This document shows positions 1 through 47,341 of a DNA stretch of 47,341 bases, piece by piece. Under the pieces are notes generated by a model, which had not been told where the DNA came from, searched no databases, and worked only from the letters and a program-made list of their open reading frames with translations. The DNA lies in contig JAFSNB010000030.1 of the NCBI GenBank assembly GCA_017447625.1, positions 1 through 47,341 on the forward strand. The letters run 5' to 3'. A program made the position numbers and the translations under genes. Position 1 is the first letter of the stretch. Each line of letters opens with the position of its first letter. The DNA comes from Bacteroidaceae bacterium. Its GTDB lineage: Bacteria; Bacteroidota; Bacteroidia; Bacteroidales; Bacteroidaceae.

Positions 1-1
1 C

Positions 2-610
2 ACCACCCGCGCCGACGAAGCGTTCCACACCGCCCTGCCCGACACCCGCGTGTCGCTCGCCGAGCCCTCGTCGTCGCCCCGCCAGTCGTGGTATGCCGTG
101 ACCCACGCCACGGTCAAGGAGGACGAGATCACCGTGGCCGAGTTCCACCTGCAGCGCCTGCTCAGCGAACTCTCCGTCATCGTGAGCAACGTGCCTACGG
201 GTGCCGCCATCACCGCCTCGGTGGAGCGCGTGGCTCACGACGTGCTGCTGACCCACCGCGACGGACAGGGCCGCTACGGCGTGGCCGACCGCGAGGACTA
301 CATGACCGTCAGCCTCGGCGCACTCGCTGCCGACCCTGCCGATGCCGCCACCCTGCGCCACGACGACCACACGCTGATGCCCACCGCCGGCGGACAGCCG
401 CGCTGCTACCTCACGCTCGCCGTCACCACGCCCGAGGGCACCCGGCTCTCCTTTCTGGCCGACGCGCCCCGCATGGAGTGCGGCAAGACCTACGTCGTGG
501 AGCTCGACTACACGAAGCTGCGCCCCTACATGCTGCTCTCGGCCTTCACTATCAACGACTGGACGGAGGGCTGGACCATCAGCGGCGAGATTATCAACCC
601 CGACAAGTGA
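2..610 (+). CDS. Fimbrillin-family protein, C-terminal part (5' end outside window)
   Basis: The reading frame is open from base 2 with no stop, so this is the C-terminal ~200 residues of a longer protein; the GTG at 50 is internal. It ends in INDWTEGWTISG, almost the same as the INDWTEGTTISG end of the next gene. That ending (V/I-x-x-W-x-x-G followed by a Gly-rich end) is typical of the Bacteroidales Mfa-like/fimbrillin superfamily, whose members are secreted lipoproteins that polymerise into or decorate surface fimbriae. It is the first of four same-strand genes of this type. The family call rests on the C-terminal motif and context; the N-terminal lipobox cannot be seen. Whether it is a shaft or tip subunit cannot be decided. 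Confidence 0.75.
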   Translation, partial: TTRADEAFHTALPDTRVSLAEPSSSPRQSWYAVTHATVKEDEITVAEFHLQRLLSELSVIVSNVPTGAAITASVERVAHDVLLTHRDGQGRYGVADREDYMTVSLGALAADPADAATLRHDDHTLMPTAGGQPRCYLTLAVTTPEGTRLSFLADAPRMECGKTYVVELDYTKLRPYMLLSAFTINDWTEGWTISGEIINPDK

Positions 611-620
611 TTTCCAAACT

Positions 621-692
621 ACGAATTTCACGAATTTCACGAATATGCTTCAGTGATTCTCTAACCACGGATTTCACGGATTTCACGGATTT
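621..692. repeat. 9-bp tandem repeats (GAATTTCAC / GGATTTCAC)
   Basis: Two short arrays with period 9 lie between the first two fimbrillin genes: GAATTTCAC-type units at 621-645 and GGATTTCAC-type units at 666-692. They are degenerate versions of one another. They belong to the set of short-period arrays that fill most spacers of this window. Confidence 0.75.
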
Positions 693-736
693 CTTTTTTA
701 ATTCACCCTAATATTAACAATTTAAACTAAGTCAAG

Positions 737-1624
737 ATGAAAGTATTAAGATTCATCCCCTTGGCTGCCCTCGGCCTGATGGCCGCAGCGTGCAGCAGCG
801 ACGAGTCGGTTCCCGCACAGCAGGAAGCCAAGTACATCACCATCGAGGCGAGCATCGGGGCTATGACCCGCGCCACGACGACGGGCAACGCCTCTGTGTT
901 CGATGCCGGCGATGGCGTGGCCCTCTATGCCTGGACGGGTTCGGCCACGGCCGTTCCTGCCGACCGCGTGGTCAACGGCGTAGTGAACACCCTCGGCACC
1001 GACGGCAAGTGGACGCCTGCCACGCCGATGCTCTGGGCCGACATGGTGACGCCTCACTACTTCCTCGGCATCTACCCGGCTCGCACCGTCAGCGACTTCA
1101 CCGCCGACCCCTACACGCTCGACCCTGCCGACTATGAGGCCAGCGACCTGCTTGTGGCCCGCCAGACGAGCGGACTCACAGCCACGCAGAACCCCGTCTC
1201 GCTGACCTTCGACCACGCCATGGCGAAGCTCTACGTCAACATGAACTTCCGCAATCAGTGGAGTGAGACGCCCGCCATCGCCTCGTGCGTAGCCACCGCT
1301 GCCTCGACGGCCACCATCGACTACCTGGCGCAGACCGTCACCGCCGGCGAGCAGGCCAGCGTCTCGATGCCCGCCGTCGCTGCCCAGACAGGCTATGCCG
1401 TCACCCACAGCAGTATCATGGTACCGCAGTCGGGCTTCCGCACCGTCACCCTCACCATCGACGGTCAGGAATACAGCTACACCCACGACGCTGACATCCC
1501 CCTCGAGGCCGGCAAGTACACCACGCTGAACCTCATCGTGGGCCGCAACAAGATTGAGCTCGGCGAGGTGAGCATCAACGACTGGACCGAAGGCACCACC
1601 ATCAGCGGCGGACAGGCCATGTAG
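737..1624 (+). CDS. Fimbrillin-family lipoprotein
   Basis: 295 residues. The N-terminus is a lipoprotein signal peptide: MKVLRFIPL, a hydrophobic Ala/Leu stretch, and lipobox AAAC with Cys at about residue 19, followed by SSDES, which suits outer-membrane surface export in Bacteroidales. A predicted processing region with MTRATTT (residues ~43-50) resembles the Arg-containing site cleaved during assembly of Mfa-type fimbrillins. The C-terminus ends INDWTEGTTISGG, the family hallmark. It is co-directional with fimbrillin genes on both sides, so an operon for fimbrial subunits is likely. Family is well supported; whether it is the major or an accessory subunit is unknown. Confidence 0.85.
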   Translation: MKVLRFIPLAALGLMAAACSSDESVPAQQEAKYITIEASIGAMTRATTTGNASVFDAGDGVALYAWTGSATAVPADRVVNGVVNTLGTDGKWTPATPMLWADMVTPHYFLGIYPARTVSDFTADPYTLDPADYEASDLLVARQTSGLTATQNPVSLTFDHAMAKLYVNMNFRNQWSETPAIASCVATAASTATIDYLAQTVTAGEQASVSMPAVAAQTGYAVTHSSIMVPQSGFRTVTLTIDGQEYSYTHDADIPLEAGKYTTLNLIVGRNKIELGEVSINDWTEGTTISGGQAM

Positions 1625-1625
1625 G

Positions 1626-1660
1626 CCTCCCCCGTCCCCTCCTGAAGGAGGGGAGAAAGG
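1626..1660. repeat. C-run/G-run hairpin element
   Basis: TCCCCTCC (1635-1642), loop TGAA, GGAGGGGA (1647-1654) is a perfect 8-bp hairpin just after the stop codon of the preceding gene, flanked by further C and G runs. No T-tract follows immediately, so it is not a textbook terminator. It matches in style eight other elements in the window, four of which lie inside genes. Confidence 0.7.
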
Positions 1661-1746
1661 AGTGGCCTGTCCGGTATGCTGCGGCATTGTCGCAGCCCCC
1701 CATCGCAAAATTATCACCATTATTATTATTTAATTAAAAAGTAATT

Positions 1747-2760
1747 ATGAACATCAAAAACATTTTCTTCGCAGCCGCAGCAGCCATGGCGCTGACGGCA
1801 TGCTCCAGCGACGATGCTATCGAGAGCGTACAGCAGCAGTCGCAGTTCCCCGAGGACGGCTTGATGCGCTTCACCACCAACCTCGTTGACCCCACCGCCG
1901 CGCTGACCCGAGCCAGCTTCACCACCAACACCCTGAATCAGGAGGGAATGAAGATCCAGGTGAAGGTCGTCAACCCCAACAACAACAACTACAGTTATTT
2001 CACGACCCTGACGTACAACGGCACGGAGTGGGTACCCGCGACCAAGATGCTCTGGCAGAACAGCACGCAGAGCGTCCAGGTGACTGCCCTCAGCATAGGT
2101 GGCAGTTACGAACTCAGCCAGAATGAATTCGAAAATGGCGCGATGGGTTATTTTGCTTCTAGTGCAGACCAGTCCACTCAGGCAAAGCTCAATGGCGAAG
2201 ACATCCTGTGCATGGTAACCAAGACCGTCAACCCACAGACCGACCTCGTGGGCGGCAAGATTGCCATCGACTTCTACCACGCCATGACCAAGCTCGACGT
2301 GAAGCTGGAACTGATGGACGAGTTCTTTGCTGCAGGCCAGAACACCGCCAACATCTCCGATGTGAAAATCAACGCCGTAATTGCATGGGACATCAAGCCA
2401 ATGGAGATTGTCAACGAGAAATACTGTTACATCAAGACAAGAAATTATAATTCAGGCAGAGAAGACTTCCTGCCCATGAAGGGCGACTGCACCGATGCCA
2501 CGGCTGACAGCAAGCACAGCTTTGCCACCTACGAGTGCATCGTTCCGCCGCAAACGGTAGCCGCCGGCCAGCTGACCGTATCGTTCAAGATCGGCAACCG
2601 TTCCTTCTCGTGGACCAACACCGAGGCCTACACCCTCGAGCAGGGTAAGCAGTACACCCTGCCCCTCACCGTGGGCTACAACACCGTGACCGCTCCTGCC
2701 CGTGGCTTCACCGCCAGCAATTGGGAGAACGGCACCGGCGGCAACCTCGTCACCGAGTAA
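1747..2760 (+). CDS. Fimbrillin-family lipoprotein
   Basis: 337 residues. Signal peptide MNIKNIFFAAAAAMALTAC with lipobox LTAC (Cys ~19) followed by SSDD, so a lipidated surface protein. An ALTRASF segment near residue 56 resembles the Arg cleavage site of Mfa-type precursors. The C-terminal half has the beta-rich pattern of the family and ends FTASNWENGTGGNL, a diverged form of the W-x-x-G motif of its neighbours. It is the third of the tandem fimbrillin-like genes, 122 bp after the second. Likely a structural or accessory subunit of a surface fimbria; the subunit role is inferred from context only. Confidence 0.8.
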   Translation: MNIKNIFFAAAAAMALTACSSDDAIESVQQQSQFPEDGLMRFTTNLVDPTAALTRASFTTNTLNQEGMKIQVKVVNPNNNNYSYFTTLTYNGTEWVPATKMLWQNSTQSVQVTALSIGGSYELSQNEFENGAMGYFASSADQSTQAKLNGEDILCMVTKTVNPQTDLVGGKIAIDFYHAMTKLDVKLELMDEFFAAGQNTANISDVKINAVIAWDIKPMEIVNEKYCYIKTRNYNSGREDFLPMKGDCTDATADSKHSFATYECIVPPQTVAAGQLTVSFKIGNRSFSWTNTEAYTLEQGKQYTLPLTVGYNTVTAPARGFTASNWENGTGGNLVTE

Positions 2761-2773
2761 GTGAAGAGTGAAT

Positions 2774-2806
2774 AGTCAAATTGTAAAATAGTAAAATAGT
2801 AAAATC
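2774..2806. repeat. 8-bp tandem repeat (GTAAAATA type)
   Basis: About four degenerate 8-bp units (TAGTCAAA, TTGTAAAA, TAGTAAAA, TAGTAAAA) occupy most of the 51-bp spacer before the next fimbrillin gene. Confidence 0.7.
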
Positions 2807-2811
2807 AAATT

Positions 2812-3708
2812 ATGAAAGCAACAAAATATCTATCCTTGGCAGCCCTCGCCCTCATGGGCACCCTCGCCAGCTGCCAGAGCGACGACGAGGCCGCAGTCAG
2901 CTTCGCCCGTCCCGACAACGCCGTGGGCATCAACGTCACCGTAGGCTCACTCAAGGGCACCACCCGCAGCAACGCCATCGCCACCGACGACACGCAGCGC
3001 GAGTTCAACCTGGGCGACCAAATCAGCGTCAGCACCGACGGTCAGGACCCCGTCCTCTTCCAGTGTACCGACGCCGATATGCAGACCTGGGCAGAGGCCG
3101 AGGCCGGCAAGTTCCTCCTCTGGACGCAGAACGAGATGACCTTCAAGGCATACTATCCTGCCACCAATGGCACGTCGATGACCGCCTTCACCCTGCCCGC
3201 CGACCAGAGCACCGAGGCTAAGATAGCCCTCGCCGACTACATGACCCGCCAGCAGACCTTCTACTACGAAAACGGCACCGACATCACACTGAACCTGGAG
3301 CGCAAGACGGCCCGCGTCATCGTCCGCATTAACAGCTTCACCGACCAGTATGATGAAGGCCAGCAGACCGTCAGCAACGTCCGCATCAACAGCCAGTTCA
3401 GCGCCATCGCCGACGGTAACGGCCAGGGCGACATCACCGAAGTCACTCCCTACATGCAGGGCACCGGTGGTCAAGGCACCTCCTACACCGCCCTCGTAGT
3501 GCCTGGCTATGATGACAGCGGCGCCACTTTCATCACCCTCACCGACGCCCTAAACAACACCCTCACCGTGAAGGGCATCCCCGAACTGGAGGCAGGCTAC
3601 AGCTACACCTTCAACCTCACAGTGGGTAAGAACACCATCCAGGTGCAGAGCGTCACCGTAACAGACTGGACCGGCGAGACACTCGCAGGAGGACAGGCAA
3701 CGGAGTAA
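2812..3708 (+). CDS. Fimbrillin-family lipoprotein
   Basis: 298 residues. Signal peptide MKATKYLSLAALALMGTLASC with lipobox LASC (Cys ~21) followed by QSDDEA. TTRSN at about residue 50 may be the precursor processing site. The C-terminus VTVTDWTGETLAGGQ is the family motif and closely matches the ends of the first two genes. It is the last of four tandem genes and is followed by a hairpin with a short T-tract at 3745-3784, so it probably closes the operon. No separate anchor (FimB/Mfa2-type) or usher-like gene is visible inside the window, so such genes may lie upstream of it. Confidence 0.85.
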   Translation: MKATKYLSLAALALMGTLASCQSDDEAAVSFARPDNAVGINVTVGSLKGTTRSNAIATDDTQREFNLGDQISVSTDGQDPVLFQCTDADMQTWAEAEAGKFLLWTQNEMTFKAYYPATNGTSMTAFTLPADQSTEAKIALADYMTRQQTFYYENGTDITLNLERKTARVIVRINSFTDQYDEGQQTVSNVRINSQFSAIADGNGQGDITEVTPYMQGTGGQGTSYTALVVPGYDDSGATFITLTDALNNTLTVKGIPELEAGYSYTFNLTVGKNTIQVQSVTVTDWTGETLAGGQATE

Positions 3709-3744
3709 CCCTCACATCCCGTGACCATAGCAAGCACGACCAAA

Positions 3745-3785
3745 CCGTCCGAGAGTCCTCATGAGAAGGCTCCCGGGCGGCTTTT
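3745..3785 (+). terminator. Likely rho-independent terminator of the fimbrillin operon
   Basis: CCGTCCGAGAG (3745-3755) pairs with CTCCCGGGCGG (3770-3780): ten of eleven positions pair, one of them G-U. CTTTT follows. It lies 36 bp after the last fimbrillin stop codon. Confidence 0.6.
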
Positions 3786-3847
3786 CCGTATCTTTACGTC
3801 ATTGCTGCTTTGCCTTGACGAAGACACCTTCCATGCGCTGACGATAA

Positions 3848-3940
3848 ACACCAGTAGCATACAGTGGTCTCGACAGTGAGAACGATTTGCAGTACGATGA
3901 CTTCGAAGGCACCGGCGGCGACCAGAGCAATGTTTGGTAA
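3848..3940 (+). pseudogene. Possible remnant of a protein C-terminus in a 554-bp gap
   Basis: The gap 3709-4262 has no convincing intact gene. Between its two terminator-like hairpins lies an open stretch of 30 codons without a start codon that ends YDDFEGTGGDQSNVW and a TAA. Upstream in the same frame two stops (TGA, TAA) interrupt a plausible continuation. It reads like the tail of a decayed gene directly before a terminator, but I do not recognise the family. The gap also holds a perfect inverted repeat CGGTGCT/AGCACCG (4026-4046) without a T-tract. Confidence 0.25.
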
Positions 3941-3955
3941 ACGATAATGGGCGAT

Positions 3956-3994
3956 ACTCCTGCGGAGGGTTGTCTTTTCTCCGCAGGAGTTTTC
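3956..3994 (+). terminator. Strong hairpin terminator
   Basis: ACTCCTGCGGAG (3956-3967) and CTCCGCAGGAGT (3979-3990) form a perfect 12-bp stem with an 11-base loop, followed by TTT. It sits 15 bp after the stop of the possible gene remnant at 3848-3940. Confidence 0.65.
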
Positions 3995-4200
3995 GGTATC
4001 TTCAACTATGCCTCTCCGCCGCGAGCGGTGCTAAAGGTGAGCACCGAAGCAGAAAAGATTCCGCACTCCGTGGCTTTTTTGATGTGAAAAATAACAATTT
4101 CGCCCGCCGTTGAATAAATCGTTCACGTTCGACCAATTACAAGCAAGCTTGTTTGGTACTCACTTAATCACGATTTTCGTCACATTTTATACTCAAACCG

Positions 4201-4231
4201 CTTGTAATTTACAAACTTTTTTGTACCTTTG
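4201..4231 (+). promoter_or_regulatory. Bacteroidetes-type promoter before the small protein / GNAT pair
   Basis: -7 box TACCTTTG at 4224-4231 matches TAnnTTTG. A 19-base spacer separates it from CTTG (4201-4204), one mismatch from the TTTG -33 box. The start codon is at 4263, giving a leader of about 25 bases. Confidence 0.65.
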
Positions 4232-4262
4232 CAGCGGAATTTCACATAAATACGTATTTATT

Positions 4263-4433
4263 ATGGCAAGACCAATCAGAGAACCCCCCGTGCTGAAGGG
4301 CGAGGATGCCTTCAACTTCGAGATGCGAAGGCTGGAGGTGGAGAACAGGACTCCCGAGGAGCGGGCCGAGGCTCGCAGGAAGTTCCAAGAACGTGTAGCC
4401 GAGGCAAGTAAACATATTCAATGGTGCTGGTAA
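4263..4433 (+). CDS. Small charged protein, possible partner of the following GNAT gene
   Basis: 56 residues starting MARPIREPPVLKGEDAF and continuing as a charged helix rich in Glu/Arg (EERAEARRKFQERVAEA). The ATG at 4263 was chosen because the promoter at 4201-4231 lies inside any longer reading. The next gene, a GNAT acetyltransferase, starts 4 bp after the stop, so the two are co-transcribed. In Bacteroidales I recall short MARPI-type proteins next to GNAT genes. The arrangement resembles GNAT toxin/antitoxin pairs such as TacAT, but this protein has no visible ribbon-helix-helix fold, so the antitoxin role is only a guess. Confidence 0.55.
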   Translation: MARPIREPPVLKGEDAFNFEMRRLEVENRTPEERAEARRKFQERVAEASKHIQWCW

Positions 4434-4437
4434 CTGC

Positions 4438-4665
4438 ATGCAGCTCGTTCCTCTCACGCCAGATTATCCGCTTGTAGCCTTCGACTGCGGAGATAATGAC
4501 CTCAACCGATTCCTGCTCGATGATGCAAAGCACGCGCAGGAACTTCGCATTGCTAATACGTTCATTCTGGAAGACAATTATGCCCTATCTCCCCCTGACA
4601 TACACCCGCGACGCTGCGCCCTGCCCGACATTATCATGAAGATAGAGGAAGTTATAGGAAGATAG
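4438..4665 (+). pseudogene. GNAT N-acetyltransferase, truncated after the N-terminal third
   Basis: The first ~48 residues, with FDCGDNDLNRFLLDDAKH and ANTFILEDN, match the start of a common Bacteroidales GNAT acetyltransferase of about 160-190 residues. After EDN (about 4580) the sequence changes to an unrelated tail (YALSPPDIHP...) and stops at 4665. The acetyl-CoA binding loop (Q/R-x-x-G-x-G/A) is missing, so the protein cannot be a working acetyltransferase. The break lies just left of the inverted duplicated segment that starts at 4675, so the truncation probably came with that rearrangement. The 4580-4675 stretch is unassigned. Confidence 0.7.
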
Positions 4666-4674
4666 AGTAAGATA

Positions 4675-5159
4675 AAAGTGGCATCCATAGAATTGTATAA
4701 AATTCTCTTGTATTCTTTCCTATATTCATTCTTTTCCTTGGTGCTGAATTCTGTCTTCTCATGCTTCCTTGATTTGATGGGAGGCACAAAGAATTCGAAG
4801 GTGAGCGTCAGCAACGACACCAACAGAAGCAATTTGATGGGCGGGAAATAGCTCTGACGGCGCCCCTTGAAGTAGTCCCGCAGCAGGTATCCTGGGCGGT
4901 AGGTGAATTGCAGAAGGGTGCTGGGTACCGAGCGTCCCGAGAGATCCCAGACATCCAGAATTCCAGTAATCATACTCTTCCATGTGAAGCGCCGGATGTT
5001 GGACGATTGGCCGCAGTAAGGGCAGTAGTTGCCGGTGTAGTCCTTGCCGCAGTTGAGGCAGTGGTGCTCCGTGATCTCGAAGTTGTAGGTGGCTCGTGGT
5101 TCAGGCCAGCTCTGCTTCCAGCGTTTCAGTCGTTTGATAAAATCCATTATAATTGCCAT
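4675..5159 (-). pseudogene. DUF3667-like protein, truncated copy
   Basis: Starts MAIIMDFIKRLKRWKQ and is over 90% identical to the intact gene at 37712-38581 through the zinc-ribbon motif CLNCGKDYTGNYCPYCGQ and the first membrane-proximal region. Homology ends after DATF at about 4675; the frame runs on through an unrelated 33-codon tail to 4578. The later transmembrane segments of the 289-residue intact protein are absent. It therefore looks like a pseudogene left by a truncating rearrangement. A short chimeric product of 193 residues could still be made. Confidence 0.8.
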
Positions 5160-5266
5160 ATTTATAGTTTTATGTTTAATGGGATTAACTCACATTTAAT
5201 GTGTATGAGTTATTCTCCATATAATCATCATAAATATTCGTGGTCATTCGTGTGAGAAGGGATTAA

Positions 5267-5280
5267 CTGTCAATTGTCAA
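5267..5280. repeat. Two 7-bp units (TTGACAA, TTGACAG on the minus strand)
   Basis: The corresponding spacer at 37584-37604 has three units (TTGACAG, TTGACAA, TTGACAG) in otherwise almost identical sequence, so the two copies differ by exactly one unit. Confidence 0.9.
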
Positions 5281-5306
5281 TTGGTTAACTGTTTCTTGAT
5301 TATCAA

Positions 5307-5480
5307 GGCAGCAATGGCATACGACATATCCGCATCCACCTGCAACCTCTCCGCCAGTTCCAAGCTCTGGCTAATAACCATCATCACATGATCCCGCTGA
5401 TGAGCCTGGTCGAAGCAGTCATAACGTGGAATGATATGAGACTCGACATACTCCCTCAGTTCAGTATTCACTTGCATCAT
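5307..5480 (-). pseudogene. HD-domain gene, only the first 58 codons left
   Basis: Starts MMQVNTELREYVESHIIPRY, matching MMEVNPELREYVESHIIPRY of the intact gene at 36896. The match ends at AIAA; the next bases (TTGATAATCAAG) correspond to sequence downstream of the intact gene at about 37558. The HD and all later motifs have been removed by a ~486-bp deletion; the frame runs on to a stop at 5277. No HD activity is possible. Confidence 0.85.
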
Positions 5481-5504
5481 AGACCTGTTTCTTGTTTTGC
5501 GCTG

Positions 5505-5512
5505 CAAAGGTA
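5505..5512 (-). promoter_or_regulatory. -7 promoter box of the HD-gene remnant
   Basis: TACCTTTG on the minus strand, 25 bases before the start codon of the remnant; the intact copy has TATATTTG at the matching place. Confidence 0.55.
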
Positions 5513-5615
5513 CAGCAAATATTCGCAATAAGAAGGCATTACCTGCTTTTTTTGTACCTTTCGGTACGATAAAATACCATTTTCTTTCATCCCCCAAGAG
5601 GTTTATGCCGACCAC

Positions 5616-5703
5616 CCATGAACTTCTTGCCTAACCCCCATGGACTTCTTGTCAAAACCCTATGGATAAATTGCCTAAACCCTATGAACAAATTGCCTAA
5701 ACC
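5616..5703. repeat. 22-bp tandem repeat, four units
   Basis: Four consecutive 22-bp units (5616-5637, 5638-5659, 5660-5681, 5682-5703) share CCnATGnAnnnnTTGnCnAAnCC, and a partial fifth follows. Unit 2 centres on CCATGG. A frame running 5618-5878 crosses it but has no coding character. Confidence 0.8.
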
Positions 5704-5708
5704 CTATG

Positions 5709-5865
5709 GAGAGTTCAACCCTTATCCTTCATCCTTCCTCTCTCATCCTTCCTCCTTCCTCCCTCCTCCCTCAACCATCAGCCATCAGCCATCAGCCCTC
5801 AACCCTCAACCCTCAGCCCTTATCCTTCCTCCTTCCTCCCTCCTCCTTCCTCATTCATACTTCAT
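5709..5865. repeat. Long degenerate 7-bp array, pyrimidine-rich strand
   Basis: About 20 units with period 7 (CATCCTT, CCTCCTT, CAGCCAT, CAACCCT and similar) run without interruption. Sub-blocks of different unit type follow one another, as if each expanded locally. No gene. Confidence 0.75.
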
Positions 5866-5895
5866 TACTCCCCAATAGCCTTACAAATAGGAGGC

Positions 5896-5942
5896 AAAGC
5901 CCCCCTCTATGGCCCCCTATATAGGGGGGCCTAAGAGGAGGG
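5896..5942. repeat. C-run/G-run hairpin element
   Basis: GCCCCCCTCTATGGCCCCCT...AGGGGGGCC...GAGGAGGGG: two C-runs followed by two G-runs that can fold into nested hairpins. The stretch 5943-6335 that follows holds a second 22-bp array and a possible gene remnant, nothing else recognisable. Confidence 0.65.
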
Positions 5943-6035
5943 GCTGTTGCCTAAGACGGCGCCGACCGACCATTCTTTTGTGTCAAAATCTTTACACTTT
6001 CTTATTGGCTTCAGACAATAGACCGTGAACTAGAA

Positions 6036-6101
6036 CCTCATGGAGACTAAGCGCGGTCTCCATGGAGGGTACGCGCAGTCTCCGTGGAGTATAACTCAAC
6101 C
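6036..6101. repeat. 22-bp repeat with palindromic cores, three units
   Basis: Units start at 6036, 6058 and 6080 with cores CCTCATGGAG, CTCCATGGAG (perfect palindrome) and CTCCGTGGAG, spaced exactly 22 bp apart. Confidence 0.7.
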
Positions 6102-6290
6102 CGTATTGCTGCTGTTTTTCAACGAGGACATAGCTCAATAGGTTACGTACTCAACCTTTCTAAGCCTATAACCCTTAAAACAAGAATTCGTTCTGAAATC
6201 GACCTTCTCGTTTATAACCTCTACGGCTCGACCTATGAAGAAGACTTTTTTGAGGTTTGTTGTACAGAAAACTGGCCATTTGTTTTGTGA
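6084..6290 (+). pseudogene. Possible remnant of a restriction-modification enzyme C-terminus
   Basis: The end of this open frame reads IRSEIDLLVYNLYGSTYEE (about 6207-6243), a pattern common at the C-terminus of Eco57I/PglX-type adenine methyltransferases, where a helix of the form EID-LVY-LYGLT-EE closes the protein. Nothing upstream resembles the catalytic domain, and the start would lie inside the 22-bp repeat. It may be the last fragment of a lost DNA methyltransferase gene. The call rests on about 20 residues and is weak. Confidence 0.3.
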
Positions 6291-6335
6291 TTAGACAGAA
6301 TCTGCGTAACTTCGCGGCGGATAATCGACAGTACT

Positions 6336-6608
6336 ATGACTCAGATACCTTTTGAGAGCTTCAAAGACAAGCTTATAGCGGAAATCCGTCAGACTCCAGA
6401 TTTTGCGAGCTTGGAAGACCGTCTGCTTGATGCGCAGATGGAGATGGACTGCGCAGATGAAATGGAGACTGATGAGGATTTGTTGGTGAAAATACTTCAA
6501 TTAAGTCATCAGAAAGTCCTTGAAGGAAAAACCTATTCTCAGACAGAAGTGGAACAGTATTTAGATGAGAGGCTGCTGTGGAGCCATATTCTAAGAGAGT
6601 CGGTGTAG
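6336..6608 (+). CDS. Small acidic antitoxin-like protein
   Basis: 90 residues, strongly acidic (MDCADEMETDEDLL) with a C-terminal part KVLEGKTYSQTEVEQYLDERL like the tail of RelB/ParD-type antitoxins in Bacteroidetes, where a short helix follows a phosphorylation-like S/T-x-x-E. A RelE/ParE-like reading frame overlaps its 3' end (6578-6751). This gene order (antitoxin first, overlapping toxin) is typical of type II systems. No DNA-binding motif is clearly visible. Function inferred from neighbour and composition. Confidence 0.5.
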   Translation: MTQIPFESFKDKLIAEIRQTPDFASLEDRLLDAQMEMDCADEMETDEDLLVKILQLSHQKVLEGKTYSQTEVEQYLDERLLWSHILRESV

Positions 6609-6751
6609 AATTGAGAGGTTATCTGGTAATCCCCCGCATCAAGATTATATATACGGTGATGGAGAATAAGATTGTCGTTGAATATATAAAGAACACTTTC
6701 ATGTCTGAACGCACAATGCTACGACGCATGGGGTATTTTCTTGATTTGTAG
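6578..6751 (+). CDS. RelE/ParE-like toxin, short or N-terminally truncated
   Basis: A 57-codon frame from GTG at 6578, overlapping the previous gene by 31 bp. It reads ELRGYLVIPRIKIIYTVMEN then VVEYIKNTFMSERTMLRRM, matching the C-terminal half of ParE/RelE toxins (beta strands with the conserved R-x-K-I-x-Y and a following F-M-x-x-T/R segment). A TGA lies directly before the GTG in this frame, so the usual ~50 N-terminal residues are not encoded. It is either a short family member or a 5'-truncated toxin. Start choice is uncertain; no good ribosome binding site is obvious. Confidence 0.45.
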   Translation: MEPYSKRVGVELRGYLVIPRIKIIYTVMENKIVVEYIKNTFMSERTMLRRMGYFLDL

Positions 6752-6753
6752 CT

Positions 6754-7095
6754 ATGAAAGAGACGCGGAGACAAATATCAGCATTCTTTTTGTTGGCAGT
6801 ATTCCTGCCGATGCTGGCTTTGTCGTCACTTCATATCCACGAAGCTCCACAGGCAATTGACACAGAATGTAGTGACTGCGTGCACCATAATTGTCATGGC
6901 CATCTTACGGCTATTGCGACATGGGCGCACGAATGTTTGCTGTGCCAGTTTCTGACGTTGCCGATGTTCGTGGCAGTTATACTTGCTGTCACGGTGTATA
7001 TTAATGTATGTAAGAAATTCCTTGCCCAGACTTTATGCATTTGTCATAGAGCCTGCTGTGGCACAATTGTAACCAGGGGGCCTCCGACCTTCTGA
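6754..7095 (+). CDS. His/Cys-rich membrane protein next to a TonB receptor
   Basis: 113 residues. A first hydrophobic segment (residues ~8-26) is followed by a metal-ligand-rich region: HIHE, CSDCVHHNCHGH and HECLLCQF (residues ~28-70), then a second hydrophobic segment (~72-90) and a basic tail. The pattern resembles DUF2946-type small membrane proteins that accompany metal uptake receptors. It ends 53 bp before the TonB-dependent receptor, so the two probably share a transcript. Likely role: binding or sensing zinc, copper or heme at the inner membrane. The precise metal cannot be read from the sequence. Confidence 0.65.
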   Translation: MKETRRQISAFFLLAVFLPMLALSSLHIHEAPQAIDTECSDCVHHNCHGHLTAIATWAHECLLCQFLTLPMFVAVILAVTVYINVCKKFLAQTLCICHRACCGTIVTRGPPTF

Positions 7096-7148
7096 TTTCA
7101 CACTAAACAAATTACATACATTTTTAATATTCTATTATTCAATCAAAT

Positions 7149-9308
7149 ATGAAAGCAAAACACTTTGTTTTGCTGCTGTTGTGTATATGCACAACTGTGG
7201 CTGCACAGAATAATGAAGATTCTACTGATGTTTTTTTCCGACATCTGAATCTGAACGAAGTGACTGTGACGGGCGTTACGGGCAACACAAAACTGAAAAA
7301 CGCAACGGCCCCCGTGATAATTATATCACCTCAAGAGTTAAGGGCAACAGCCTCGACAAATATCATTGATGCGATTGCTCACCAGCCGGGAATCAGCCAA
7401 CTGACTACGGGCGGCAGTATTTCGAAGCCAATCATCCGCGGGTTGGGTTACAATCGTGTGGTGGTGATGAGCGAAGGCGTCAGGCAGGAGGGTCAGCAGT
7501 GGGGCGACGAGCACGGCGTAGAAGTTGACGGGAACAGCGTCGGTTCGGTGGAGATTCTGAAGGGCCCCGCCTCGCTGATGTATGGCTCTGATGCTATGGC
7601 AGGTGTGGTTATCCTTCATCCTCAGCCTACCCTTGTAGAAGGTGAAATACGAGCCAATGTCGGTTCTGAATATCAGACCAACAACGGTCTTTTCGGTTAT
7701 AGTTTGTCAGTGGCAGGCAACAAACGGGGCTTTGTGTGGGATGCCCGATTCAGTGGCAAAATGGCCCATGCTTATAAGAACCCGTATGACGGCTACGTAC
7801 CTGGCTCGCAGTTCCGTGAGTGGGCCGGACGATTGATGCTTGGTGTCAATAAATCATGGGGAAACTCGCGGTTGACGGCCTCGGTCTATCACCTGACGCC
7901 AAGCATTGTCGAAGGCGAGCGCAACGAAACAACGGGCGAGCTGGAATATGCAGAGGGTTGGACGGGTCATCAATACAGCAAAACACTACCCTTCCAGCAG
8001 GTGAAACACTACAAAGCCGTATGGGACAACACGCTGAACCTCTCGTCGGGTTATCTCAAAGCAATCATAGGCTACCAGCAAAACCAACGTCAGGAATATG
8101 AGAACAGTGAGGGTGAGTACGAGTTGTATTTCAAGATGCACACCCTGACTTATGACCTGCGCTATGTGACTGACGAATTCGGTGACGGTTGGAAACTTTC
8201 CACAGGCATCGGCGGCATGTACCAGAAGTCGGACAACAAGGGCGAGGAATACTTGATTCCCGACTACCGGCTGTTTGACTTTGGCATCTACGCAACTGTC
8301 ATGAAGACCTTCGGCGACCGCTGGACGTTGAGCGGTGGTATTCGCTATGACCATCGCCGTCTGCACGGTTACGCATTAGAGGAGGACGGTGCCTTGCGTT
8401 TCGCGGATTTTTCTCGCCATTTCAATGGCTTGACGGGCAGCTTAGGCACCGTATTCCACATTAATGATAACTTAAGCCTTAAGCTCAACCTCGCTCGCGG
8501 CTTCCGCACACCAAATATGAGCGAGCTGGCATCGAATGGCGTTCACGAAGGAAGCATTCGCTATGAAGTAGGTAGTCAGCAGTTGAAAGCCGAATACAGT
8601 CTGCAAGCGGACCTCGGACTTGATTTCAGCTCACGCTTTATTTCGGCACAAGTGGCCCTCTTTGCCAATAGAATCAACAACTACATCTTTATTAAAGGTG
8701 ATAACCGGAAGATTTCCGTTGACGATATGGATTATCCTGTCTATGCCTACACTCAAGGAGATGCCCGACTGTTGGGCTTCGAGGCTGGAGTAGATGTCCA
8801 CCCCATCCACTCCGTCCATTTCTCCAATACGTTTTCCTACGTTGATGCACAATTGCTTCACCAGCCTGCCGACAGCAAGTATATTCCCTTCACGCCAGCA
8901 CCCAAATGGACATCGGAGTTGAAGTGGGAACTGTTTCACCACTCGCACAGCACAATAAGTCATCATCATACTGCAAATGCAGTTCATCGCTCCCCGTTCA
9001 ACAACCTCTACATAGCCGCAGCTCTCGACTGCTATCTGAAACAGACGCACATCTACAGCGCCGACAATACAGAGACGGCAACCCCAGGATATGTCCTGCT
9101 CAACCTCTCGGCAGGCACCGATGTTCAGATAAAAGGCAAGAAGATAGCCGAATTGTATATCACAGCCGACAATTTGCTTAACAAGGGTTACCAAAGTCAT
9201 CTGAGCCGACTGAAATATGCAGCAGTGAATGTGATTACGGGCCGTCGTGGAGTCTATAACATGGGACGTAACATCACATTCAAGGTCGTGGTGCCCATAG
9301 CGTTTTAA
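7149..9308 (+). CDS. TonB-dependent outer-membrane receptor, likely metal or heme uptake
   Basis: 719 residues. Signal peptide to about residue 19 (MKAKHFVLLLLCICTTVAAQ). A TonB-box-like NEVTVTG (residues ~36-42) is followed by the plug domain with IRGLGYNRVVVMSEG, GDEHGVEVD, and VEILKGPASLMYGSDAMAGV, all classic for this superfamily; these plug features are those of the ZnuD/heme receptor group rather than SusC. The rest is the 22-strand barrel, ending in FKVVVPIAF with the terminal aromatic residue expected for barrel assembly. A His-rich segment HHSHSTISHHH lies near residues 596-606, in a likely surface loop, similar to ZnuD's metal-binding loops. Together with the His/Cys-rich neighbour this points to zinc or another transition metal. 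Confidence 0.88.
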   Translation: MKAKHFVLLLLCICTTVAAQNNEDSTDVFFRHLNLNEVTVTGVTGNTKLKNATAPVIIISPQELRATASTNIIDAIAHQPGISQLTTGGSISKPIIRGLGYNRVVVMSEGVRQEGQQWGDEHGVEVDGNSVGSVEILKGPASLMYGSDAMAGVVILHPQPTLVEGEIRANVGSEYQTNNGLFGYSLSVAGNKRGFVWDARFSGKMAHAYKNPYDGYVPGSQFREWAGRLMLGVNKSWGNSRLTASVYHLTPSIVEGERNETTGELEYAEGWTGHQYSKTLPFQQVKHYKAVWDNTLNLSSGYLKAIIGYQQNQRQEYENSEGEYELYFKMHTLTYDLRYVTDEFGDGWKLSTGIGGMYQKSDNKGEEYLIPDYRLFDFGIYATVMKTFGDRWTLSGGIRYDHRRLHGYALEEDGALRFADFSRHFNGLTGSLGTVFHINDNLSLKLNLARGFRTPNMSELASNGVHEGSIRYEVGSQQLKAEYSLQADLGLDFSSRFISAQVALFANRINNYIFIKGDNRKISVDDMDYPVYAYTQGDARLLGFEAGVDVHPIHSVHFSNTFSYVDAQLLHQPADSKYIPFTPAPKWTSELKWELFHHSHSTISHHHTANAVHRSPFNNLYIAAALDCYLKQTHIYSADNTETATPGYVLLNLSAGTDVQIKGKKIAELYITADNLLNKGYQSHLSRLKYAAVNVITGRRGVYNMGRNITFKVVVPIAF

Positions 9309-9323
9309 TTCACAATAAATCAT

Positions 9324-9360
9324 AAATCCCATGGCAAATTAATCATGCTTTGGGATTTTA
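9324..9360 (+). terminator. Possible terminator after the TonB receptor
   Basis: AAATCCCA (9324-9331) and TGGGATTT (9351-9358) form a perfect 8-bp stem with a 19-base loop, then TA. The T-tract is poor. Confidence 0.35.
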
Positions 9361-9364
9361 TGTG

Positions 9365-9372
9365 TATATTTG
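9365..9372 (+). promoter_or_regulatory. -7 promoter box of the glutathione peroxidase gene
   Basis: TATATTTG matches TAnnTTTG and lies 47 bases before the ATG at 9420. No clear TTTG -33 box at the standard spacing. Confidence 0.55.
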
Positions 9373-9419
9373 CCGCAGATTTTTAAGAAACGCATCAAAA
9401 ACAACTAACAAATACAACT

Positions 9420-9965
9420 ATGGCTAAGATTTATGATTTCAAGGCTCTGACGAGCAAGGGAAAGGAACTGGATTTCGCTCAGTTCGAAGGTAAGGTGCTG
9501 CTCATCGTCAACACCGCCAGCAAGTGTGGCTTCACACCTCAGTTCAAGGGACTGGAGGAAATGAACCAGAAATACAGAGATCAGGGATTGGTTATAATCG
9601 GCTTCCCCTGTAACCAGTTCAAGGAGCAGGATCCGGCTGAAGACAGCAAGATCGAGGAGTTCTGCCAGTTGAACTACGGCGTGACATTCCAGATCATGAA
9701 AAAAGGAGATGTCAACGGCCCCGAGGCTCAGCCCATCTTCGAGTATCTGAAATCACAGGCCCCCACAGAAGAGTACAACGGTCTGAAGGCCAAAGCCGCC
9801 AAAGCCCTCTTCAAGACCATCAGCAAGAGCGTGGAGAAGGACAGCGACATCAAGTGGAATTTCACCAAGTTCCTTATCTCGAAGGACGGCACAATAGTCA
9901 AGCGTTATGCTCCCACTACAGAACCTAAGGACTTCGAGAAGGACATTGAGGAGATGCTGAAATAA
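9420..9965 (+). CDS. gpx: Glutathione peroxidase family thiol peroxidase
   Basis: 181 residues, the usual family length. It has the peroxidatic Cys in NTASKCGFTPQF (residue ~37), the GFPCNQF motif with the second conserved region, and WNFTKF near the C-terminus (Gln and Trp of the catalytic tetrad). The position normally held by selenocysteine is Cys. Bacterial members mostly use thioredoxin rather than glutathione to reduce hydroperoxides in the cytoplasm. Its own promoter lies at 9365. The next gene starts 5 bp after its stop, so it probably leads a small operon. Confidence 0.92.
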   Translation: MAKIYDFKALTSKGKELDFAQFEGKVLLIVNTASKCGFTPQFKGLEEMNQKYRDQGLVIIGFPCNQFKEQDPAEDSKIEEFCQLNYGVTFQIMKKGDVNGPEAQPIFEYLKSQAPTEEYNGLKAKAAKALFKTISKSVEKDSDIKWNFTKFLISKDGTIVKRYAPTTEPKDFEKDIEEMLK

Positions 9966-9970
9966 ATATA

Positions 9971-10798
9971 ATGAGAAGACTTAAGACATTATTGCTGTTA
10001 GCCGTACTGGCTCTTTGCCTTACGGCGAGTAGCACCTCCTGTTCATCAAAACAGAACAACCCCTCGGAAATCGACTATCAGCCGACCATCAGCCGCATCC
10101 AGCAGCGCGGCACCTTGCTGGTGGGGACAACAGGCGACTATCGTCCGTTGTCTTTTCGTGAGGCAGACGGCACATACTGGGGCTTTTGCATCGAAATGGC
10201 CAGAGAGATAGCCAAGCGTCTGAACGTAGGCATACAGTTCGTTCAGACCTCATGGCCTACCCTCTCGGCAGATGTGCAGGCAGAGCCGCAGACCTTCGAC
10301 CTGGCTATTGGCGGAATCACCGTCACCGACGCCCGACGAGAGACCATGCTTATGAGCGACGGCTATCTGGCTAACGGAAAGACAATAATGTGCAGGGCTT
10401 CAGAAGCAGACCGCTACAAGTCGTTGGCAGACATAGACCAGCCTGCAGTCCGCGTGATGGTGAATCCCGGCGGACTGAACGAGAAGTTCGCCAACGAGAA
10501 TCTCACCCACGCAACAATTATTGTGCACCCCAAAAACGAGGAGATTCCGTCGCTTATAGCAGACAGCGTGGCCGACGTGATGATAACAGAAATAACAGAG
10601 GCTCCCTATTATGTACAGACTGACGCCCGCCTTGCAGCCCCTCTGTTGAACGAGCCATTTAACCACGGAGAAATCGGAGTGCTTATGCGTCAGGGGCAAG
10701 AAGACCTGCTACAGATGGTAAATGACATCATCAGTCAGATGAAGTCCGACGGCTCCCTCCGCCTCCTGCATGAGAAATACGGACTATACTACGAATAA
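9971..10798 (+). CDS. Periplasmic PheC-like cyclohexadienyl dehydratase / solute-binding lipoprotein
   Basis: 275 residues. Signal peptide with Leu/Ala core and a Ser-rich end (TASSTSC, Cys ~24), probably a lipoprotein. The mature part is a type-2 periplasmic binding fold and carries motifs shared with PheC (cyclohexadienyl/arogenate dehydratase): TTGDYRPLSFRE, SWPTL, AIGGITVTDARRE, VMVNPGGLNEKFA and VMITEITEA. PheC converts prephenate or arogenate to phenylpyruvate or phenylalanine. The motifs fit PheC better than a generic amino-acid binding protein, and no ABC permease or ATPase gene is adjacent. The N-P-G-G-x-N-E element is the strongest evidence. Enzymatic activity remains to be shown. 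Confidence 0.72.
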   Translation: MRRLKTLLLLAVLALCLTASSTSCSSKQNNPSEIDYQPTISRIQQRGTLLVGTTGDYRPLSFREADGTYWGFCIEMAREIAKRLNVGIQFVQTSWPTLSADVQAEPQTFDLAIGGITVTDARRETMLMSDGYLANGKTIMCRASEADRYKSLADIDQPAVRVMVNPGGLNEKFANENLTHATIIVHPKNEEIPSLIADSVADVMITEITEAPYYVQTDARLAAPLLNEPFNHGEIGVLMRQGQEDLLQMVNDIISQMKSDGSLRLLHEKYGLYYE

Positions 10799-10805
10799 AG
10801 AATAA

Positions 10806-11354
10806 ATGAACAGTGCAAAGACTTTGGATGAGATTGCAGCCGTGCGCCGCAGCATCCGCAAATACGACGGCTCGAAGGATGTGAGCCGAGAGGAGTTGGA
10901 AACCATAATCAGGTTCGCACAAGAGGCGCCGTCGTGGAAGAACCAGCAGACGAGCCGCTATCACGTGGTGTGCAACCCGGACATCATAGCCAAACTGCGC
11001 GAGTGTCTCGGAGGCACGAACCCGCAAAAGACCGAAGGGACAAAAGCGCTCATAGTCACTACCTTCCGCCGCAACATCGTGGGTTTCAACCGCGAGGGCG
11101 TGCCCGACAACGAAGTGGGCAACGGATGGGGATTCTATGACCTGGGACTGCAGAACGCCTACCTGCTACTGAAAGCCGCCGAAGAGGGACTGGACACTCT
11201 GGTGATTGGCATCCGCGACGAACCGTCGATACGCGCTCTGCTGAACATTCCTGAGGATGAGACTATCGCTGCCGTTATTGCTGTGGGTCACCGCGCCGAA
11301 GAGCCTCAGCGCCCGCCACGAAAAGAACTGGAAAAAATCGCTACGTTCTATTAA
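10806..11354 (+). CDS. Nitroreductase-family FMN oxidoreductase
   Basis: 182 residues. The N-terminal RRSIRKYD is the FMN-binding Arg motif of the family; PSWKNQQTSRYHVV is the usual P-S-x-x-N-x-Q flavin/dimer element; GNGWGFYDLGLQNAYLLLKAAEEGL is the central helix, and GIRD-EPSIRALLNIPEDE-AVIAVGH the C-terminal signature. Cytoplasmic NAD(P)H-dependent reduction of quinones, nitro compounds or similar; the physiological substrate is unknown. Starts 7 bp after the PheC-like gene, so likely co-transcribed with it. Its stop is followed directly by the 7-bp repeat array that separates it from the PHP gene. Confidence 0.85.
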   Translation: MNSAKTLDEIAAVRRSIRKYDGSKDVSREELETIIRFAQEAPSWKNQQTSRYHVVCNPDIIAKLRECLGGTNPQKTEGTKALIVTTFRRNIVGFNREGVPDNEVGNGWGFYDLGLQNAYLLLKAAEEGLDTLVIGIRDEPSIRALLNIPEDETIAAVIAVGHRAEEPQRPPRKELEKIATFY

Positions 11355-11361
11355 GGCCGCT

Positions 11362-11527
11362 AAATGTTCAATGGTCAATGCTCAATGTTCAATGGTCAAT
11401 GCTCAATGGTCAATGCTCAATGGTCAATGTTCAATGGTCAATGTTCAATGGTCAATGTTCAATGGTCAATGTTCAATGGTCAATGTTCAATGGTCAATGT
11501 TCAATGGTCAATGTTCAATGGTCAATG
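11362..11527. repeat. 7-bp tandem array, ~23 units of TCAATGN
   Basis: Units TCAATGG, TCAATGT and TCAATGC alternate without a break and fill the spacer between the nitroreductase stop and the PHP start. Every unit contains an ATG, and since the period is 7 the ATGs cycle through all three frames. The last unit supplies the ATG of the PHP gene itself. Confidence 0.95.
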
Positions 11528-12244
11528 AAAAAGCCTCTTATAGATTTACATACGCATACGATAGCCTCGGGGCACGCTTACAGCACGATTCAGGAGATGG
11601 CCAAAGCTGCGGCGGAGCGGGGGATTCAGATCCTCGGCATCACGGAGCACGCCCCTACCCTGCCCGGTAGCTGTGACAGCATCTATTTCCGTAACCTGCA
11701 TGTAGTGCCGCGCGAGATGTACGGCGTTCGACTGCTGCTCGGAGCGGAACTGAATATTCTGGACTACACGGGTCGGCTGGATTTGGACGAGAAGCACTAC
11801 CGATTCATGGACATCCGCATCGCAGGCATACATATCCTGTGCTGGAAGGGCGGCACTCGCGAGCAGAACACCGAAGGGCTGATTAACGCCATACGTAACC
11901 CCTGGACTCATATCATCAGTCACCCGGGCGACGGCACGGCTGAGCTGGATTTCGAACCGATAGTGCTGGCGGCACGCGACACACACACGCTGTTGGAAAT
12001 CAACTCCTCGAGTCTGATTCCGATGCGCAACAAAGAGCAGGCCCGACCGAACAATCTGGAGATTCTGCGCCTGTGTAAACGTTACGACGTGCCTGTTATA
12101 CTGGGGTCGGACGCGCACATCTCCTTCTCTATTGCCGACTATCGCTATGCGCTGCCCCTACTCGAAGAGACTGACTTCCCCGACGAGCTGGTTATGAACT
12201 GGCAACCGGAGAAAACACTTGAGTATATGGGGATTGAACATTAA
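11525..12244 (+). CDS. PHP-domain phosphatase (YcdX-like)
   Basis: 239 residues from the ATG at 11525, the normal length for the YcdX/PHP phosphatase family. Metal-binding motifs in order: DLHTHTIASGHAYS (residues ~6-19), GITEHAP (~38-44), GAELNI (~74), AGIHI (~99), ISHPGDG (~133), LEINSSS (~160) and LGSDAHIS (~198). These supply the His/Asp ligands of a trinuclear metal site that hydrolyses phosphoesters. The frame stays open upstream through the 7-bp array to 11378, with several in-frame ATGs that would add repeat-derived peptides (WSMFNGQCSMVN); the conserved domain begins at MKKPLIDLHTH, so 11525 is preferred. Confidence 0.88.
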   Translation: MKKPLIDLHTHTIASGHAYSTIQEMAKAAAERGIQILGITEHAPTLPGSCDSIYFRNLHVVPREMYGVRLLLGAELNILDYTGRLDLDEKHYRFMDIRIAGIHILCWKGGTREQNTEGLINAIRNPWTHIISHPGDGTAELDFEPIVLAARDTHTLLEINSSSLIPMRNKEQARPNNLEILRLCKRYDVPVILGSDAHISFSIADYRYALPLLEETDFPDELVMNWQPEKTLEYMGIEH

Positions 12245-12249
12245 GCGGT

Positions 12250-12723
12250 TCACTCCCGCCACCACATCGAGGTGGGATAGCGCCAGGAGTCTTCAAGACA
12301 CTCGGGATAAGTGACGCCTGAAAGCACCATAAGAACGGAATTGGGTTCGTGGGCTTTCAGGCAGTTTGCATATCCGGGCGGCACACACACAATCTTACTT
12401 TCCTTATCGGTGAGCTCTACGAAGTAAGGCTCCAAATCGGGCGACGGGTTCTCCCAGTCGTCGGGCCGCACGAAACCCATGCGGAAGGCTCCGCGAACAC
12501 AGTAAAACCATTTACGTTCGAACTGATGTCCGTGCCACCCGCGAATTATACCCGGGTTGGGGTGATGAATGAAATAGACGCGCTCCACACCCGGGAAGCG
12601 GAAATCGTTGAGCGACGTAATCAGTCCGCGATGGTCTGAGAATATCTCGCCCAGAACTACGATTGGCTCGTCCGATGTCTGCGCCTCGGACATCGTGCCG
12701 ACATGAACAGTTTTTGTCAACAT
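12250..12723 (-). CDS. RmlC-like cupin, sugar 3,5-epimerase type
   Basis: 157 residues. A dTDP-sugar epimerase-like cupin: FSDHRGLITSLND at the start, then VERVYFIHHPNPGIIRGWHGH, FERKWFYCVRGAFRMGFV and CVPPGYANCLKAHEPNSVLMV. The G-W-H-G-H segment replaces the RGLHYQ of classic RmlC enzymes and provides the active-site His. Such proteins act on nucleotide sugars for surface polysaccharide synthesis. No other sugar genes are close by; it is convergent with the PHP gene (5 bp apart). Exact substrate unknown. Confidence 0.7.
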   Translation of the reverse strand: MLTKTVHVGTMSEAQTSDEPIVVLGEIFSDHRGLITSLNDFRFPGVERVYFIHHPNPGIIRGWHGHQFERKWFYCVRGAFRMGFVRPDDWENPSPDLEPYFVELTDKESKIVCVPPGYANCLKAHEPNSVLMVLSGVTYPECLEDSWRYPTSMWWRE

Positions 12724-12735
12724 ATATTTTTAAAC

Positions 12736-12912
12736 AACGGATTTAACGGATTTAACGGATTTAACGGATTAGGCTGCGCGGTGATGTTTATAGTTTTAGC
12801 TTAAGCGGCCTTCTTTTTGACGTTATACCGTTATTCCGTTATATCGTTATTACGCCGGGCCGCGTAGCCCAATTATGCATTATGAATTATGAATTGTGAA
12901 TTAAGAATTAAC
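12736..12912. repeat. Three consecutive short-period arrays (9, 8 and 7 bp)
   Basis: 12736-12770 has AACGGATTT units (period 9); 12812-12853 has CGTTATNN units (period 8); 12872-12912 has ATTATGA-type units (period 7). They fill the 191-bp spacer between the cupin gene and murF-alr. No promoter box was recognised here. Confidence 0.8.
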
Positions 12913-12914
12913 CT

Positions 12915-15446
12915 TTACTCCCAATAATATATGCGTTTAACGCGCGGGGAGACGGAGGTGAGGATTTCGTATGGGATAGTGTCTATGGCTTCAGCTAAGA
13001 CTGAGGGAGGGAGTTCGGGACCGAAGATGAGCACGGGATCGCCCTCCTCACAAGGAATGTCGGTGACATCTATCATACACACATCCATGCAGATGTTGCC
13101 GATATACGGCGCCTTCTTCCCCGCCACCAGACAATAGCCGTTACCACATCCGAGATGGCGATTTAGGCCGTCGGCATATCCAATGGGGATTGCGGCTATG
13201 CGACTGTCACGAGTGAGATGTCCGCGACGTGAATAGCCCACAGTCTCCTCTTTCGGAACCTCGCGAATCTGGAGGATTGTGGTTTTGAGGGTGGAGATGG
13301 GAGTCAGAGGAGAGTTGACAGTTGACATTTGAGAGTTGACAGTCGGAGTGATGGGATTTACTCCGTAGAGGCCGAGGCCGAGACGTACCATATCCAGATG
13401 ACGCTCGGGGAAGTGCTCGATGCCGGCGGAGTTGCAGATGTGGCGCAGGATATGATGCGGGAAGGAGGCCTGCAGCTGCTCGGAAGCGCGCAGGAAACGG
13501 TCGAACTGAATGGCAGAGAACATATCGAACTCCTCGCTGTCTGAACCCACGAAATGGCTGAACACGCTGCGCGGAATTAGAGCCGTCTGTGACGTGAGCA
13601 GATGAATCACCTCTGCGAGGTCGCGTTCCGGGTCGAAGCCCAGACGATGCATACCGGTGTCCAATTTCAGATGAATGGGATAATTGGTGATACCGGCACG
13701 CTCGGCGGTGTGAATCAGCGCTTTGAGCAGACGGAAAGAATAGACTTCCGGCTCAAGACGGAACTCGAAGAGGGTGTGGAAAGACGACATCTCGGGGTTC
13801 ATCACGATGATGTTCGAGGTGATTCCGGCGCGGCGCAACTCGGCACCCTCGTCAGCCACAGCCACAGCCAGATAATCGACTCCGGCGGCCTGCAGCGTCT
13901 TGGCAACCTCAACGGCTCCGGCTCCGTAGGCGGAGGCTTTCACCATGCAGACCATCTTCGTCTCGGGTCGCATAAACGAACGGTAGTAGCGCAGGTTCTC
14001 CGTCAGAGCGGCGAGATTCACCTCAAGGATAGTCTCGTGAACACGCTTCTCAAGCGCTTCGGTGATATGCTCGAAGCGGAACGAGCGTGCACCCTTGATG
14101 AGGATTACGCGGTTGCTCAATGACTCGAAGAGTTCCGAAGAGAGGAAGTCGGAGGTTGAAGGGAAAAGGGATGGGCGGCCCCCTTGCCCCCCGGAGGGGG
14201 GAGTTGAGAGTACGTCTCCTGCGAGGGATTTCATAGCCGCGCTGATTTCCGGCCCAATGCCAATGAGCTCCTCTATGCCATATTGCTGAACAAGCTCGAG
14301 AACATGCTTGTAGAGATCCATGAGACCAAGGCCCGTCTGCTTGATGTCCGAGAGGATGAGAGTGCGGCGGCGGCCTGCCTGATCCGGACGGCGGCGCATG
14401 AAATCGAGCGCAATCTCCAAGGAGTTGAGGTCGCTGTTGTAAGAGTCCGTGATGAGGGTGCAGCCGTGCAGACCTTCTTTCACCTCAAGACGCATAGCCA
14501 CGGGCTCGAGGCGTGACATACGCTGCGAAATCTTGTCCGGATTAAGGCCAAGACTGAGGCAGGCGCAGAGACAATGTATGGCGTCCTCTATACTGGCGTC
14601 GTCGATAAACGGCAGGGTGAAACTTCCGGAGGCGTTCTGTCCTTTGTATGAAACCTCGGTGGAGGTGTTCCCCTTCGAAACATTATCTATATATATAGGA
14701 GCCGAGGAATCTGTGGAGCTCCATCCGATGAGCTGGCAATTGAAATCTGAACGGGAGATGCAGTCGCTGATGAGCTCATCGTCGGCGTGATAAATCAGAG
14801 TCTTCACATCACGGAACAGGCGCAGTTTGTTCATACATTTCTCGCGGCGCGAACCGAAATTCTCGTCGTGTGCCGGCCCAATGCACGTGAGGATGCCGAT
14901 GGTGGGCTGGATTATCGACTGCAAAGCATCCATATATCCAGGGTCGGAGATTCCGGCCTCGAAGATGCCGAGCGTGGTTGTCTGCTCCAAGCGCCACACG
15001 GACAGAGGCACGCCGAGCTGGGAGTTCCACGAGCGGGGTGAACGCGTCACGGTCTCGTCATCGGCCGTCAGCTGGTAGAGCCATTCCTTAACTATGGTCT
15101 TGCCGTTGCTGCCCGTGATGCCTACGATGGGGATGTCAAAGCGCTCGCGGTGGCTGCGTGCAAGCTGCTGTAAAGCGGTCATCGTGGAGGCCACACGCAG
15201 GTAGTTGGCATCCGGCATAAGCATCTCCGGCAGATGTTCAACGACGAAATTGCGCACCCCGCGACGATAGAGTTCTCCGATGAAGCGGTGGCCGTCGTTC
15301 TTGCTTGTGCGGATTGCGAAGAAGAGGCTCTCCTCGGGGAACGTGAGCGAGCGGCTGTCGGTAAGCAGCCAGTCGATATCTGCTTTCGCGGTGCCAACGC
15401 GCTCGGCACCGATGATGTCTGAGATGGATTGAATAGTATATGTCAT
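12915..15446 (-). CDS. murF-alr: MurF-Alr fusion: UDP-MurNAc-tripeptide D-Ala-D-Ala ligase / alanine racemase
   Basis: 843 residues, two cytoplasmic enzymes of peptidoglycan synthesis in one chain, as is usual in Bacteroidetes. MurF part (~1-450): ATP-binding GITGSNGKTIVKEWL (residues ~109-123), GIFEAGISDPG, ITDSYNSDLNS. Alr part (~470-843): EVNLAALTENL, PLP-lysine motif MVKASAYGAGAVE, LKLDTGMHRLGF, AAIPIGYADGL and NICMDVCMIDVTD. Two insertions of repeat DNA lie inside the frame: a C-run/G-run element giving STPPSGGQGGRPS between the ligase domain's end segments, and a 7-bp array giving TVNSQMSTVNSP in the racemase domain. Both keep the frame. Starts in a 4-bp overlap with the GSCFA gene stop. 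Confidence 0.93.
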   Translation of the reverse strand: MTYTIQSISDIIGAERVGTAKADIDWLLTDSRSLTFPEESLFFAIRTSKNDGHRFIGELYRRGVRNFVVEHLPEMLMPDANYLRVASTMTALQQLARSHRERFDIPIVGITGSNGKTIVKEWLYQLTADDETVTRSPRSWNSQLGVPLSVWRLEQTTTLGIFEAGISDPGYMDALQSIIQPTIGILTCIGPAHDENFGSRREKCMNKLRLFRDVKTLIYHADDELISDCISRSDFNCQLIGWSSTDSSAPIYIDNVSKGNTSTEVSYKGQNASGSFTLPFIDDASIEDAIHCLCACLSLGLNPDKISQRMSRLEPVAMRLEVKEGLHGCTLITDSYNSDLNSLEIALDFMRRRPDQAGRRRTLILSDIKQTGLGLMDLYKHVLELVQQYGIEELIGIGPEISAAMKSLAGDVLSTPPSGGQGGRPSLFPSTSDFLSSELFESLSNRVILIKGARSFRFEHITEALEKRVHETILEVNLAALTENLRYYRSFMRPETKMVCMVKASAYGAGAVEVAKTLQAAGVDYLAVAVADEGAELRRAGITSNIIVMNPEMSSFHTLFEFRLEPEVYSFRLLKALIHTAERAGITNYPIHLKLDTGMHRLGFDPERDLAEVIHLLTSQTALIPRSVFSHFVGSDSEEFDMFSAIQFDRFLRASEQLQASFPHHILRHICNSAGIEHFPERHLDMVRLGLGLYGVNPITPTVNSQMSTVNSPLTPISTLKTTILQIREVPKEETVGYSRRGHLTRDSRIAAIPIGYADGLNRHLGCGNGYCLVAGKKAPYIGNICMDVCMIDVTDIPCEEGDPVLIFGPELPPSVLAEAIDTIPYEILTSVSPRVKRIYYWE
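13310..13344. repeat. Five 7-bp units inside murF-alr
   Basis: GAGAGTT, GACAGTT, GACATTT, GAGAGTT, GACAGTC: five exact heptamers. On the coding strand they encode TVNSQMSTVNSP in the racemase domain. The 35-bp length is compatible with the frame only together with flanking changes. Confidence 0.9.
14175..14206. repeat. C-run/G-run element inside murF-alr
   Basis: GGCGGCCCCCTTGCCCCCCGGAGGGGGG contains a CCCCCC-GG-A-GGGGGG hairpin plus an extra C-run. On the coding strand it gives PPSGGQGGRPS at the end of the MurF part. Confidence 0.85.
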
Positions 15447-16372
15447 GGCTCGATATTATATTTTTCCACCAGCTCGGCAAATCGCTGGCGTGTCTGGTTT
15501 ACAAATTCAACATTCTGGGGTGACGACGGGTCTGTGGGTCGATGTGTCAAAGCCTTGCGTATCGGCTCGAAATCAACGAAATAGCGGTGGCACTCATCGT
15601 CCATAAAGGCCTGAACGAAGCGTTCCCAGACGTAGTCAATGGCCTGCGAAGAGGGGTGCAGCATATCCTCGGCATAGAAGCGGTAATCGCGCAGTTCGTC
15701 CAGCACAAGCTCGTAGGCAGGGAAGTAGTTTACCTGATCGGGGCGCGCCTTCTGCACGGCATCGATGGCGAGCAGCAGAGTGGCCTTGGCCAGCTGGCTG
15801 TCGTGGAAGCCGTATTTGGCATAGCGGAAAGGCGAGACGGTGAATATCACCTGAGCCGAGGGGAAGAGCATACAGATGGAGTTCAGTATGGTCGTGGTCT
15901 CTTCGACCGAGAGCGATACCTCGCGGAAGGTGGCGGCGGGCTGTTTGTGGCAGTTGCCTACGGCCAGAGGCGAAGGCTCCAAGCGCTCGTAATAGCGGTT
16001 TGTGCCGAGAGTGACTATCAGCGTGTCGGGCCTCCACTCGAAGATGCGGCCACGGGCTGAGAGTACACCGGCTTTGCACGCCTCGAGCGAGGTGGCGTTG
16101 AAGCTGCTGTCGGTGAGCCAGCAATGCCATGTCCCGTGCTCATCTTTGAAATAGAGAGTGTCGGAAATGGGATTCTGGGTCAGAGCCTGAAGTATGGACA
16201 AGGGGTTATAGAGAACTCCGAAGGGGTTGACCAGAGCGGGCAGTCCGCTCTGTTTCATCCGCGCTCCGACATGCTCTGCAAAACAGGAACCGAGGAAGGT
16301 CACGTGACTGTTTACGGAGAGTGTCCGGGCGGGTGGCAAAATAGATACTTTTGTAGAGAATTGCATCATCAA
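15443..16372 (-). CDS. GSCFA-domain protein
   Basis: 309 residues. The N-terminal FLGSCFAEHVG (residues ~29-39) is the motif that names the GSCFA family, an SGNH-hydrolase-like fold; VTLGTNRYYE, FTVSPFRYAK and AEDMLHPSSQAIDYVWERF follow in the expected order, the last resembling the D-x-x-H block of SGNH hydrolases. No signal peptide. The substrate is unknown. It overlaps murF-alr by 4 bp, so the two are translated from one message; a link to cell wall or surface glycan modification is possible but only inferred from that. Its own promoter box is at 16412-16419. Confidence 0.85.
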   Translation of the reverse strand: MMMQFSTKVSILPPARTLSVNSHVTFLGSCFAEHVGARMKQSGLPALVNPFGVLYNPLSILQALTQNPISDTLYFKDEHGTWHCWLTDSSFNATSLEACKAGVLSARGRIFEWRPDTLIVTLGTNRYYERLEPSPLAVGNCHKQPAATFREVSLSVEETTTILNSICMLFPSAQVIFTVSPFRYAKYGFHDSQLAKATLLLAIDAVQKARPDQVNYFPAYELVLDELRDYRFYAEDMLHPSSQAIDYVWERFVQAFMDDECHRYFVDFEPIRKALTHRPTDPSSPQNVEFVNQTRQRFAELVEKYNIEP

Positions 16373-16411
16373 AAAGGCTAATGCTTAGGTGTAGTTTTGT
16401 ATTGTCAACGG

Positions 16412-16419
16412 CAAAAGTA
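16412..16419 (-). promoter_or_regulatory. -7 promoter box of the GSCFA/murF-alr operon
   Basis: TACTTTTG on the minus strand, about 40 bases before the GSCFA start. TTTG lies 22 bases further upstream (16442-16445), slightly farther than the usual 19-21. Confidence 0.6.
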
Positions 16420-16459
16420 GTGAAAAGGTGTGAAAGGGGAACAAAAATCATGCTTTTTT

Positions 16460-16490
16460 TTTGCTCTTAAGGTGAAAAGTCCTACATTTG
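16460..16490 (+). promoter_or_regulatory. Perfect Bacteroidetes promoter for dxs
   Basis: TTTG (16460-16463), a 19-base spacer, and TACATTTG (16483-16490) match the TTTG/TAnnTTTG consensus exactly. It is divergent from the GSCFA promoter and sits 23 bases before the dxs ATG. Confidence 0.8.
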
Positions 16491-16512
16491 TACCCAAATT
16501 AACACTCCATTG

Positions 16513-18420
16513 ATGAATAAAGACACGGAGGGAGCACCCCTTCTACCAAATATTGACTATCCGGCAGACCTCCGGAAGCTATCTGTCGAACAGTTGCCAC
16601 AGGTCTGCGACGAACTTCGCCAATTCATTATCGATGAGTTGGCAAAGAACCCCGGACATTTCGCTTCAAGCCTCGGCGTCGTGGAGCTGACAGTGGCCCT
16701 TCATTATGTGTTTGACACGCCCAACGACCGCATAGTTTGGGATGTGGGCCATCAGGCTTACCCGCACAAGATTCTGACGGGACGCCGCAAACGCTTCAGC
16801 ACCAACCGCCATCTGCACGGACTTAAGCCCTTCCCCTCGCCCGAAGAAAGCGAGTATGACTCATTCACCTGCGGACACGCCTCGAACAGCATAAGCGCGG
16901 CTCTCGGAATGGCTATCGCAGCAAAGGCAGGTGGGGAATCTAAGCGCCACGTGGTTGCCGTAATCGGCGACGGAGCCATGAGCGGCGGTCTGGCTTTCGA
17001 GGGGCTGAACAACGCCTCCGGACTGCCCAACGACCTGCTCATCATCCTCAACGACAACAACATGAGCATAGACCGCAGCGTTGGCGGAGTCAAACATCTG
17101 CTACATCAGCTGCAGACCAACCCGACATACAACCGCATCCGATACAAGACAGCCCAGAAGCTCTACTCGTGGGGCTGGGTCGGCGAAGAAGGACGGAGCG
17201 CGATACTACGTTTCAACAACTCGCTGAAATCGTTGCTCACACGCCAGCAGAACATATTCGAAGGAATGAACGTCCGCTATTTCGGCCCGAGCGACGGGCA
17301 CAACGTGATTGAGCTCGTTCACACCCTGCAGAACATCAAGGATATGCGGGGACCGAAACTCCTGCACATACACACCGTGAAGGGCAAGGGCTTCGAACCG
17401 GCTGAAAAGGAGGCTACGCTGTGGCACGCGCCAGGAAAGTTCGACAAAACCACGGGCGAGAGAATCCAATCGGACACCTCCCATCTCCCACCCCGCTTCC
17501 AGGATGTCTTCGGACACACGCTGGTGGAACTGGCGCGGCAGAACGACCGCATCGTGGGCGTAACACCCGCAATGCCGAGCGGATGTAGCATGAACATAAT
17601 GATGCAGGAGATGCCCTCGCGGGCATACGACGTAGGAATAGCCGAAGGACACGCTGTGACGTTCAGCGGCGGAATGTCCAAGGATGGGCTGATGCCCTTC
17701 TGCAACATCTACTCGTCATTCGCCCAGCGCGCCTACGACAATATAATTCACGACCTGGCCATTTCGCGCCTGAATGTGGTGCTATGTTTAGACAGAGCAG
17801 GACTAGTCGGAGAGGATGGCCCCACACACCACGGAGCCTTCGATCTGGCATATCTGCGCCCGATTCCAAACCTGACGGTGGCCTCGCCTATGGATGAGCA
17901 CGAATTGCGCCATCTGATGTTTACAGCCCAACTGCCCAACAAGGGGCCGTTCGTCATTCGCTATCCGCGCGGACGTGGGTCGCTCGTAGATTGGGAATGT
18001 CCGATGCAAGAAGTGCAGGTTGGCACAGGACGCAGGCTCAAAGAGGGCAAGGACGTGGCAGTACTGACTATAGGGCCGATAGGAACAACCGCAGCAAAAG
18101 CCATCAAGGAAGTCGAAACTGAACACCCGGAGATGTCTGTTGCGCACTACGATATGCGATTCCTGAAGCCGCTGGACGTAGCATTGCTGTGCGAAGTTGC
18201 CGAGGGCGGTTTTCGCCGCATCGTAACCGTCGAAGACGGAGTTCGTACGGGCGGTCTGGGCAGTGCCGTTCTGGAATGGATGAGCGACAATGGCTACGGC
18301 ACAACGCCCGTAAGACGTCTCGGACTGCCGGACGAGTTCGTGGAACACGGCACATGTGACGAACTGTATGCCATCTGCGGCATAGACAAAGAAAGTATAA
18401 AGAAAGCTATCACGCTATGA
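16513..18420 (+). CDS. dxs: 1-deoxy-D-xylulose-5-phosphate synthase
   Basis: 635 residues, normal length. Condenses pyruvate with glyceraldehyde 3-phosphate, the first step of the MEP isoprenoid pathway. TPP-binding motif [18 protein letters not shown] with [40 protein letters not shown] and the pyrimidine-domain block [17 protein letters not shown] are all present. The ATG at 16513 is preferred over an in-frame TTG at 16510. It starts a long co-directional block and overlaps trkA by 4 bp (ATGA), so expression of the two is coupled. Confidence 0.96.
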
Positions 18421-19805
18421 AGATAATTATTGCAGGCGCCGGAGCCGTAGGCACTCATCTGGCTGAACTTCTTTCCAAGGAGAGCCAGGACATCGTACTC
18501 ATAGACCCGGACGAGGATAAGCTGACGCGTGCCAGCGAAGGCCTGGACCTGATGACCCTGACGGCCGAACCCACGAGCATAAGCGGACTGAAAGAGGCCG
18601 GCACGCCTCAGGCAGACCTCTTTATCGCCGTCACCCCGAGCGAGACGCGAAACATAGCCTGCTGTATGCTGGCACACAACCTCGGGGCAAAGAAGACCGT
18701 GGCCCGAATAGACAACTCCGAATATATGGAGCCGCGCAACCGCGACTTCTTTGAGACTATGGGCATCGGAAGCCTGATTTATCCCGAGATGCTGGCCGCA
18801 AGCGAAATCGTTGACGGCGTGAAACGCTCTTGGGTAAGACAGTACTGGGAAGTGCACGGCGGCGCGCTCATCATGCTCGGAATAAAGTTGCGCGAGGAGG
18901 CGGCTCCGCTGTTTAACACACCCCTGAAAGACCTCTGCAAACCCGACACCCCATGGCATATCGTGGCAATCAAGCGCGACGAAGCGACTATTATCCCAGG
19001 CGGTCTAGATGTTCTGCAACTGGGAGACATCGCCTATTTCATGACCACGAAGAAGCACATGCCGCTTATCAGGCAGATTGTGGGCAAGGAGAAATATGCG
19101 GATGTGAGGAAACTGATGATTATGGGCGGAGGACGCATTTCCGTACACACTTGCCATCAGCTGCCTGACTATATGGAGGCTAAGCTTATCGAACTCAATC
19201 CCGCCAGATGTGCACGGTTAGCAGACTTACTTGACAACGATAACGTAATGATAATCAACGGTGACGGACGAGACTCTCAACTTTTACTCGAAGAGGGAAT
19301 CCGCAACACTCAAGCTTTCTGCGCCCTCACAGACGAGGCCGAGACGAACATCCTGGCCTGTCTCGCAGCCAAGCGCATGGGTGTTCGCAAGACCGTTGCT
19401 CTGATTGAAAACCTGGAATATGTGTCTATGGCCGAGAAACTGGACATCGGCACAATCATCAACAAGAAGACTATAGCTGCCAGCCACATCTACAAGATGA
19501 TGATGGAAGCTGACGTGATGAATGTGAAAGGACTCACCATAGCCGACGCGGAGGTGGCTGAGTTCATCGCTTCAGAAGGCTCGCCCGTATGCGAGAAACC
19601 GGTGATGGAGCTGGGACTGCCCAAGGGCATAACCATTGGCGGACTTGTGCGCAACGGCGTGGGACAGCTCGTCAGCGGCCGTTCGCAGATTCTGCCCGGA
19701 GACCGAGTAGTGGCTTTCGCCCGCACATCTATGATCAAGCAGATGGAGCGCTTCTTTAAGAAGCCCAAAAGCTCACTAATGTCAATACTGAGAGGCAAAG
19801 AGTGA
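18417..19805 (+). CDS. trkA: Trk potassium transporter regulatory NAD-binding subunit
   Basis: 462 residues made of two tandem RCK units (~1-225 and ~228-462). The first begins [19 protein letters not shown], a G-x-G-x-x-G NAD-binding fold with acidic D following (LIDPDED); the second begins [12 protein letters not shown]. Each is followed by a TrkA-C domain, the last ending [18 protein letters not shown]. It is a peripheral membrane protein gating the TrkH channel. No trkH gene is in the window. Start overlaps dxs, and its stop overlaps the next gene's GTG start. Confidence 0.93.
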
Positions 19806-20530
19806 TTCATATCAGGATTCCAGAAGACGAATCACGCAGGCTGAGTTTCTATCTCGCTGCAGAGGAGTATGTGGCCCGACGGCTCAACGACGGTCCCGAC
19901 TGCTTCTTTATGTGGCAGGTCGAACCGACCGTAATCTTCGGCCGCAACCAGGACATCGAGGCCGAGGTGAATCTGGACTATTGCCGTGAGCATCACATTC
20001 AGTTCTTTCGACGTCGCAGCGGCGGCGGATGCGTCTATGCTGACAAGAGCAATGTGATGATGAGCTATATCACACGCGACGAGCAGGTCGGCTTCACCTT
20101 CAACCGATATATGACGCTCGTCACGTCCATGCTGGCAGAGCTGGGCCTGCCTGCAACATCAACTCAGCATAACGACGTGCTAATCGACGGGCGAAAAGTC
20201 TCAGGCAACGCCTTTTACCACATTCCCGGACACAGCATCGTACACGGGACTATGCTCTTTGACACGGATATGGAACACATGCTGCACGCCATCACCCCAC
20301 CCCGCGAAAAGCTTGACTCCCACGGCGTGCAGAGCGTGCGCCAGCGAATAACCCTGCTGAAAGAACATACCTCGCTAACTATAGAGCAGTTCAAGCAGCA
20401 CGCCATAGCCCGCCTCTGCGACAGCGAACGCCTCCTAACGCCGGAAGACATAAAAGAGGTAGAGCAAATCGAGCTAGGCTATCTTGACCCAAGATTTATT
20501 TGGGGTAAGAGTTTAAAGTTTAATGTTTAA
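19802..20530 (+). CDS. Lipoate-protein ligase
   Basis: 242 residues, GTG start overlapping the trkA stop. LplA/BPL fold: VIFGRNQDIEAEVN, RRRSGGGCVYADKSNVM (lipoyl-AMP loop) and HNDVLIDGRKVSGNAFYH with the catalytic Lys. It attaches lipoate to carrier proteins; directly upstream of the glycine cleavage genes its obvious client is GcvH, whose acceptor Lys is encoded 1.4 kb downstream. It lacks the C-terminal accessory domain of E. coli LplA (338 residues), like shorter LplA/LipM types. The last residues (SLKFNV) are written by a 7-bp repeat array that runs through the stop codon. Confidence 0.88.
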   Translation: MIHIRIPEDESRRLSFYLAAEEYVARRLNDGPDCFFMWQVEPTVIFGRNQDIEAEVNLDYCREHHIQFFRRRSGGGCVYADKSNVMMSYITRDEQVGFTFNRYMTLVTSMLAELGLPATSTQHNDVLIDGRKVSGNAFYHIPGHSIVHGTMLFDTDMEHMLHAITPPREKLDSHGVQSVRQRITLLKEHTSLTIEQFKQHAIARLCDSERLLTPEDIKEVEQIELGYLDPRFIWGKSLKFNV

Positions 20531-20573
20531 AGTTTAATGTAAATAGCTAATTCGTAAATCGTCAAATCGTAAC
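20511..20573. repeat. 7-bp array (GTTTAAN) running through the lipoate ligase stop codon
   Basis: GTTTAAA, GTTTAAT, GTTTAAA, GTTTAAT, GTAAATA (20511-20545), then CGTAAAT/CGTCAAAT units. The array both encodes the final residues and supplies the TAA stop. Confidence 0.85.
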
Positions 20574-20590
20574 TTATAAAGGCTAACAAT

Positions 20591-21703
20591 ATGGAAGAGA
20601 AAAAGACATGTCTTTATGACAAACATGTGGCTCTTGGAGCTTTGATGTCCCCATTTGGAGGCTTCATTATGCCAATTCAGTATTCGTCTATCATAGACGA
20701 GCATAACGCCGTGCGCCAACATTGCGGGGTGTTCGACGTTTCGCACATGGGTGAAGTGAGAGTGACTGGACCTGACGCTGAGCGTTACGTGAACCACATC
20801 TTCACCAACGACATCACCGATGCGCCGCAATACAAGATATACTACGGGATGATGTGTTATCCCGACGGCGGCACGGTGGACGATTTGCTGGTTTATAAGA
20901 TGGGCGAGAATGACTTTTTCATAGTGATTAACGCCGCCAACATAGACAAGGACGTGGCGTGGATGCTTCAGAATGCCGACGGATTAGATGTGAAGATTGA
21001 CCACCAGAGCGACTACTACGGACAGTTGGCCGTACAAGGCCCCGAGGCTGAGAGCGTAGTCGAAGAGGTGCTCGGTCTGGAATGTAGCGAGCTGGTCTTC
21101 TATACGGTAAAAGTGGCCCACCCCCAGCCCCTCCCCAATGGAGGGGAGGACACCTCTATAATAATCTCACGCACCGGATACACCGGCGAGGACGGCTTCG
21201 AGATCTATGGCTCACACGATTACATACGCGCCGCATGGGACAAGCTGATTGCCAGCGGCAAATGCAAGCCCTGCGGTCTGGGATGCCGCGACACCCTGCG
21301 CTTCGAGGTCGGACTGCCGCTCTATGGTGATGAGCTGAGTGCAGAGATAACCCCGATAATGGCAGGATTGGGCATATTCGTGAAACTGGACAAGCCCGAA
21401 TTCATCGGCCGTGATGCTCTCGCCAAGCAGAAGGCTGAGGGCGCACCCAAGAAACTGGTTGGAATAGAACTGAAGGACAAGGCGATTCCTCGTCACGGAT
21501 ATGCAGTACTTGCCGACGGGCAACCCATCGGCGAGGTCACCACTGGGTACCATTGCCTGAGTGTAGATAAGAGCGTTTGCATGGCTCTTATTGACGCTCA
21601 GTATGCAAAACTCGGCACCGAGGTCGAAGTCCAGATCCGCAAGAAGACATTCCCCGGTATCGTGGTCAAGAAGAAGTTCTACGAGAAGCACCATAAGAAA
21701 TAA
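20591..21703 (+). CDS. gcvT: Glycine cleavage system T protein (aminomethyltransferase)
   Basis: 370 residues. Transfers the methylene group from GcvH-bound aminomethyl-lipoate to tetrahydrofolate. Motifs: HVALGALMSPFGGF, FDVSHMGEVRVTG, NDITDAPQYKIYYGMM, LAVQGPEAE, SRTGYTGEDGFEIY, PCGLGCRDTLRFE and TGYHCLSV. A short insertion AHPQPLPNGGED sits between the KV and TSIIISRTGY segments and is encoded by a C-run/G-run hairpin element; ordinary GcvT proteins have only a short turn here. No glycine riboswitch fits in the 60-bp leader, so control may be from the dxs promoter. Confidence 0.95.
   Translation: MEEKKTCLYDKHVALGALMSPFGGFIMPIQYSSIIDEHNAVRQHCGVFDVSHMGEVRVTGPDAERYVNHIFTNDITDAPQYKIYYGMMCYPDGGTVDDLLVYKMGENDFFIVINAANIDKDVAWMLQNADGLDVKIDHQSDYYGQLAVQGPEAESVVEEVLGLECSELVFYTVKVAHPQPLPNGGEDTSIIISRTGYTGEDGFEIYGSHDYIRAAWDKLIASGKCKPCGLGCRDTLRFEVGLPLYGDELSAEITPIMAGLGIFVKLDKPEFIGRDALAKQKAEGAPKKLVGIELKDKAIPRHGYAVLADGQPIGEVTTGYHCLSVDKSVCMALIDAQYAKLGTEVEVQIRKKTFPGIVVKKKFYEKHHKK
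21118..21150. repeat. C-run/G-run hairpin element inside gcvT
   Basis: CCCCTCC (21128-21134), loop CCAAT, GGAGGGG (21140-21146) with a leading CCCCC. It encodes HPQPLPNGGED in frame at a surface turn before the SRTGYTGEDG motif. Confidence 0.9.
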
Positions 21704-21713
21704 TCATATTTCT

Positions 21714-21780
21714 TATGTAAAATGTAGAATGTAGAATCGATTGCAAATCAATCGATGATGTAAAATGTAGAATGTAAAAT
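21714..21780. repeat. 7-bp array (ATGTAGA) interrupted by a perfect hairpin
   Basis: ATGTAAA/ATGTAGA heptamers flank both sides of ATCGATTG (21736-21743), loop CAAAT, CAATCGAT (21749-21756). The hairpin looks inserted into, or bracketed by, the array. It lies in the gcvT-gcvH spacer. Confidence 0.8.
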
Positions 21781-21842
21781 ATACTAATAACTCTAATATT
21801 AATCACTAAAAGAATGACCCTATAAGCTTCCTTGTGCTAGCC

Positions 21843-21900
21843 ACGCCCCTCCCTTCACCCCTCCTCAGGGAGGGGTCGGGGGTGGGCACCTGGGGGTGGG
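21843..21900. repeat. C-run/G-run element upstream of gcvH
   Basis: CCCCTCCC...CCCCTCC-TCA-GGGAGGGG followed by GGGGGTGGG and GGGGGTGGG. It ends 13 bp before the gcvH ATG, so it occupies the place of the ribosome binding region and could fold in the mRNA leader. Confidence 0.8.
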
Positions 21901-21909
21901 TCTTTTATT

Positions 21910-22299
21910 ATGGCAAAATTTGAACAAGGACTCTATTACAGCGAGTCACACGAGTATGTTCGTGTAGAAGGAAACATTGGAATCATCGGCATCAGCGACT
22001 ACGCTCAGCACGCTCTCGGCAACGTGGTTTATGTTGATATGCCCGAAGAAGACGACGAAGTAACCGCAGGCGAGGAATTCGGCGCTGTGGAAAGCGTTAA
22101 AGCTGCCAGCGACCTCATCGCTCCAGTCAGCGGCACCGTGATCGAGGTGAACGAAGCTCTCGAAGACCAGCCGGAGCTCATCAATCAGGATGCGTTCGGC
22201 GCCGGTTGGATTATCAAGGTGGAACTCTCCGACGAGGCAGAATTGGATGCCTTGATGGATGCCGCCGCCTACGAGGAACATTGCAACAACGAACATTAA
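21910..22299 (+). CDS. gcvH: Glycine cleavage system H protein
   Basis: 129 residues, normal length. Lipoyl carrier that shuttles the aminomethyl group between P, T and L proteins. YYSESHEYVRVEGNIGIIGI at the start, then GAVESVKAASDLIAPVSG with the lipoylated Lys (residue ~64), and LINQDAFGAGWIIKVE. The nearest source of lipoylation is the ligase encoded upstream. The leader carries a GC-rich hairpin element. Confidence 0.96.
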   Translation: MAKFEQGLYYSESHEYVRVEGNIGIIGISDYAQHALGNVVYVDMPEEDDEVTAGEEFGAVESVKAASDLIAPVSGTVIEVNEALEDQPELINQDAFGAGWIIKVELSDEAELDALMDAAAYEEHCNNEH

Positions 22300-22315
22300 G
22301 GATGCGCGCAGCCTA

Positions 22316-22353
22316 AATCGTAAAATCTTTAAATCGTAAAATCGTAAAATTAA
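22316..22353. repeat. 8-bp array (AAATCGTA type)
   Basis: Four to five units of TAAATCGT/TAAAATCGT fill the 57-bp spacer between gcvH and gcvPA. Confidence 0.75.
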
Positions 22354-22356
22354 TCT

Positions 22357-23687
<1,331 letters not shown>

Positions 23688-23691
<4 letters not shown>

Positions 23692-25100
23692 ATAATAGAC
23701 TTTATGGGAATCTGATATTCGAACTCTCCCGCCCAGGCAGACGGGGGTATTCATTGCCCGCGAACTCGTTCGGCAAATACTCAACAGCAGACCTGCCCGA
23801 GACTCTGCGCCGTAAGGAAGAGGCCGAACTGCCTGAATGCGACGAACTGACAGTTGTGCGTCACTATACCAATCTGAGCCACAACAACTTCGGCGTGAAC
23901 GACGGTTTCTACCCGCTCGGCTCCTGTACGATGAAATACAACCCTATCATCAATGAGGAGATTGCAGCCCGCCCGGAGTTCACCGCTATTCACCCGCTGC
24001 AGCCCGACTTCACCTGTGAGGGCTCTGTGGCTGTGATTTCGGAACTGCGTAAGATGCTCTCGGAGCTCACTGGTCTCTATGACTTCACCCTCAACCCGAT
24101 GGCAGGAGCTCACGGCGAGCTTACCGGACTGATGATTATCCGCGCTTACCACGAGAGCCGCGGTGACGACGCTCGCACCAAGGTGCTTATCCCCGACTCT
24201 GCTCACGGCACCAACCCCGCCAGCGCTGCCGTATGCGGACTGGAGGTTGTCGAGGTGAAGAGTCTGACAGACGGAACCGTGGATGTCGAAGACCTGCGCC
24301 GCCTCGTGGCTGAAAACCAAGGCACGATTGCTGCAATGATGATGACAAATCCGAACACTCTCGGACTCTTCGAGCGCAGTATTCCGGAAATCGCTGAGTT
24401 AATTCATGCTGAAGGCGGCCTGATGTACTACGACGGAGCGAACCTGAATCCGATGCTCGGCGCCTGTCGTCCGGGTGATATGGGCTTTGACGTAATGCAC
24501 ATAAACCTGCACAAGACCTTCTCCACACCTCATGGCGGAGGCGGCCCAGGTAGCGGCCCCGTAGGAGTTCGCAAGGGACTGGAGCAGTTCTTCCCCACCG
24601 TGGGCGCGTTCAACGGCAACTTCGGCGTTTATATCAAGGCACTCGTTTATATCCTCACTCTCGGACGCGAGAATATAAGCATGGTTGGCCCGCTGGCCAC
24701 CCTTAACGCAAACTATATCAAGGAACGTCTGAAGGATGTTTATGAGCTTCCTATAGAAGGCCTGTGCAAGCACGAATTTGTGTTCAACGGTCTCAAGGAC
24801 AAATCCACTGGAGTCACCACGATGGATGTAGCCAAGCGCCTTCTCGACTACGGTTACCACGCTCCGACAATCTATTTCCCCCTGCTCTTCCACGAGTCAC
24901 TTATGATAGAGCCAACGGAGAACGAGAGCAAGGAGACAATAGACGGTTTTATCAGCGTTATGCGCCGCATCGCAGAGGAGGCTCTGAGCGACCCGGAAAT
25001 GGTGAAGAGCGCCCCACACACCACCCCAATTGGGCGTGTCGATGACGTTCTCGCCGCCAAACATCCGGTGGTGACATATAGGCAAATCCTCAGCGAATAG
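23688..25100 (+). CDS. gcvPB: Glycine decarboxylase P protein, C-terminal subunit
   Basis: 470 residues. Catalytic subunit with the PLP Lys in MHINLHKTFSTPHGGGGPGSGP (residue ~273). Other family blocks: NNFGVNDGFYPLGSCTMKYNP, NPMAGAHGELTGLM, PDSAHGTNPASAAVCG, MMTNPNTLGLFE and YDGANLNPMLG. Full length. Translationally coupled to gcvPA through ATGA. No repeat insertion was seen in this gene, unlike its neighbours. Confidence 0.96.
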
Positions 25101-25127
25101 TTTAATGTTTAATGTTTAATGTAAATA
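25100..25127. repeat. 7-bp array (TTTAATG) before lpd
   Basis: Three units TTTAATG followed by TAAATAC fill the gcvPB-lpd spacer; same family as the array at 20511. Confidence 0.85.
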
Positions 25128-25142
25128 CTATAGTTGGCAGCT

Positions 25143-26600
25143 ATGACTAAAGAGACATCATCCAGTCTAACTCATTCTGCTCCCTCCCTAACAGGGAGGG
25201 CGGGGGGAGAGTCCGCGGGGGGAGAGTCTCTACTCATCCTCGGCGCTGGCCCCGGAGGTTACCGCGCCGCTGCCTATGCGGCACAAAAGGGGCTCAAGGT
25301 GACAGTCATCGAGGCGGCAGAGGCTGGAGGCACTTGCCTGAACTGCGGATGCATCCCAACGAAGAGCCTCTGTCACGACGCAGAGATTGGGAGTCGCGAC
25401 TTCGCAGCCGTAATGGCACGCAAGGACGAGGTGGTGACATCGCTCCGCAGCGGTGTCGAGACGATTCTTTCAGCTCCGAACATTTCCCTCGTGCGCGGGC
25501 GCGCGCAATTCATTAATAATAATACTGTGCGCGTAGGCGACGAAGAATACACCGCAGACAACATCATCATAGCAACAGGATCGCGGGCCAAGCTACCTCC
25601 TATCCCAGGAATAGACAGCCCGCGCGTGGTCACTTCCACCGAGATGCTGGCCCTCAACGAAAAGCCCGAACGTCTCTGCATTATCGGCGCAGGCGTTATC
25701 GGACTGGAATTCGCATCCTGCTTCTCTGCCTTCGGCAGCAAAGTCACGGTTATAGAGTTCATGAAAGAGTGTCTGCCCACGATGGACTCCGACATAGCCA
25801 AGCGCCTACGCAAAACATTAGAGAAGCGCGGCATCGAGTTCCATCTGCAGAGTGCCGTAGAGAGTATCGAGGACAAGAGCGACTGCGCTGTGGTCCACTT
25901 TAAGAAAGAAAGCAAGAAAAAAATCCTTCCCCCCACGACTTCTCTCCCCCCCACGGGTTCTCTCCCCCCCACGGGGGGAGTTGGAGAGGGGCCCGGAGAG
26001 GGGCCCGGAGAGAGGCCCGGAGAGGGGCTTTCAACTGTCGAAGCCGACCTTGTTCTGGTGGCTACAGGCCGCGCCGCAAATATCGAGGGGCTGAATCTGG
26101 AAGCCACGAGCGTCCAGACCGACCGCCGCGGCATAGTGGTCAATCCAGAGACTTTTGAGGCCGCCCCTCACGTCTATGCCATAGGTGATGTCAACGGACG
26201 ACAGATGCTGGCTCACGCCGCTACCTATCAGGGACTGCGGGCCGTGAACCACATCCTCGGCATCAAGGACAATATCCGTCTTGACATTATGCCAGCAGCT
26301 GTATTCACCCATCCGGAGGCTGCCAGCGTCGGCCCGACCGAAGATCAGTCGTTCACAGTTCACAAAGCTATCTACCGCGCTAACGGCAAGGCTCTGGCCA
26401 CAGAAACATCCGAAGGGCTCGTCAAAATCCTTACTGACGAGTCTGACCGCATCGTAGCTGCACACATCCTCGGCTCTCACGCCGCAGACATGGTTCAGGA
26501 GATTGCCGCTCTGATGAACTGCGACGTAACCCTTTCTCACCTCCGCGATATGGTGCACATCCACCCGACCCTCGCGGAAATGCTAACCGAAGTATCCTGA
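25143..26600 (+). CDS. lpd: Dihydrolipoyl dehydrogenase (L protein)
   Basis: 485 residues from ATG 25143 (an in-frame TTG at 25134 is less likely). Reoxidises dihydrolipoyl-GcvH with NAD. FAD motif LILGAGPGGYRAAAYAAQKG, redox-active GGTCLNCGCIPTKSLC (with an extra Cys between the two redox Cys), NAD motif IIGAGVIGLEFAS, AIGDVNGRQMLAHAA and the C-terminal HIHPTLAEML. Two repeat-derived insertions: an N-terminal ~20-residue Ser/Gly stretch before the FAD strand, and LPPTTSLPPTGSLPPTGG plus GEGPGEGPGERPGEG within the NAD domain. Both are in frame. It closes the gcv block, before a 22-bp palindrome array and a terminator. Confidence 0.95.
   Translation: MTKETSSSLTHSAPSLTGRAGGESAGGESLLILGAGPGGYRAAAYAAQKGLKVTVIEAAEAGGTCLNCGCIPTKSLCHDAEIGSRDFAAVMARKDEVVTSLRSGVETILSAPNISLVRGRAQFINNNTVRVGDEEYTADNIIIATGSRAKLPPIPGIDSPRVVTSTEMLALNEKPERLCIIGAGVIGLEFASCFSAFGSKVTVIEFMKECLPTMDSDIAKRLRKTLEKRGIEFHLQSAVESIEDKSDCAVVHFKKESKKKILPPTTSLPPTGSLPPTGGVGEGPGEGPGERPGEGLSTVEADLVLVATGRAANIEGLNLEATSVQTDRRGIVVNPETFEAAPHVYAIGDVNGRQMLAHAATYQGLRAVNHILGIKDNIRLDIMPAAVFTHPEAASVGPTEDQSFTVHKAIYRANGKALATETSEGLVKILTDESDRIVAAHILGSHAADMVQEIAALMNCDVTLSHLRDMVHIHPTLAEMLTEVS
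25178..25232. repeat. C-run/G-run element in the lpd N-terminus
   Basis: CCCTCCCT-AACA-GGGAGGG followed by two GGGGGGAGAGTC units. It encodes a PSLTGRAGGESAGGES stretch just before the FAD-binding strand. Confidence 0.85.
25925..26031. repeat. Expanded C-run/G-run element inside lpd
   Basis: Three CTCTCCCCCCCACG-type units (period 18) are followed by GGGGGGAGTT and three GAGAGGGGCCCG units (period 12-15). The first half is complementary in style to the second, so the mRNA can form a long hairpin. It encodes Pro/Thr-rich then Gly/Glu-rich low-complexity sequence. Confidence 0.9.
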
Positions 26601-26608
26601 CGAATCGT

Positions 26609-26691
26609 CACACGGCCGTGTGTTAATCAGCAGACAGCTGTGTGACAATTAGCAGACAGCTGTGTAACAATCAGCTGACAGCTGTGTGACA
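26609..26691. repeat. Four palindromes spaced exactly 22 bp apart
   Basis: CACACGGCCGTGTG (26609-26622, perfect 14-bp palindrome) and three ACAGCTGT palindromes at 26634, 26656 and 26678; all centres are 22 bp apart. Flanks TGTGACAATNAGCAG are conserved. It lies between lpd and the terminator. Confidence 0.85.
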
Positions 26692-26698
26692 AGAAGAA

Positions 26699-26735
26699 GA
26701 GGCTGTGCCATTCAATCTGGCACAGCCTCCTTTTG
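26699..26735. terminator. Terminator between convergent lpd and the exported protein gene
   Basis: GAGGCTGTGCCA (26699-26710), 7-base loop, TGGCACAGCCTC (26718-26729): perfect 12-bp stem followed by CTTTTG on the plus strand; the minus strand reads TTCTTCTT, so it may act in both directions. Confidence 0.85.
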
Positions 26736-26781
26736 TATTAAGCTCCCGCATCCCCCCGAAGTGGGAATTGGGTTAGTTGCG

Positions 26782-29700
26782 TTACTTCACAACGACCTTG
26801 CGACCGCCAATAATGTACAGACCCTTCTGAGCCTTGCTTACACGCTGGCCTGCGAGGTTGTAGATAGACTGGCCTGCAACGACATCAGCTGCCTCAATGC
26901 TCTTAACGGCATCGGGAGCGGTTTCGCCGATGTAGTAGAGCTGGACGTTGCCGAACGGTGTCCAGTCGCCACCGAACCACTTGTTCTGGAACAGACCGAG
27001 ACGGATAGCGCCCTGACCCTCCTCATAGTAGAAGTTCAGTTTGTTGATGTAACGGCCGTTGGCAGTGAAGGTGGCAAGCTGAGAACGGGTGTTCGGACCA
27101 AGCAGTTTGTTGGTGTCAACCAGATCTTTCGATTCGTAAGTTACACCTTCGGGAGCTTCATTCAGATAAGCACCGTTGCTGGTGTCGCTCCAAGCCATAA
27201 ATGGCTCAGCCTTGCTGCCTGCGAAGATAAACACATTCTGTTCAACGGGCTTGTCGTTGTTGAGGCTGTCAACTATAGCGTCCATTCCGACGGGACGATA
27301 GAGGCCCTCGATAATCAGGCTATAGAAACCGCCCTTCAGAGTGGGAAGCTCCTGATAGATTTTCCAGCTACCGTTTGCATTCCAGAACTCAAGGAAGCCA
27401 TTCTCATAGGCACCGCGGTTGCCGCTGGTAGCCTCTGTCTCGATGGTCCAGCCGCTGGTGTGGGTGTCAGCGCTGAAGTCTGCATTCACGAGAACTTCGG
27501 TGATGTCAACGGGCTCGTCTTCAGAAGCGTTGGTGAGATCCTGACCAAGAACGTAGATTACCCAACCGTCGCTCATCTGCTTCATCCATTCAACAATCTT
27601 CTCGTTGCTGGGATATACGTCACCGTTTTCGGTCTCAGAGGCAATAGTCTCGAGCAGAGTCTCAAAGGTATCGTCCTCAGATTCAATCATAGAGTTCAAC
27701 AGACGGTCGTTGTAATCCTGCAGCATCTGAGCGCACTGGGCAGCGAGCGTTACACTCTCCTTGGCATAAGCAATAGCAGCCTGCAGAGCTTCGATAGCTT
27801 CCAGTTTGGTAGCCTCGGCATCTGCATCGAGAGCAGTTTCACCCTTGCTGATAGCTGACTCAAGGCCATCAATAGCAGCCTGAACACCACCTGCGTTGTC
27901 AATCTGATTCTGAGCATCTGCAATCAGGCCCTCGATTTCGGGATCAAGGTCAGAAGCGTCAGCTGCGTTGTAATAGAGGTGGAAGTCAGCCCATACAACC
28001 CAAGAGTTGCCTTCCATCTGCTCACTCTTGACACCGAAGGTGAGAGTGCCGGGCTGTGCAAGAGCGGTAGAAACAGAGCTGAGAGTTACATTGTCAACAT
28101 CCTCAACGAAGACGTTGTGAGCAGCCTCCTGAGAGTTGGGAACGTAGAGAGAACCGCCATCTGCGATAATCTCAGTAGAGTTGGTGAAAACGGTCTCGTC
28201 TGCGGAAGCAATCTCTGCAATGTTCAGCAGCGGGCTCTTGGCATAACCGCCATAGACGAATGCCTTTGCGGTCTTGTCCTCCTGATAAGCATCGTAGCTT
28301 TCCTGCTGAGCGGCGGTGCGATAGAATGCCTTAACGGTGATGGTGTATTTACCCTTAGGCATATCTGTGAGTTCGCGGTAGATGTTGAACGGAGAAGCAT
28401 TCCAGACCTCAGCGGTGCTGTAGTTGGTCTTGAAGTTGCCAGTCCCGGTCTCGTTCTTCCAGATACTGCCAGAGTAAGCAGCCTGAGAGGTGGTGTAAGG
28501 AATAGCCATCTCCTCATAGAGGCTTGTGATGTCAAGAGGCTTAGCCATCTTCTGGCCAGAAGCAACAGCCTGTTCGAAAATTGTCTGCACAGCCTCCTTG
28601 ATTGTACCAGACAGAGCGGCAATAGCCTCGTTGATCTGCTCGGCTGTATATTCACCGTTCTCGTAAGCGCCACTGTAGGTCTCGTCGAGATCCTCAAGAG
28701 TGTCAAGCAAGTCTGCAAAGTTTGCATCGCCAGTATATTGCTCGATGGCATCAGCCAGCTCACCCTCGATGAAGTTGCTGAAGGTGACGTAAGCAGCACG
28801 GCTTGCGCGGGCCTCGCTCACGATGTTGTTCAGAGCTGTCATAGCTGAAACATTGGCATCGTCGTCCTCGCTGTTAGCGTTTACAAGAGCAAGAGCAGTA
28901 CCGAAGGCTTCCTCAACCTGAGCCTTCAGGGTAGCCTCGAACTGGCCGTCGTCGAATGTGGTAAACGACTCGGCGCTGCGAACTGCGCTCTGCAGGGCGA
29001 TAAGGCTAGGCTTGATCTCGGTGACGCCGCTGAACTTCAGCAGGAACTCGTCAATCCAGAGGTGAGGCATTGAGCCGGAACCTGCATTTGCAGCCTGATA
29101 ACCGATAGAGATAACACCGGCAGTCTCCTCCTCAAGGGTGAAGCGGATGGTCTCTTCCTTCCATTCACCAACGGGGAAAGAAGTGGTCTGTGCAAGATAT
29201 TCGTCACCATCTGCTGAGATGAAGCCGCAGAGGTTCTTGGCGATTGTGCCTGTGCCGCCGCCGTTGTAGGTCGGGATAGTGATGGTGTAAGTACCTGCGG
29301 GCAGAGTTACGTTCTGAGTGTAGCTGCTGGCAGCAGACCAAACGCTTACGAAACCGAAGATGTTACCCTCGGTGGCACCGTTGGCCTTCTTAGCAGGAGC
29401 AGCAAAGCCTGGGCCGCCGACCCAGATGGTCTCAGGTGAACCTACAGCAAACACACCGCTGGCACGTGCATTCTCGTTAGGATTGCTGGCAGTCCAGGAG
29501 TCAACGGGCTGCATACCGAAGTAGAGAGCGCCCTTGTCCTGATGGGTCGTGATGTCATAATCGTATGTGCATACGCCGCCGTCAAGAGGAGTACCGTTGG
29601 TGAAGTGAGCGTTGTTAATGAAGAAGTCGGTGAAGTCAGTCAGACCCTTCTCGTTGATATCTCTCTGAGAAACGATGGCAGCCTCAACCTGTTCGAGAGT

Positions 29701-30549
29701 TGCATTCGGGTCGTCATAGACCTCCTGAGCAGCAGAGGTGTTCACGCCGATTTCTTCACCGTCCTCGATGATGGCAATCAGACGCTCCTTGGCTGCGTCA
29801 ATCTCAACCTGCAAGAGAGCCTGAGCATCACCTTCCTGAATGATAACGCGGTCGAAGAAGAGGTGGGGCATTCCGCCGGAACCTGCGTTACCAGCCGTGT
29901 AACCGATGGAGATGACGCCCTCGGTAGCTTCGTTCAGCAGGAACTCGATGGTGTCGTTCTCCCACTCTTCGATGGCATCCCAAGTGAGTTTCTTGGAGAA
30001 GTAGGTTGTGCCGTCAGTAGCCTCAAAACCGCAGAGGTTAGCAGCAACAGCTGTTCCACCAGCCATATTGCATGTAGGGATAATGATGCGATAAGCACCG
30101 GCGGGCAGAGTCACAGCCTGGGTATATTGAGCCTTGGCTCCCCAAACAGCAACAAAACCAAGAACATTGCCGCTTGCAGACCCATCGGAAGCTTGTGCAG
30201 GAGCGATGAACTGAGTACCGCCGAGGAAAGCATCCTGACTGCCAATAGCAAACACACCAGATGCTTTTGCATTAAGTCCGTCAGTACGGGCGTTATTAGA
30301 ACCATTACTTACCAACGTGTTGTCAGTAGGTGTATTTGCAATCCAACCTGTAACAGGCTGCATTCCAAACATCGTGGTACTGTTGTTTTCCATGTCGTAG
30401 TCATAAGTGCAAATATAGCCGACTAAAGGCTCATCTGCACTAAAGTCTGCATTCGTCAGGAAGCGGTTTGTGAGATCGTCGCCTACGGCAGCGAACGCTC
30501 CAAGGGAAATCCCGAGGAACGCGACTACAGAAAGTAGTTTTTGTTTCAT
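26782..30549 (-). CDS. Large exported modular protein with duplicated N-terminal domain
   Basis: 1255 residues. Signal peptide MKQKLLSVVAFLGISLGAFA. Two homologous ~220-residue modules follow (residues ~25-250 and ~315-540): each starts N-A-D/H-F, contains CTYDYD, FGMQPV-W, VFA-GS, VTLPAG-Y-I-IPT, NLCGF and GVISIGY-A-NAGSG-MPHL. These look like jelly-roll carbohydrate-binding-type modules. Then comes a long helical region with a third sugar-binding-like module (KAFYRTAAQQ), and another near residues 1040-1200. The C-terminus SIYNLAGQRVSKAQKGLYIIGGRKVVVK is the Bacteroidetes C-terminal sorting-like tail. No catalytic domain is evident. Probably a surface or secreted glycan-binding protein; function unproven. 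Confidence 0.75.
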   Translation of the reverse strand: MKQKLLSVVAFLGISLGAFAAVGDDLTNRFLTNADFSADEPLVGYICTYDYDMENNSTTMFGMQPVTGWIANTPTDNTLVSNGSNNARTDGLNAKASGVFAIGSQDAFLGGTQFIAPAQASDGSASGNVLGFVAVWGAKAQYTQAVTLPAGAYRIIIPTCNMAGGTAVAANLCGFEATDGTTYFSKKLTWDAIEEWENDTIEFLLNEATEGVISIGYTAGNAGSGGMPHLFFDRVIIQEGDAQALLQVEIDAAKERLIAIIEDGEEIGVNTSAAQEVYDDPNATLEQVEAAIVSQRDINEKGLTDFTDFFINNAHFTNGTPLDGGVCTYDYDITTHQDKGALYFGMQPVDSWTASNPNENARASGVFAVGSPETIWVGGPGFAAPAKKANGATEGNIFGFVSVWSAASSYTQNVTLPAGTYTITIPTYNGGGTGTIAKNLCGFISADGDEYLAQTTSFPVGEWKEETIRFTLEEETAGVISIGYQAANAGSGSMPHLWIDEFLLKFSGVTEIKPSLIALQSAVRSAESFTTFDDGQFEATLKAQVEEAFGTALALVNANSEDDDANVSAMTALNNIVSEARASRAAYVTFSNFIEGELADAIEQYTGDANFADLLDTLEDLDETYSGAYENGEYTAEQINEAIAALSGTIKEAVQTIFEQAVASGQKMAKPLDITSLYEEMAIPYTTSQAAYSGSIWKNETGTGNFKTNYSTAEVWNASPFNIYRELTDMPKGKYTITVKAFYRTAAQQESYDAYQEDKTAKAFVYGGYAKSPLLNIAEIASADETVFTNSTEIIADGGSLYVPNSQEAAHNVFVEDVDNVTLSSVSTALAQPGTLTFGVKSEQMEGNSWVVWADFHLYYNAADASDLDPEIEGLIADAQNQIDNAGGVQAAIDGLESAISKGETALDADAEATKLEAIEALQAAIAYAKESVTLAAQCAQMLQDYNDRLLNSMIESEDDTFETLLETIASETENGDVYPSNEKIVEWMKQMSDGWVIYVLGQDLTNASEDEPVDITEVLVNADFSADTHTSGWTIETEATSGNRGAYENGFLEFWNANGSWKIYQELPTLKGGFYSLIIEGLYRPVGMDAIVDSLNNDKPVEQNVFIFAGSKAEPFMAWSDTSNGAYLNEAPEGVTYESKDLVDTNKLLGPNTRSQLATFTANGRYINKLNFYYEEGQGAIRLGLFQNKWFGGDWTPFGNVQLYYIGETAPDAVKSIEAADVVAGQSIYNLAGQRVSKAQKGLYIIGGRKVVVK

Positions 30550-30672
30550 AATAATTTGTTTTAGTTAGTAAAATAATGTGTAAATCTCTTTTGGATGGGG
30601 CAAAAATACAGTAAATTAATCGTACCGACAAAAAATATTTCATATTTTTATGACTTATTCAGCAAATTGGTG

Positions 30673-30680
30673 TATATTTG
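30673..30680 (+). promoter_or_regulatory. -7 promoter box before the HAD-like gene
   Basis: TATATTTG, 63 bases before the start codon; the leader after it consists of 7/8-bp repeats (30689-30738). Confidence 0.6.
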
Positions 30681-30688
30681 CACAGCAA

Positions 30689-30738
30689 AATCGTAAAATC
30701 GTAAATCGTCAAATCGTAAATCGTCAAATCGTAAATTT
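30689..30738. repeat. 7/8-bp array (AAATCGT) forming an mRNA leader
   Basis: Alternating AAATCGT and CAAATCGT/AAAATCGT units, six or seven in all, run from the promoter to the start codon. Confidence 0.85.
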
Positions 30739-30743
30739 ATAAT

Positions 30744-31169
30744 ATGACTATCGCTGTTGACTTCGACGGAACCATCGTCACCCACCGTTATCCGGATATA
30801 GGCGAAGAGATACCTTTCGCCTGCGAGACCCTACGTATGCTTATCGCCGACCGCCACAAACTGATCCTTTGGTCTGTGCGCGAGGGCAAATTGTTGCAGG
30901 ATGCCATAGACTGGTGTGCCGAACGCGGCATAGAGTTCTATGCCGTGAACCGCGACTTTCCGGAAGAAGACGTTGAGAAAAACATTCATTTCAGCCGCAA
31001 GCTGAAAGCCGACGTGTGGATTGACGACCGCAACGTGGGTGGACTGCCAGACTGGGGAACAATCTATCAGATGATTTCCGAGGGGAAGACTTACGAGCAG
31101 ATTATGCTTGAACAGATGCGTCCCCTCGAAGCCGCTCCTAAACGTAACAAAAAGTGGTGGCAGTTTTAA
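30744..31169 (+). CDS. HAD-like hydrolase (BT0820-like)
   Basis: 141 residues. Motif I is at the very N-terminus, IAVDFDGTIV (nucleophile Asp and D+2 Asp); LILWSVREG is motif II; WIDDRNVGG near residue 97 supplies the acidic motif III/IV pair. There is no cap domain of any size, as in the small HAD protein family known from Bacteroides (BT0820). Cytoplasmic phosphohydrolase of unknown substrate. It has its own promoter at 30673 and is followed by a bidirectional terminator. Confidence 0.8.
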   Translation: MTIAVDFDGTIVTHRYPDIGEEIPFACETLRMLIADRHKLILWSVREGKLLQDAIDWCAERGIEFYAVNRDFPEEDVEKNIHFSRKLKADVWIDDRNVGGLPDWGTIYQMISEGKTYEQIMLEQMRPLEAAPKRNKKWWQF

Positions 31170-31198
31170 TTGACAGTTGACGACTTGACAGTTGACAA
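31170..31198. repeat. 7-bp array (TTGACAG)
   Basis: TTGACAG, TTGACGA, CTTGACAG, TTGACAA directly after the HAD stop codon; same unit as at 37584 and inside murF-alr and ccsA. Confidence 0.85.
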
Positions 31199-31202
31199 AT
31201 AA

Positions 31203-31253
31203 AAAAAGCGTTCCCCGAAACAGAATAATCTGCAACGGGGAACGTTTTCTTTT
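31203..31253. terminator. Bidirectional terminator
   Basis: CGTTCCCCG (31209-31217) and CGGGGAACG (31236-31244) form a perfect 9-bp stem. TTTTCTTTT follows on the plus strand and an A7 run precedes it, so it can end both the HAD gene and the convergent winged-helix gene. Confidence 0.8.
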
Positions 31254-31288
31254 GAGCAATTCTTGTCAGAGAAATCTCTGATTCAAGC

Positions 31289-31489
31289 TTACTTAAGGCT
31301 GAAGGTGGGTTCCTTCTCGTCGCCTGCAACGCTGAGCTTGTCCTCACGGAGCAACCAACCCAGGCCAAGAAACATTTCCTTTTCAGTCTTCACTTTTGCT
31401 GCTTTCTTCAAATCTTTAGCGCTCATTGCGCCATTCTCGTTAAGGGCTGTCCAAATAGCACCTGCGATTTCACCTGCTTTTTCAAACAT
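31289..31489 (-). CDS. Small winged helix-turn-helix protein (DUF2582 type)
   Basis: 66 residues: AGAIWTALNENGAMSAKDLKKAAK is a winged-helix recognition region and FLGLGWLLREDKLSV the wing. It matches the small DUF2582 family found across Bacteroidetes. Probably binds DNA, but no regulated gene is evident. It is monocistronic and convergent with the HAD gene, separated by the terminator at 31203. Confidence 0.75.
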   Translation of the reverse strand: MFEKAGEIAGAIWTALNENGAMSAKDLKKAAKVKTEKEMFLGLGWLLREDKLSVAGDEKEPTFSLK

Positions 31490-31689
31490 GATCTTTTTAC
31501 TTAAAAAATATTATTAGCTTTTTGCCTTGTTTCTTTCGGCACTGCAAAGATAATGCCTTTTATTCACTTACGAGCATAGGAAATGGCTAAAAGTGTGTTA
31601 TTCAGCATTAAATCTTGACAAAAATCAATGGGAAAGAGACAAAAAACAAAGAAAGCCTCATAATCTTCAATGAAGCTTCCCTTGTGAAG

Positions 31690-31762
31690 TACGCCCTCAG
31701 GGGCTCGAACCCTGGACCCATTGATTAAGAGTCAATTGCTCTACCAACTGAGCTAAGGACGC
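31690..31762 (-). tRNA. tRNA-Lys (anticodon CTT)
   Basis: 73 bases. On the minus strand GCGTCCT... with D-arm TAGCTCAGTTGGTAGAGC, anticodon loop CTCTTAA (anticodon CTT) and T-arm GGGTTCGAGCCC. CCA is not encoded. Position 1 pairs with U as a G-U. Confidence 0.95.
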
Positions 31763-31801
31763 ATATTTGAGACTTTTAGCGGCTATCTCCTGCCGTCTGA
31801 G

Positions 31802-31874
31802 TACGCCCTCAGGGGCTCGAACCCTGGACCCATTGATTAAGAGTCAATTGCTCTACCAACTGAGCTAAGGACGC
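31802..31874 (-). tRNA. tRNA-Lys (anticodon CTT), second identical copy
   Basis: Identical over its 73 bases to the copy 39 bp downstream. Both are on the minus strand and probably come from one precursor transcript. Confidence 0.95.
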
Positions 31875-31963
31875 ATCCTTTTTCGTTTTGCGGGTGCAAA
31901 GGTACGCTTTTTCACGCACTCCGCCAAACTTTTCGGCAGAAATTTGTCAAAAAGCGGCTTTTG

Positions 31964-33154
31964 TTACTTGATAATCTCCAAATCGCGGAAGACTTTCGTC
32001 AGCGACTCTACGGCTTCATCCACCTGCTCCTTGGTGTGGGTAGCCATCAGAGCGAAGCGCACGAGAGTGTCCTGAGGAGCACATGCAGGCGGAATCACAG
32101 GATTGATGAACACGCCGGCCTCGAATGCCATCTTCGTGACAAGGAATGTCTTATCTACATCGCGCACATAAAGCGGGATAATCGGGCTCTCTGTGTCACC
32201 GATCTCAAAGCCTGCATCGCGGAAACGCTTCAGCGCGTAGTTGGTAACATCCCAAAGAGCCTTCAGGCGTTCGGGTTCCTGCTGAATGATATGCAGGGCC
32301 TCACGGGCGGCAGCTGTGGCAGCCGGGGTGTTGGATGCAGAGAAGATATACGTACGTGTGTTGTGACGCAGATAGTTGATTACGGTGTTGTCTGAAGCGA
32401 TGAATCCGCCGATAGAAGCCAGACTCTTGGAGAATGTTCCCATGATGAGATCCACCTCATTGGTCAGACCAAAGTGGTCACAGACACCACGTCCCTGACG
32501 GCCGAACACGCCTAAGCCGTGAGCCTCATCGACCATGATGGCTGTACCGGGGTACTTATGTTTCAGGGCAACAATCTCAGGCAGTTTGCAGAGGTCACCC
32601 TCCATCGAGAACACGCCATCGACCACAATCAGCTTGACTGCCTCAGCGGGGCAGTTCTGCAACTGCTTCTCCAAATCCTCCATGTCGTTGTGCTTGTATT
32701 TCAGACGACGTGAGAAACTGGAGCGAGCACCATCAACGATGGAAGCGTGGTCGCGATCATCACAGATGATATAATCATGATGATCAGTCAACACAGCCAG
32801 TACGCCACTGTTCACGGTGAATCCCGTGCTGAAGCAGAGCGCATCGTCCTTGCCGACGAATTCAGCCAACTCATGTTCCAACTGTACATGCAAGTCAAGA
32901 GTGCCATTGAGGAAACGGCTTCCGGCACATCCGCTGCCATATTGCTTCATGGCTGCAATGCCGGCATTTATCACACGCTCATCACCGGTAAGGCCTGTAT
33001 AGGCGTTGGAACCGAACATCAAAACGCGGTGTCCGTCCATAATCACCTCTGTACCCTGCTTTCCTTCAATCTCGCGGAAATAGGGATAAATGCCCAGAGC
33101 CTTGTACTTCTGCGGCAGAGTGTATTTGGCCAGTTTGTCTTGTAACAATCCCAT
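31964..33154 (-). CDS. spt: Serine palmitoyltransferase-type alpha-oxoamine synthase
   Basis: 396 residues, PLP enzyme of the alpha-oxoamine synthase family. PLP Lys in MGTFSKSLASIGGF (residue ~243); other motifs MFGSNAYTGLTGDERV, YGSGCAGSRFLNGTLDLH, MVDEAHGLGVFG and FSASNTPAATAAA. The FGSNAYTGLT and GCAGSRFLNGT variants with the R-H-N-T-R-T-Y-I-F-S segment match the Bacteroides sphingolipid enzyme (BT0870 type), which condenses serine with acyl-CoA to 3-ketosphinganine. The alternative, glycine C-acetyltransferase (Kbl), has similar motifs; the Bacteroidales background favours Spt. Divergent from a lipid-kinase gene. Confidence 0.87.
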   Translation of the reverse strand: MGLLQDKLAKYTLPQKYKALGIYPYFREIEGKQGTEVIMDGHRVLMFGSNAYTGLTGDERVINAGIAAMKQYGSGCAGSRFLNGTLDLHVQLEHELAEFVGKDDALCFSTGFTVNSGVLAVLTDHHDYIICDDRDHASIVDGARSSFSRRLKYKHNDMEDLEKQLQNCPAEAVKLIVVDGVFSMEGDLCKLPEIVALKHKYPGTAIMVDEAHGLGVFGRQGRGVCDHFGLTNEVDLIMGTFSKSLASIGGFIASDNTVINYLRHNTRTYIFSASNTPAATAAAREALHIIQQEPERLKALWDVTNYALKRFRDAGFEIGDTESPIIPLYVRDVDKTFLVTKMAFEAGVFINPVIPPACAPQDTLVRFALMATHTKEQVDEAVESLTKVFRDLEIIK

Positions 33155-33208
33155 ATATTAATTAATGTATTATTTATACTTCGGATAGTGTATTCACAAA
33201 AATCGCCG

Positions 33209-33216
33209 CAAAGTTA
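33209..33216 (-). promoter_or_regulatory. -7 promoter box of spt
   Basis: TAACTTTG on the minus strand, 54 bases before the spt start codon. Confidence 0.55.
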
Positions 33217-33310
33217 AACATAATTTCGTGAATAATGCTTCAAAATAAATAAAAATGTTATTTTTAATCTTCTTTTGCATAGGTTTTCGTGTTGAAGACC
33301 ATAAAAAACG

Positions 33311-33318
33311 TATATTTG
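33311..33318 (+). promoter_or_regulatory. -7 promoter box of the lipid-kinase gene
   Basis: TATATTTG only 9 bases before the ATG at 33328, so the message would be leaderless or nearly so. Confidence 0.6.
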
Positions 33319-33327
33319 CACCCGATT

Positions 33328-34347
33328 ATGACACGAAAGAAACTACTTTTCATAGCAAATCCCATTTCCGGCACTCAAGATAAGCGCCCGATTATTGAAG
33401 CTGTGCCGAGATTCCTGCCTGAAGAGCAATTCGACTGGCAGGTGGCTTGGACTAACCATCAGGGGCACGCTGCCGAGTTGGCAAGCGAGGCCGCTGCTGA
33501 AGGGTTTGATATTTGCGTGGCAATCGGAGGAGACGGAACGGTGAACGAGGTAGCACGCTCACTCCGGCACACACAGACCGCTCTGGGAATTATTCCTATG
33601 GGAAGCGGAAACGGGCTGGCACGCCATCTGCTTATCCCGATGGATCCGGAGGGCGCCTTGGCCGTGATTGCCGACTGCCAGATCAAGGAACTCGACTACG
33701 GGCTCATCAACGACATCCCGTTCTTCTGCACCTGCGGCATGGGCTTTGATGCTTTCATCAGCGAGAAATTCGCCGACAGCGGCAAGCGCGGACTCATGAC
33801 TTACGTGGACAACACCGTGAAGAGCTCACTTGCATACAAGCCTGAGACCTACGAGATAGAAGTCGATGGAAAGACAACTCACTATCACGCTTTCCTCATT
33901 GCCTGCGGTAACGCCTCACAATACGGGAACAACTTCTACATAGCACCCCACGCCTCTATGAGCGACGGCCTTATGGACGTAACCATCCTGGAACCATTCA
34001 ACGTGCTCGAAGCCGCACAGGTGGTTGTGCAGATGTTGGGCAAGAACATCGACGAGAACCCGCACACCCGCTCATTCAAGTGCCAGTCCATGCGCGTCCA
34101 TCGCGAGAAACCGGGTGTTATCCACTTCGATGGCGACCCCGTGGATGCAGGCACAGACATAGAGATAAAACTGATTCCACGCGGACTGCACGTGGTTGTC
34201 AATGAGCGCGGAGACCGGTCGGCCTCGCCCGTTCAGCATATCTTCCAAGATCTGATGGACCAGATAAACACAAGCATACGTAACCGACAGCGCAAGCTGC
34301 AACGCTCGGGCAAAGAACTGCTCGAACGCATTACACCAAAGAAGTAA
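33328..34347 (+). CDS. Lipid kinase, DAGK/YegS/LCB5 family
   Basis: 339 residues from ATG 33328; the frame is open to 33289, but the promoter at 33311 lies inside that extension. DAGK catalytic domain: LLFIANPISGTQDK at the start, VAIGGDGTVNEVARSL (ATP loop, G-G-D-G-T), GIIPMGSGNGLARHL, and DGLMDVTILEPF at the C-terminal half. Phosphorylates diacylglycerol or a sphingoid base. Because it is divergent from spt a role in sphingolipid metabolism is attractive but not proven. YgiQ starts 3 bp after its stop. Confidence 0.85.
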   Translation: MTRKKLLFIANPISGTQDKRPIIEAVPRFLPEEQFDWQVAWTNHQGHAAELASEAAAEGFDICVAIGGDGTVNEVARSLRHTQTALGIIPMGSGNGLARHLLIPMDPEGALAVIADCQIKELDYGLINDIPFFCTCGMGFDAFISEKFADSGKRGLMTYVDNTVKSSLAYKPETYEIEVDGKTTHYHAFLIACGNASQYGNNFYIAPHASMSDGLMDVTILEPFNVLEAAQVVVQMLGKNIDENPHTRSFKCQSMRVHREKPGVIHFDGDPVDAGTDIEIKLIPRGLHVVVNERGDRSASPVQHIFQDLMDQINTSIRNRQRKLQRSGKELLERITPKK

Positions 34348-34350
34348 AAG

Positions 34351-36237
34351 ATGCTCCCCACCCTCCCCCTTCCAACGACCCGTAAGGAGATGGAGCAACG
34401 CGGCTGGACTCAGGCCGACGTTATCCTCTTCAGCGGTGACGCCTACGTGGACCACCCATCGTTCGGAGTGGCCGTCATAGGTCGTATCTTGGAGGCAGAG
34501 GGCCTGCGTGTCGCCATCGTTCCGCAACCCGACTGGCACGGCGACCTGCGCGACTTCAAGCGTCTCGGACGTCCGCGTCTCTGGTTTGGCATCTCACCAG
34601 GAGCCATGGACTCTATGGTGAACAAATACACGGCAGCACGCCGTCTGCGCTCTGAAGACGCCTACTCTCCTGACGGCCGTCACGACCTGCGCCCGGAGTA
34701 CCCCACAATCGTCTATTCACAGATCCTGCGGCGTCTCTACCCGGATGTTCCCATTGTGGCAGGGGGCATAGAGGCATCCATGCGCCGACTCACGCATTAT
34801 GACTACTGGCAAGAGCGTTTCCGCCCGAGCATACTCTGCGACAGCGAGGCCGACCTCATCATCTACGGCATGGGCGAACAGCCGACCATAGAGATGGCAC
34901 ACCTGCTCGTGGATGCCATAGAGACCTACCACCCGCTTCTGGACTATGACGAGGAGGGAGCCGCAAGGATGAGCCGTAGCGCTTTCCGCGATGTTCTTGG
35001 GATTGAAGGTCAAGGGCAGCCGCAACTGCGACAGATTGTCTATACATCCTCCTCCGCAGAGCCAGAAGCAGACGACATCGTACTTCATTCTTTTGAAGAG
35101 GCAAGCAAGCAGCCGCGCCTTCACGCCGAGAACTTCAAACACATCGAAGAGCAGTCTAACCGCTGGCAGGCAAAACGAATCTTCCAGCGCACAGGCAATG
35201 AGTGGGTGATTTGCGAACCGCCCTACCCTCCTATGACTACGGAGCAGTTGGACAACAGCTTCGACCTCCCATACACCCGTGTTCCGCATCCCAAATACGC
35301 TGGCAAACGGATTCCGGCATACGAGATGATTAAGTTCAGCGTATGTCTGCACCGAGGCTGTTTCGGCGGTTGCGCGTTCTGCACAATTTCCGCTCATCAG
35401 GGCAAGTTCATCGCCAGCCGCTCCAAAGAAAGTATCCTGCGCGAAGTCAAACAGATAATGTTGATGCCCGGATTCAAAGGCTATCTGTCGGACCTCGGAG
35501 GTCCATCAGCAAATATGTATATGATGCGAGGGCGCAATCAGCGTGCCTGCCAGAAATGCAGCCGCCCCTCATGTATTCATCCGCAGGTCTGCCCTAACCT
35601 AAACGGCGACCACACAGCCCTTATAGACATCTACCGCTCAGTCGATGCCATAAAGGGCATAAAGAAGAGTTTCATCGGGAGCGGCGTGCGCTACGACCTG
35701 ATGTTACACGACTGGAAGGACGAGCGTCTGAACCGCGCAGCATCCAATTACACACGCGAACTCATCACCCGCCACGTCAGCGGACGTCTGAAAGTGGCCC
35801 CCGAGCACACTTCCGACCACGTCCTCAACCTGATGCGAAAGCCGTCGTTCAAGCTCTTCCACGATTTCAAGCGTTTGTTCGACCGCATCTGCGACCAGAC
35901 GGACATGCACCAACAGCTGATACCGTATTTCATCAGCAGCCACCCGGGATGCACAGCCGAAGACATGGCCACGCTCGCCGTGGAGACCAAACGGATGGAC
36001 TTCCGCCTGGAACAGGTTCAGGACTTCACTCCAACTCCGATGACAACCGCCACCACCGCGTGGGCCACAGGCTACTATCCCGACACCCTTCAACCCGTAT
36101 TCTCCGCCCGTTCGCCCGAAGAGAAACAGACCCAGCGTATGTTCTTCTTCTGGTACCAGCCGGACAAACGCCGCGAGATAGAATCGGAACTGCGGCATAT
36201 CGGACGCGAAGACCTCATCACAAAATTATTTAAATAA
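34351..36237 (+). CDS. YgiQ-family radical SAM protein
   Basis: 628 residues. N-terminal B12-binding-like part (ADVILFSGDAYVDHPSFGVAVIGRILEAEG), then the radical SAM core with CLHRGCFGGCAFC (4Fe-4S cluster, residues ~332-344) and YLSDLGGPSANMYMMRG, and the DUF3362 C-terminal domain with the second Cys set CQKCSRPSCIHPQVCPNL. EDEAP-like QVQDFTPTPMTTATTAW motif near the end. The reaction of YgiQ is unknown. Co-directional and almost adjacent to the lipid kinase. Confidence 0.92.
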   Translation: MLPTLPLPTTRKEMEQRGWTQADVILFSGDAYVDHPSFGVAVIGRILEAEGLRVAIVPQPDWHGDLRDFKRLGRPRLWFGISPGAMDSMVNKYTAARRLRSEDAYSPDGRHDLRPEYPTIVYSQILRRLYPDVPIVAGGIEASMRRLTHYDYWQERFRPSILCDSEADLIIYGMGEQPTIEMAHLLVDAIETYHPLLDYDEEGAARMSRSAFRDVLGIEGQGQPQLRQIVYTSSSAEPEADDIVLHSFEEASKQPRLHAENFKHIEEQSNRWQAKRIFQRTGNEWVICEPPYPPMTTEQLDNSFDLPYTRVPHPKYAGKRIPAYEMIKFSVCLHRGCFGGCAFCTISAHQGKFIASRSKESILREVKQIMLMPGFKGYLSDLGGPSANMYMMRGRNQRACQKCSRPSCIHPQVCPNLNGDHTALIDIYRSVDAIKGIKKSFIGSGVRYDLMLHDWKDERLNRAASNYTRELITRHVSGRLKVAPEHTSDHVLNLMRKPSFKLFHDFKRLFDRICDQTDMHQQLIPYFISSHPGCTAEDMATLAVETKRMDFRLEQVQDFTPTPMTTATTAWATGYYPDTLQPVFSARSPEEKQTQRMFFFWYQPDKRREIESELRHIGREDLITKLFK

Positions 36238-36240
36238 TTC

Positions 36241-36335
36241 TTAATTATGAGCCTTCGCTCAACAATACGTCATAATGCATAATTCATAATTGGGCTCGGA
36301 ATAACGATTAAACGATTAGTCGATTAAACGAAATC
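36241..36335. repeat. 7-bp (CATAATT) and 8-bp (ACGATTAA) arrays
   Basis: CATAATG, CATAATT, CATAATT near 36270-36292, then ACGATTAA, ACGATTAG, TCGATTAA, ACGAAATC at 36304-36335, in the spacer after ygiQ. Confidence 0.7.
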
Positions 36336-36397
36336 AAATTAAACTTTAAAGCAAAACGCGTGTCAAACTCTTAAACCATTAAACATCCAACCTATAC

Positions 36398-36422
36398 CCC
36401 CCGCCGGGGGGGTTACGGGGGA
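36398..36422. repeat. C-run/G-run element
   Basis: CCCCCCGCCGGGGGGG followed by TTACGGGGG, ending 11 bp before the next ATG; the same placement as the element before gcvH. Confidence 0.75.
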
Positions 36423-36432
36423 CAAACACTTT

Positions 36433-36858
36433 ATGAAAAAGATTCTCACCATCATTGCTGCCTTCTTCATTCTGGCAGTACAGCCCACTCAAGCAGGCTC
36501 AAAGCTTGAGAAGCGTTACGCTTACACACTGAAGAAACTGAAACTCGACAAAGCTACAGAAGCTCAGTTCGCCCCTGTCCTTCACAAATATCTTGAGGAG
36601 CGCAAGGCCGCCAACGACATCTACGATGATGTCAAGGATAAATACAAAGCTGCCGAGAAAGCCGGCACTCTGACTTCAGCCCAGGGCCTCGCCCTCATGG
36701 ATGCCAAGATCGAGTCCGACACCAAGATGCTTGCTGTCCGCAAGAAATATCTTGCCGAATTCAAGAAATACCTGAAAGGCAACAAAATCTACTATGCCTT
36801 CGACTACAGCAATGACAAGATGAGCAAGATTGAGGGCAGGGACAAGGACGACGAATAA
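36433..36858 (+). CDS. Small exported helical protein
   Basis: 141 residues. Signal peptide MKKILTIIAAFFILAVQPTQA, then an all-helical Lys/Glu-rich chain (KLEKRYAYTLKKLKLDKATEAQF, LEERKAANDIYDDVKDKYKAAEKAG, KMLAVRKKYLAEFKKYL). The helical hairpin layout with a length of ~120 mature residues is reminiscent of Spy/CpxP-like periplasmic proteins, but the LTxxQ repeats of that family are not clear (only ATEAQF and TSAQ). Function unknown; periplasmic location likely. Confidence 0.7.
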   Translation: MKKILTIIAAFFILAVQPTQAGSKLEKRYAYTLKKLKLDKATEAQFAPVLHKYLEERKAANDIYDDVKDKYKAAEKAGTLTSAQGLALMDAKIESDTKMLAVRKKYLAEFKKYLKGNKIYYAFDYSNDKMSKIEGRDKDDE

Positions 36859-36865
36859 ATTGCTG

Positions 36866-36873
36866 TATATTTG
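36866..36873 (+). promoter_or_regulatory. -7 promoter box of the HD gene
   Basis: TATATTTG, 23 bases before the ATG at 36896; the duplicated copy has TACCTTTG here. Confidence 0.6.
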
Positions 36874-36895
36874 CAGCGAAAAAAGCAGGCGGCCC

Positions 36896-37513
36896 ATGAT
36901 GGAAGTGAATCCGGAGCTGCGAGAATATGTCGAGTCACATATCATTCCGCGATATGACGGCTTCGACAAGGCTCATCAGTGCAATCATGTGCAGATGGTT
37001 ATACGGCAGAGCATGGAACTGGCGGAGAGGTTGCAGGTGGATGTCAATATGGCGTATGCCATAGCCGCTTACCACGATACGGGACTGTGTGAAGGACGGG
37101 AACTGCATCACGAGGTGTCGGCAAGGATTATCAGGGCTGACCACGAGCTGCGCAGGTGGTTCACAGAAGAACAGATTGAGATTATGGCGGAGGCTGTGGA
37201 AGACCACCGCGCCTCTTCTGACCACGAGCCTCGCTCCATATACGGCCGTATCGTGGCTGAAGCGGACCGTTTCATTGACCCGGAGACCATTGTCAGAAGG
37301 ACCATTCAATACGGTCTTGACCACTACCCCACTTTGTCACGCGAGGAGCATTTCCGGCGCATGGTCAGTCACCTCAAGGAGAAATACGGGCGCGGCGGCT
37401 ATCTGCACCTGTGGTTCGATGACTCGCCGAACGCCCGGCGGCTGCATCAGCTTCAAGACTTGATAGATGACGAGGCGGCTCTTCGCAAGCTCTTCTTCTC
37501 TTACAAGAATTAG
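36896..37513 (+). CDS. HD-domain hydrolase
   Basis: 205 residues from ATG 36896 (a second ATG follows at once). HD phosphohydrolase pattern: HQCNHVQMVIRQSMELAERL (first His), AYHDTGLCEG (His-Asp pair), HHEVSARII and EDHRASSDHEPRSIYGRIVAEADRF (last His/Asp). Metal-dependent phosphohydrolase on nucleotides or similar, substrate unknown. The promoter at 36866 excludes the longer frame starting at 36830. It precedes the DUF3667 gene, and the pair was duplicated together, which suggests they form a unit. Confidence 0.85.
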   Translation: MMEVNPELREYVESHIIPRYDGFDKAHQCNHVQMVIRQSMELAERLQVDVNMAYAIAAYHDTGLCEGRELHHEVSARIIRADHELRRWFTEEQIEIMAEAVEDHRASSDHEPRSIYGRIVAEADRFIDPETIVRRTIQYGLDHYPTLSREEHFRRMVSHLKEKYGRGGYLHLWFDDSPNARRLHQLQDLIDDEAALRKLFFSYKN

Positions 37514-37583
37514 AGATAGTGCTATCCGCAGGGAGTATTCTTGAATTCTATCCGTTCTTGATAATCAAGAAACAGTTAACCAA

Positions 37584-37604
37584 TTGACAGTTGACAATTG
37601 ACAG
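37584..37604. repeat. Three 7-bp units (TTGACAG, TTGACAA, TTGACAG)
   Basis: One unit more than the duplicated spacer at 5267-5280. Confidence 0.95.
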
Positions 37605-37711
37605 TTAATCCCTTCTCACACGAATGACCACGAATATTTATGATGATTATATGGAGAATAATTCATACACATTAAATGTGAGTTAATCCCATTAAACATA
37701 AAACTATAAAT

Positions 37712-38581
37712 ATGGCAATTATAATGGATTTTATCAAACGACTGAAACGCTGGAAGCAGAGCTGGCCTGAACCACGAGCCACATACAACTTCGAGGTCAC
37801 GGAGCACCACTGCCTCAACTGCGGCAAGGACTACACGGGCAACTACTGCCCTTACTGCGGCCAATCGTCCAACACCCGGCGCTTCACATGGAAGAGTATG
37901 CTGATTGGAATTCTGGATGTCTGGGATCTCTCGGGACGCTCGGTACCCAGCACCCTTCTGCAATTCACCTACCGCCCAGGATACCTGCTACGGGACTACT
38001 TCAAGGGGCGCCGTCAGAGCTATTTCCCGCCCATCAAATTGCTCCTGTTGGTGTCGGTACTGACGCTCACCTTCGAATTCTTTGTGCCTCCCATCAATTC
38101 AAGGAAGGATGAGAAGACAGAATTCAGCACCAAGGAAAAGAATGAATATAGGAGAGAATACAAGAGAATTTTATACAATTATATGGATGCCACTTTCAAA
38201 TGGGGTGAAGAGAATTCGGGATGGGGTGCGCTGATGGTTCATTCGTTCTTCATCATACCTACGTTCTTGTTCTTCCGCCGTTCTCGCTTATATCCGAAAA
38301 TCACCGTGCCCGAGTGTTTCTTCATGCAGGCGTATCTCTGTAGTGCGATGCTGATCTACTCTTGTATATCGGGCTACATACGAGGCTTCATCTTTTTTTA
38401 CTTCCCGATATTCTATTTGGCGTACCACCAGCTCTTCGGCTACAGCAGATGGGGCACCTTGTGGCGAACTTTGCTGACCGTGTTCACCGGCATTGTCATA
38501 CTGTTCATTTTTCTCATATTCTGCGCGTATGCCATTGCTCTCTATCTCGCATGGTTCCGTAATATGCCAATGGAAATGTAG
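37712..38581 (+). CDS. DUF3667-like zinc-ribbon membrane protein
   Basis: 289 residues. Zinc ribbon CLNCGKDYTGNYCPYCGQ (residues ~35-52) followed by R-R-F-T-W, as in the DUF3667 family. Five or so hydrophobic segments follow: near LLLLVSVLTLTFEFFV (~111-126), SFFIIPTFLFF (~175), QAYLCSAMLIYSCI (~205), FIFFYFPIFYLAYH (~228) and IVILFIFLIFCAYAIALYLAWF (~258-280). Inner-membrane protein of unknown function. A truncated copy is at 4675-5159. Confidence 0.75.
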   Translation: MAIIMDFIKRLKRWKQSWPEPRATYNFEVTEHHCLNCGKDYTGNYCPYCGQSSNTRRFTWKSMLIGILDVWDLSGRSVPSTLLQFTYRPGYLLRDYFKGRRQSYFPPIKLLLLVSVLTLTFEFFVPPINSRKDEKTEFSTKEKNEYRREYKRILYNYMDATFKWGEENSGWGALMVHSFFIIPTFLFFRRSRLYPKITVPECFFMQAYLCSAMLIYSCISGYIRGFIFFYFPIFYLAYHQLFGYSRWGTLWRTLLTVFTGIVILFIFLIFCAYAIALYLAWFRNMPMEM

Positions 38582-38627
38582 GGCTAATGGCAAACGTAGA
38601 GAAACTTGTAATAAACTCTAAAAAACT

Positions 38628-39005
38628 ATGAAAAAAGTAATCAGCACATCAAAGGCTCCAGCAGCTATTGGGCCTTACAGTCAGGCCATTCAGGTAGGCA
38701 ATTTCGTATATACTTCCGGCCAGATTCCCATTGACACATCCACTGGGCAGTTCGCCGAAGGGGGCATCAAAGAACAGACCCGTCAGTCGCTGCTCAACGT
38801 GAAAGCCATCCTTGAAGAGAGCGGTCTAAAGATGAGTGATGTGGTGAAGACCACGGTGTTCATGGCAGACATGAATGACTTTGCCGACATGAACTCGGTT
38901 TATGCCGAATTCTTCTCCGAGCCCTATCCTGCTCGTTCGGCTGTAGCAGTAAGGACTTTACCCAAAGGGGCTTTGGTGGAAATAGAAGTGGTTGCTTACC
39001 GCTAA
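38628..39005 (+). CDS. ridA: RidA-family reactive enamine/imine deaminase
   Basis: 125 residues, normal length. [55 protein letters not shown] and the active-site Arg in [23 protein letters not shown] are all conserved. Hydrolyses 2-aminoacrylate and similar imines released by PLP enzymes, preventing PLP enzyme damage. It overlaps the convergent ccsA gene by 4 bp at the 3' end. Confidence 0.95.
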
Positions 39006-39805
39006 GAACTGGTGCTATAGGTGTGCACACTGGTCTCTCGTGCGGAGGGCAGGTAGTTAATACCCCACCAGCACATCTGCAGGAGCATAAAGGCGACAAT
39101 CAGCATCCACAGGGCGAGACGACTGCTGTGCCGCGGAATACGGCGATAATGAATGTAAACGAGATAGGCAAGCCAGGTGATGGCTGCCCACGTCTCTTTG
39201 GGGTCCCATGACCAGTAGTGGCCCCAAGCTTCCTTGGCCCAAAGTGCTCCGAAGAGCATACCGAAAGTCATGAAGGCCAAGCCTACTTGGACGAGGTTAT
39301 CTAATTGAGAGTTGATAGCTGACAGTTGATAATTTTTCTTTACGAGACCATAGACTGCCATTAAGGCAGACGCGCCAAGTACGGCGTAGGCGAACATATA
39401 TACTATGACGTGAGGGGCGAACCATGGGCTCTGCAAGGCGGGCATCAATGTCTTGTCGTGAATCTCCGGTTTAAACAGGTTCACGCAGATAAACACCAGA
39501 GAGAGGACAGTAGAGAACGAGAGTATCCACTTGTATTTCCAGCGCGCAAATACTATAAGTCCAGACAACGGCAGGAAGAACGAGTACCAGAGTCGTGTCT
39601 CGCCCATAGTGCGCAAAGGCGGGCGCTCAAGCGATATCCACATCGAGAGGATGAAAGAGAAGAATACAAGCAGGCCGGCGGCGGTGGCCGTATAAGCTGT
39701 TCGCGTCTTTCCCATCCATGCTGCCCAGGCTCCAACGCCCCATGACAACACCGCTACAATAGCGAAATATATGAAATAGTTCCAATCCATAAATGCATTT
39801 ACCAT
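39002..39805 (-). CDS. ccsA: Cytochrome c biogenesis protein CcsA/CcmF type
   Basis: 267 residues, about eight membrane helices. WW-type heme-handling motif [18 protein letters not shown] (residues ~192-209) between helices. Part of the system II apparatus that delivers heme for attachment to exported c-type cytochromes, together with the ResB-like protein encoded upstream. Between two helices the chain reads [16 protein letters not shown]; this is encoded by four 7-bp repeat units in frame. Start is either Met1 or the Met at residue 6. Confidence 0.88.
39305..39332. repeat. Four 7-bp units inside ccsA
   Basis: TTGAGAG, TTGATAG, CTGACAG, TTGATAA. On the coding strand they give LSAINSQLD in a loop between helices. 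Same unit family as in murF-alr and gcvPA. Confidence 0.9.
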
Positions 39806-39888
39806 TTAACCATAACCCATAACCTATAACCCATAACCTATAACCTTTAACCTATAACCTTTAACACCCCCTTTAGGGGGCTTGGGGG
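39804..39888. repeat. 7-bp array (ATAACCN) followed by a C-run/G-run element
   Basis: ATAACCC, ATAACCT and TTAACCT units (eight) at ~39810-39866, directly followed by CCCCCTTTAGGGGGCTTGGGGG. Fills the ccsA/ResB-like spacer. Confidence 0.9.
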
Positions 39889-39891
39889 CTT

Positions 39892-40791
39892 TTAACCTTT
39901 CCCCTCAGCTCCCAAAAGCATGAGCACCGCTCCTGCCAGCATCATATATATGCCCGTATAGACCAACGGCAGCCACGGGTCCCGTACCAGCTCCAGAATA
40001 GACGTCTGGCTCTGAGCGCCCATCTGCGTGTCGTAGCTGAACTGGTAGATTTTCCAGCCCTCTGCCTCGCAGGGTTTGTTCACATCCACTACTGCCTCTA
40101 TGTCTTCACCCGACTTCGTAATGATAAGTATCTCCGAGGCGAACCGTTTGGGCGAACCGTCGTCGTAAGTCTCCATTATGAATTTCTTCAGTTCGATGGC
40201 CAGCGGCAACTCCTTGACTGTTCTCTCCGGAGTCAGCGCCCTCCACTCAGGGACTCCGAGGGTGGTAATCATCTTGACTCTTTGCATATCGGCATTGCCC
40301 AGAGTTGCGGTGGTGAGAGCCAGAAAGAGACCCAGATGGTTCATCAGGAACGCGATGTCGCTGAATATCCTATTAGATGATTTGCGTCTGAAGATTTGAG
40401 AGAACCGCTTTAGTGTTATGAATCCCAGTATTAAAGCGATATATACGTATATCAGCACAAAAGGCCAAAACGTAAGCATATCGTTCAGCCACGTGCCTCC
40501 AGTCTCCTGACGGGTCAGTCCCATGATGACCGTGAGCACCACAGCATAGCACATGGCAGGAACAGCAGCCTGATACGTGCCCAAGAAACTGAAGGCATAA
40601 ACTTTGTGCCGAAGGAAGTACATCACATATATTACGGCAAGGAAAAACGCAAAAACGATCCCGTTTACCGGCCACGCCAACATGTTCCAAGCAACGGGGC
40701 CGACAATCAGTTGCAATGCCAGCCCCGCTATTATCAGGCTTCCTCCAATAAGAAAGCCCTCTTTCATATTCCAGGTTTTATCATGAGCCAT
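39892..40791 (-). CDS. ResB-like cytochrome c biogenesis protein
   Basis: 299 residues with about five membrane segments: residues ~12-32, ~36-58, ~68-90, ~105-128, ~148-165 and a last one near the C-terminus (YTGIYMMLAGAVLMLLGA). A periplasmic domain between ~170 and 265 contains the W-K-I-Y-Q-F-S-Y-D pattern of ResB proteins, and VRDPWLPLVYTGI leads into the last helix. It acts with CcsA in holding apocytochrome and heme. First gene of the pair with its own promoter at 40822. Confidence 0.78.
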   Translation of the reverse strand: MAHDKTWNMKEGFLIGGSLIIAGLALQLIVGPVAWNMLAWPVNGIVFAFFLAVIYVMYFLRHKVYAFSFLGTYQAAVPAMCYAVVLTVIMGLTRQETGGTWLNDMLTFWPFVLIYVYIALILGFITLKRFSQIFRRKSSNRIFSDIAFLMNHLGLFLALTTATLGNADMQRVKMITTLGVPEWRALTPERTVKELPLAIELKKFIMETYDDGSPKRFASEILIITKSGEDIEAVVDVNKPCEAEGWKIYQFSYDTQMGAQSQTSILELVRDPWLPLVYTGIYMMLAGAVLMLLGAEGKG

Positions 40792-40821
40792 ATTTCTTTT
40801 GTGCTACCCGTTTTTCCGGCG

Positions 40822-40829
40822 CAAAAGTA
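40822..40829 (-). promoter_or_regulatory. -7 promoter box of the ResB-like/ccsA operon
   Basis: TACTTTTG on the minus strand, 30 bases before the ATG. Confidence 0.6.
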
Positions 40830-40861
40830 GAGAGAAAAACCGATATGGCCAAATGATTCGA

Positions 40862-41047
40862 TTATTTTCTATCAGGCAGCACGCAGATTAGATTGTATAC
40901 ATAAAACATATCCTTCGCTTTCAGGTCCTTCACCTTGATGACATCTGCCAGTTTTTCCTCACTGGAGTTGAGCTTCAACTCAGCCAAGAACGTGCGTTTG
41001 GCCTGTTCGGTGAGTTTGTAAATAGAATGTCGTTTATTTACTTTCAA
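40862..41047 (-). CDS. Short uncharacterised reading frame, perhaps a gene remnant
   Basis: 61 codons from a TTG: RHSIYKLTEQAKRTFLAELKL, then EEKLADVIKVKDLKAKDMFYVYN. The amphipathic, charged composition looks like real protein rather than a shadow, but I do not recognise it. In an overlapping upstream frame the sequence reads DIFDYLESK and stops, so a frameshift may have split a longer gene. There is no start ATG and no promoter box. Confidence 0.3.
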   Translation of the reverse strand: MKVNKRHSIYKLTEQAKRTFLAELKLNSSEEKLADVIKVKDLKAKDMFYVYNLICVLPDRK

Positions 41048-41103
41048 GGTAATCGAAGATATCTAAGCAGGTTTATGTATAAAAGTTGTTAAATCTCGTA
41101 CAG

Positions 41104-41126
41104 CAAAGGAATGATTTCTTCCTTTG
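41104..41126. promoter_or_regulatory. Inverted repeat, candidate operator of the AbiE pair
   Basis: CAAAGGAA (41104-41111), 7-base spacer, TTCCTTTG (41119-41126): perfect 8-bp inverted repeat ending 15 bp before the -7 box, covering the -33 region. Confidence 0.5.
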
Positions 41127-41141
41127 TTCTTCCGAAAGTTG

Positions 41142-41149
41142 TACCTTTG
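41142..41149 (+). promoter_or_regulatory. -7 promoter box of the AbiE pair
   Basis: TACCTTTG, 20 bases before the ATG at 41170. Confidence 0.6.
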
Positions 41150-41169
41150 CGCCCGAAAACATAGAGGAT

Positions 41170-41814
41170 ATGATAACCATAGAAGAACTGAATCAGCTGA
41201 AGACGTTGGGAAATATTCCCTTTGAGGCATACGTGCTGAGAAATATTCTAAGCCGCTATCAATCACCAGAGAAGAAGATTCTGCAGCTGGTGAGAGACGG
41301 CTATATCATACGTATCAAGCAGGGATTATATGTGGTGTCTCCAGAGGTTAGCGGCAAGTTAATCTCCAGAGAATTGATAGCCAACCACATCTATGGCCCT
41401 TCTTACGTCTCTGCTCATTATGCACTTAGGCACTATGGATTGATACCTGAATGGGTTACGGAAGTGACATCCGTTACCACACGGCATACACGTAGGTTCG
41501 AGACACCGGAGGGGTTCTTCTCCTATCGGCAGGTGAACAGCGAATACTTCCCTATTGGAATCCAAATGGCTAGTGATGACGATCAGCTCACATTCCTGAT
41601 TGCGACCCCGGAAAAAGCGCTGTGCGACATGATTATGGTTGAACCGCATATACAATCCCAGTCGTTATCTGCCCTTGTCACCTTTTTAGAAGAGGACATG
41701 CGAATAGACACAGATGAATTGAAGGGCATGAATCGTGATATCATACGCAAGTGTATGGAGACGGGAAATAAGAAGCAGATATTAGCTAACCTGATAAAGT
41801 TAATGGAAAGATGA
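41170..41814 (+). CDS. AbiEi-like antitoxin / repressor
   Basis: 214 residues from ATG 41170; the promoter lies within the longer frame from 41086. N-terminal winged helix (RNILSRYQSPEKKILQLVRDGYIIRIKQGLYVV) followed by YGPSYVSAHYALRHYGLIPE, VTTRHTRRFETPEGFFSYRQV and the FLIATPEKALCDMI motif, all typical of AbiEi-type antitoxins. AbiEi represses its own operon by binding inverted repeats, and one is present at 41104. Overlaps the toxin gene by 4 bp. Confidence 0.85.
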   Translation: MITIEELNQLKTLGNIPFEAYVLRNILSRYQSPEKKILQLVRDGYIIRIKQGLYVVSPEVSGKLISRELIANHIYGPSYVSAHYALRHYGLIPEWVTEVTSVTTRHTRRFETPEGFFSYRQVNSEYFPIGIQMASDDDQLTFLIATPEKALCDMIMVEPHIQSQSLSALVTFLEEDMRIDTDELKGMNRDIIRKCMETGNKKQILANLIKLMER

Positions 41815-42635
41815 CTATATTCGATGAAATGGTGGAGGCGTTGCATCCCCGTAACAAGAATGAGAAGGAGAACGCGCAGCAGGAAGTGATGCAGCAGATA
41901 ACGCTGTATGGCCTTTATCGTGGAGGGTTCTTTGATCATGCGGCCTTCTATGGCGGCACATGCCTGCGAATCTTTCATAATCTCCAGAGATATTCAGAGG
42001 ACATGGACTTCACTCAAACTGCAAAGGACCCTAACATTCATCTGGAGAATTATTTTCCTCAGATTATCGAGGCCTTCAAGTTGACAGGCAGAGAGGTGAC
42101 AATTAAGAAAAAGGACAAGAAGACTTTCGGCAAGGTGGAGTCGGCTTTCCTGAAGGACAATACCGATGTGTATGACATTGCTTTCCAAACAGAAAAGACC
42201 ATCAAGGTGAAGATAGAACTGGACACCGACCCGCCACTTGGATTTGGAACAGGACAGAAGCCGCTGTTGAAGCCGTTTTCCACCATGATACGTTGCGTGA
42301 CCCTTCCTGACCTATATGCCGGTAAAATGCACGCCCTACTCTATCGCAACTGGAAGACAAGAGTGAAGGGGCGCGACTGGTATGACTTCCAATGGTATGT
42401 CGCCAATCGTGTGCCGCTGAACTTCGAGCATCTGCAGAAGCGCATCCGTGAGTTCAACGACGAAGACCTCACCAAGGAGCGTTTCAGGGAGATGCTACAC
42501 AAGAAGCTGTCCACTACCGACATAGAATCCGTAAAGCAAGATGTTGCCCGCTTTGTCTTCAATCCCCACGAACTTGATATCTGGTCGAACGCCTACTTCC
42601 TCCAACTCGCCGACATGATGGTGTTTAAGGAGTAA
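41811..42635 (+). CDS. AbiEii/AbiGii-family nucleotidyltransferase toxin
   Basis: 274 residues. Nucleotidyltransferase motif FYGGTCLRIFHNLQRYSEDMDF (residues ~44-65), with the G-G-T and S-E-D-x-D-F core of the DUF1814/AbiEii family; KIELDTDP supplies the third acidic residue; then LPDLYAGKMHALLYRNWKTRVKGRDWYDFQWY. These toxins modify tRNA or other RNA 3' ends, and the pair acts in phage defence by abortive infection. Intact in length and motifs, unlike the two neighbouring toxin-like loci. Confidence 0.88.
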   Translation: MTIFDEMVEALHPRNKNEKENAQQEVMQQITLYGLYRGGFFDHAAFYGGTCLRIFHNLQRYSEDMDFTQTAKDPNIHLENYFPQIIEAFKLTGREVTIKKKDKKTFGKVESAFLKDNTDVYDIAFQTEKTIKVKIELDTDPPLGFGTGQKPLLKPFSTMIRCVTLPDLYAGKMHALLYRNWKTRVKGRDWYDFQWYVANRVPLNFEHLQKRIREFNDEDLTKERFREMLHKKLSTTDIESVKQDVARFVFNPHELDIWSNAYFLQLADMMVFKE

Positions 42636-42647
42636 GGGAACAACACT

Positions 42648-42830
42648 TCACACCGCCATTGCCACTATGAGCAGCAGGATGATGGCGAACCAAAAGAGGC
42701 AGCCGAAACTCGTGGTGCAACCCTCCCACAGGAAGTCAAACACCCATCCAATGACTTTTAGTCCCCAGCCCAGAAGGCCGAAGACTATAAAGCCAAAAAT
42801 TAGAAGAATGATGATACCGATGACTGCCAT
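42648..42830 (-). CDS. Small two-helix membrane protein
   Basis: 60 residues from ATG 42830; a longer frame to 42860 would include the promoter. Two hydrophobic helices, MAVIGIIILLIFGFIVFGLLGWG and FWFAIILLLIVAMAV, with a Trp/Gly/Cys-containing loop (DFLWEGCTTSFGC). No known family recognised. It is convergent with the AbiEii gene, 12 bp apart. Confidence 0.6.
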   Translation of the reverse strand: MAVIGIIILLIFGFIVFGLLGWGLKVIGWVFDFLWEGCTTSFGCLFWFAIILLLIVAMAV

Positions 42831-42847
42831 AAAGCAAATTTGCTCTG

Positions 42848-42855
42848 CAAAAATA
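42848..42855 (-). promoter_or_regulatory. -7 promoter box of the small membrane protein
   Basis: TATTTTTG on the minus strand, 17 bases before the ATG at 42830. Confidence 0.5.
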
Positions 42856-42953
42856 GACAATTAATCGCAAACAAGCGTCACTGCCCCCTTAAATTAATGT
42901 TAAACGACTCAAAAGGAATAATATGGGAATGAATGGCGCAGTAGCGAGTTCTT

Positions 42954-43590
42954 TCATATAGCAAACAGATCATCCATGGTCACCTCATTCTGTATGATGT
43001 TGTAGTTGCTGTTACGAGTGACTCCATGCGTCGTTACCATAACGAGGTGAAGGGTGCGTTTGTCCTTCGACAGTTCGCGGTAGGCATCAACCTTGTTCTG
43101 CAGTTCTTTTTCATAATCCTTCTCAATAGTGAATACATTAGCCGAATGCTTCATCTCGCAGAGGTCAGTGAAACCGTCGGCACGTTGAATGACCAGGTCT
43201 ATTTGTGCTCCACGTCTGTCAGAGGTTCCTCTTGTAAACCAGGAACACAGATTAGTCTGAACGCCAGAGATGCCGAGCGCAGCCTTTATCTGCCTGACGT
43301 GCCCAAGGCAAACACGCTCAAAAGCATGGCCCTTCCAGGCGTTGTGGAATGCCGATGTGAAGGTGTTTGACCAATAGTGCTCATCACTGAAGGCATTCTT
43401 CTTAATGCAGAGATAATAGAAGAGGGTGTAGTTGTCCGTTAGCTGGAAGATTGCATTTGAGTCAGATGTGTCAGCGGATGCGAAACGGCGGATAAATCCG
43501 CCTTCTTCCATATACCGCACAGAACTGAGACTCTGCTTTGTCAATCAGACTCAACAGTTCACGCTGTTCCTTTTCTCTTCCAACTATCAT
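42954..43590 (-). pseudogene. AAA-type ATPase with its central part deleted
   Basis: The 5' end from ATG 43590 reads MIVGREKEQRELLSLIDKAE then FCAVYGRRR, the start of the Bacteroidales COG1672-type ATPase, which normally continues IGKT (Walker A). Instead the sequence jumps, with a frame change, to YMEEGGFIRRF, LTDNYTLFYYLCI, GHAFERVCLGHV, TRGTSDRRGAQIDLVI and DLCEMKHS, the usual C-terminal nuclease-like (DUF234/PD-(D/E)xK) part. About 250 residues with Walker A and B are missing. A 196-residue C-terminal frame (42954-43544) stays open but lacks a good start. Confidence 0.8.
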
Positions 43591-43616
43591 ATAAGCTACA
43601 TTTTAAAAATCCGCTG

Positions 43617-43679
43617 CAAATGTAGTAAAAAGTATTGTATAACCAGCGGAAAATTTTAAATTTTCATATATTTCCGCTG
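43617..43679 (-). promoter_or_regulatory. Promoter and inverted repeat of the ATPase remnant
   Basis: TACATTTG -7 box (43617-43624, minus strand). CAGCGGAAA (43644-43652) and TTTCCGCTG (43671-43679) form a perfect 9-bp inverted repeat covering the -33 region, and a third CCGCTG lies at 43611-43616 next to the -7 box: a likely repressor site. Confidence 0.5.
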
Positions 43680-43695
43680 AAAATAGCCTATTTTT

Positions 43696-43703
43696 TACTT
43701 TTG
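43696..43703 (+). promoter_or_regulatory. Orphan plus-strand -7 box
   Basis: TACTTTTG pointing right, but the next 100 bases hold no plus-strand gene; HipA/HipB remnants follow on the minus strand. May have served a lost gene. Confidence 0.3.
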
Positions 43704-43808
43704 TAACAAAAAAACTGCCGCGCAGTATATGCAGTAGCACGCTTGGGCAATTCGTGACCATTGAACATTGGCAACTCTATAGATAATAGTAGTTAAGAAG
43801 TCAGAAGT

Positions 43809-44230
43809 TCATGAAGTTAAGCCAAATGTCAAAGAGCCGTTAACGCTCCATGCTGTCGCATCGGCATCGTTCTCCAGCAGACCCCAGGATTTCAGATTCT
43901 GGCAGAGCGTGTCCTCGACGGCGGCTATCCAACGTTCGGAGACTTCATAGCGCGAAGCAATCTTGCGAAAGTCCTGGATGGCGGTTGCCACTTCATGGAT
44001 GATTTTCTCGGCTGGACGTATGCCGTTCTCTTTCGCGAACTCCAGAACATCCTCCAATGAGACGCCTGTCAACTTTACACGAATCATCAGACAATGATTG
44101 GTCTCGGGCAGGAAGCCTCCAGTATTGAAGATATAGGTCATGTCATAGGCTGGCGACAGCGTCCATAATCCTTGCTCATCCATCAGGAATGAGAAGTTCT
44201 CGTTGTGGTCATGTGTGTCTGATGCGTTGT
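43809..44230 (-). pseudogene. HipA-like kinase, C-terminal fragment only
   Basis: About 140 codons matching the end of Bacteroidales HipA_C kinases: DTHDHNENFSFLMDEQGLWTLSPAYDMTYIF, then MIRVKLTGVSLEDVLEFAKENGI and a closing helix. The N-terminal lobe and most of the kinase core (~250-300 residues) are absent. The fragment abuts the HipB-like gene so closely that the missing part must have been deleted from between them. The open frame runs to 44291 but those codons overlap hipB. Not a functional kinase. Confidence 0.8.
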
Positions 44231-44517
44231 GCTTTCTTGCCGTTATTCTTGATGAGATACAGGGATTCAGGCAGTTCCGGTAACAGTCCATCGAGCCCTT
44301 CGATGCAGCCGATGGCTTTCAGCAACCGCAGGAATGTGCTTATCGACAGGTTGGGTACGGTGCCGTTTTCGAACTTATGGATGGTGTTGACTGTCACGCC
44401 CGCCTTCTCTGCCACCTCCTTTTGTGTGAGGTTGCTGCGCATGCGGTAGTCCTTGAAGCGACAGCCCAGCATCTGCACCAGTTCCGGAATAGAATATTCG
44501 TAGTAGTCAGTACCCAT
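44209..44517 (-). CDS. HipB-like XRE antitoxin
   Basis: 102 residues. Helix-turn-helix LTQKEVAEKAGVTVNTIHKFENG (residues ~31-53) with preceding RFKDYRMRSN, as in XRE/Cro repressors. The C-terminal NNGKKAQRIRH is the usual tail of HipB-type proteins from this group, so the gene seems complete. Its partner HipA is truncated directly downstream. Two inverted repeats in its promoter region are plausible operators. It is probably an orphan antitoxin now. Confidence 0.75.
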   Translation of the reverse strand: MGTDYYEYSIPELVQMLGCRFKDYRMRSNLTQKEVAEKAGVTVNTIHKFENGTVPNLSISTFLRLLKAIGCIEGLDGLLPELPESLYLIKNNGKKAQRIRHT

Positions 44518-44546
44518 ATCTTATCCTTGTTTTAAATTATACAATC

Positions 44547-44569
44547 CGATAATTTATCTTAGATTATCG
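44547..44569. promoter_or_regulatory. Inverted repeat in the hipB leader, candidate operator
   Basis: CGATAAT (44547-44553), 9-base spacer, ATTATCG (44563-44569), between the -7 box and the hipB start. Confidence 0.45.
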
Positions 44570-44602
44570 TACTTAATTCATTCAATCGTTGTATTTACGC
44601 CG

Positions 44603-44646
44603 CAAAAATACAAGAAAAATCTCATGCGGCCGTCATGTCGCATGAG
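44603..44646 (-). promoter_or_regulatory. hipB promoter with a second inverted repeat
   Basis: -7 box TATTTTTG (44603-44610, minus strand). CTCATGCG (44621-44628) and CGCATGAG (44639-44646) form a perfect 8-bp inverted repeat over the -33 region. The rest of the 44518-44808 gap holds a T-rich stretch and a 7-bp array. Confidence 0.5.
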
Positions 44647-44767
44647 AAATCTTCGCTGAGGGCTGTTTTTTTAACAGTTGGGGGCTTGGTTTCTTTCTCT
44701 GATAACTATCCTTTATCTTTGCTCTTTAATAAATAAGATTTACCTTGAAGCTTAGTTGGTAACTTGT

Positions 44768-44818
44768 ATTTTTCACTTTTCACTCTTTCACTTTTCATTC
44801 TTCATTTTTCACTCTCCC
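44768..44818. repeat. 7-bp array (TTTTCAC)
   Basis: TTTTCAC, TCTTTCAC, TTTTCAT, TCTTCAT and TTTTCAC units run up to the serpin stop codon. Confidence 0.75.
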
Positions 44819-46131
44819 ACGTATTGTCCCATAAAGAAGATGGCACCCGTGCTCAGTTCGCTAATAATATATAGGAACGGGCGCGTAGCGTGGAAGGTGA
44901 CGTGTGGAGGCTCATGAGGTTCGAAAGCAGTAGTTTCCAGTCCTATCACCGTCACGGCAGCCGCCTCGGAACCTTCTTCGTCTAGCTTGATACGGGCCAC
45001 CTGTTTCATTAAACCGATATACGTAGGCACATTGCAGAAGTTGGGGAACTCGGCCTTATCGGTGAAGGCCTTCGGCATGCCGAGGTCCGACATGATGGAC
45101 ACTAAGTTCTGGTCGGTGTTGGATTCAAAACGGGGTAGCTTGACATCCGCTATGGCAGGATTGCCAAAACGATACTGGCGCCATGTCTCATTATTCAGTC
45201 CGCGCATGACATCGATTAAGGTCTTGCCTTCGGCGGGCAACAGGATATTCATCGCATAGGCTCCGTTGCCGTAGGGCAGGCGCAGCATCTCAAACAATTC
45301 CGTCTTGGCGTAGTTGAATTGGTGGTCCGTCATGTGCATCATCGGCAGTTGGCGCTGGGATCCGTCCTCGCCCGTGAATGTCTCGTCCTTCGTATTGGCT
45401 TTGTCAAACTTCTGAGACCACGTGCCTTTGAAATAGATGGCATTGAGCAGATAGCTGACGGCATCGGGGTTAAAAGCATCCTCGCTGAGCACTTCGGGGA
45501 TCATGCCATTAGTGTGGTCGTTGCACCATTTGTTGATGACCGAGCGGGTGAGGCCGTCGTGGAAGTCGCGCGTCTCGGGCTCGGCATCGTAGTACTGCTT
45601 GGCCAGCTCCACGAACATGGGTTTGAGCTGGTAGGGCTTGTTCATGTAGATGGTGTTGGCAATCATCACCTTGGTGAGTTTATCCAGCGCCGGTGCCTCG
45701 GTGAGCATCTTGCCGCAGAAGGCGTTGATGCCGTCGGCGCCGGTATCGGCGAAGCCCAGCACGTCGTTGATCTGCTTAGCGGTCTCGCCCGTGGCGCCGT
45801 TGTTGAGCATACCCAGGGCGTAGGTAATGCTGATGGGCGATAGGATAATGCTCTGAGGTTTGCCATCGCACGGGCCGGCAGGTCTGGGCAGCGCGACAGC
45901 ACGGAACAGGTTGAAGGCGAACTCGTTGTTGGCCTGCACCATTTCCTGCTGAGCCCGCGTCAGCATGATGGGTTTCCATTCATTTTTTTCAGGAGTCACC
46001 ACGGGCTCCACCACAGGATTTATGACGGGCTCTGCATTATTCTCCTTGTTGCATGAGGACATCATCAATCCTGTGCCCATTGTCGTAACAGCTACCATAG
46101 CTGTTGTTACTATAAAACGAATCTGTTTCAT
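44809..46131 (-). CDS. Serpin-family protease inhibitor, lipoprotein
   Basis: 440 residues. Signal peptide with lipobox MSSC (Cys ~27), so anchored at the cell surface or periplasm. Serpin core from residue ~65: FAFNLFRAVA, NIIL-type SPISITYALGMLNNGATGETA, IANTIYMN, VINKWCNDHTNGMIPEVL and LLNAIYFKGTWSQKF. The reactive-centre hinge EEGSEAAAVT (residues ~385-394) has the small residues needed for inhibition by loop insertion. The likely P1 region lies in the following IGLETTAFEPHEPPH. HATRPFLYIISELSTGAIFFMG is the classical C-terminal signature. It may protect the cell from host or gut proteases. Confidence 0.93.
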   Translation of the reverse strand: MKQIRFIVTTAMVAVTTMGTGLMMSSCNKENNAEPVINPVVEPVVTPEKNEWKPIMLTRAQQEMVQANNEFAFNLFRAVALPRPAGPCDGKPQSIILSPISITYALGMLNNGATGETAKQINDVLGFADTGADGINAFCGKMLTEAPALDKLTKVMIANTIYMNKPYQLKPMFVELAKQYYDAEPETRDFHDGLTRSVINKWCNDHTNGMIPEVLSEDAFNPDAVSYLLNAIYFKGTWSQKFDKANTKDETFTGEDGSQRQLPMMHMTDHQFNYAKTELFEMLRLPYGNGAYAMNILLPAEGKTLIDVMRGLNNETWRQYRFGNPAIADVKLPRFESNTDQNLVSIMSDLGMPKAFTDKAEFPNFCNVPTYIGLMKQVARIKLDEEGSEAAAVTVIGLETTAFEPHEPPHVTFHATRPFLYIISELSTGAIFFMGQYVGE

Positions 46132-46166
46132 AAGCGGTTATAAGGCTATGAGGTTGTGAAGTTGTG

Positions 46167-46174
46167 CAAAATTA
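46167..46174 (-). promoter_or_regulatory. -7 promoter box of the serpin gene
   Basis: TAATTTTG on the minus strand, 35 bases before the start codon. Confidence 0.55.
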
Positions 46175-46290
46175 CACCTTTCTATTTACATATACACACA
46201 TTTCCATCGAAATATTACATCTAAGCCCAATTTTTTTATCTCTAATCTTTTATCTCTAATCATATGATAATTTATTCAAGTTTCGCATGT

Positions 46291-46398
46291 GATGCCGTAG
46301 GCATCTGACAATGGTTCTTCAGGTATGAAGCGACCAAGGTCGAGCGGCCAGCCATTTCAACGGCTGGCTACCATTGTCACGCCCCGCTGGGGCTTTGT
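46291..46398. repeat. Structured element of nested hairpins (possible REP-like or RNA element)
   Basis: Five perfect stems: GATGCC/GGCATC (46291-46305); an outer stem TGACAATGGT/ACCATTGTCA (46306-46315, 46370-46379) enclosing CGACC/GGTCG (46331-46342) and GCCAGCC/GGCTGGC (46347-46353, 46362-46368); then GCCCC/GGGGC (46381-46393) followed by TTTGT. The two inner hairpins inside a closed outer stem give a three-way junction. It lies in the 304-bp gap before the M61 peptidase gene. No open reading frame of note. Confidence 0.6.
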
Positions 46399-46435
46399 AT
46401 TACAGCTGGTTAGCATATTTGCAAAACTTGAGTTA

Positions 46436-47341
46436 TTATTCCTCCAGGCTCATGGCACGGAGGAATTGCTGCTGGGCGGGTGTGGGGTTCTCCACGGGGA
46501 GGATAGCCCAGGAGGTGGTGTCGATGCGCAGGCCGGCATCAGTGAGGTAGTCGTCGTAGGGGATGTCGTCCGTGGTATCCACGAGGTGTCGCACTTCCGT
46601 GAGTGGCTCTCCGGCCACTTCGGCGCAGGCGCTCCAGAACTCCTCTTCGGTGAATCCGCGCTGGAGCTCGTGGTAGTAACGCTGGTAGAGCAGGCGCATC
46701 ACGTCGTCCAGCGATTTCTGTTGCTGCGTCTTGCGGCGGATGTCAATGTCCATAAGCAACCCGATGACGGGACCCTTGAAGTAGTAGTTGATGCGCACGT
46801 CGCGGGTGTTGTCGTCGGAGTTCATGAAGTTCAGCCAGATGTCGTAGCTGCTCTGGCGCAGACTCTGGTGGTGCTGACCCTCATAGGGAGCGTAGAGCGA
46901 GAAGTAGGTGGAGATGAGTTGCAGCGCCTCGTCCGGCGTGGCGATTCCAGCATTGCGCAGCAGTCTGAACTCATAGTAGCAGGTCAGACCCTCGCTGACC
47001 CATAGCATAGGCGTAATCGCCTCGTGGTCATAGTCCAGCGGCCACAGCTCGGCAGGTCGGATGCATTTGACGTTGTAGAGGTGGAAGTATTCGTGGGCCA
47101 CGAACGCCAGGAACTTCACCTCCTCGCGGCGTGTGGCGAAGCGGTAGGTGCCGTCGGTGTAGCAAGCTTGTGAGTTCAGGTGTTCCAGTCCGCCTCCGCC
47201 CTGTCCCATGTGGATGAGGCAGTAGTTGTCGTATGGCACGTCGCCCATCATTTTCGTGGCGGCCGACACGATGCGCTTGAAGTTCTCTTCGAGCTCCATC
47301 TCCTCGGCGCCGTCGGGCGTCTCGAGGGCGAACTCATAGTC
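46436..47341 (-). CDS. M61-family (glycyl aminopeptidase-like) peptidase, C-terminal part
   Basis: 302 codons; the frame continues past the right edge (14 more codons before the Met at 47299), so the start is outside. Gluzincin motif VAHEYFHLYNVK (HExxH) followed by PMLWVSEGLTCYYE, where the Glu ligand lies about 30 residues later, as in M61 peptidases. Upstream MGQGGGGLEH is the substrate-binding G-G-x-E-H segment. The usual C-terminal PDZ domain of M61 proteins may be missing, since the chain ends after a helical domain and a short DAGLRID segment. Zinc-dependent peptidase, location unknown. Confidence 0.88.
   Translation of the reverse strand, partial: DYEFALETPDGAEEMELEENFKRIVSAATKMMGDVPYDNYCLIHMGQGGGGLEHLNSQACYTDGTYRFATRREEVKFLAFVAHEYFHLYNVKCIRPAELWPLDYDHEAITPMLWVSEGLTCYYEFRLLRNAGIATPDEALQLISTYFSLYAPYEGQHHQSLRQSSYDIWLNFMNSDDNTRDVRINYYFKGPVIGLLMDIDIRRKTQQQKSLDDVMRLLYQRYYHELQRGFTEEEFWSACAEVAGEPLTEVRHLVDTTDDIPYDDYLTDAGLRIDTTSWAILPVENPTPAQQQFLRAMSLEE

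Follow-up and report, generated by a model that had tools for sequence, protein, structure and literature searches.

In-frame heptamer arrays in conserved genes of a Bacteroidaceae genome and their relatives

Introduction

Why should three conserved genes on one contig encode the same kind of peptide? The window analysed here is the 47,341-nucleotide contig JAFSNB010000030.1 of a Bacteroidaceae bacterium (assembly GCA_017447625.1). The original prediction was that exact 7-bp tandem repeats of one family had been inserted in frame into gcvPA, murF-alr and ccsA, that the peptide they have in common simply follows from the repeat, and that the sites are tolerant segments of the proteins. The arrays do lie in these genes, in frame (Table 1), and Pfam confirms the genes. 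The finding is real and is broader than first described: beyond the three window genes, such arrays occur in other ORFs of the same genome and in other genomes.

Heptameric repeats of this kind are known in cyanobacteria as STRR. GGGAATC and GGGGATT heptamers occur in Xanthomonas and Nostoc (PMC4692102), and the LSSR of Mrazek 2007, as summarised in PMC4679880, are heptameric simple sequence repeats. The closest published case is the TAACTGA heptamer repeats of Beggiatoaceae, which lie within ORFs (MacGregor 2015, PMC4679880).

Table 1 Features of the window discussed in the text (family, TCAA[CT]TN)
Feature	Position	Strand	Evidence and remarks
gcvPA (glycine dehydrogenase subunit 1)	22357-23691	+	Pfam GDC-P 5.2e-132; host of exact array
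Exact CTCAACT array in gcvPA	22927-22958	+	TRF 100%; encodes L-S-T-L-N-S-Q-L-S-T
murF-alr fusion	12915-15446	-	Pfam Mur_ligase_M and Ala_racemase_N/C
Imperfect array in murF-alr, loop between two Alr domains (TVNSQMSTVNSPL)	13310-13344	-	family match 27/28
ccsA (cytochrome c assembly)	39002-39805	-	Pfam Cytochrom_C_asm 3.9e-33
Degenerate array in ccsA, variable segment, peptide QLSAINSQL	39302-39332	-	family match 27/28
Non-coding TTGACAG array	31170-31197	+	TRF
Non-coding array of the family	37572-37608	+	TRF; 27/28 to family at 37581
In-frame G/C-run hairpin-type repeat joined to CTCTCAACT, MurF/Alr linker (STPPSGGQGGRP)	14173-14210	-	not in relative G059
G/C-run hairpin repeat (CCCCTCCCCAATGGAGGGG) within gene 20591-21703, in frame	21119-21149	+	not in G059
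Tandem repeats of 18 and 12 bp within lpd, in frame	25926-26039	+	Pfam Pyr_redox_2; not in G059
14-bp (2 x 7) AATGGTCAATGTTC array, start of ORF 11378-12244	11363-11528	+	

Results

Arrays in the window

Exactness holds only for gcvPA, where all 21 of 21 positions match at lag 7 (22929-22956). The murF-alr array is imperfect (22/28 over 13310-13344; TRF 83% over 13313-13343) and that of ccsA degenerate (15/21 over 39305-39332, with no TRF row at score 30). The single unit family is borne out: the best 28-base windows of gcvPA, murF-alr and ccsA match TCAA[CT]TN at 28, 27 and 27 positions, and in 10 Markov shuffles of the window the pattern has no match at 24/28 or better. Both non-coding arrays assigned to this family exist, but only the second passes at least 24/28. 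The search pattern biases where the array ends fall in the family search, and these ends are therefore not read as evidence that the element prefers a particular start or end.

All phases of a 7-bp array encode one 7-residue cycle, and for CTCAACT the opposite strand carries a stop. The common peptide of the array-bearing genes follows from this, and no special event is required to explain it. A special amphipathicity of LSTLNSQ was considered and rejected, its hydrophobic moment of 0.26 being unremarkable (907th among 1608 stop-free heptamers).

The window holds further repeats, three of them in frame in genes, one of which (20591-21703) is putatively gcvT from its operon context. The G059 homologue of ORF 11378-12244 begins just past the 14-bp array, which therefore probably lies upstream of the real start.

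Period-7 arrays in the genome and the rule for entry into genes

At a threshold of at least 28 nt and at least 85%, which places the murF-alr and ccsA arrays outside the count, the 313,553 bp of this genome contain 35 period-7 arrays against none in a Markov-1 control. Periods 5, 6, 10, 13 and 16 gave none, and periods 8, 9 and 14 gave 11, 5 and 9. With a coding fraction of 0.80, 33 of the 35 are not wholly within a predicted gene and two are wholly inside. Tandem arrays of 7-bp units are thus dispersed through this gut-type Bacteroidales genome as a kind of vocabulary, intergenic for the most part, and they resemble the LSSR and STRR in these respects: 7-bp units, tandem beyond chance, dispersed, chiefly intergenic, and of a unit specific to the lineage.

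Which arrays are found in genes appears to follow a simple rule, the absence of a stop codon on one strand. By a codon-score test on fetched loci, arrays of CTCAACT are in genes in 9/36 cases, against 1/30 for AATTATG, which has stops on both strands (Fisher p 0.017); there was no difference from the stop-free unit TCAATGT (3/26, p 0.21). These are low estimates because the codon score overlooks roughly one coding position in four (of 600 random positions it called 365 in-gene, at the coding fraction above). For CTCAACT the pattern read backwards gives no control, since it describes the array itself. The single in-gene AATTATG array (L328) shows that genes can tolerate even a closed unit once its stop has been lost through a base change.

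Arrays in other genes and genomes

In the same genome eight further ORFs with Pfam domains carry family arrays in frame (picked from 30 loci kept of 115 overlapping matches, plus L004), and in four (L004, L252, L255, L258) the array lies within the best domain stretch. In L238 the array is near the ORF start with no upstream coding signal, and may therefore lie ahead of the start codon.

Among the matches listed in named genomes, 74 of 125 places with (CTCAACT)x4 lie in an ORF of at least 100 aa, and all 86 such ORFs around them have the array in sense. Pfam families are found in 45 of the 49 ORFs of at least 300 aa listed, and in 19 of these 49, leaving out an SMC coiled coil, the array is inside the best stretch of a domain. 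Among the same matches, arrays in these ORFs span 29-40 bp (49 places) and those outside any ORF 29-118 bp (51 places; p 0.022), a comparison that omits 25 places in shorter ORFs.

The arrays are not confined to Bacteroidales, as had been supposed: among the matches listed, ORFs with (CTCAACT)x4 are also present in genomes whose titles name other phyla (80 of 118 named loci had their titles shown), and the array occurs in 19 IMG/VR stretches, candidate viral carriers. Within this genus 22 of 61 genomes, our own included, contain (CTCAACT)x3. In a phylum sample of 247 genomes, which held only two others of the family, our own was the only positive. The idea that CTCAACT is a phylum-wide favourite was rejected (1/247, against 7/247 for the composition-matched control CATCACT).

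Comparison with homologues

The most informative site is that of GcvPA. By alignment and block comparison the array replaces R-N-D-L-Q-A-R-L-N-E of the closest relative; there is one extra residue relative to G059, and the structure 1wyt_A has a shorter loop there. The replaced block is 12-13 codons long, and in six comparisons it is 31-41% identical, against 63-93% in the 60 bp on each side. Over all close-relative comparisons the block is 31-54% identical with the same range in the flanks, the pair L356/L385 being less clear (54% vs 73-78% beside it), and between the window and L010 the upstream 60 bp are low too (63%). The array state changes eight times on a 64-tip tree, and still eight after collapsing nodes under 0.9. 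Repeated gain or loss of the array-type block has therefore taken place among relatives that diverge far less in the DNA beside it.

The GcvPA array versions seen are all in frame and have a common phase and start codon, with two kinds of 3' end. Identical boundaries in several lineages could reflect one origin with lateral exchange, which would count against a copying view. Two observations had been named in advance as refuting the original prediction. The first, close relatives with these residues but no repeat in their DNA, is seen in part: L012 and L360 encode nearly the array peptide from non-repetitive DNA, while the residues of other close relatives are unrelated to it. The second is not seen, for the segment is not conserved across the family. 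Array-type blocks without exact repetition differ for the most part synonymously (L012 vs L360, six synonymous and one non-synonymous change, P 0.003). An AlphaFold model from two sequences had a mean pLDDT of 39.6, and its helix at 191-198 over the array was unusable.

The murF-alr array occupies a loop whose length varies greatly among the 28 relatives listed, one of which (L054) has a different heptamer family in the same loop. The ccsA segment is one residue shorter than in the two closest CcsAs. The word "inserted" therefore does not suit gcvPA or ccsA, where relatives have other residues of near-equal length.

Length changes do not exceed 3 aa in seven of the eight cases compared with homologues; for comparison with solved structures, five of the 49 ORFs were hand-chosen. 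SufS of L156 is equal in length to 29 of 30 relatives and aligns ungapped with 6mr2, as does GlmS of L155 with 4amv across the array segment, whereas in LigA of L158 some 36 aa are truly inserted. The SufS blocks are 22, 33 and 50% identical, against 72, 49 and 51% in the upstream flanks and 65, 73 and 60% downstream, so the contrast is weaker than in GcvPA. In both proteins the array leucines fall where the native segment is hydrophobic. Compared with homologues, the arrays are in most cases block replacements, not insertions or expansions. Stop-free arrays in conserved genes are in frame and in sense, and they either occupy variable segments or substitute for a short native one.

Discussion

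Origin of the arrays in genes

On balance we lean towards the view that dispersed arrays are copied over short stretches of genes and filtered by selection, which is the best explanation as a whole. Existing array DNA would be copied over a short stretch, by microhomology-driven template switching or by short-tract gene conversion from an array elsewhere in the genome or in a relative. Selection would purge copies with a stop, a frame shift or a position in the structured core, and the peptide would be a tolerated filler that need not confer any new function. Neither a donor copy nor a junction signature nor an enzyme was found.

A bolder form is plausible, though we put it below an even chance. 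Stop-free arrays would be interchangeable protein parts, repeatedly copied over segments of housekeeping proteins (GcvPA, SufS, GlmS, HisS and others) with length and hydrophobic spacing kept. Purifying selection would then keep the peptide while the DNA repeat decays, making repeat DNA a standing source of new protein sequence.

The strongest rival, somewhat unlikely in our judgement, is a single origin at each site, with old array and native alleles swapped between species in short tracts by homologous recombination. The shared phase and start codon of the GcvPA arrays, with their two kinds of 3' end, agree with it, as do L357 and L359. Their 36-nt block is 100% identical and followed by ATA in both, although L357 is overall nearer to L013 (92.8%, against 86.5% to L359), which has GTT there; under simple drift the probability of no change in 36 nt at 86.5% identity is 0.005. 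However, the 60-bp flanks of this pair (87% and 85%) are no closer than the whole gene (86.5%), so exchanged tracts would need to be very short, and recombination leaves the other genes and phyla unexplained.

Polymerase slippage in place, which would even out a near-repeat present by chance in a permissive segment into a 7-bp array that length selection then trims back, seems to us rather improbable. It draws on a published idea that 7 nt corresponds to the polymerase contact (Mrazek 2007, as summarised in PMC4679880), on the native DLSTL at the array place in SufS of L411, which makes a local seed possible, and on GcvPA L382 (15/21 at lag 7), which could be an intermediate. Single 7-bp steps would shift the frame, however, and array blocks keep their length; one unit also recurs in unrelated genes despite differing local sequence.

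Convergent selection for the peptide LSTLNSQ is very improbable: the hydrophobic spacing preserved at GcvPA and SufS and the peptide retained in non-repetitive versions fit it, but it would not predict exact DNA repetition (21/21), and the identical peptide occurs in unrelated proteins while the closest relative lacks it. An assembly or binning artefact is scarcely credible: although the genomes here are for the most part MAGs and the arrays are short repeats, frames are intact on both sides of the array in many genes and species, one GcvPA state recurs in several genomes, and, among the matches listed, isolate-titled records (Bacteroides sp. 224 and 519, Stieleria) have the array, albeit outside any ORF of 100 aa.

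Relation to known repeats

Heptamer repeats in ORFs have already been published, as has the stop-codon orientation rule, together with the observation that reversed TAACTGA encodes a heptad (MacGregor 2015, PMC4679880). In that work the copies in function-assigned ORFs are at protein ends, with one exception; among the matches listed here, 19 of 49 are within domain matches, and the arrays replace native residues and recur at one site. It is this recurrence inside conserved domains, and the block replacement, that look new.

The Rickettsia palindromic elements (Ogata 2002; Claverie and Ogata 2003), as summarised in PMC3733652, are likewise dispersed repeats in frame within unrelated functional or conserved genes. 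They are palindromic, whereas the CTCAACT array is not, its reverse complement AGTTGAG being a different unit; the G/C-run hairpin repeat of the window is more like them. PARCEL elements (PMC2996958) share tandem repeat DNA, a periodic peptide and dispersal across taxa, but their palindromic units are 25 residues long, vary in number and lie in ORFs with no assigned function; here the period is 7 residues, with 29-40 bp in ORFs, in housekeeping genes. The four-heptanucleotide elements of Geobacter metallireducens (PMC2700814) have a different unit and are described as predicted regulatory RNA elements. Phase-variable contingency repeats toggle the reading frame by copy number; the GcvPA array versions seen are in frame, with two kinds of 3' end.

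At one codon-precise GcvPA site, related species have an exact array, a decaying array, an array-like non-repetitive block and a native block, a natural series in which the entry of repeat DNA into coding sequence can be traced stepwise. A further caution is that repeat DNA may underlie variable segments of Bacteroidales enzymes, with consequences for alignments, the calling of gene transfer and structural work.

Heptamer arrays in three conserved genes

According to the original prediction, exact heptamer arrays lie in frame in gcvPA, murF-alr and ccsA, genes whose identities are backed by Pfam. Their presence and frame stand, and exactness holds for gcvPA only; the murF-alr array is imperfect and that of ccsA is degenerate (below the TRF threshold). 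All three match the consensus TCAA[CT]TN at 27–28 of 28 bases, which bears out the proposal of a single repeat family; ten Markov shuffles gave no match at 24/28 or better. Heptameric repeats of cyanobacteria also go under the name STRR.

In the window and 15 sampled stretches of its own genome (313,553 bp), there are 35 arrays of period 7, two of them wholly within predicted genes. Periods 8, 9, 11, 12, 14 and 15 gave 11, 5, 2, 3, 9 and 1 arrays, respectively, and periods 5, 6, 10, 13 and 16 none. A Markov-1 control gave no array at any period.

Repeat features of the window
Feature	Position	Strand	Location
CTCAACT array	22927-22958	+	gcvPA
TCAA[CT]TN-family array	13310-13344	-	murF-alr
TCAA[CT]TN-family array	39302-39332	-	ccsA
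G/C-run hairpin (CCCCTCC..GGAGGGG)	14173-14210		MurF/Alr linker, in frame
G/C-run hairpin (CCCCTCC..GGAGGGG)	21119-21149		gcvT (named by operon context), in frame
G/C-run hairpin (CCCCTCC..GGAGGGG)	25180-25226		
18-bp and 12-bp tandem repeats (LPPTTSLPPTGSLPPTGGVGEGPGEGPGERPGEG)	25926-26039		lpd; absent in the closest relative, G059
AATGGTCAATGTTC array, ATG every 7 bp	11363-11528		adjoins gene start

Reading frame and coding strand

Over 21 bases a 7-bp array is read in each of the three frames, and therefore any phase yields one 7-residue cycle, which for CTCAACT is LSTLNSQ. The antisense unit, AGTTGAG, holds TGA. The peptide common to these housekeeping proteins had been attributed to repeat DNA, and this explanation is upheld: with one cycle from any phase and a stop on the antisense strand, no convergence of the proteins is needed. 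The LSTLNSQ-type peptide is a marker of the repeat.

There are 2340 heptamer necklaces; 1608 of them are free of stops, and for 87% at least one strand is open. Both strands are closed in several units of the own genome (AATTATG, AGTTTAA, CTAATCT and TAACCTA). Among arrays with loci kept, CTCAACT was scored in a gene in 9/36 cases, compared with 1/30 for AATTATG (Fisher p 0.017) and 3/26 for the stop-free TCAATGT (p 0.21 against CTCAACT). In the sole in-gene AATTATG array, a base change removes the stop.

Published work already documents heptamer repeats, the orientation rule and the occasional copy within an ORF (PMC4679880, which cites Mrazek 2007; PMC4692102, PMC2700814, PMC3733652, PMC2996958). 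Among the matches listed from the open-licence literature, no title concerned block replacement or Bacteroidales heptamers in genes.

Replacement rather than insertion

The arrays had been described as inserted. Comparison with relatives indicates mostly replacement, the length change being at most 3 residues in seven of the eight cases compared. The gcvPA array occupies the place of ten unrelated residues in G059, with a gain of one residue, and the native hydrophobic positions, Leu 6 and 10 of TDRNDLQARLNE, coincide with Leu of the array. The alignment to relatives that had been called for gave +1 residue for MurF-Alr (against G059; the same loop varies widely among other relatives) and −1 at the CcsA array. 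SufS (L156) has the length of 29/30 relatives and aligns without gaps to 6mr2; its block is 22, 33 and 50% identical to three relatives and its flanks 49–73%, a weaker contrast than in GcvPA. GlmS is gap-free against 4amv in the segment, HisS is 3 residues shorter and Asd 3 longer. The exception is LigA of L158, a true insertion of about 36 residues, which looks as if it also carries a second heptamer peptide, ESGEWRV.

Recurrence was followed in 64 GcvPAs, from 63 genomes of the genus (103 with a match) and L171, a record named Prevotella; the genus is presumably Prevotella-like, as L171 groups among its GcvPAs. An array-type block, exact or decayed, is present in 12/64. A tree made without the block columns gives 8 changes of block state, against a mean of 11.2 and a minimum of 7 in 1000 shuffles. 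In six pairs (L359/L369, L357/L361, L360/L380, L012/L386, L356/L387 and window/L010), block identity is 31–41% against 63–93% in the 60 bp on each side, the low value of 63% being upstream in window/L010; L356/L385 is less clear (54% against 73–78%). Relative to the window's GcvPA, that of L171 (an uncultured Prevotella) has a second in-frame insert, of 24 residues, after VGMTH.

Distribution of the arrays

Eight further own-genome ORFs carry family arrays and Pfam domains, from which they are named: AlaRS, SerRS, NAGLU, a GH2 enzyme, an arabinofuranosidase, an indolepyruvate-oxidoreductase-like protein, an epimerase and an esterase. In four of them the array is within the best domain stretch; that of the esterase, near the ORF start, may precede the start codon. 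Alongside these are two proteins of other genomes: a reductase with a TCAATGT-type array within its domain, and a protein with no Pfam family. In the indolepyruvate-oxidoreductase-like protein of two species (L251, own genome, and L154), a family array lies shortly upstream of RPPQLCQGCG.

At least 118 named loci were scanned, with 125 array places. Among the matches listed, 74/125 are in ORFs of at least 100 residues with 20 on either side, all in sense. Pfam was run on 49 listed ORFs of at least 300 residues with 30 on either side: 45 had a family at 1e-5 (none in L147, L168, L175:5984-7999 and L189), and in 19 the array is within the best domain stretch, as in ATP synthase a, QueA, aspartate-semialdehyde dehydrogenase, SufS, HisS, LigA (L200), NqrA and carbamoyl-phosphate synthase large chain. 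By record title, hosts of arrays in Pfam-bearing ORFs include Levybacteria of the Patescibacteria (GlmS, L155), Verrucomicrobia (L123) and Anaerolineae (L141), the last two with arrays outside the domain match.

The CTCAACT unit itself is lineage-specific, since three tandem copies occur in 22/61 genomes of the window's genus and, among 247 genomes of the phylum, in the own genome only; a control heptamer was present in 7/247. In L133 and L163 (about 77% DNA identity there), the same CarA linker combines a hairpin-type peptide (TPNPSPVREG and TPDPSPKGEG, respectively) with an array of CTCAACT.

Other repeats at the same sites

In other species, these variable sites are occupied by repeats of different families. 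The Alr loop of L054 has CCATTGT-type heptamers, the MurF/Alr linker of L045 has AACTTTC, and CcsA of L091 has a G/C-run hairpin sequence, of the kind that the window itself carries in its MurF/Alr linker and gcvT. The hairpin pattern has 18 matches in the 313,553-bp sample, 9 in predicted genes (Markov control, 1). Of the two kinds of repeat, it is the hairpin that looks more like a Bacteroidales counterpart of the Rickettsia palindromic elements. At 11363-11528, copy number alters the count of possible start codons.

Origin and fate of the arrays

The position, frame and orientation of the arrays are established, as are recurrence and the character of the GcvPA block. We hypothesise that array DNA would be copied into genes by template switch or short-tract conversion. 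For GcvPA, a serious rival is that one old allele has been exchanged laterally, because the arrays there have the same phase and boundaries, and L357 and L359 share the codon adjoining the block.

Following copying into genes, selection would then act on the array copies. The non-repetitive block versions of L012 and L360 differ by six synonymous changes and one non-synonymous (P 0.003); between L013 and L015, four codons differ synonymously and one amino acid is exchanged. On the assumption that these segments derive from arrays, such mostly synonymous differences suggest that the peptide has been retained while the DNA repeat was lost.
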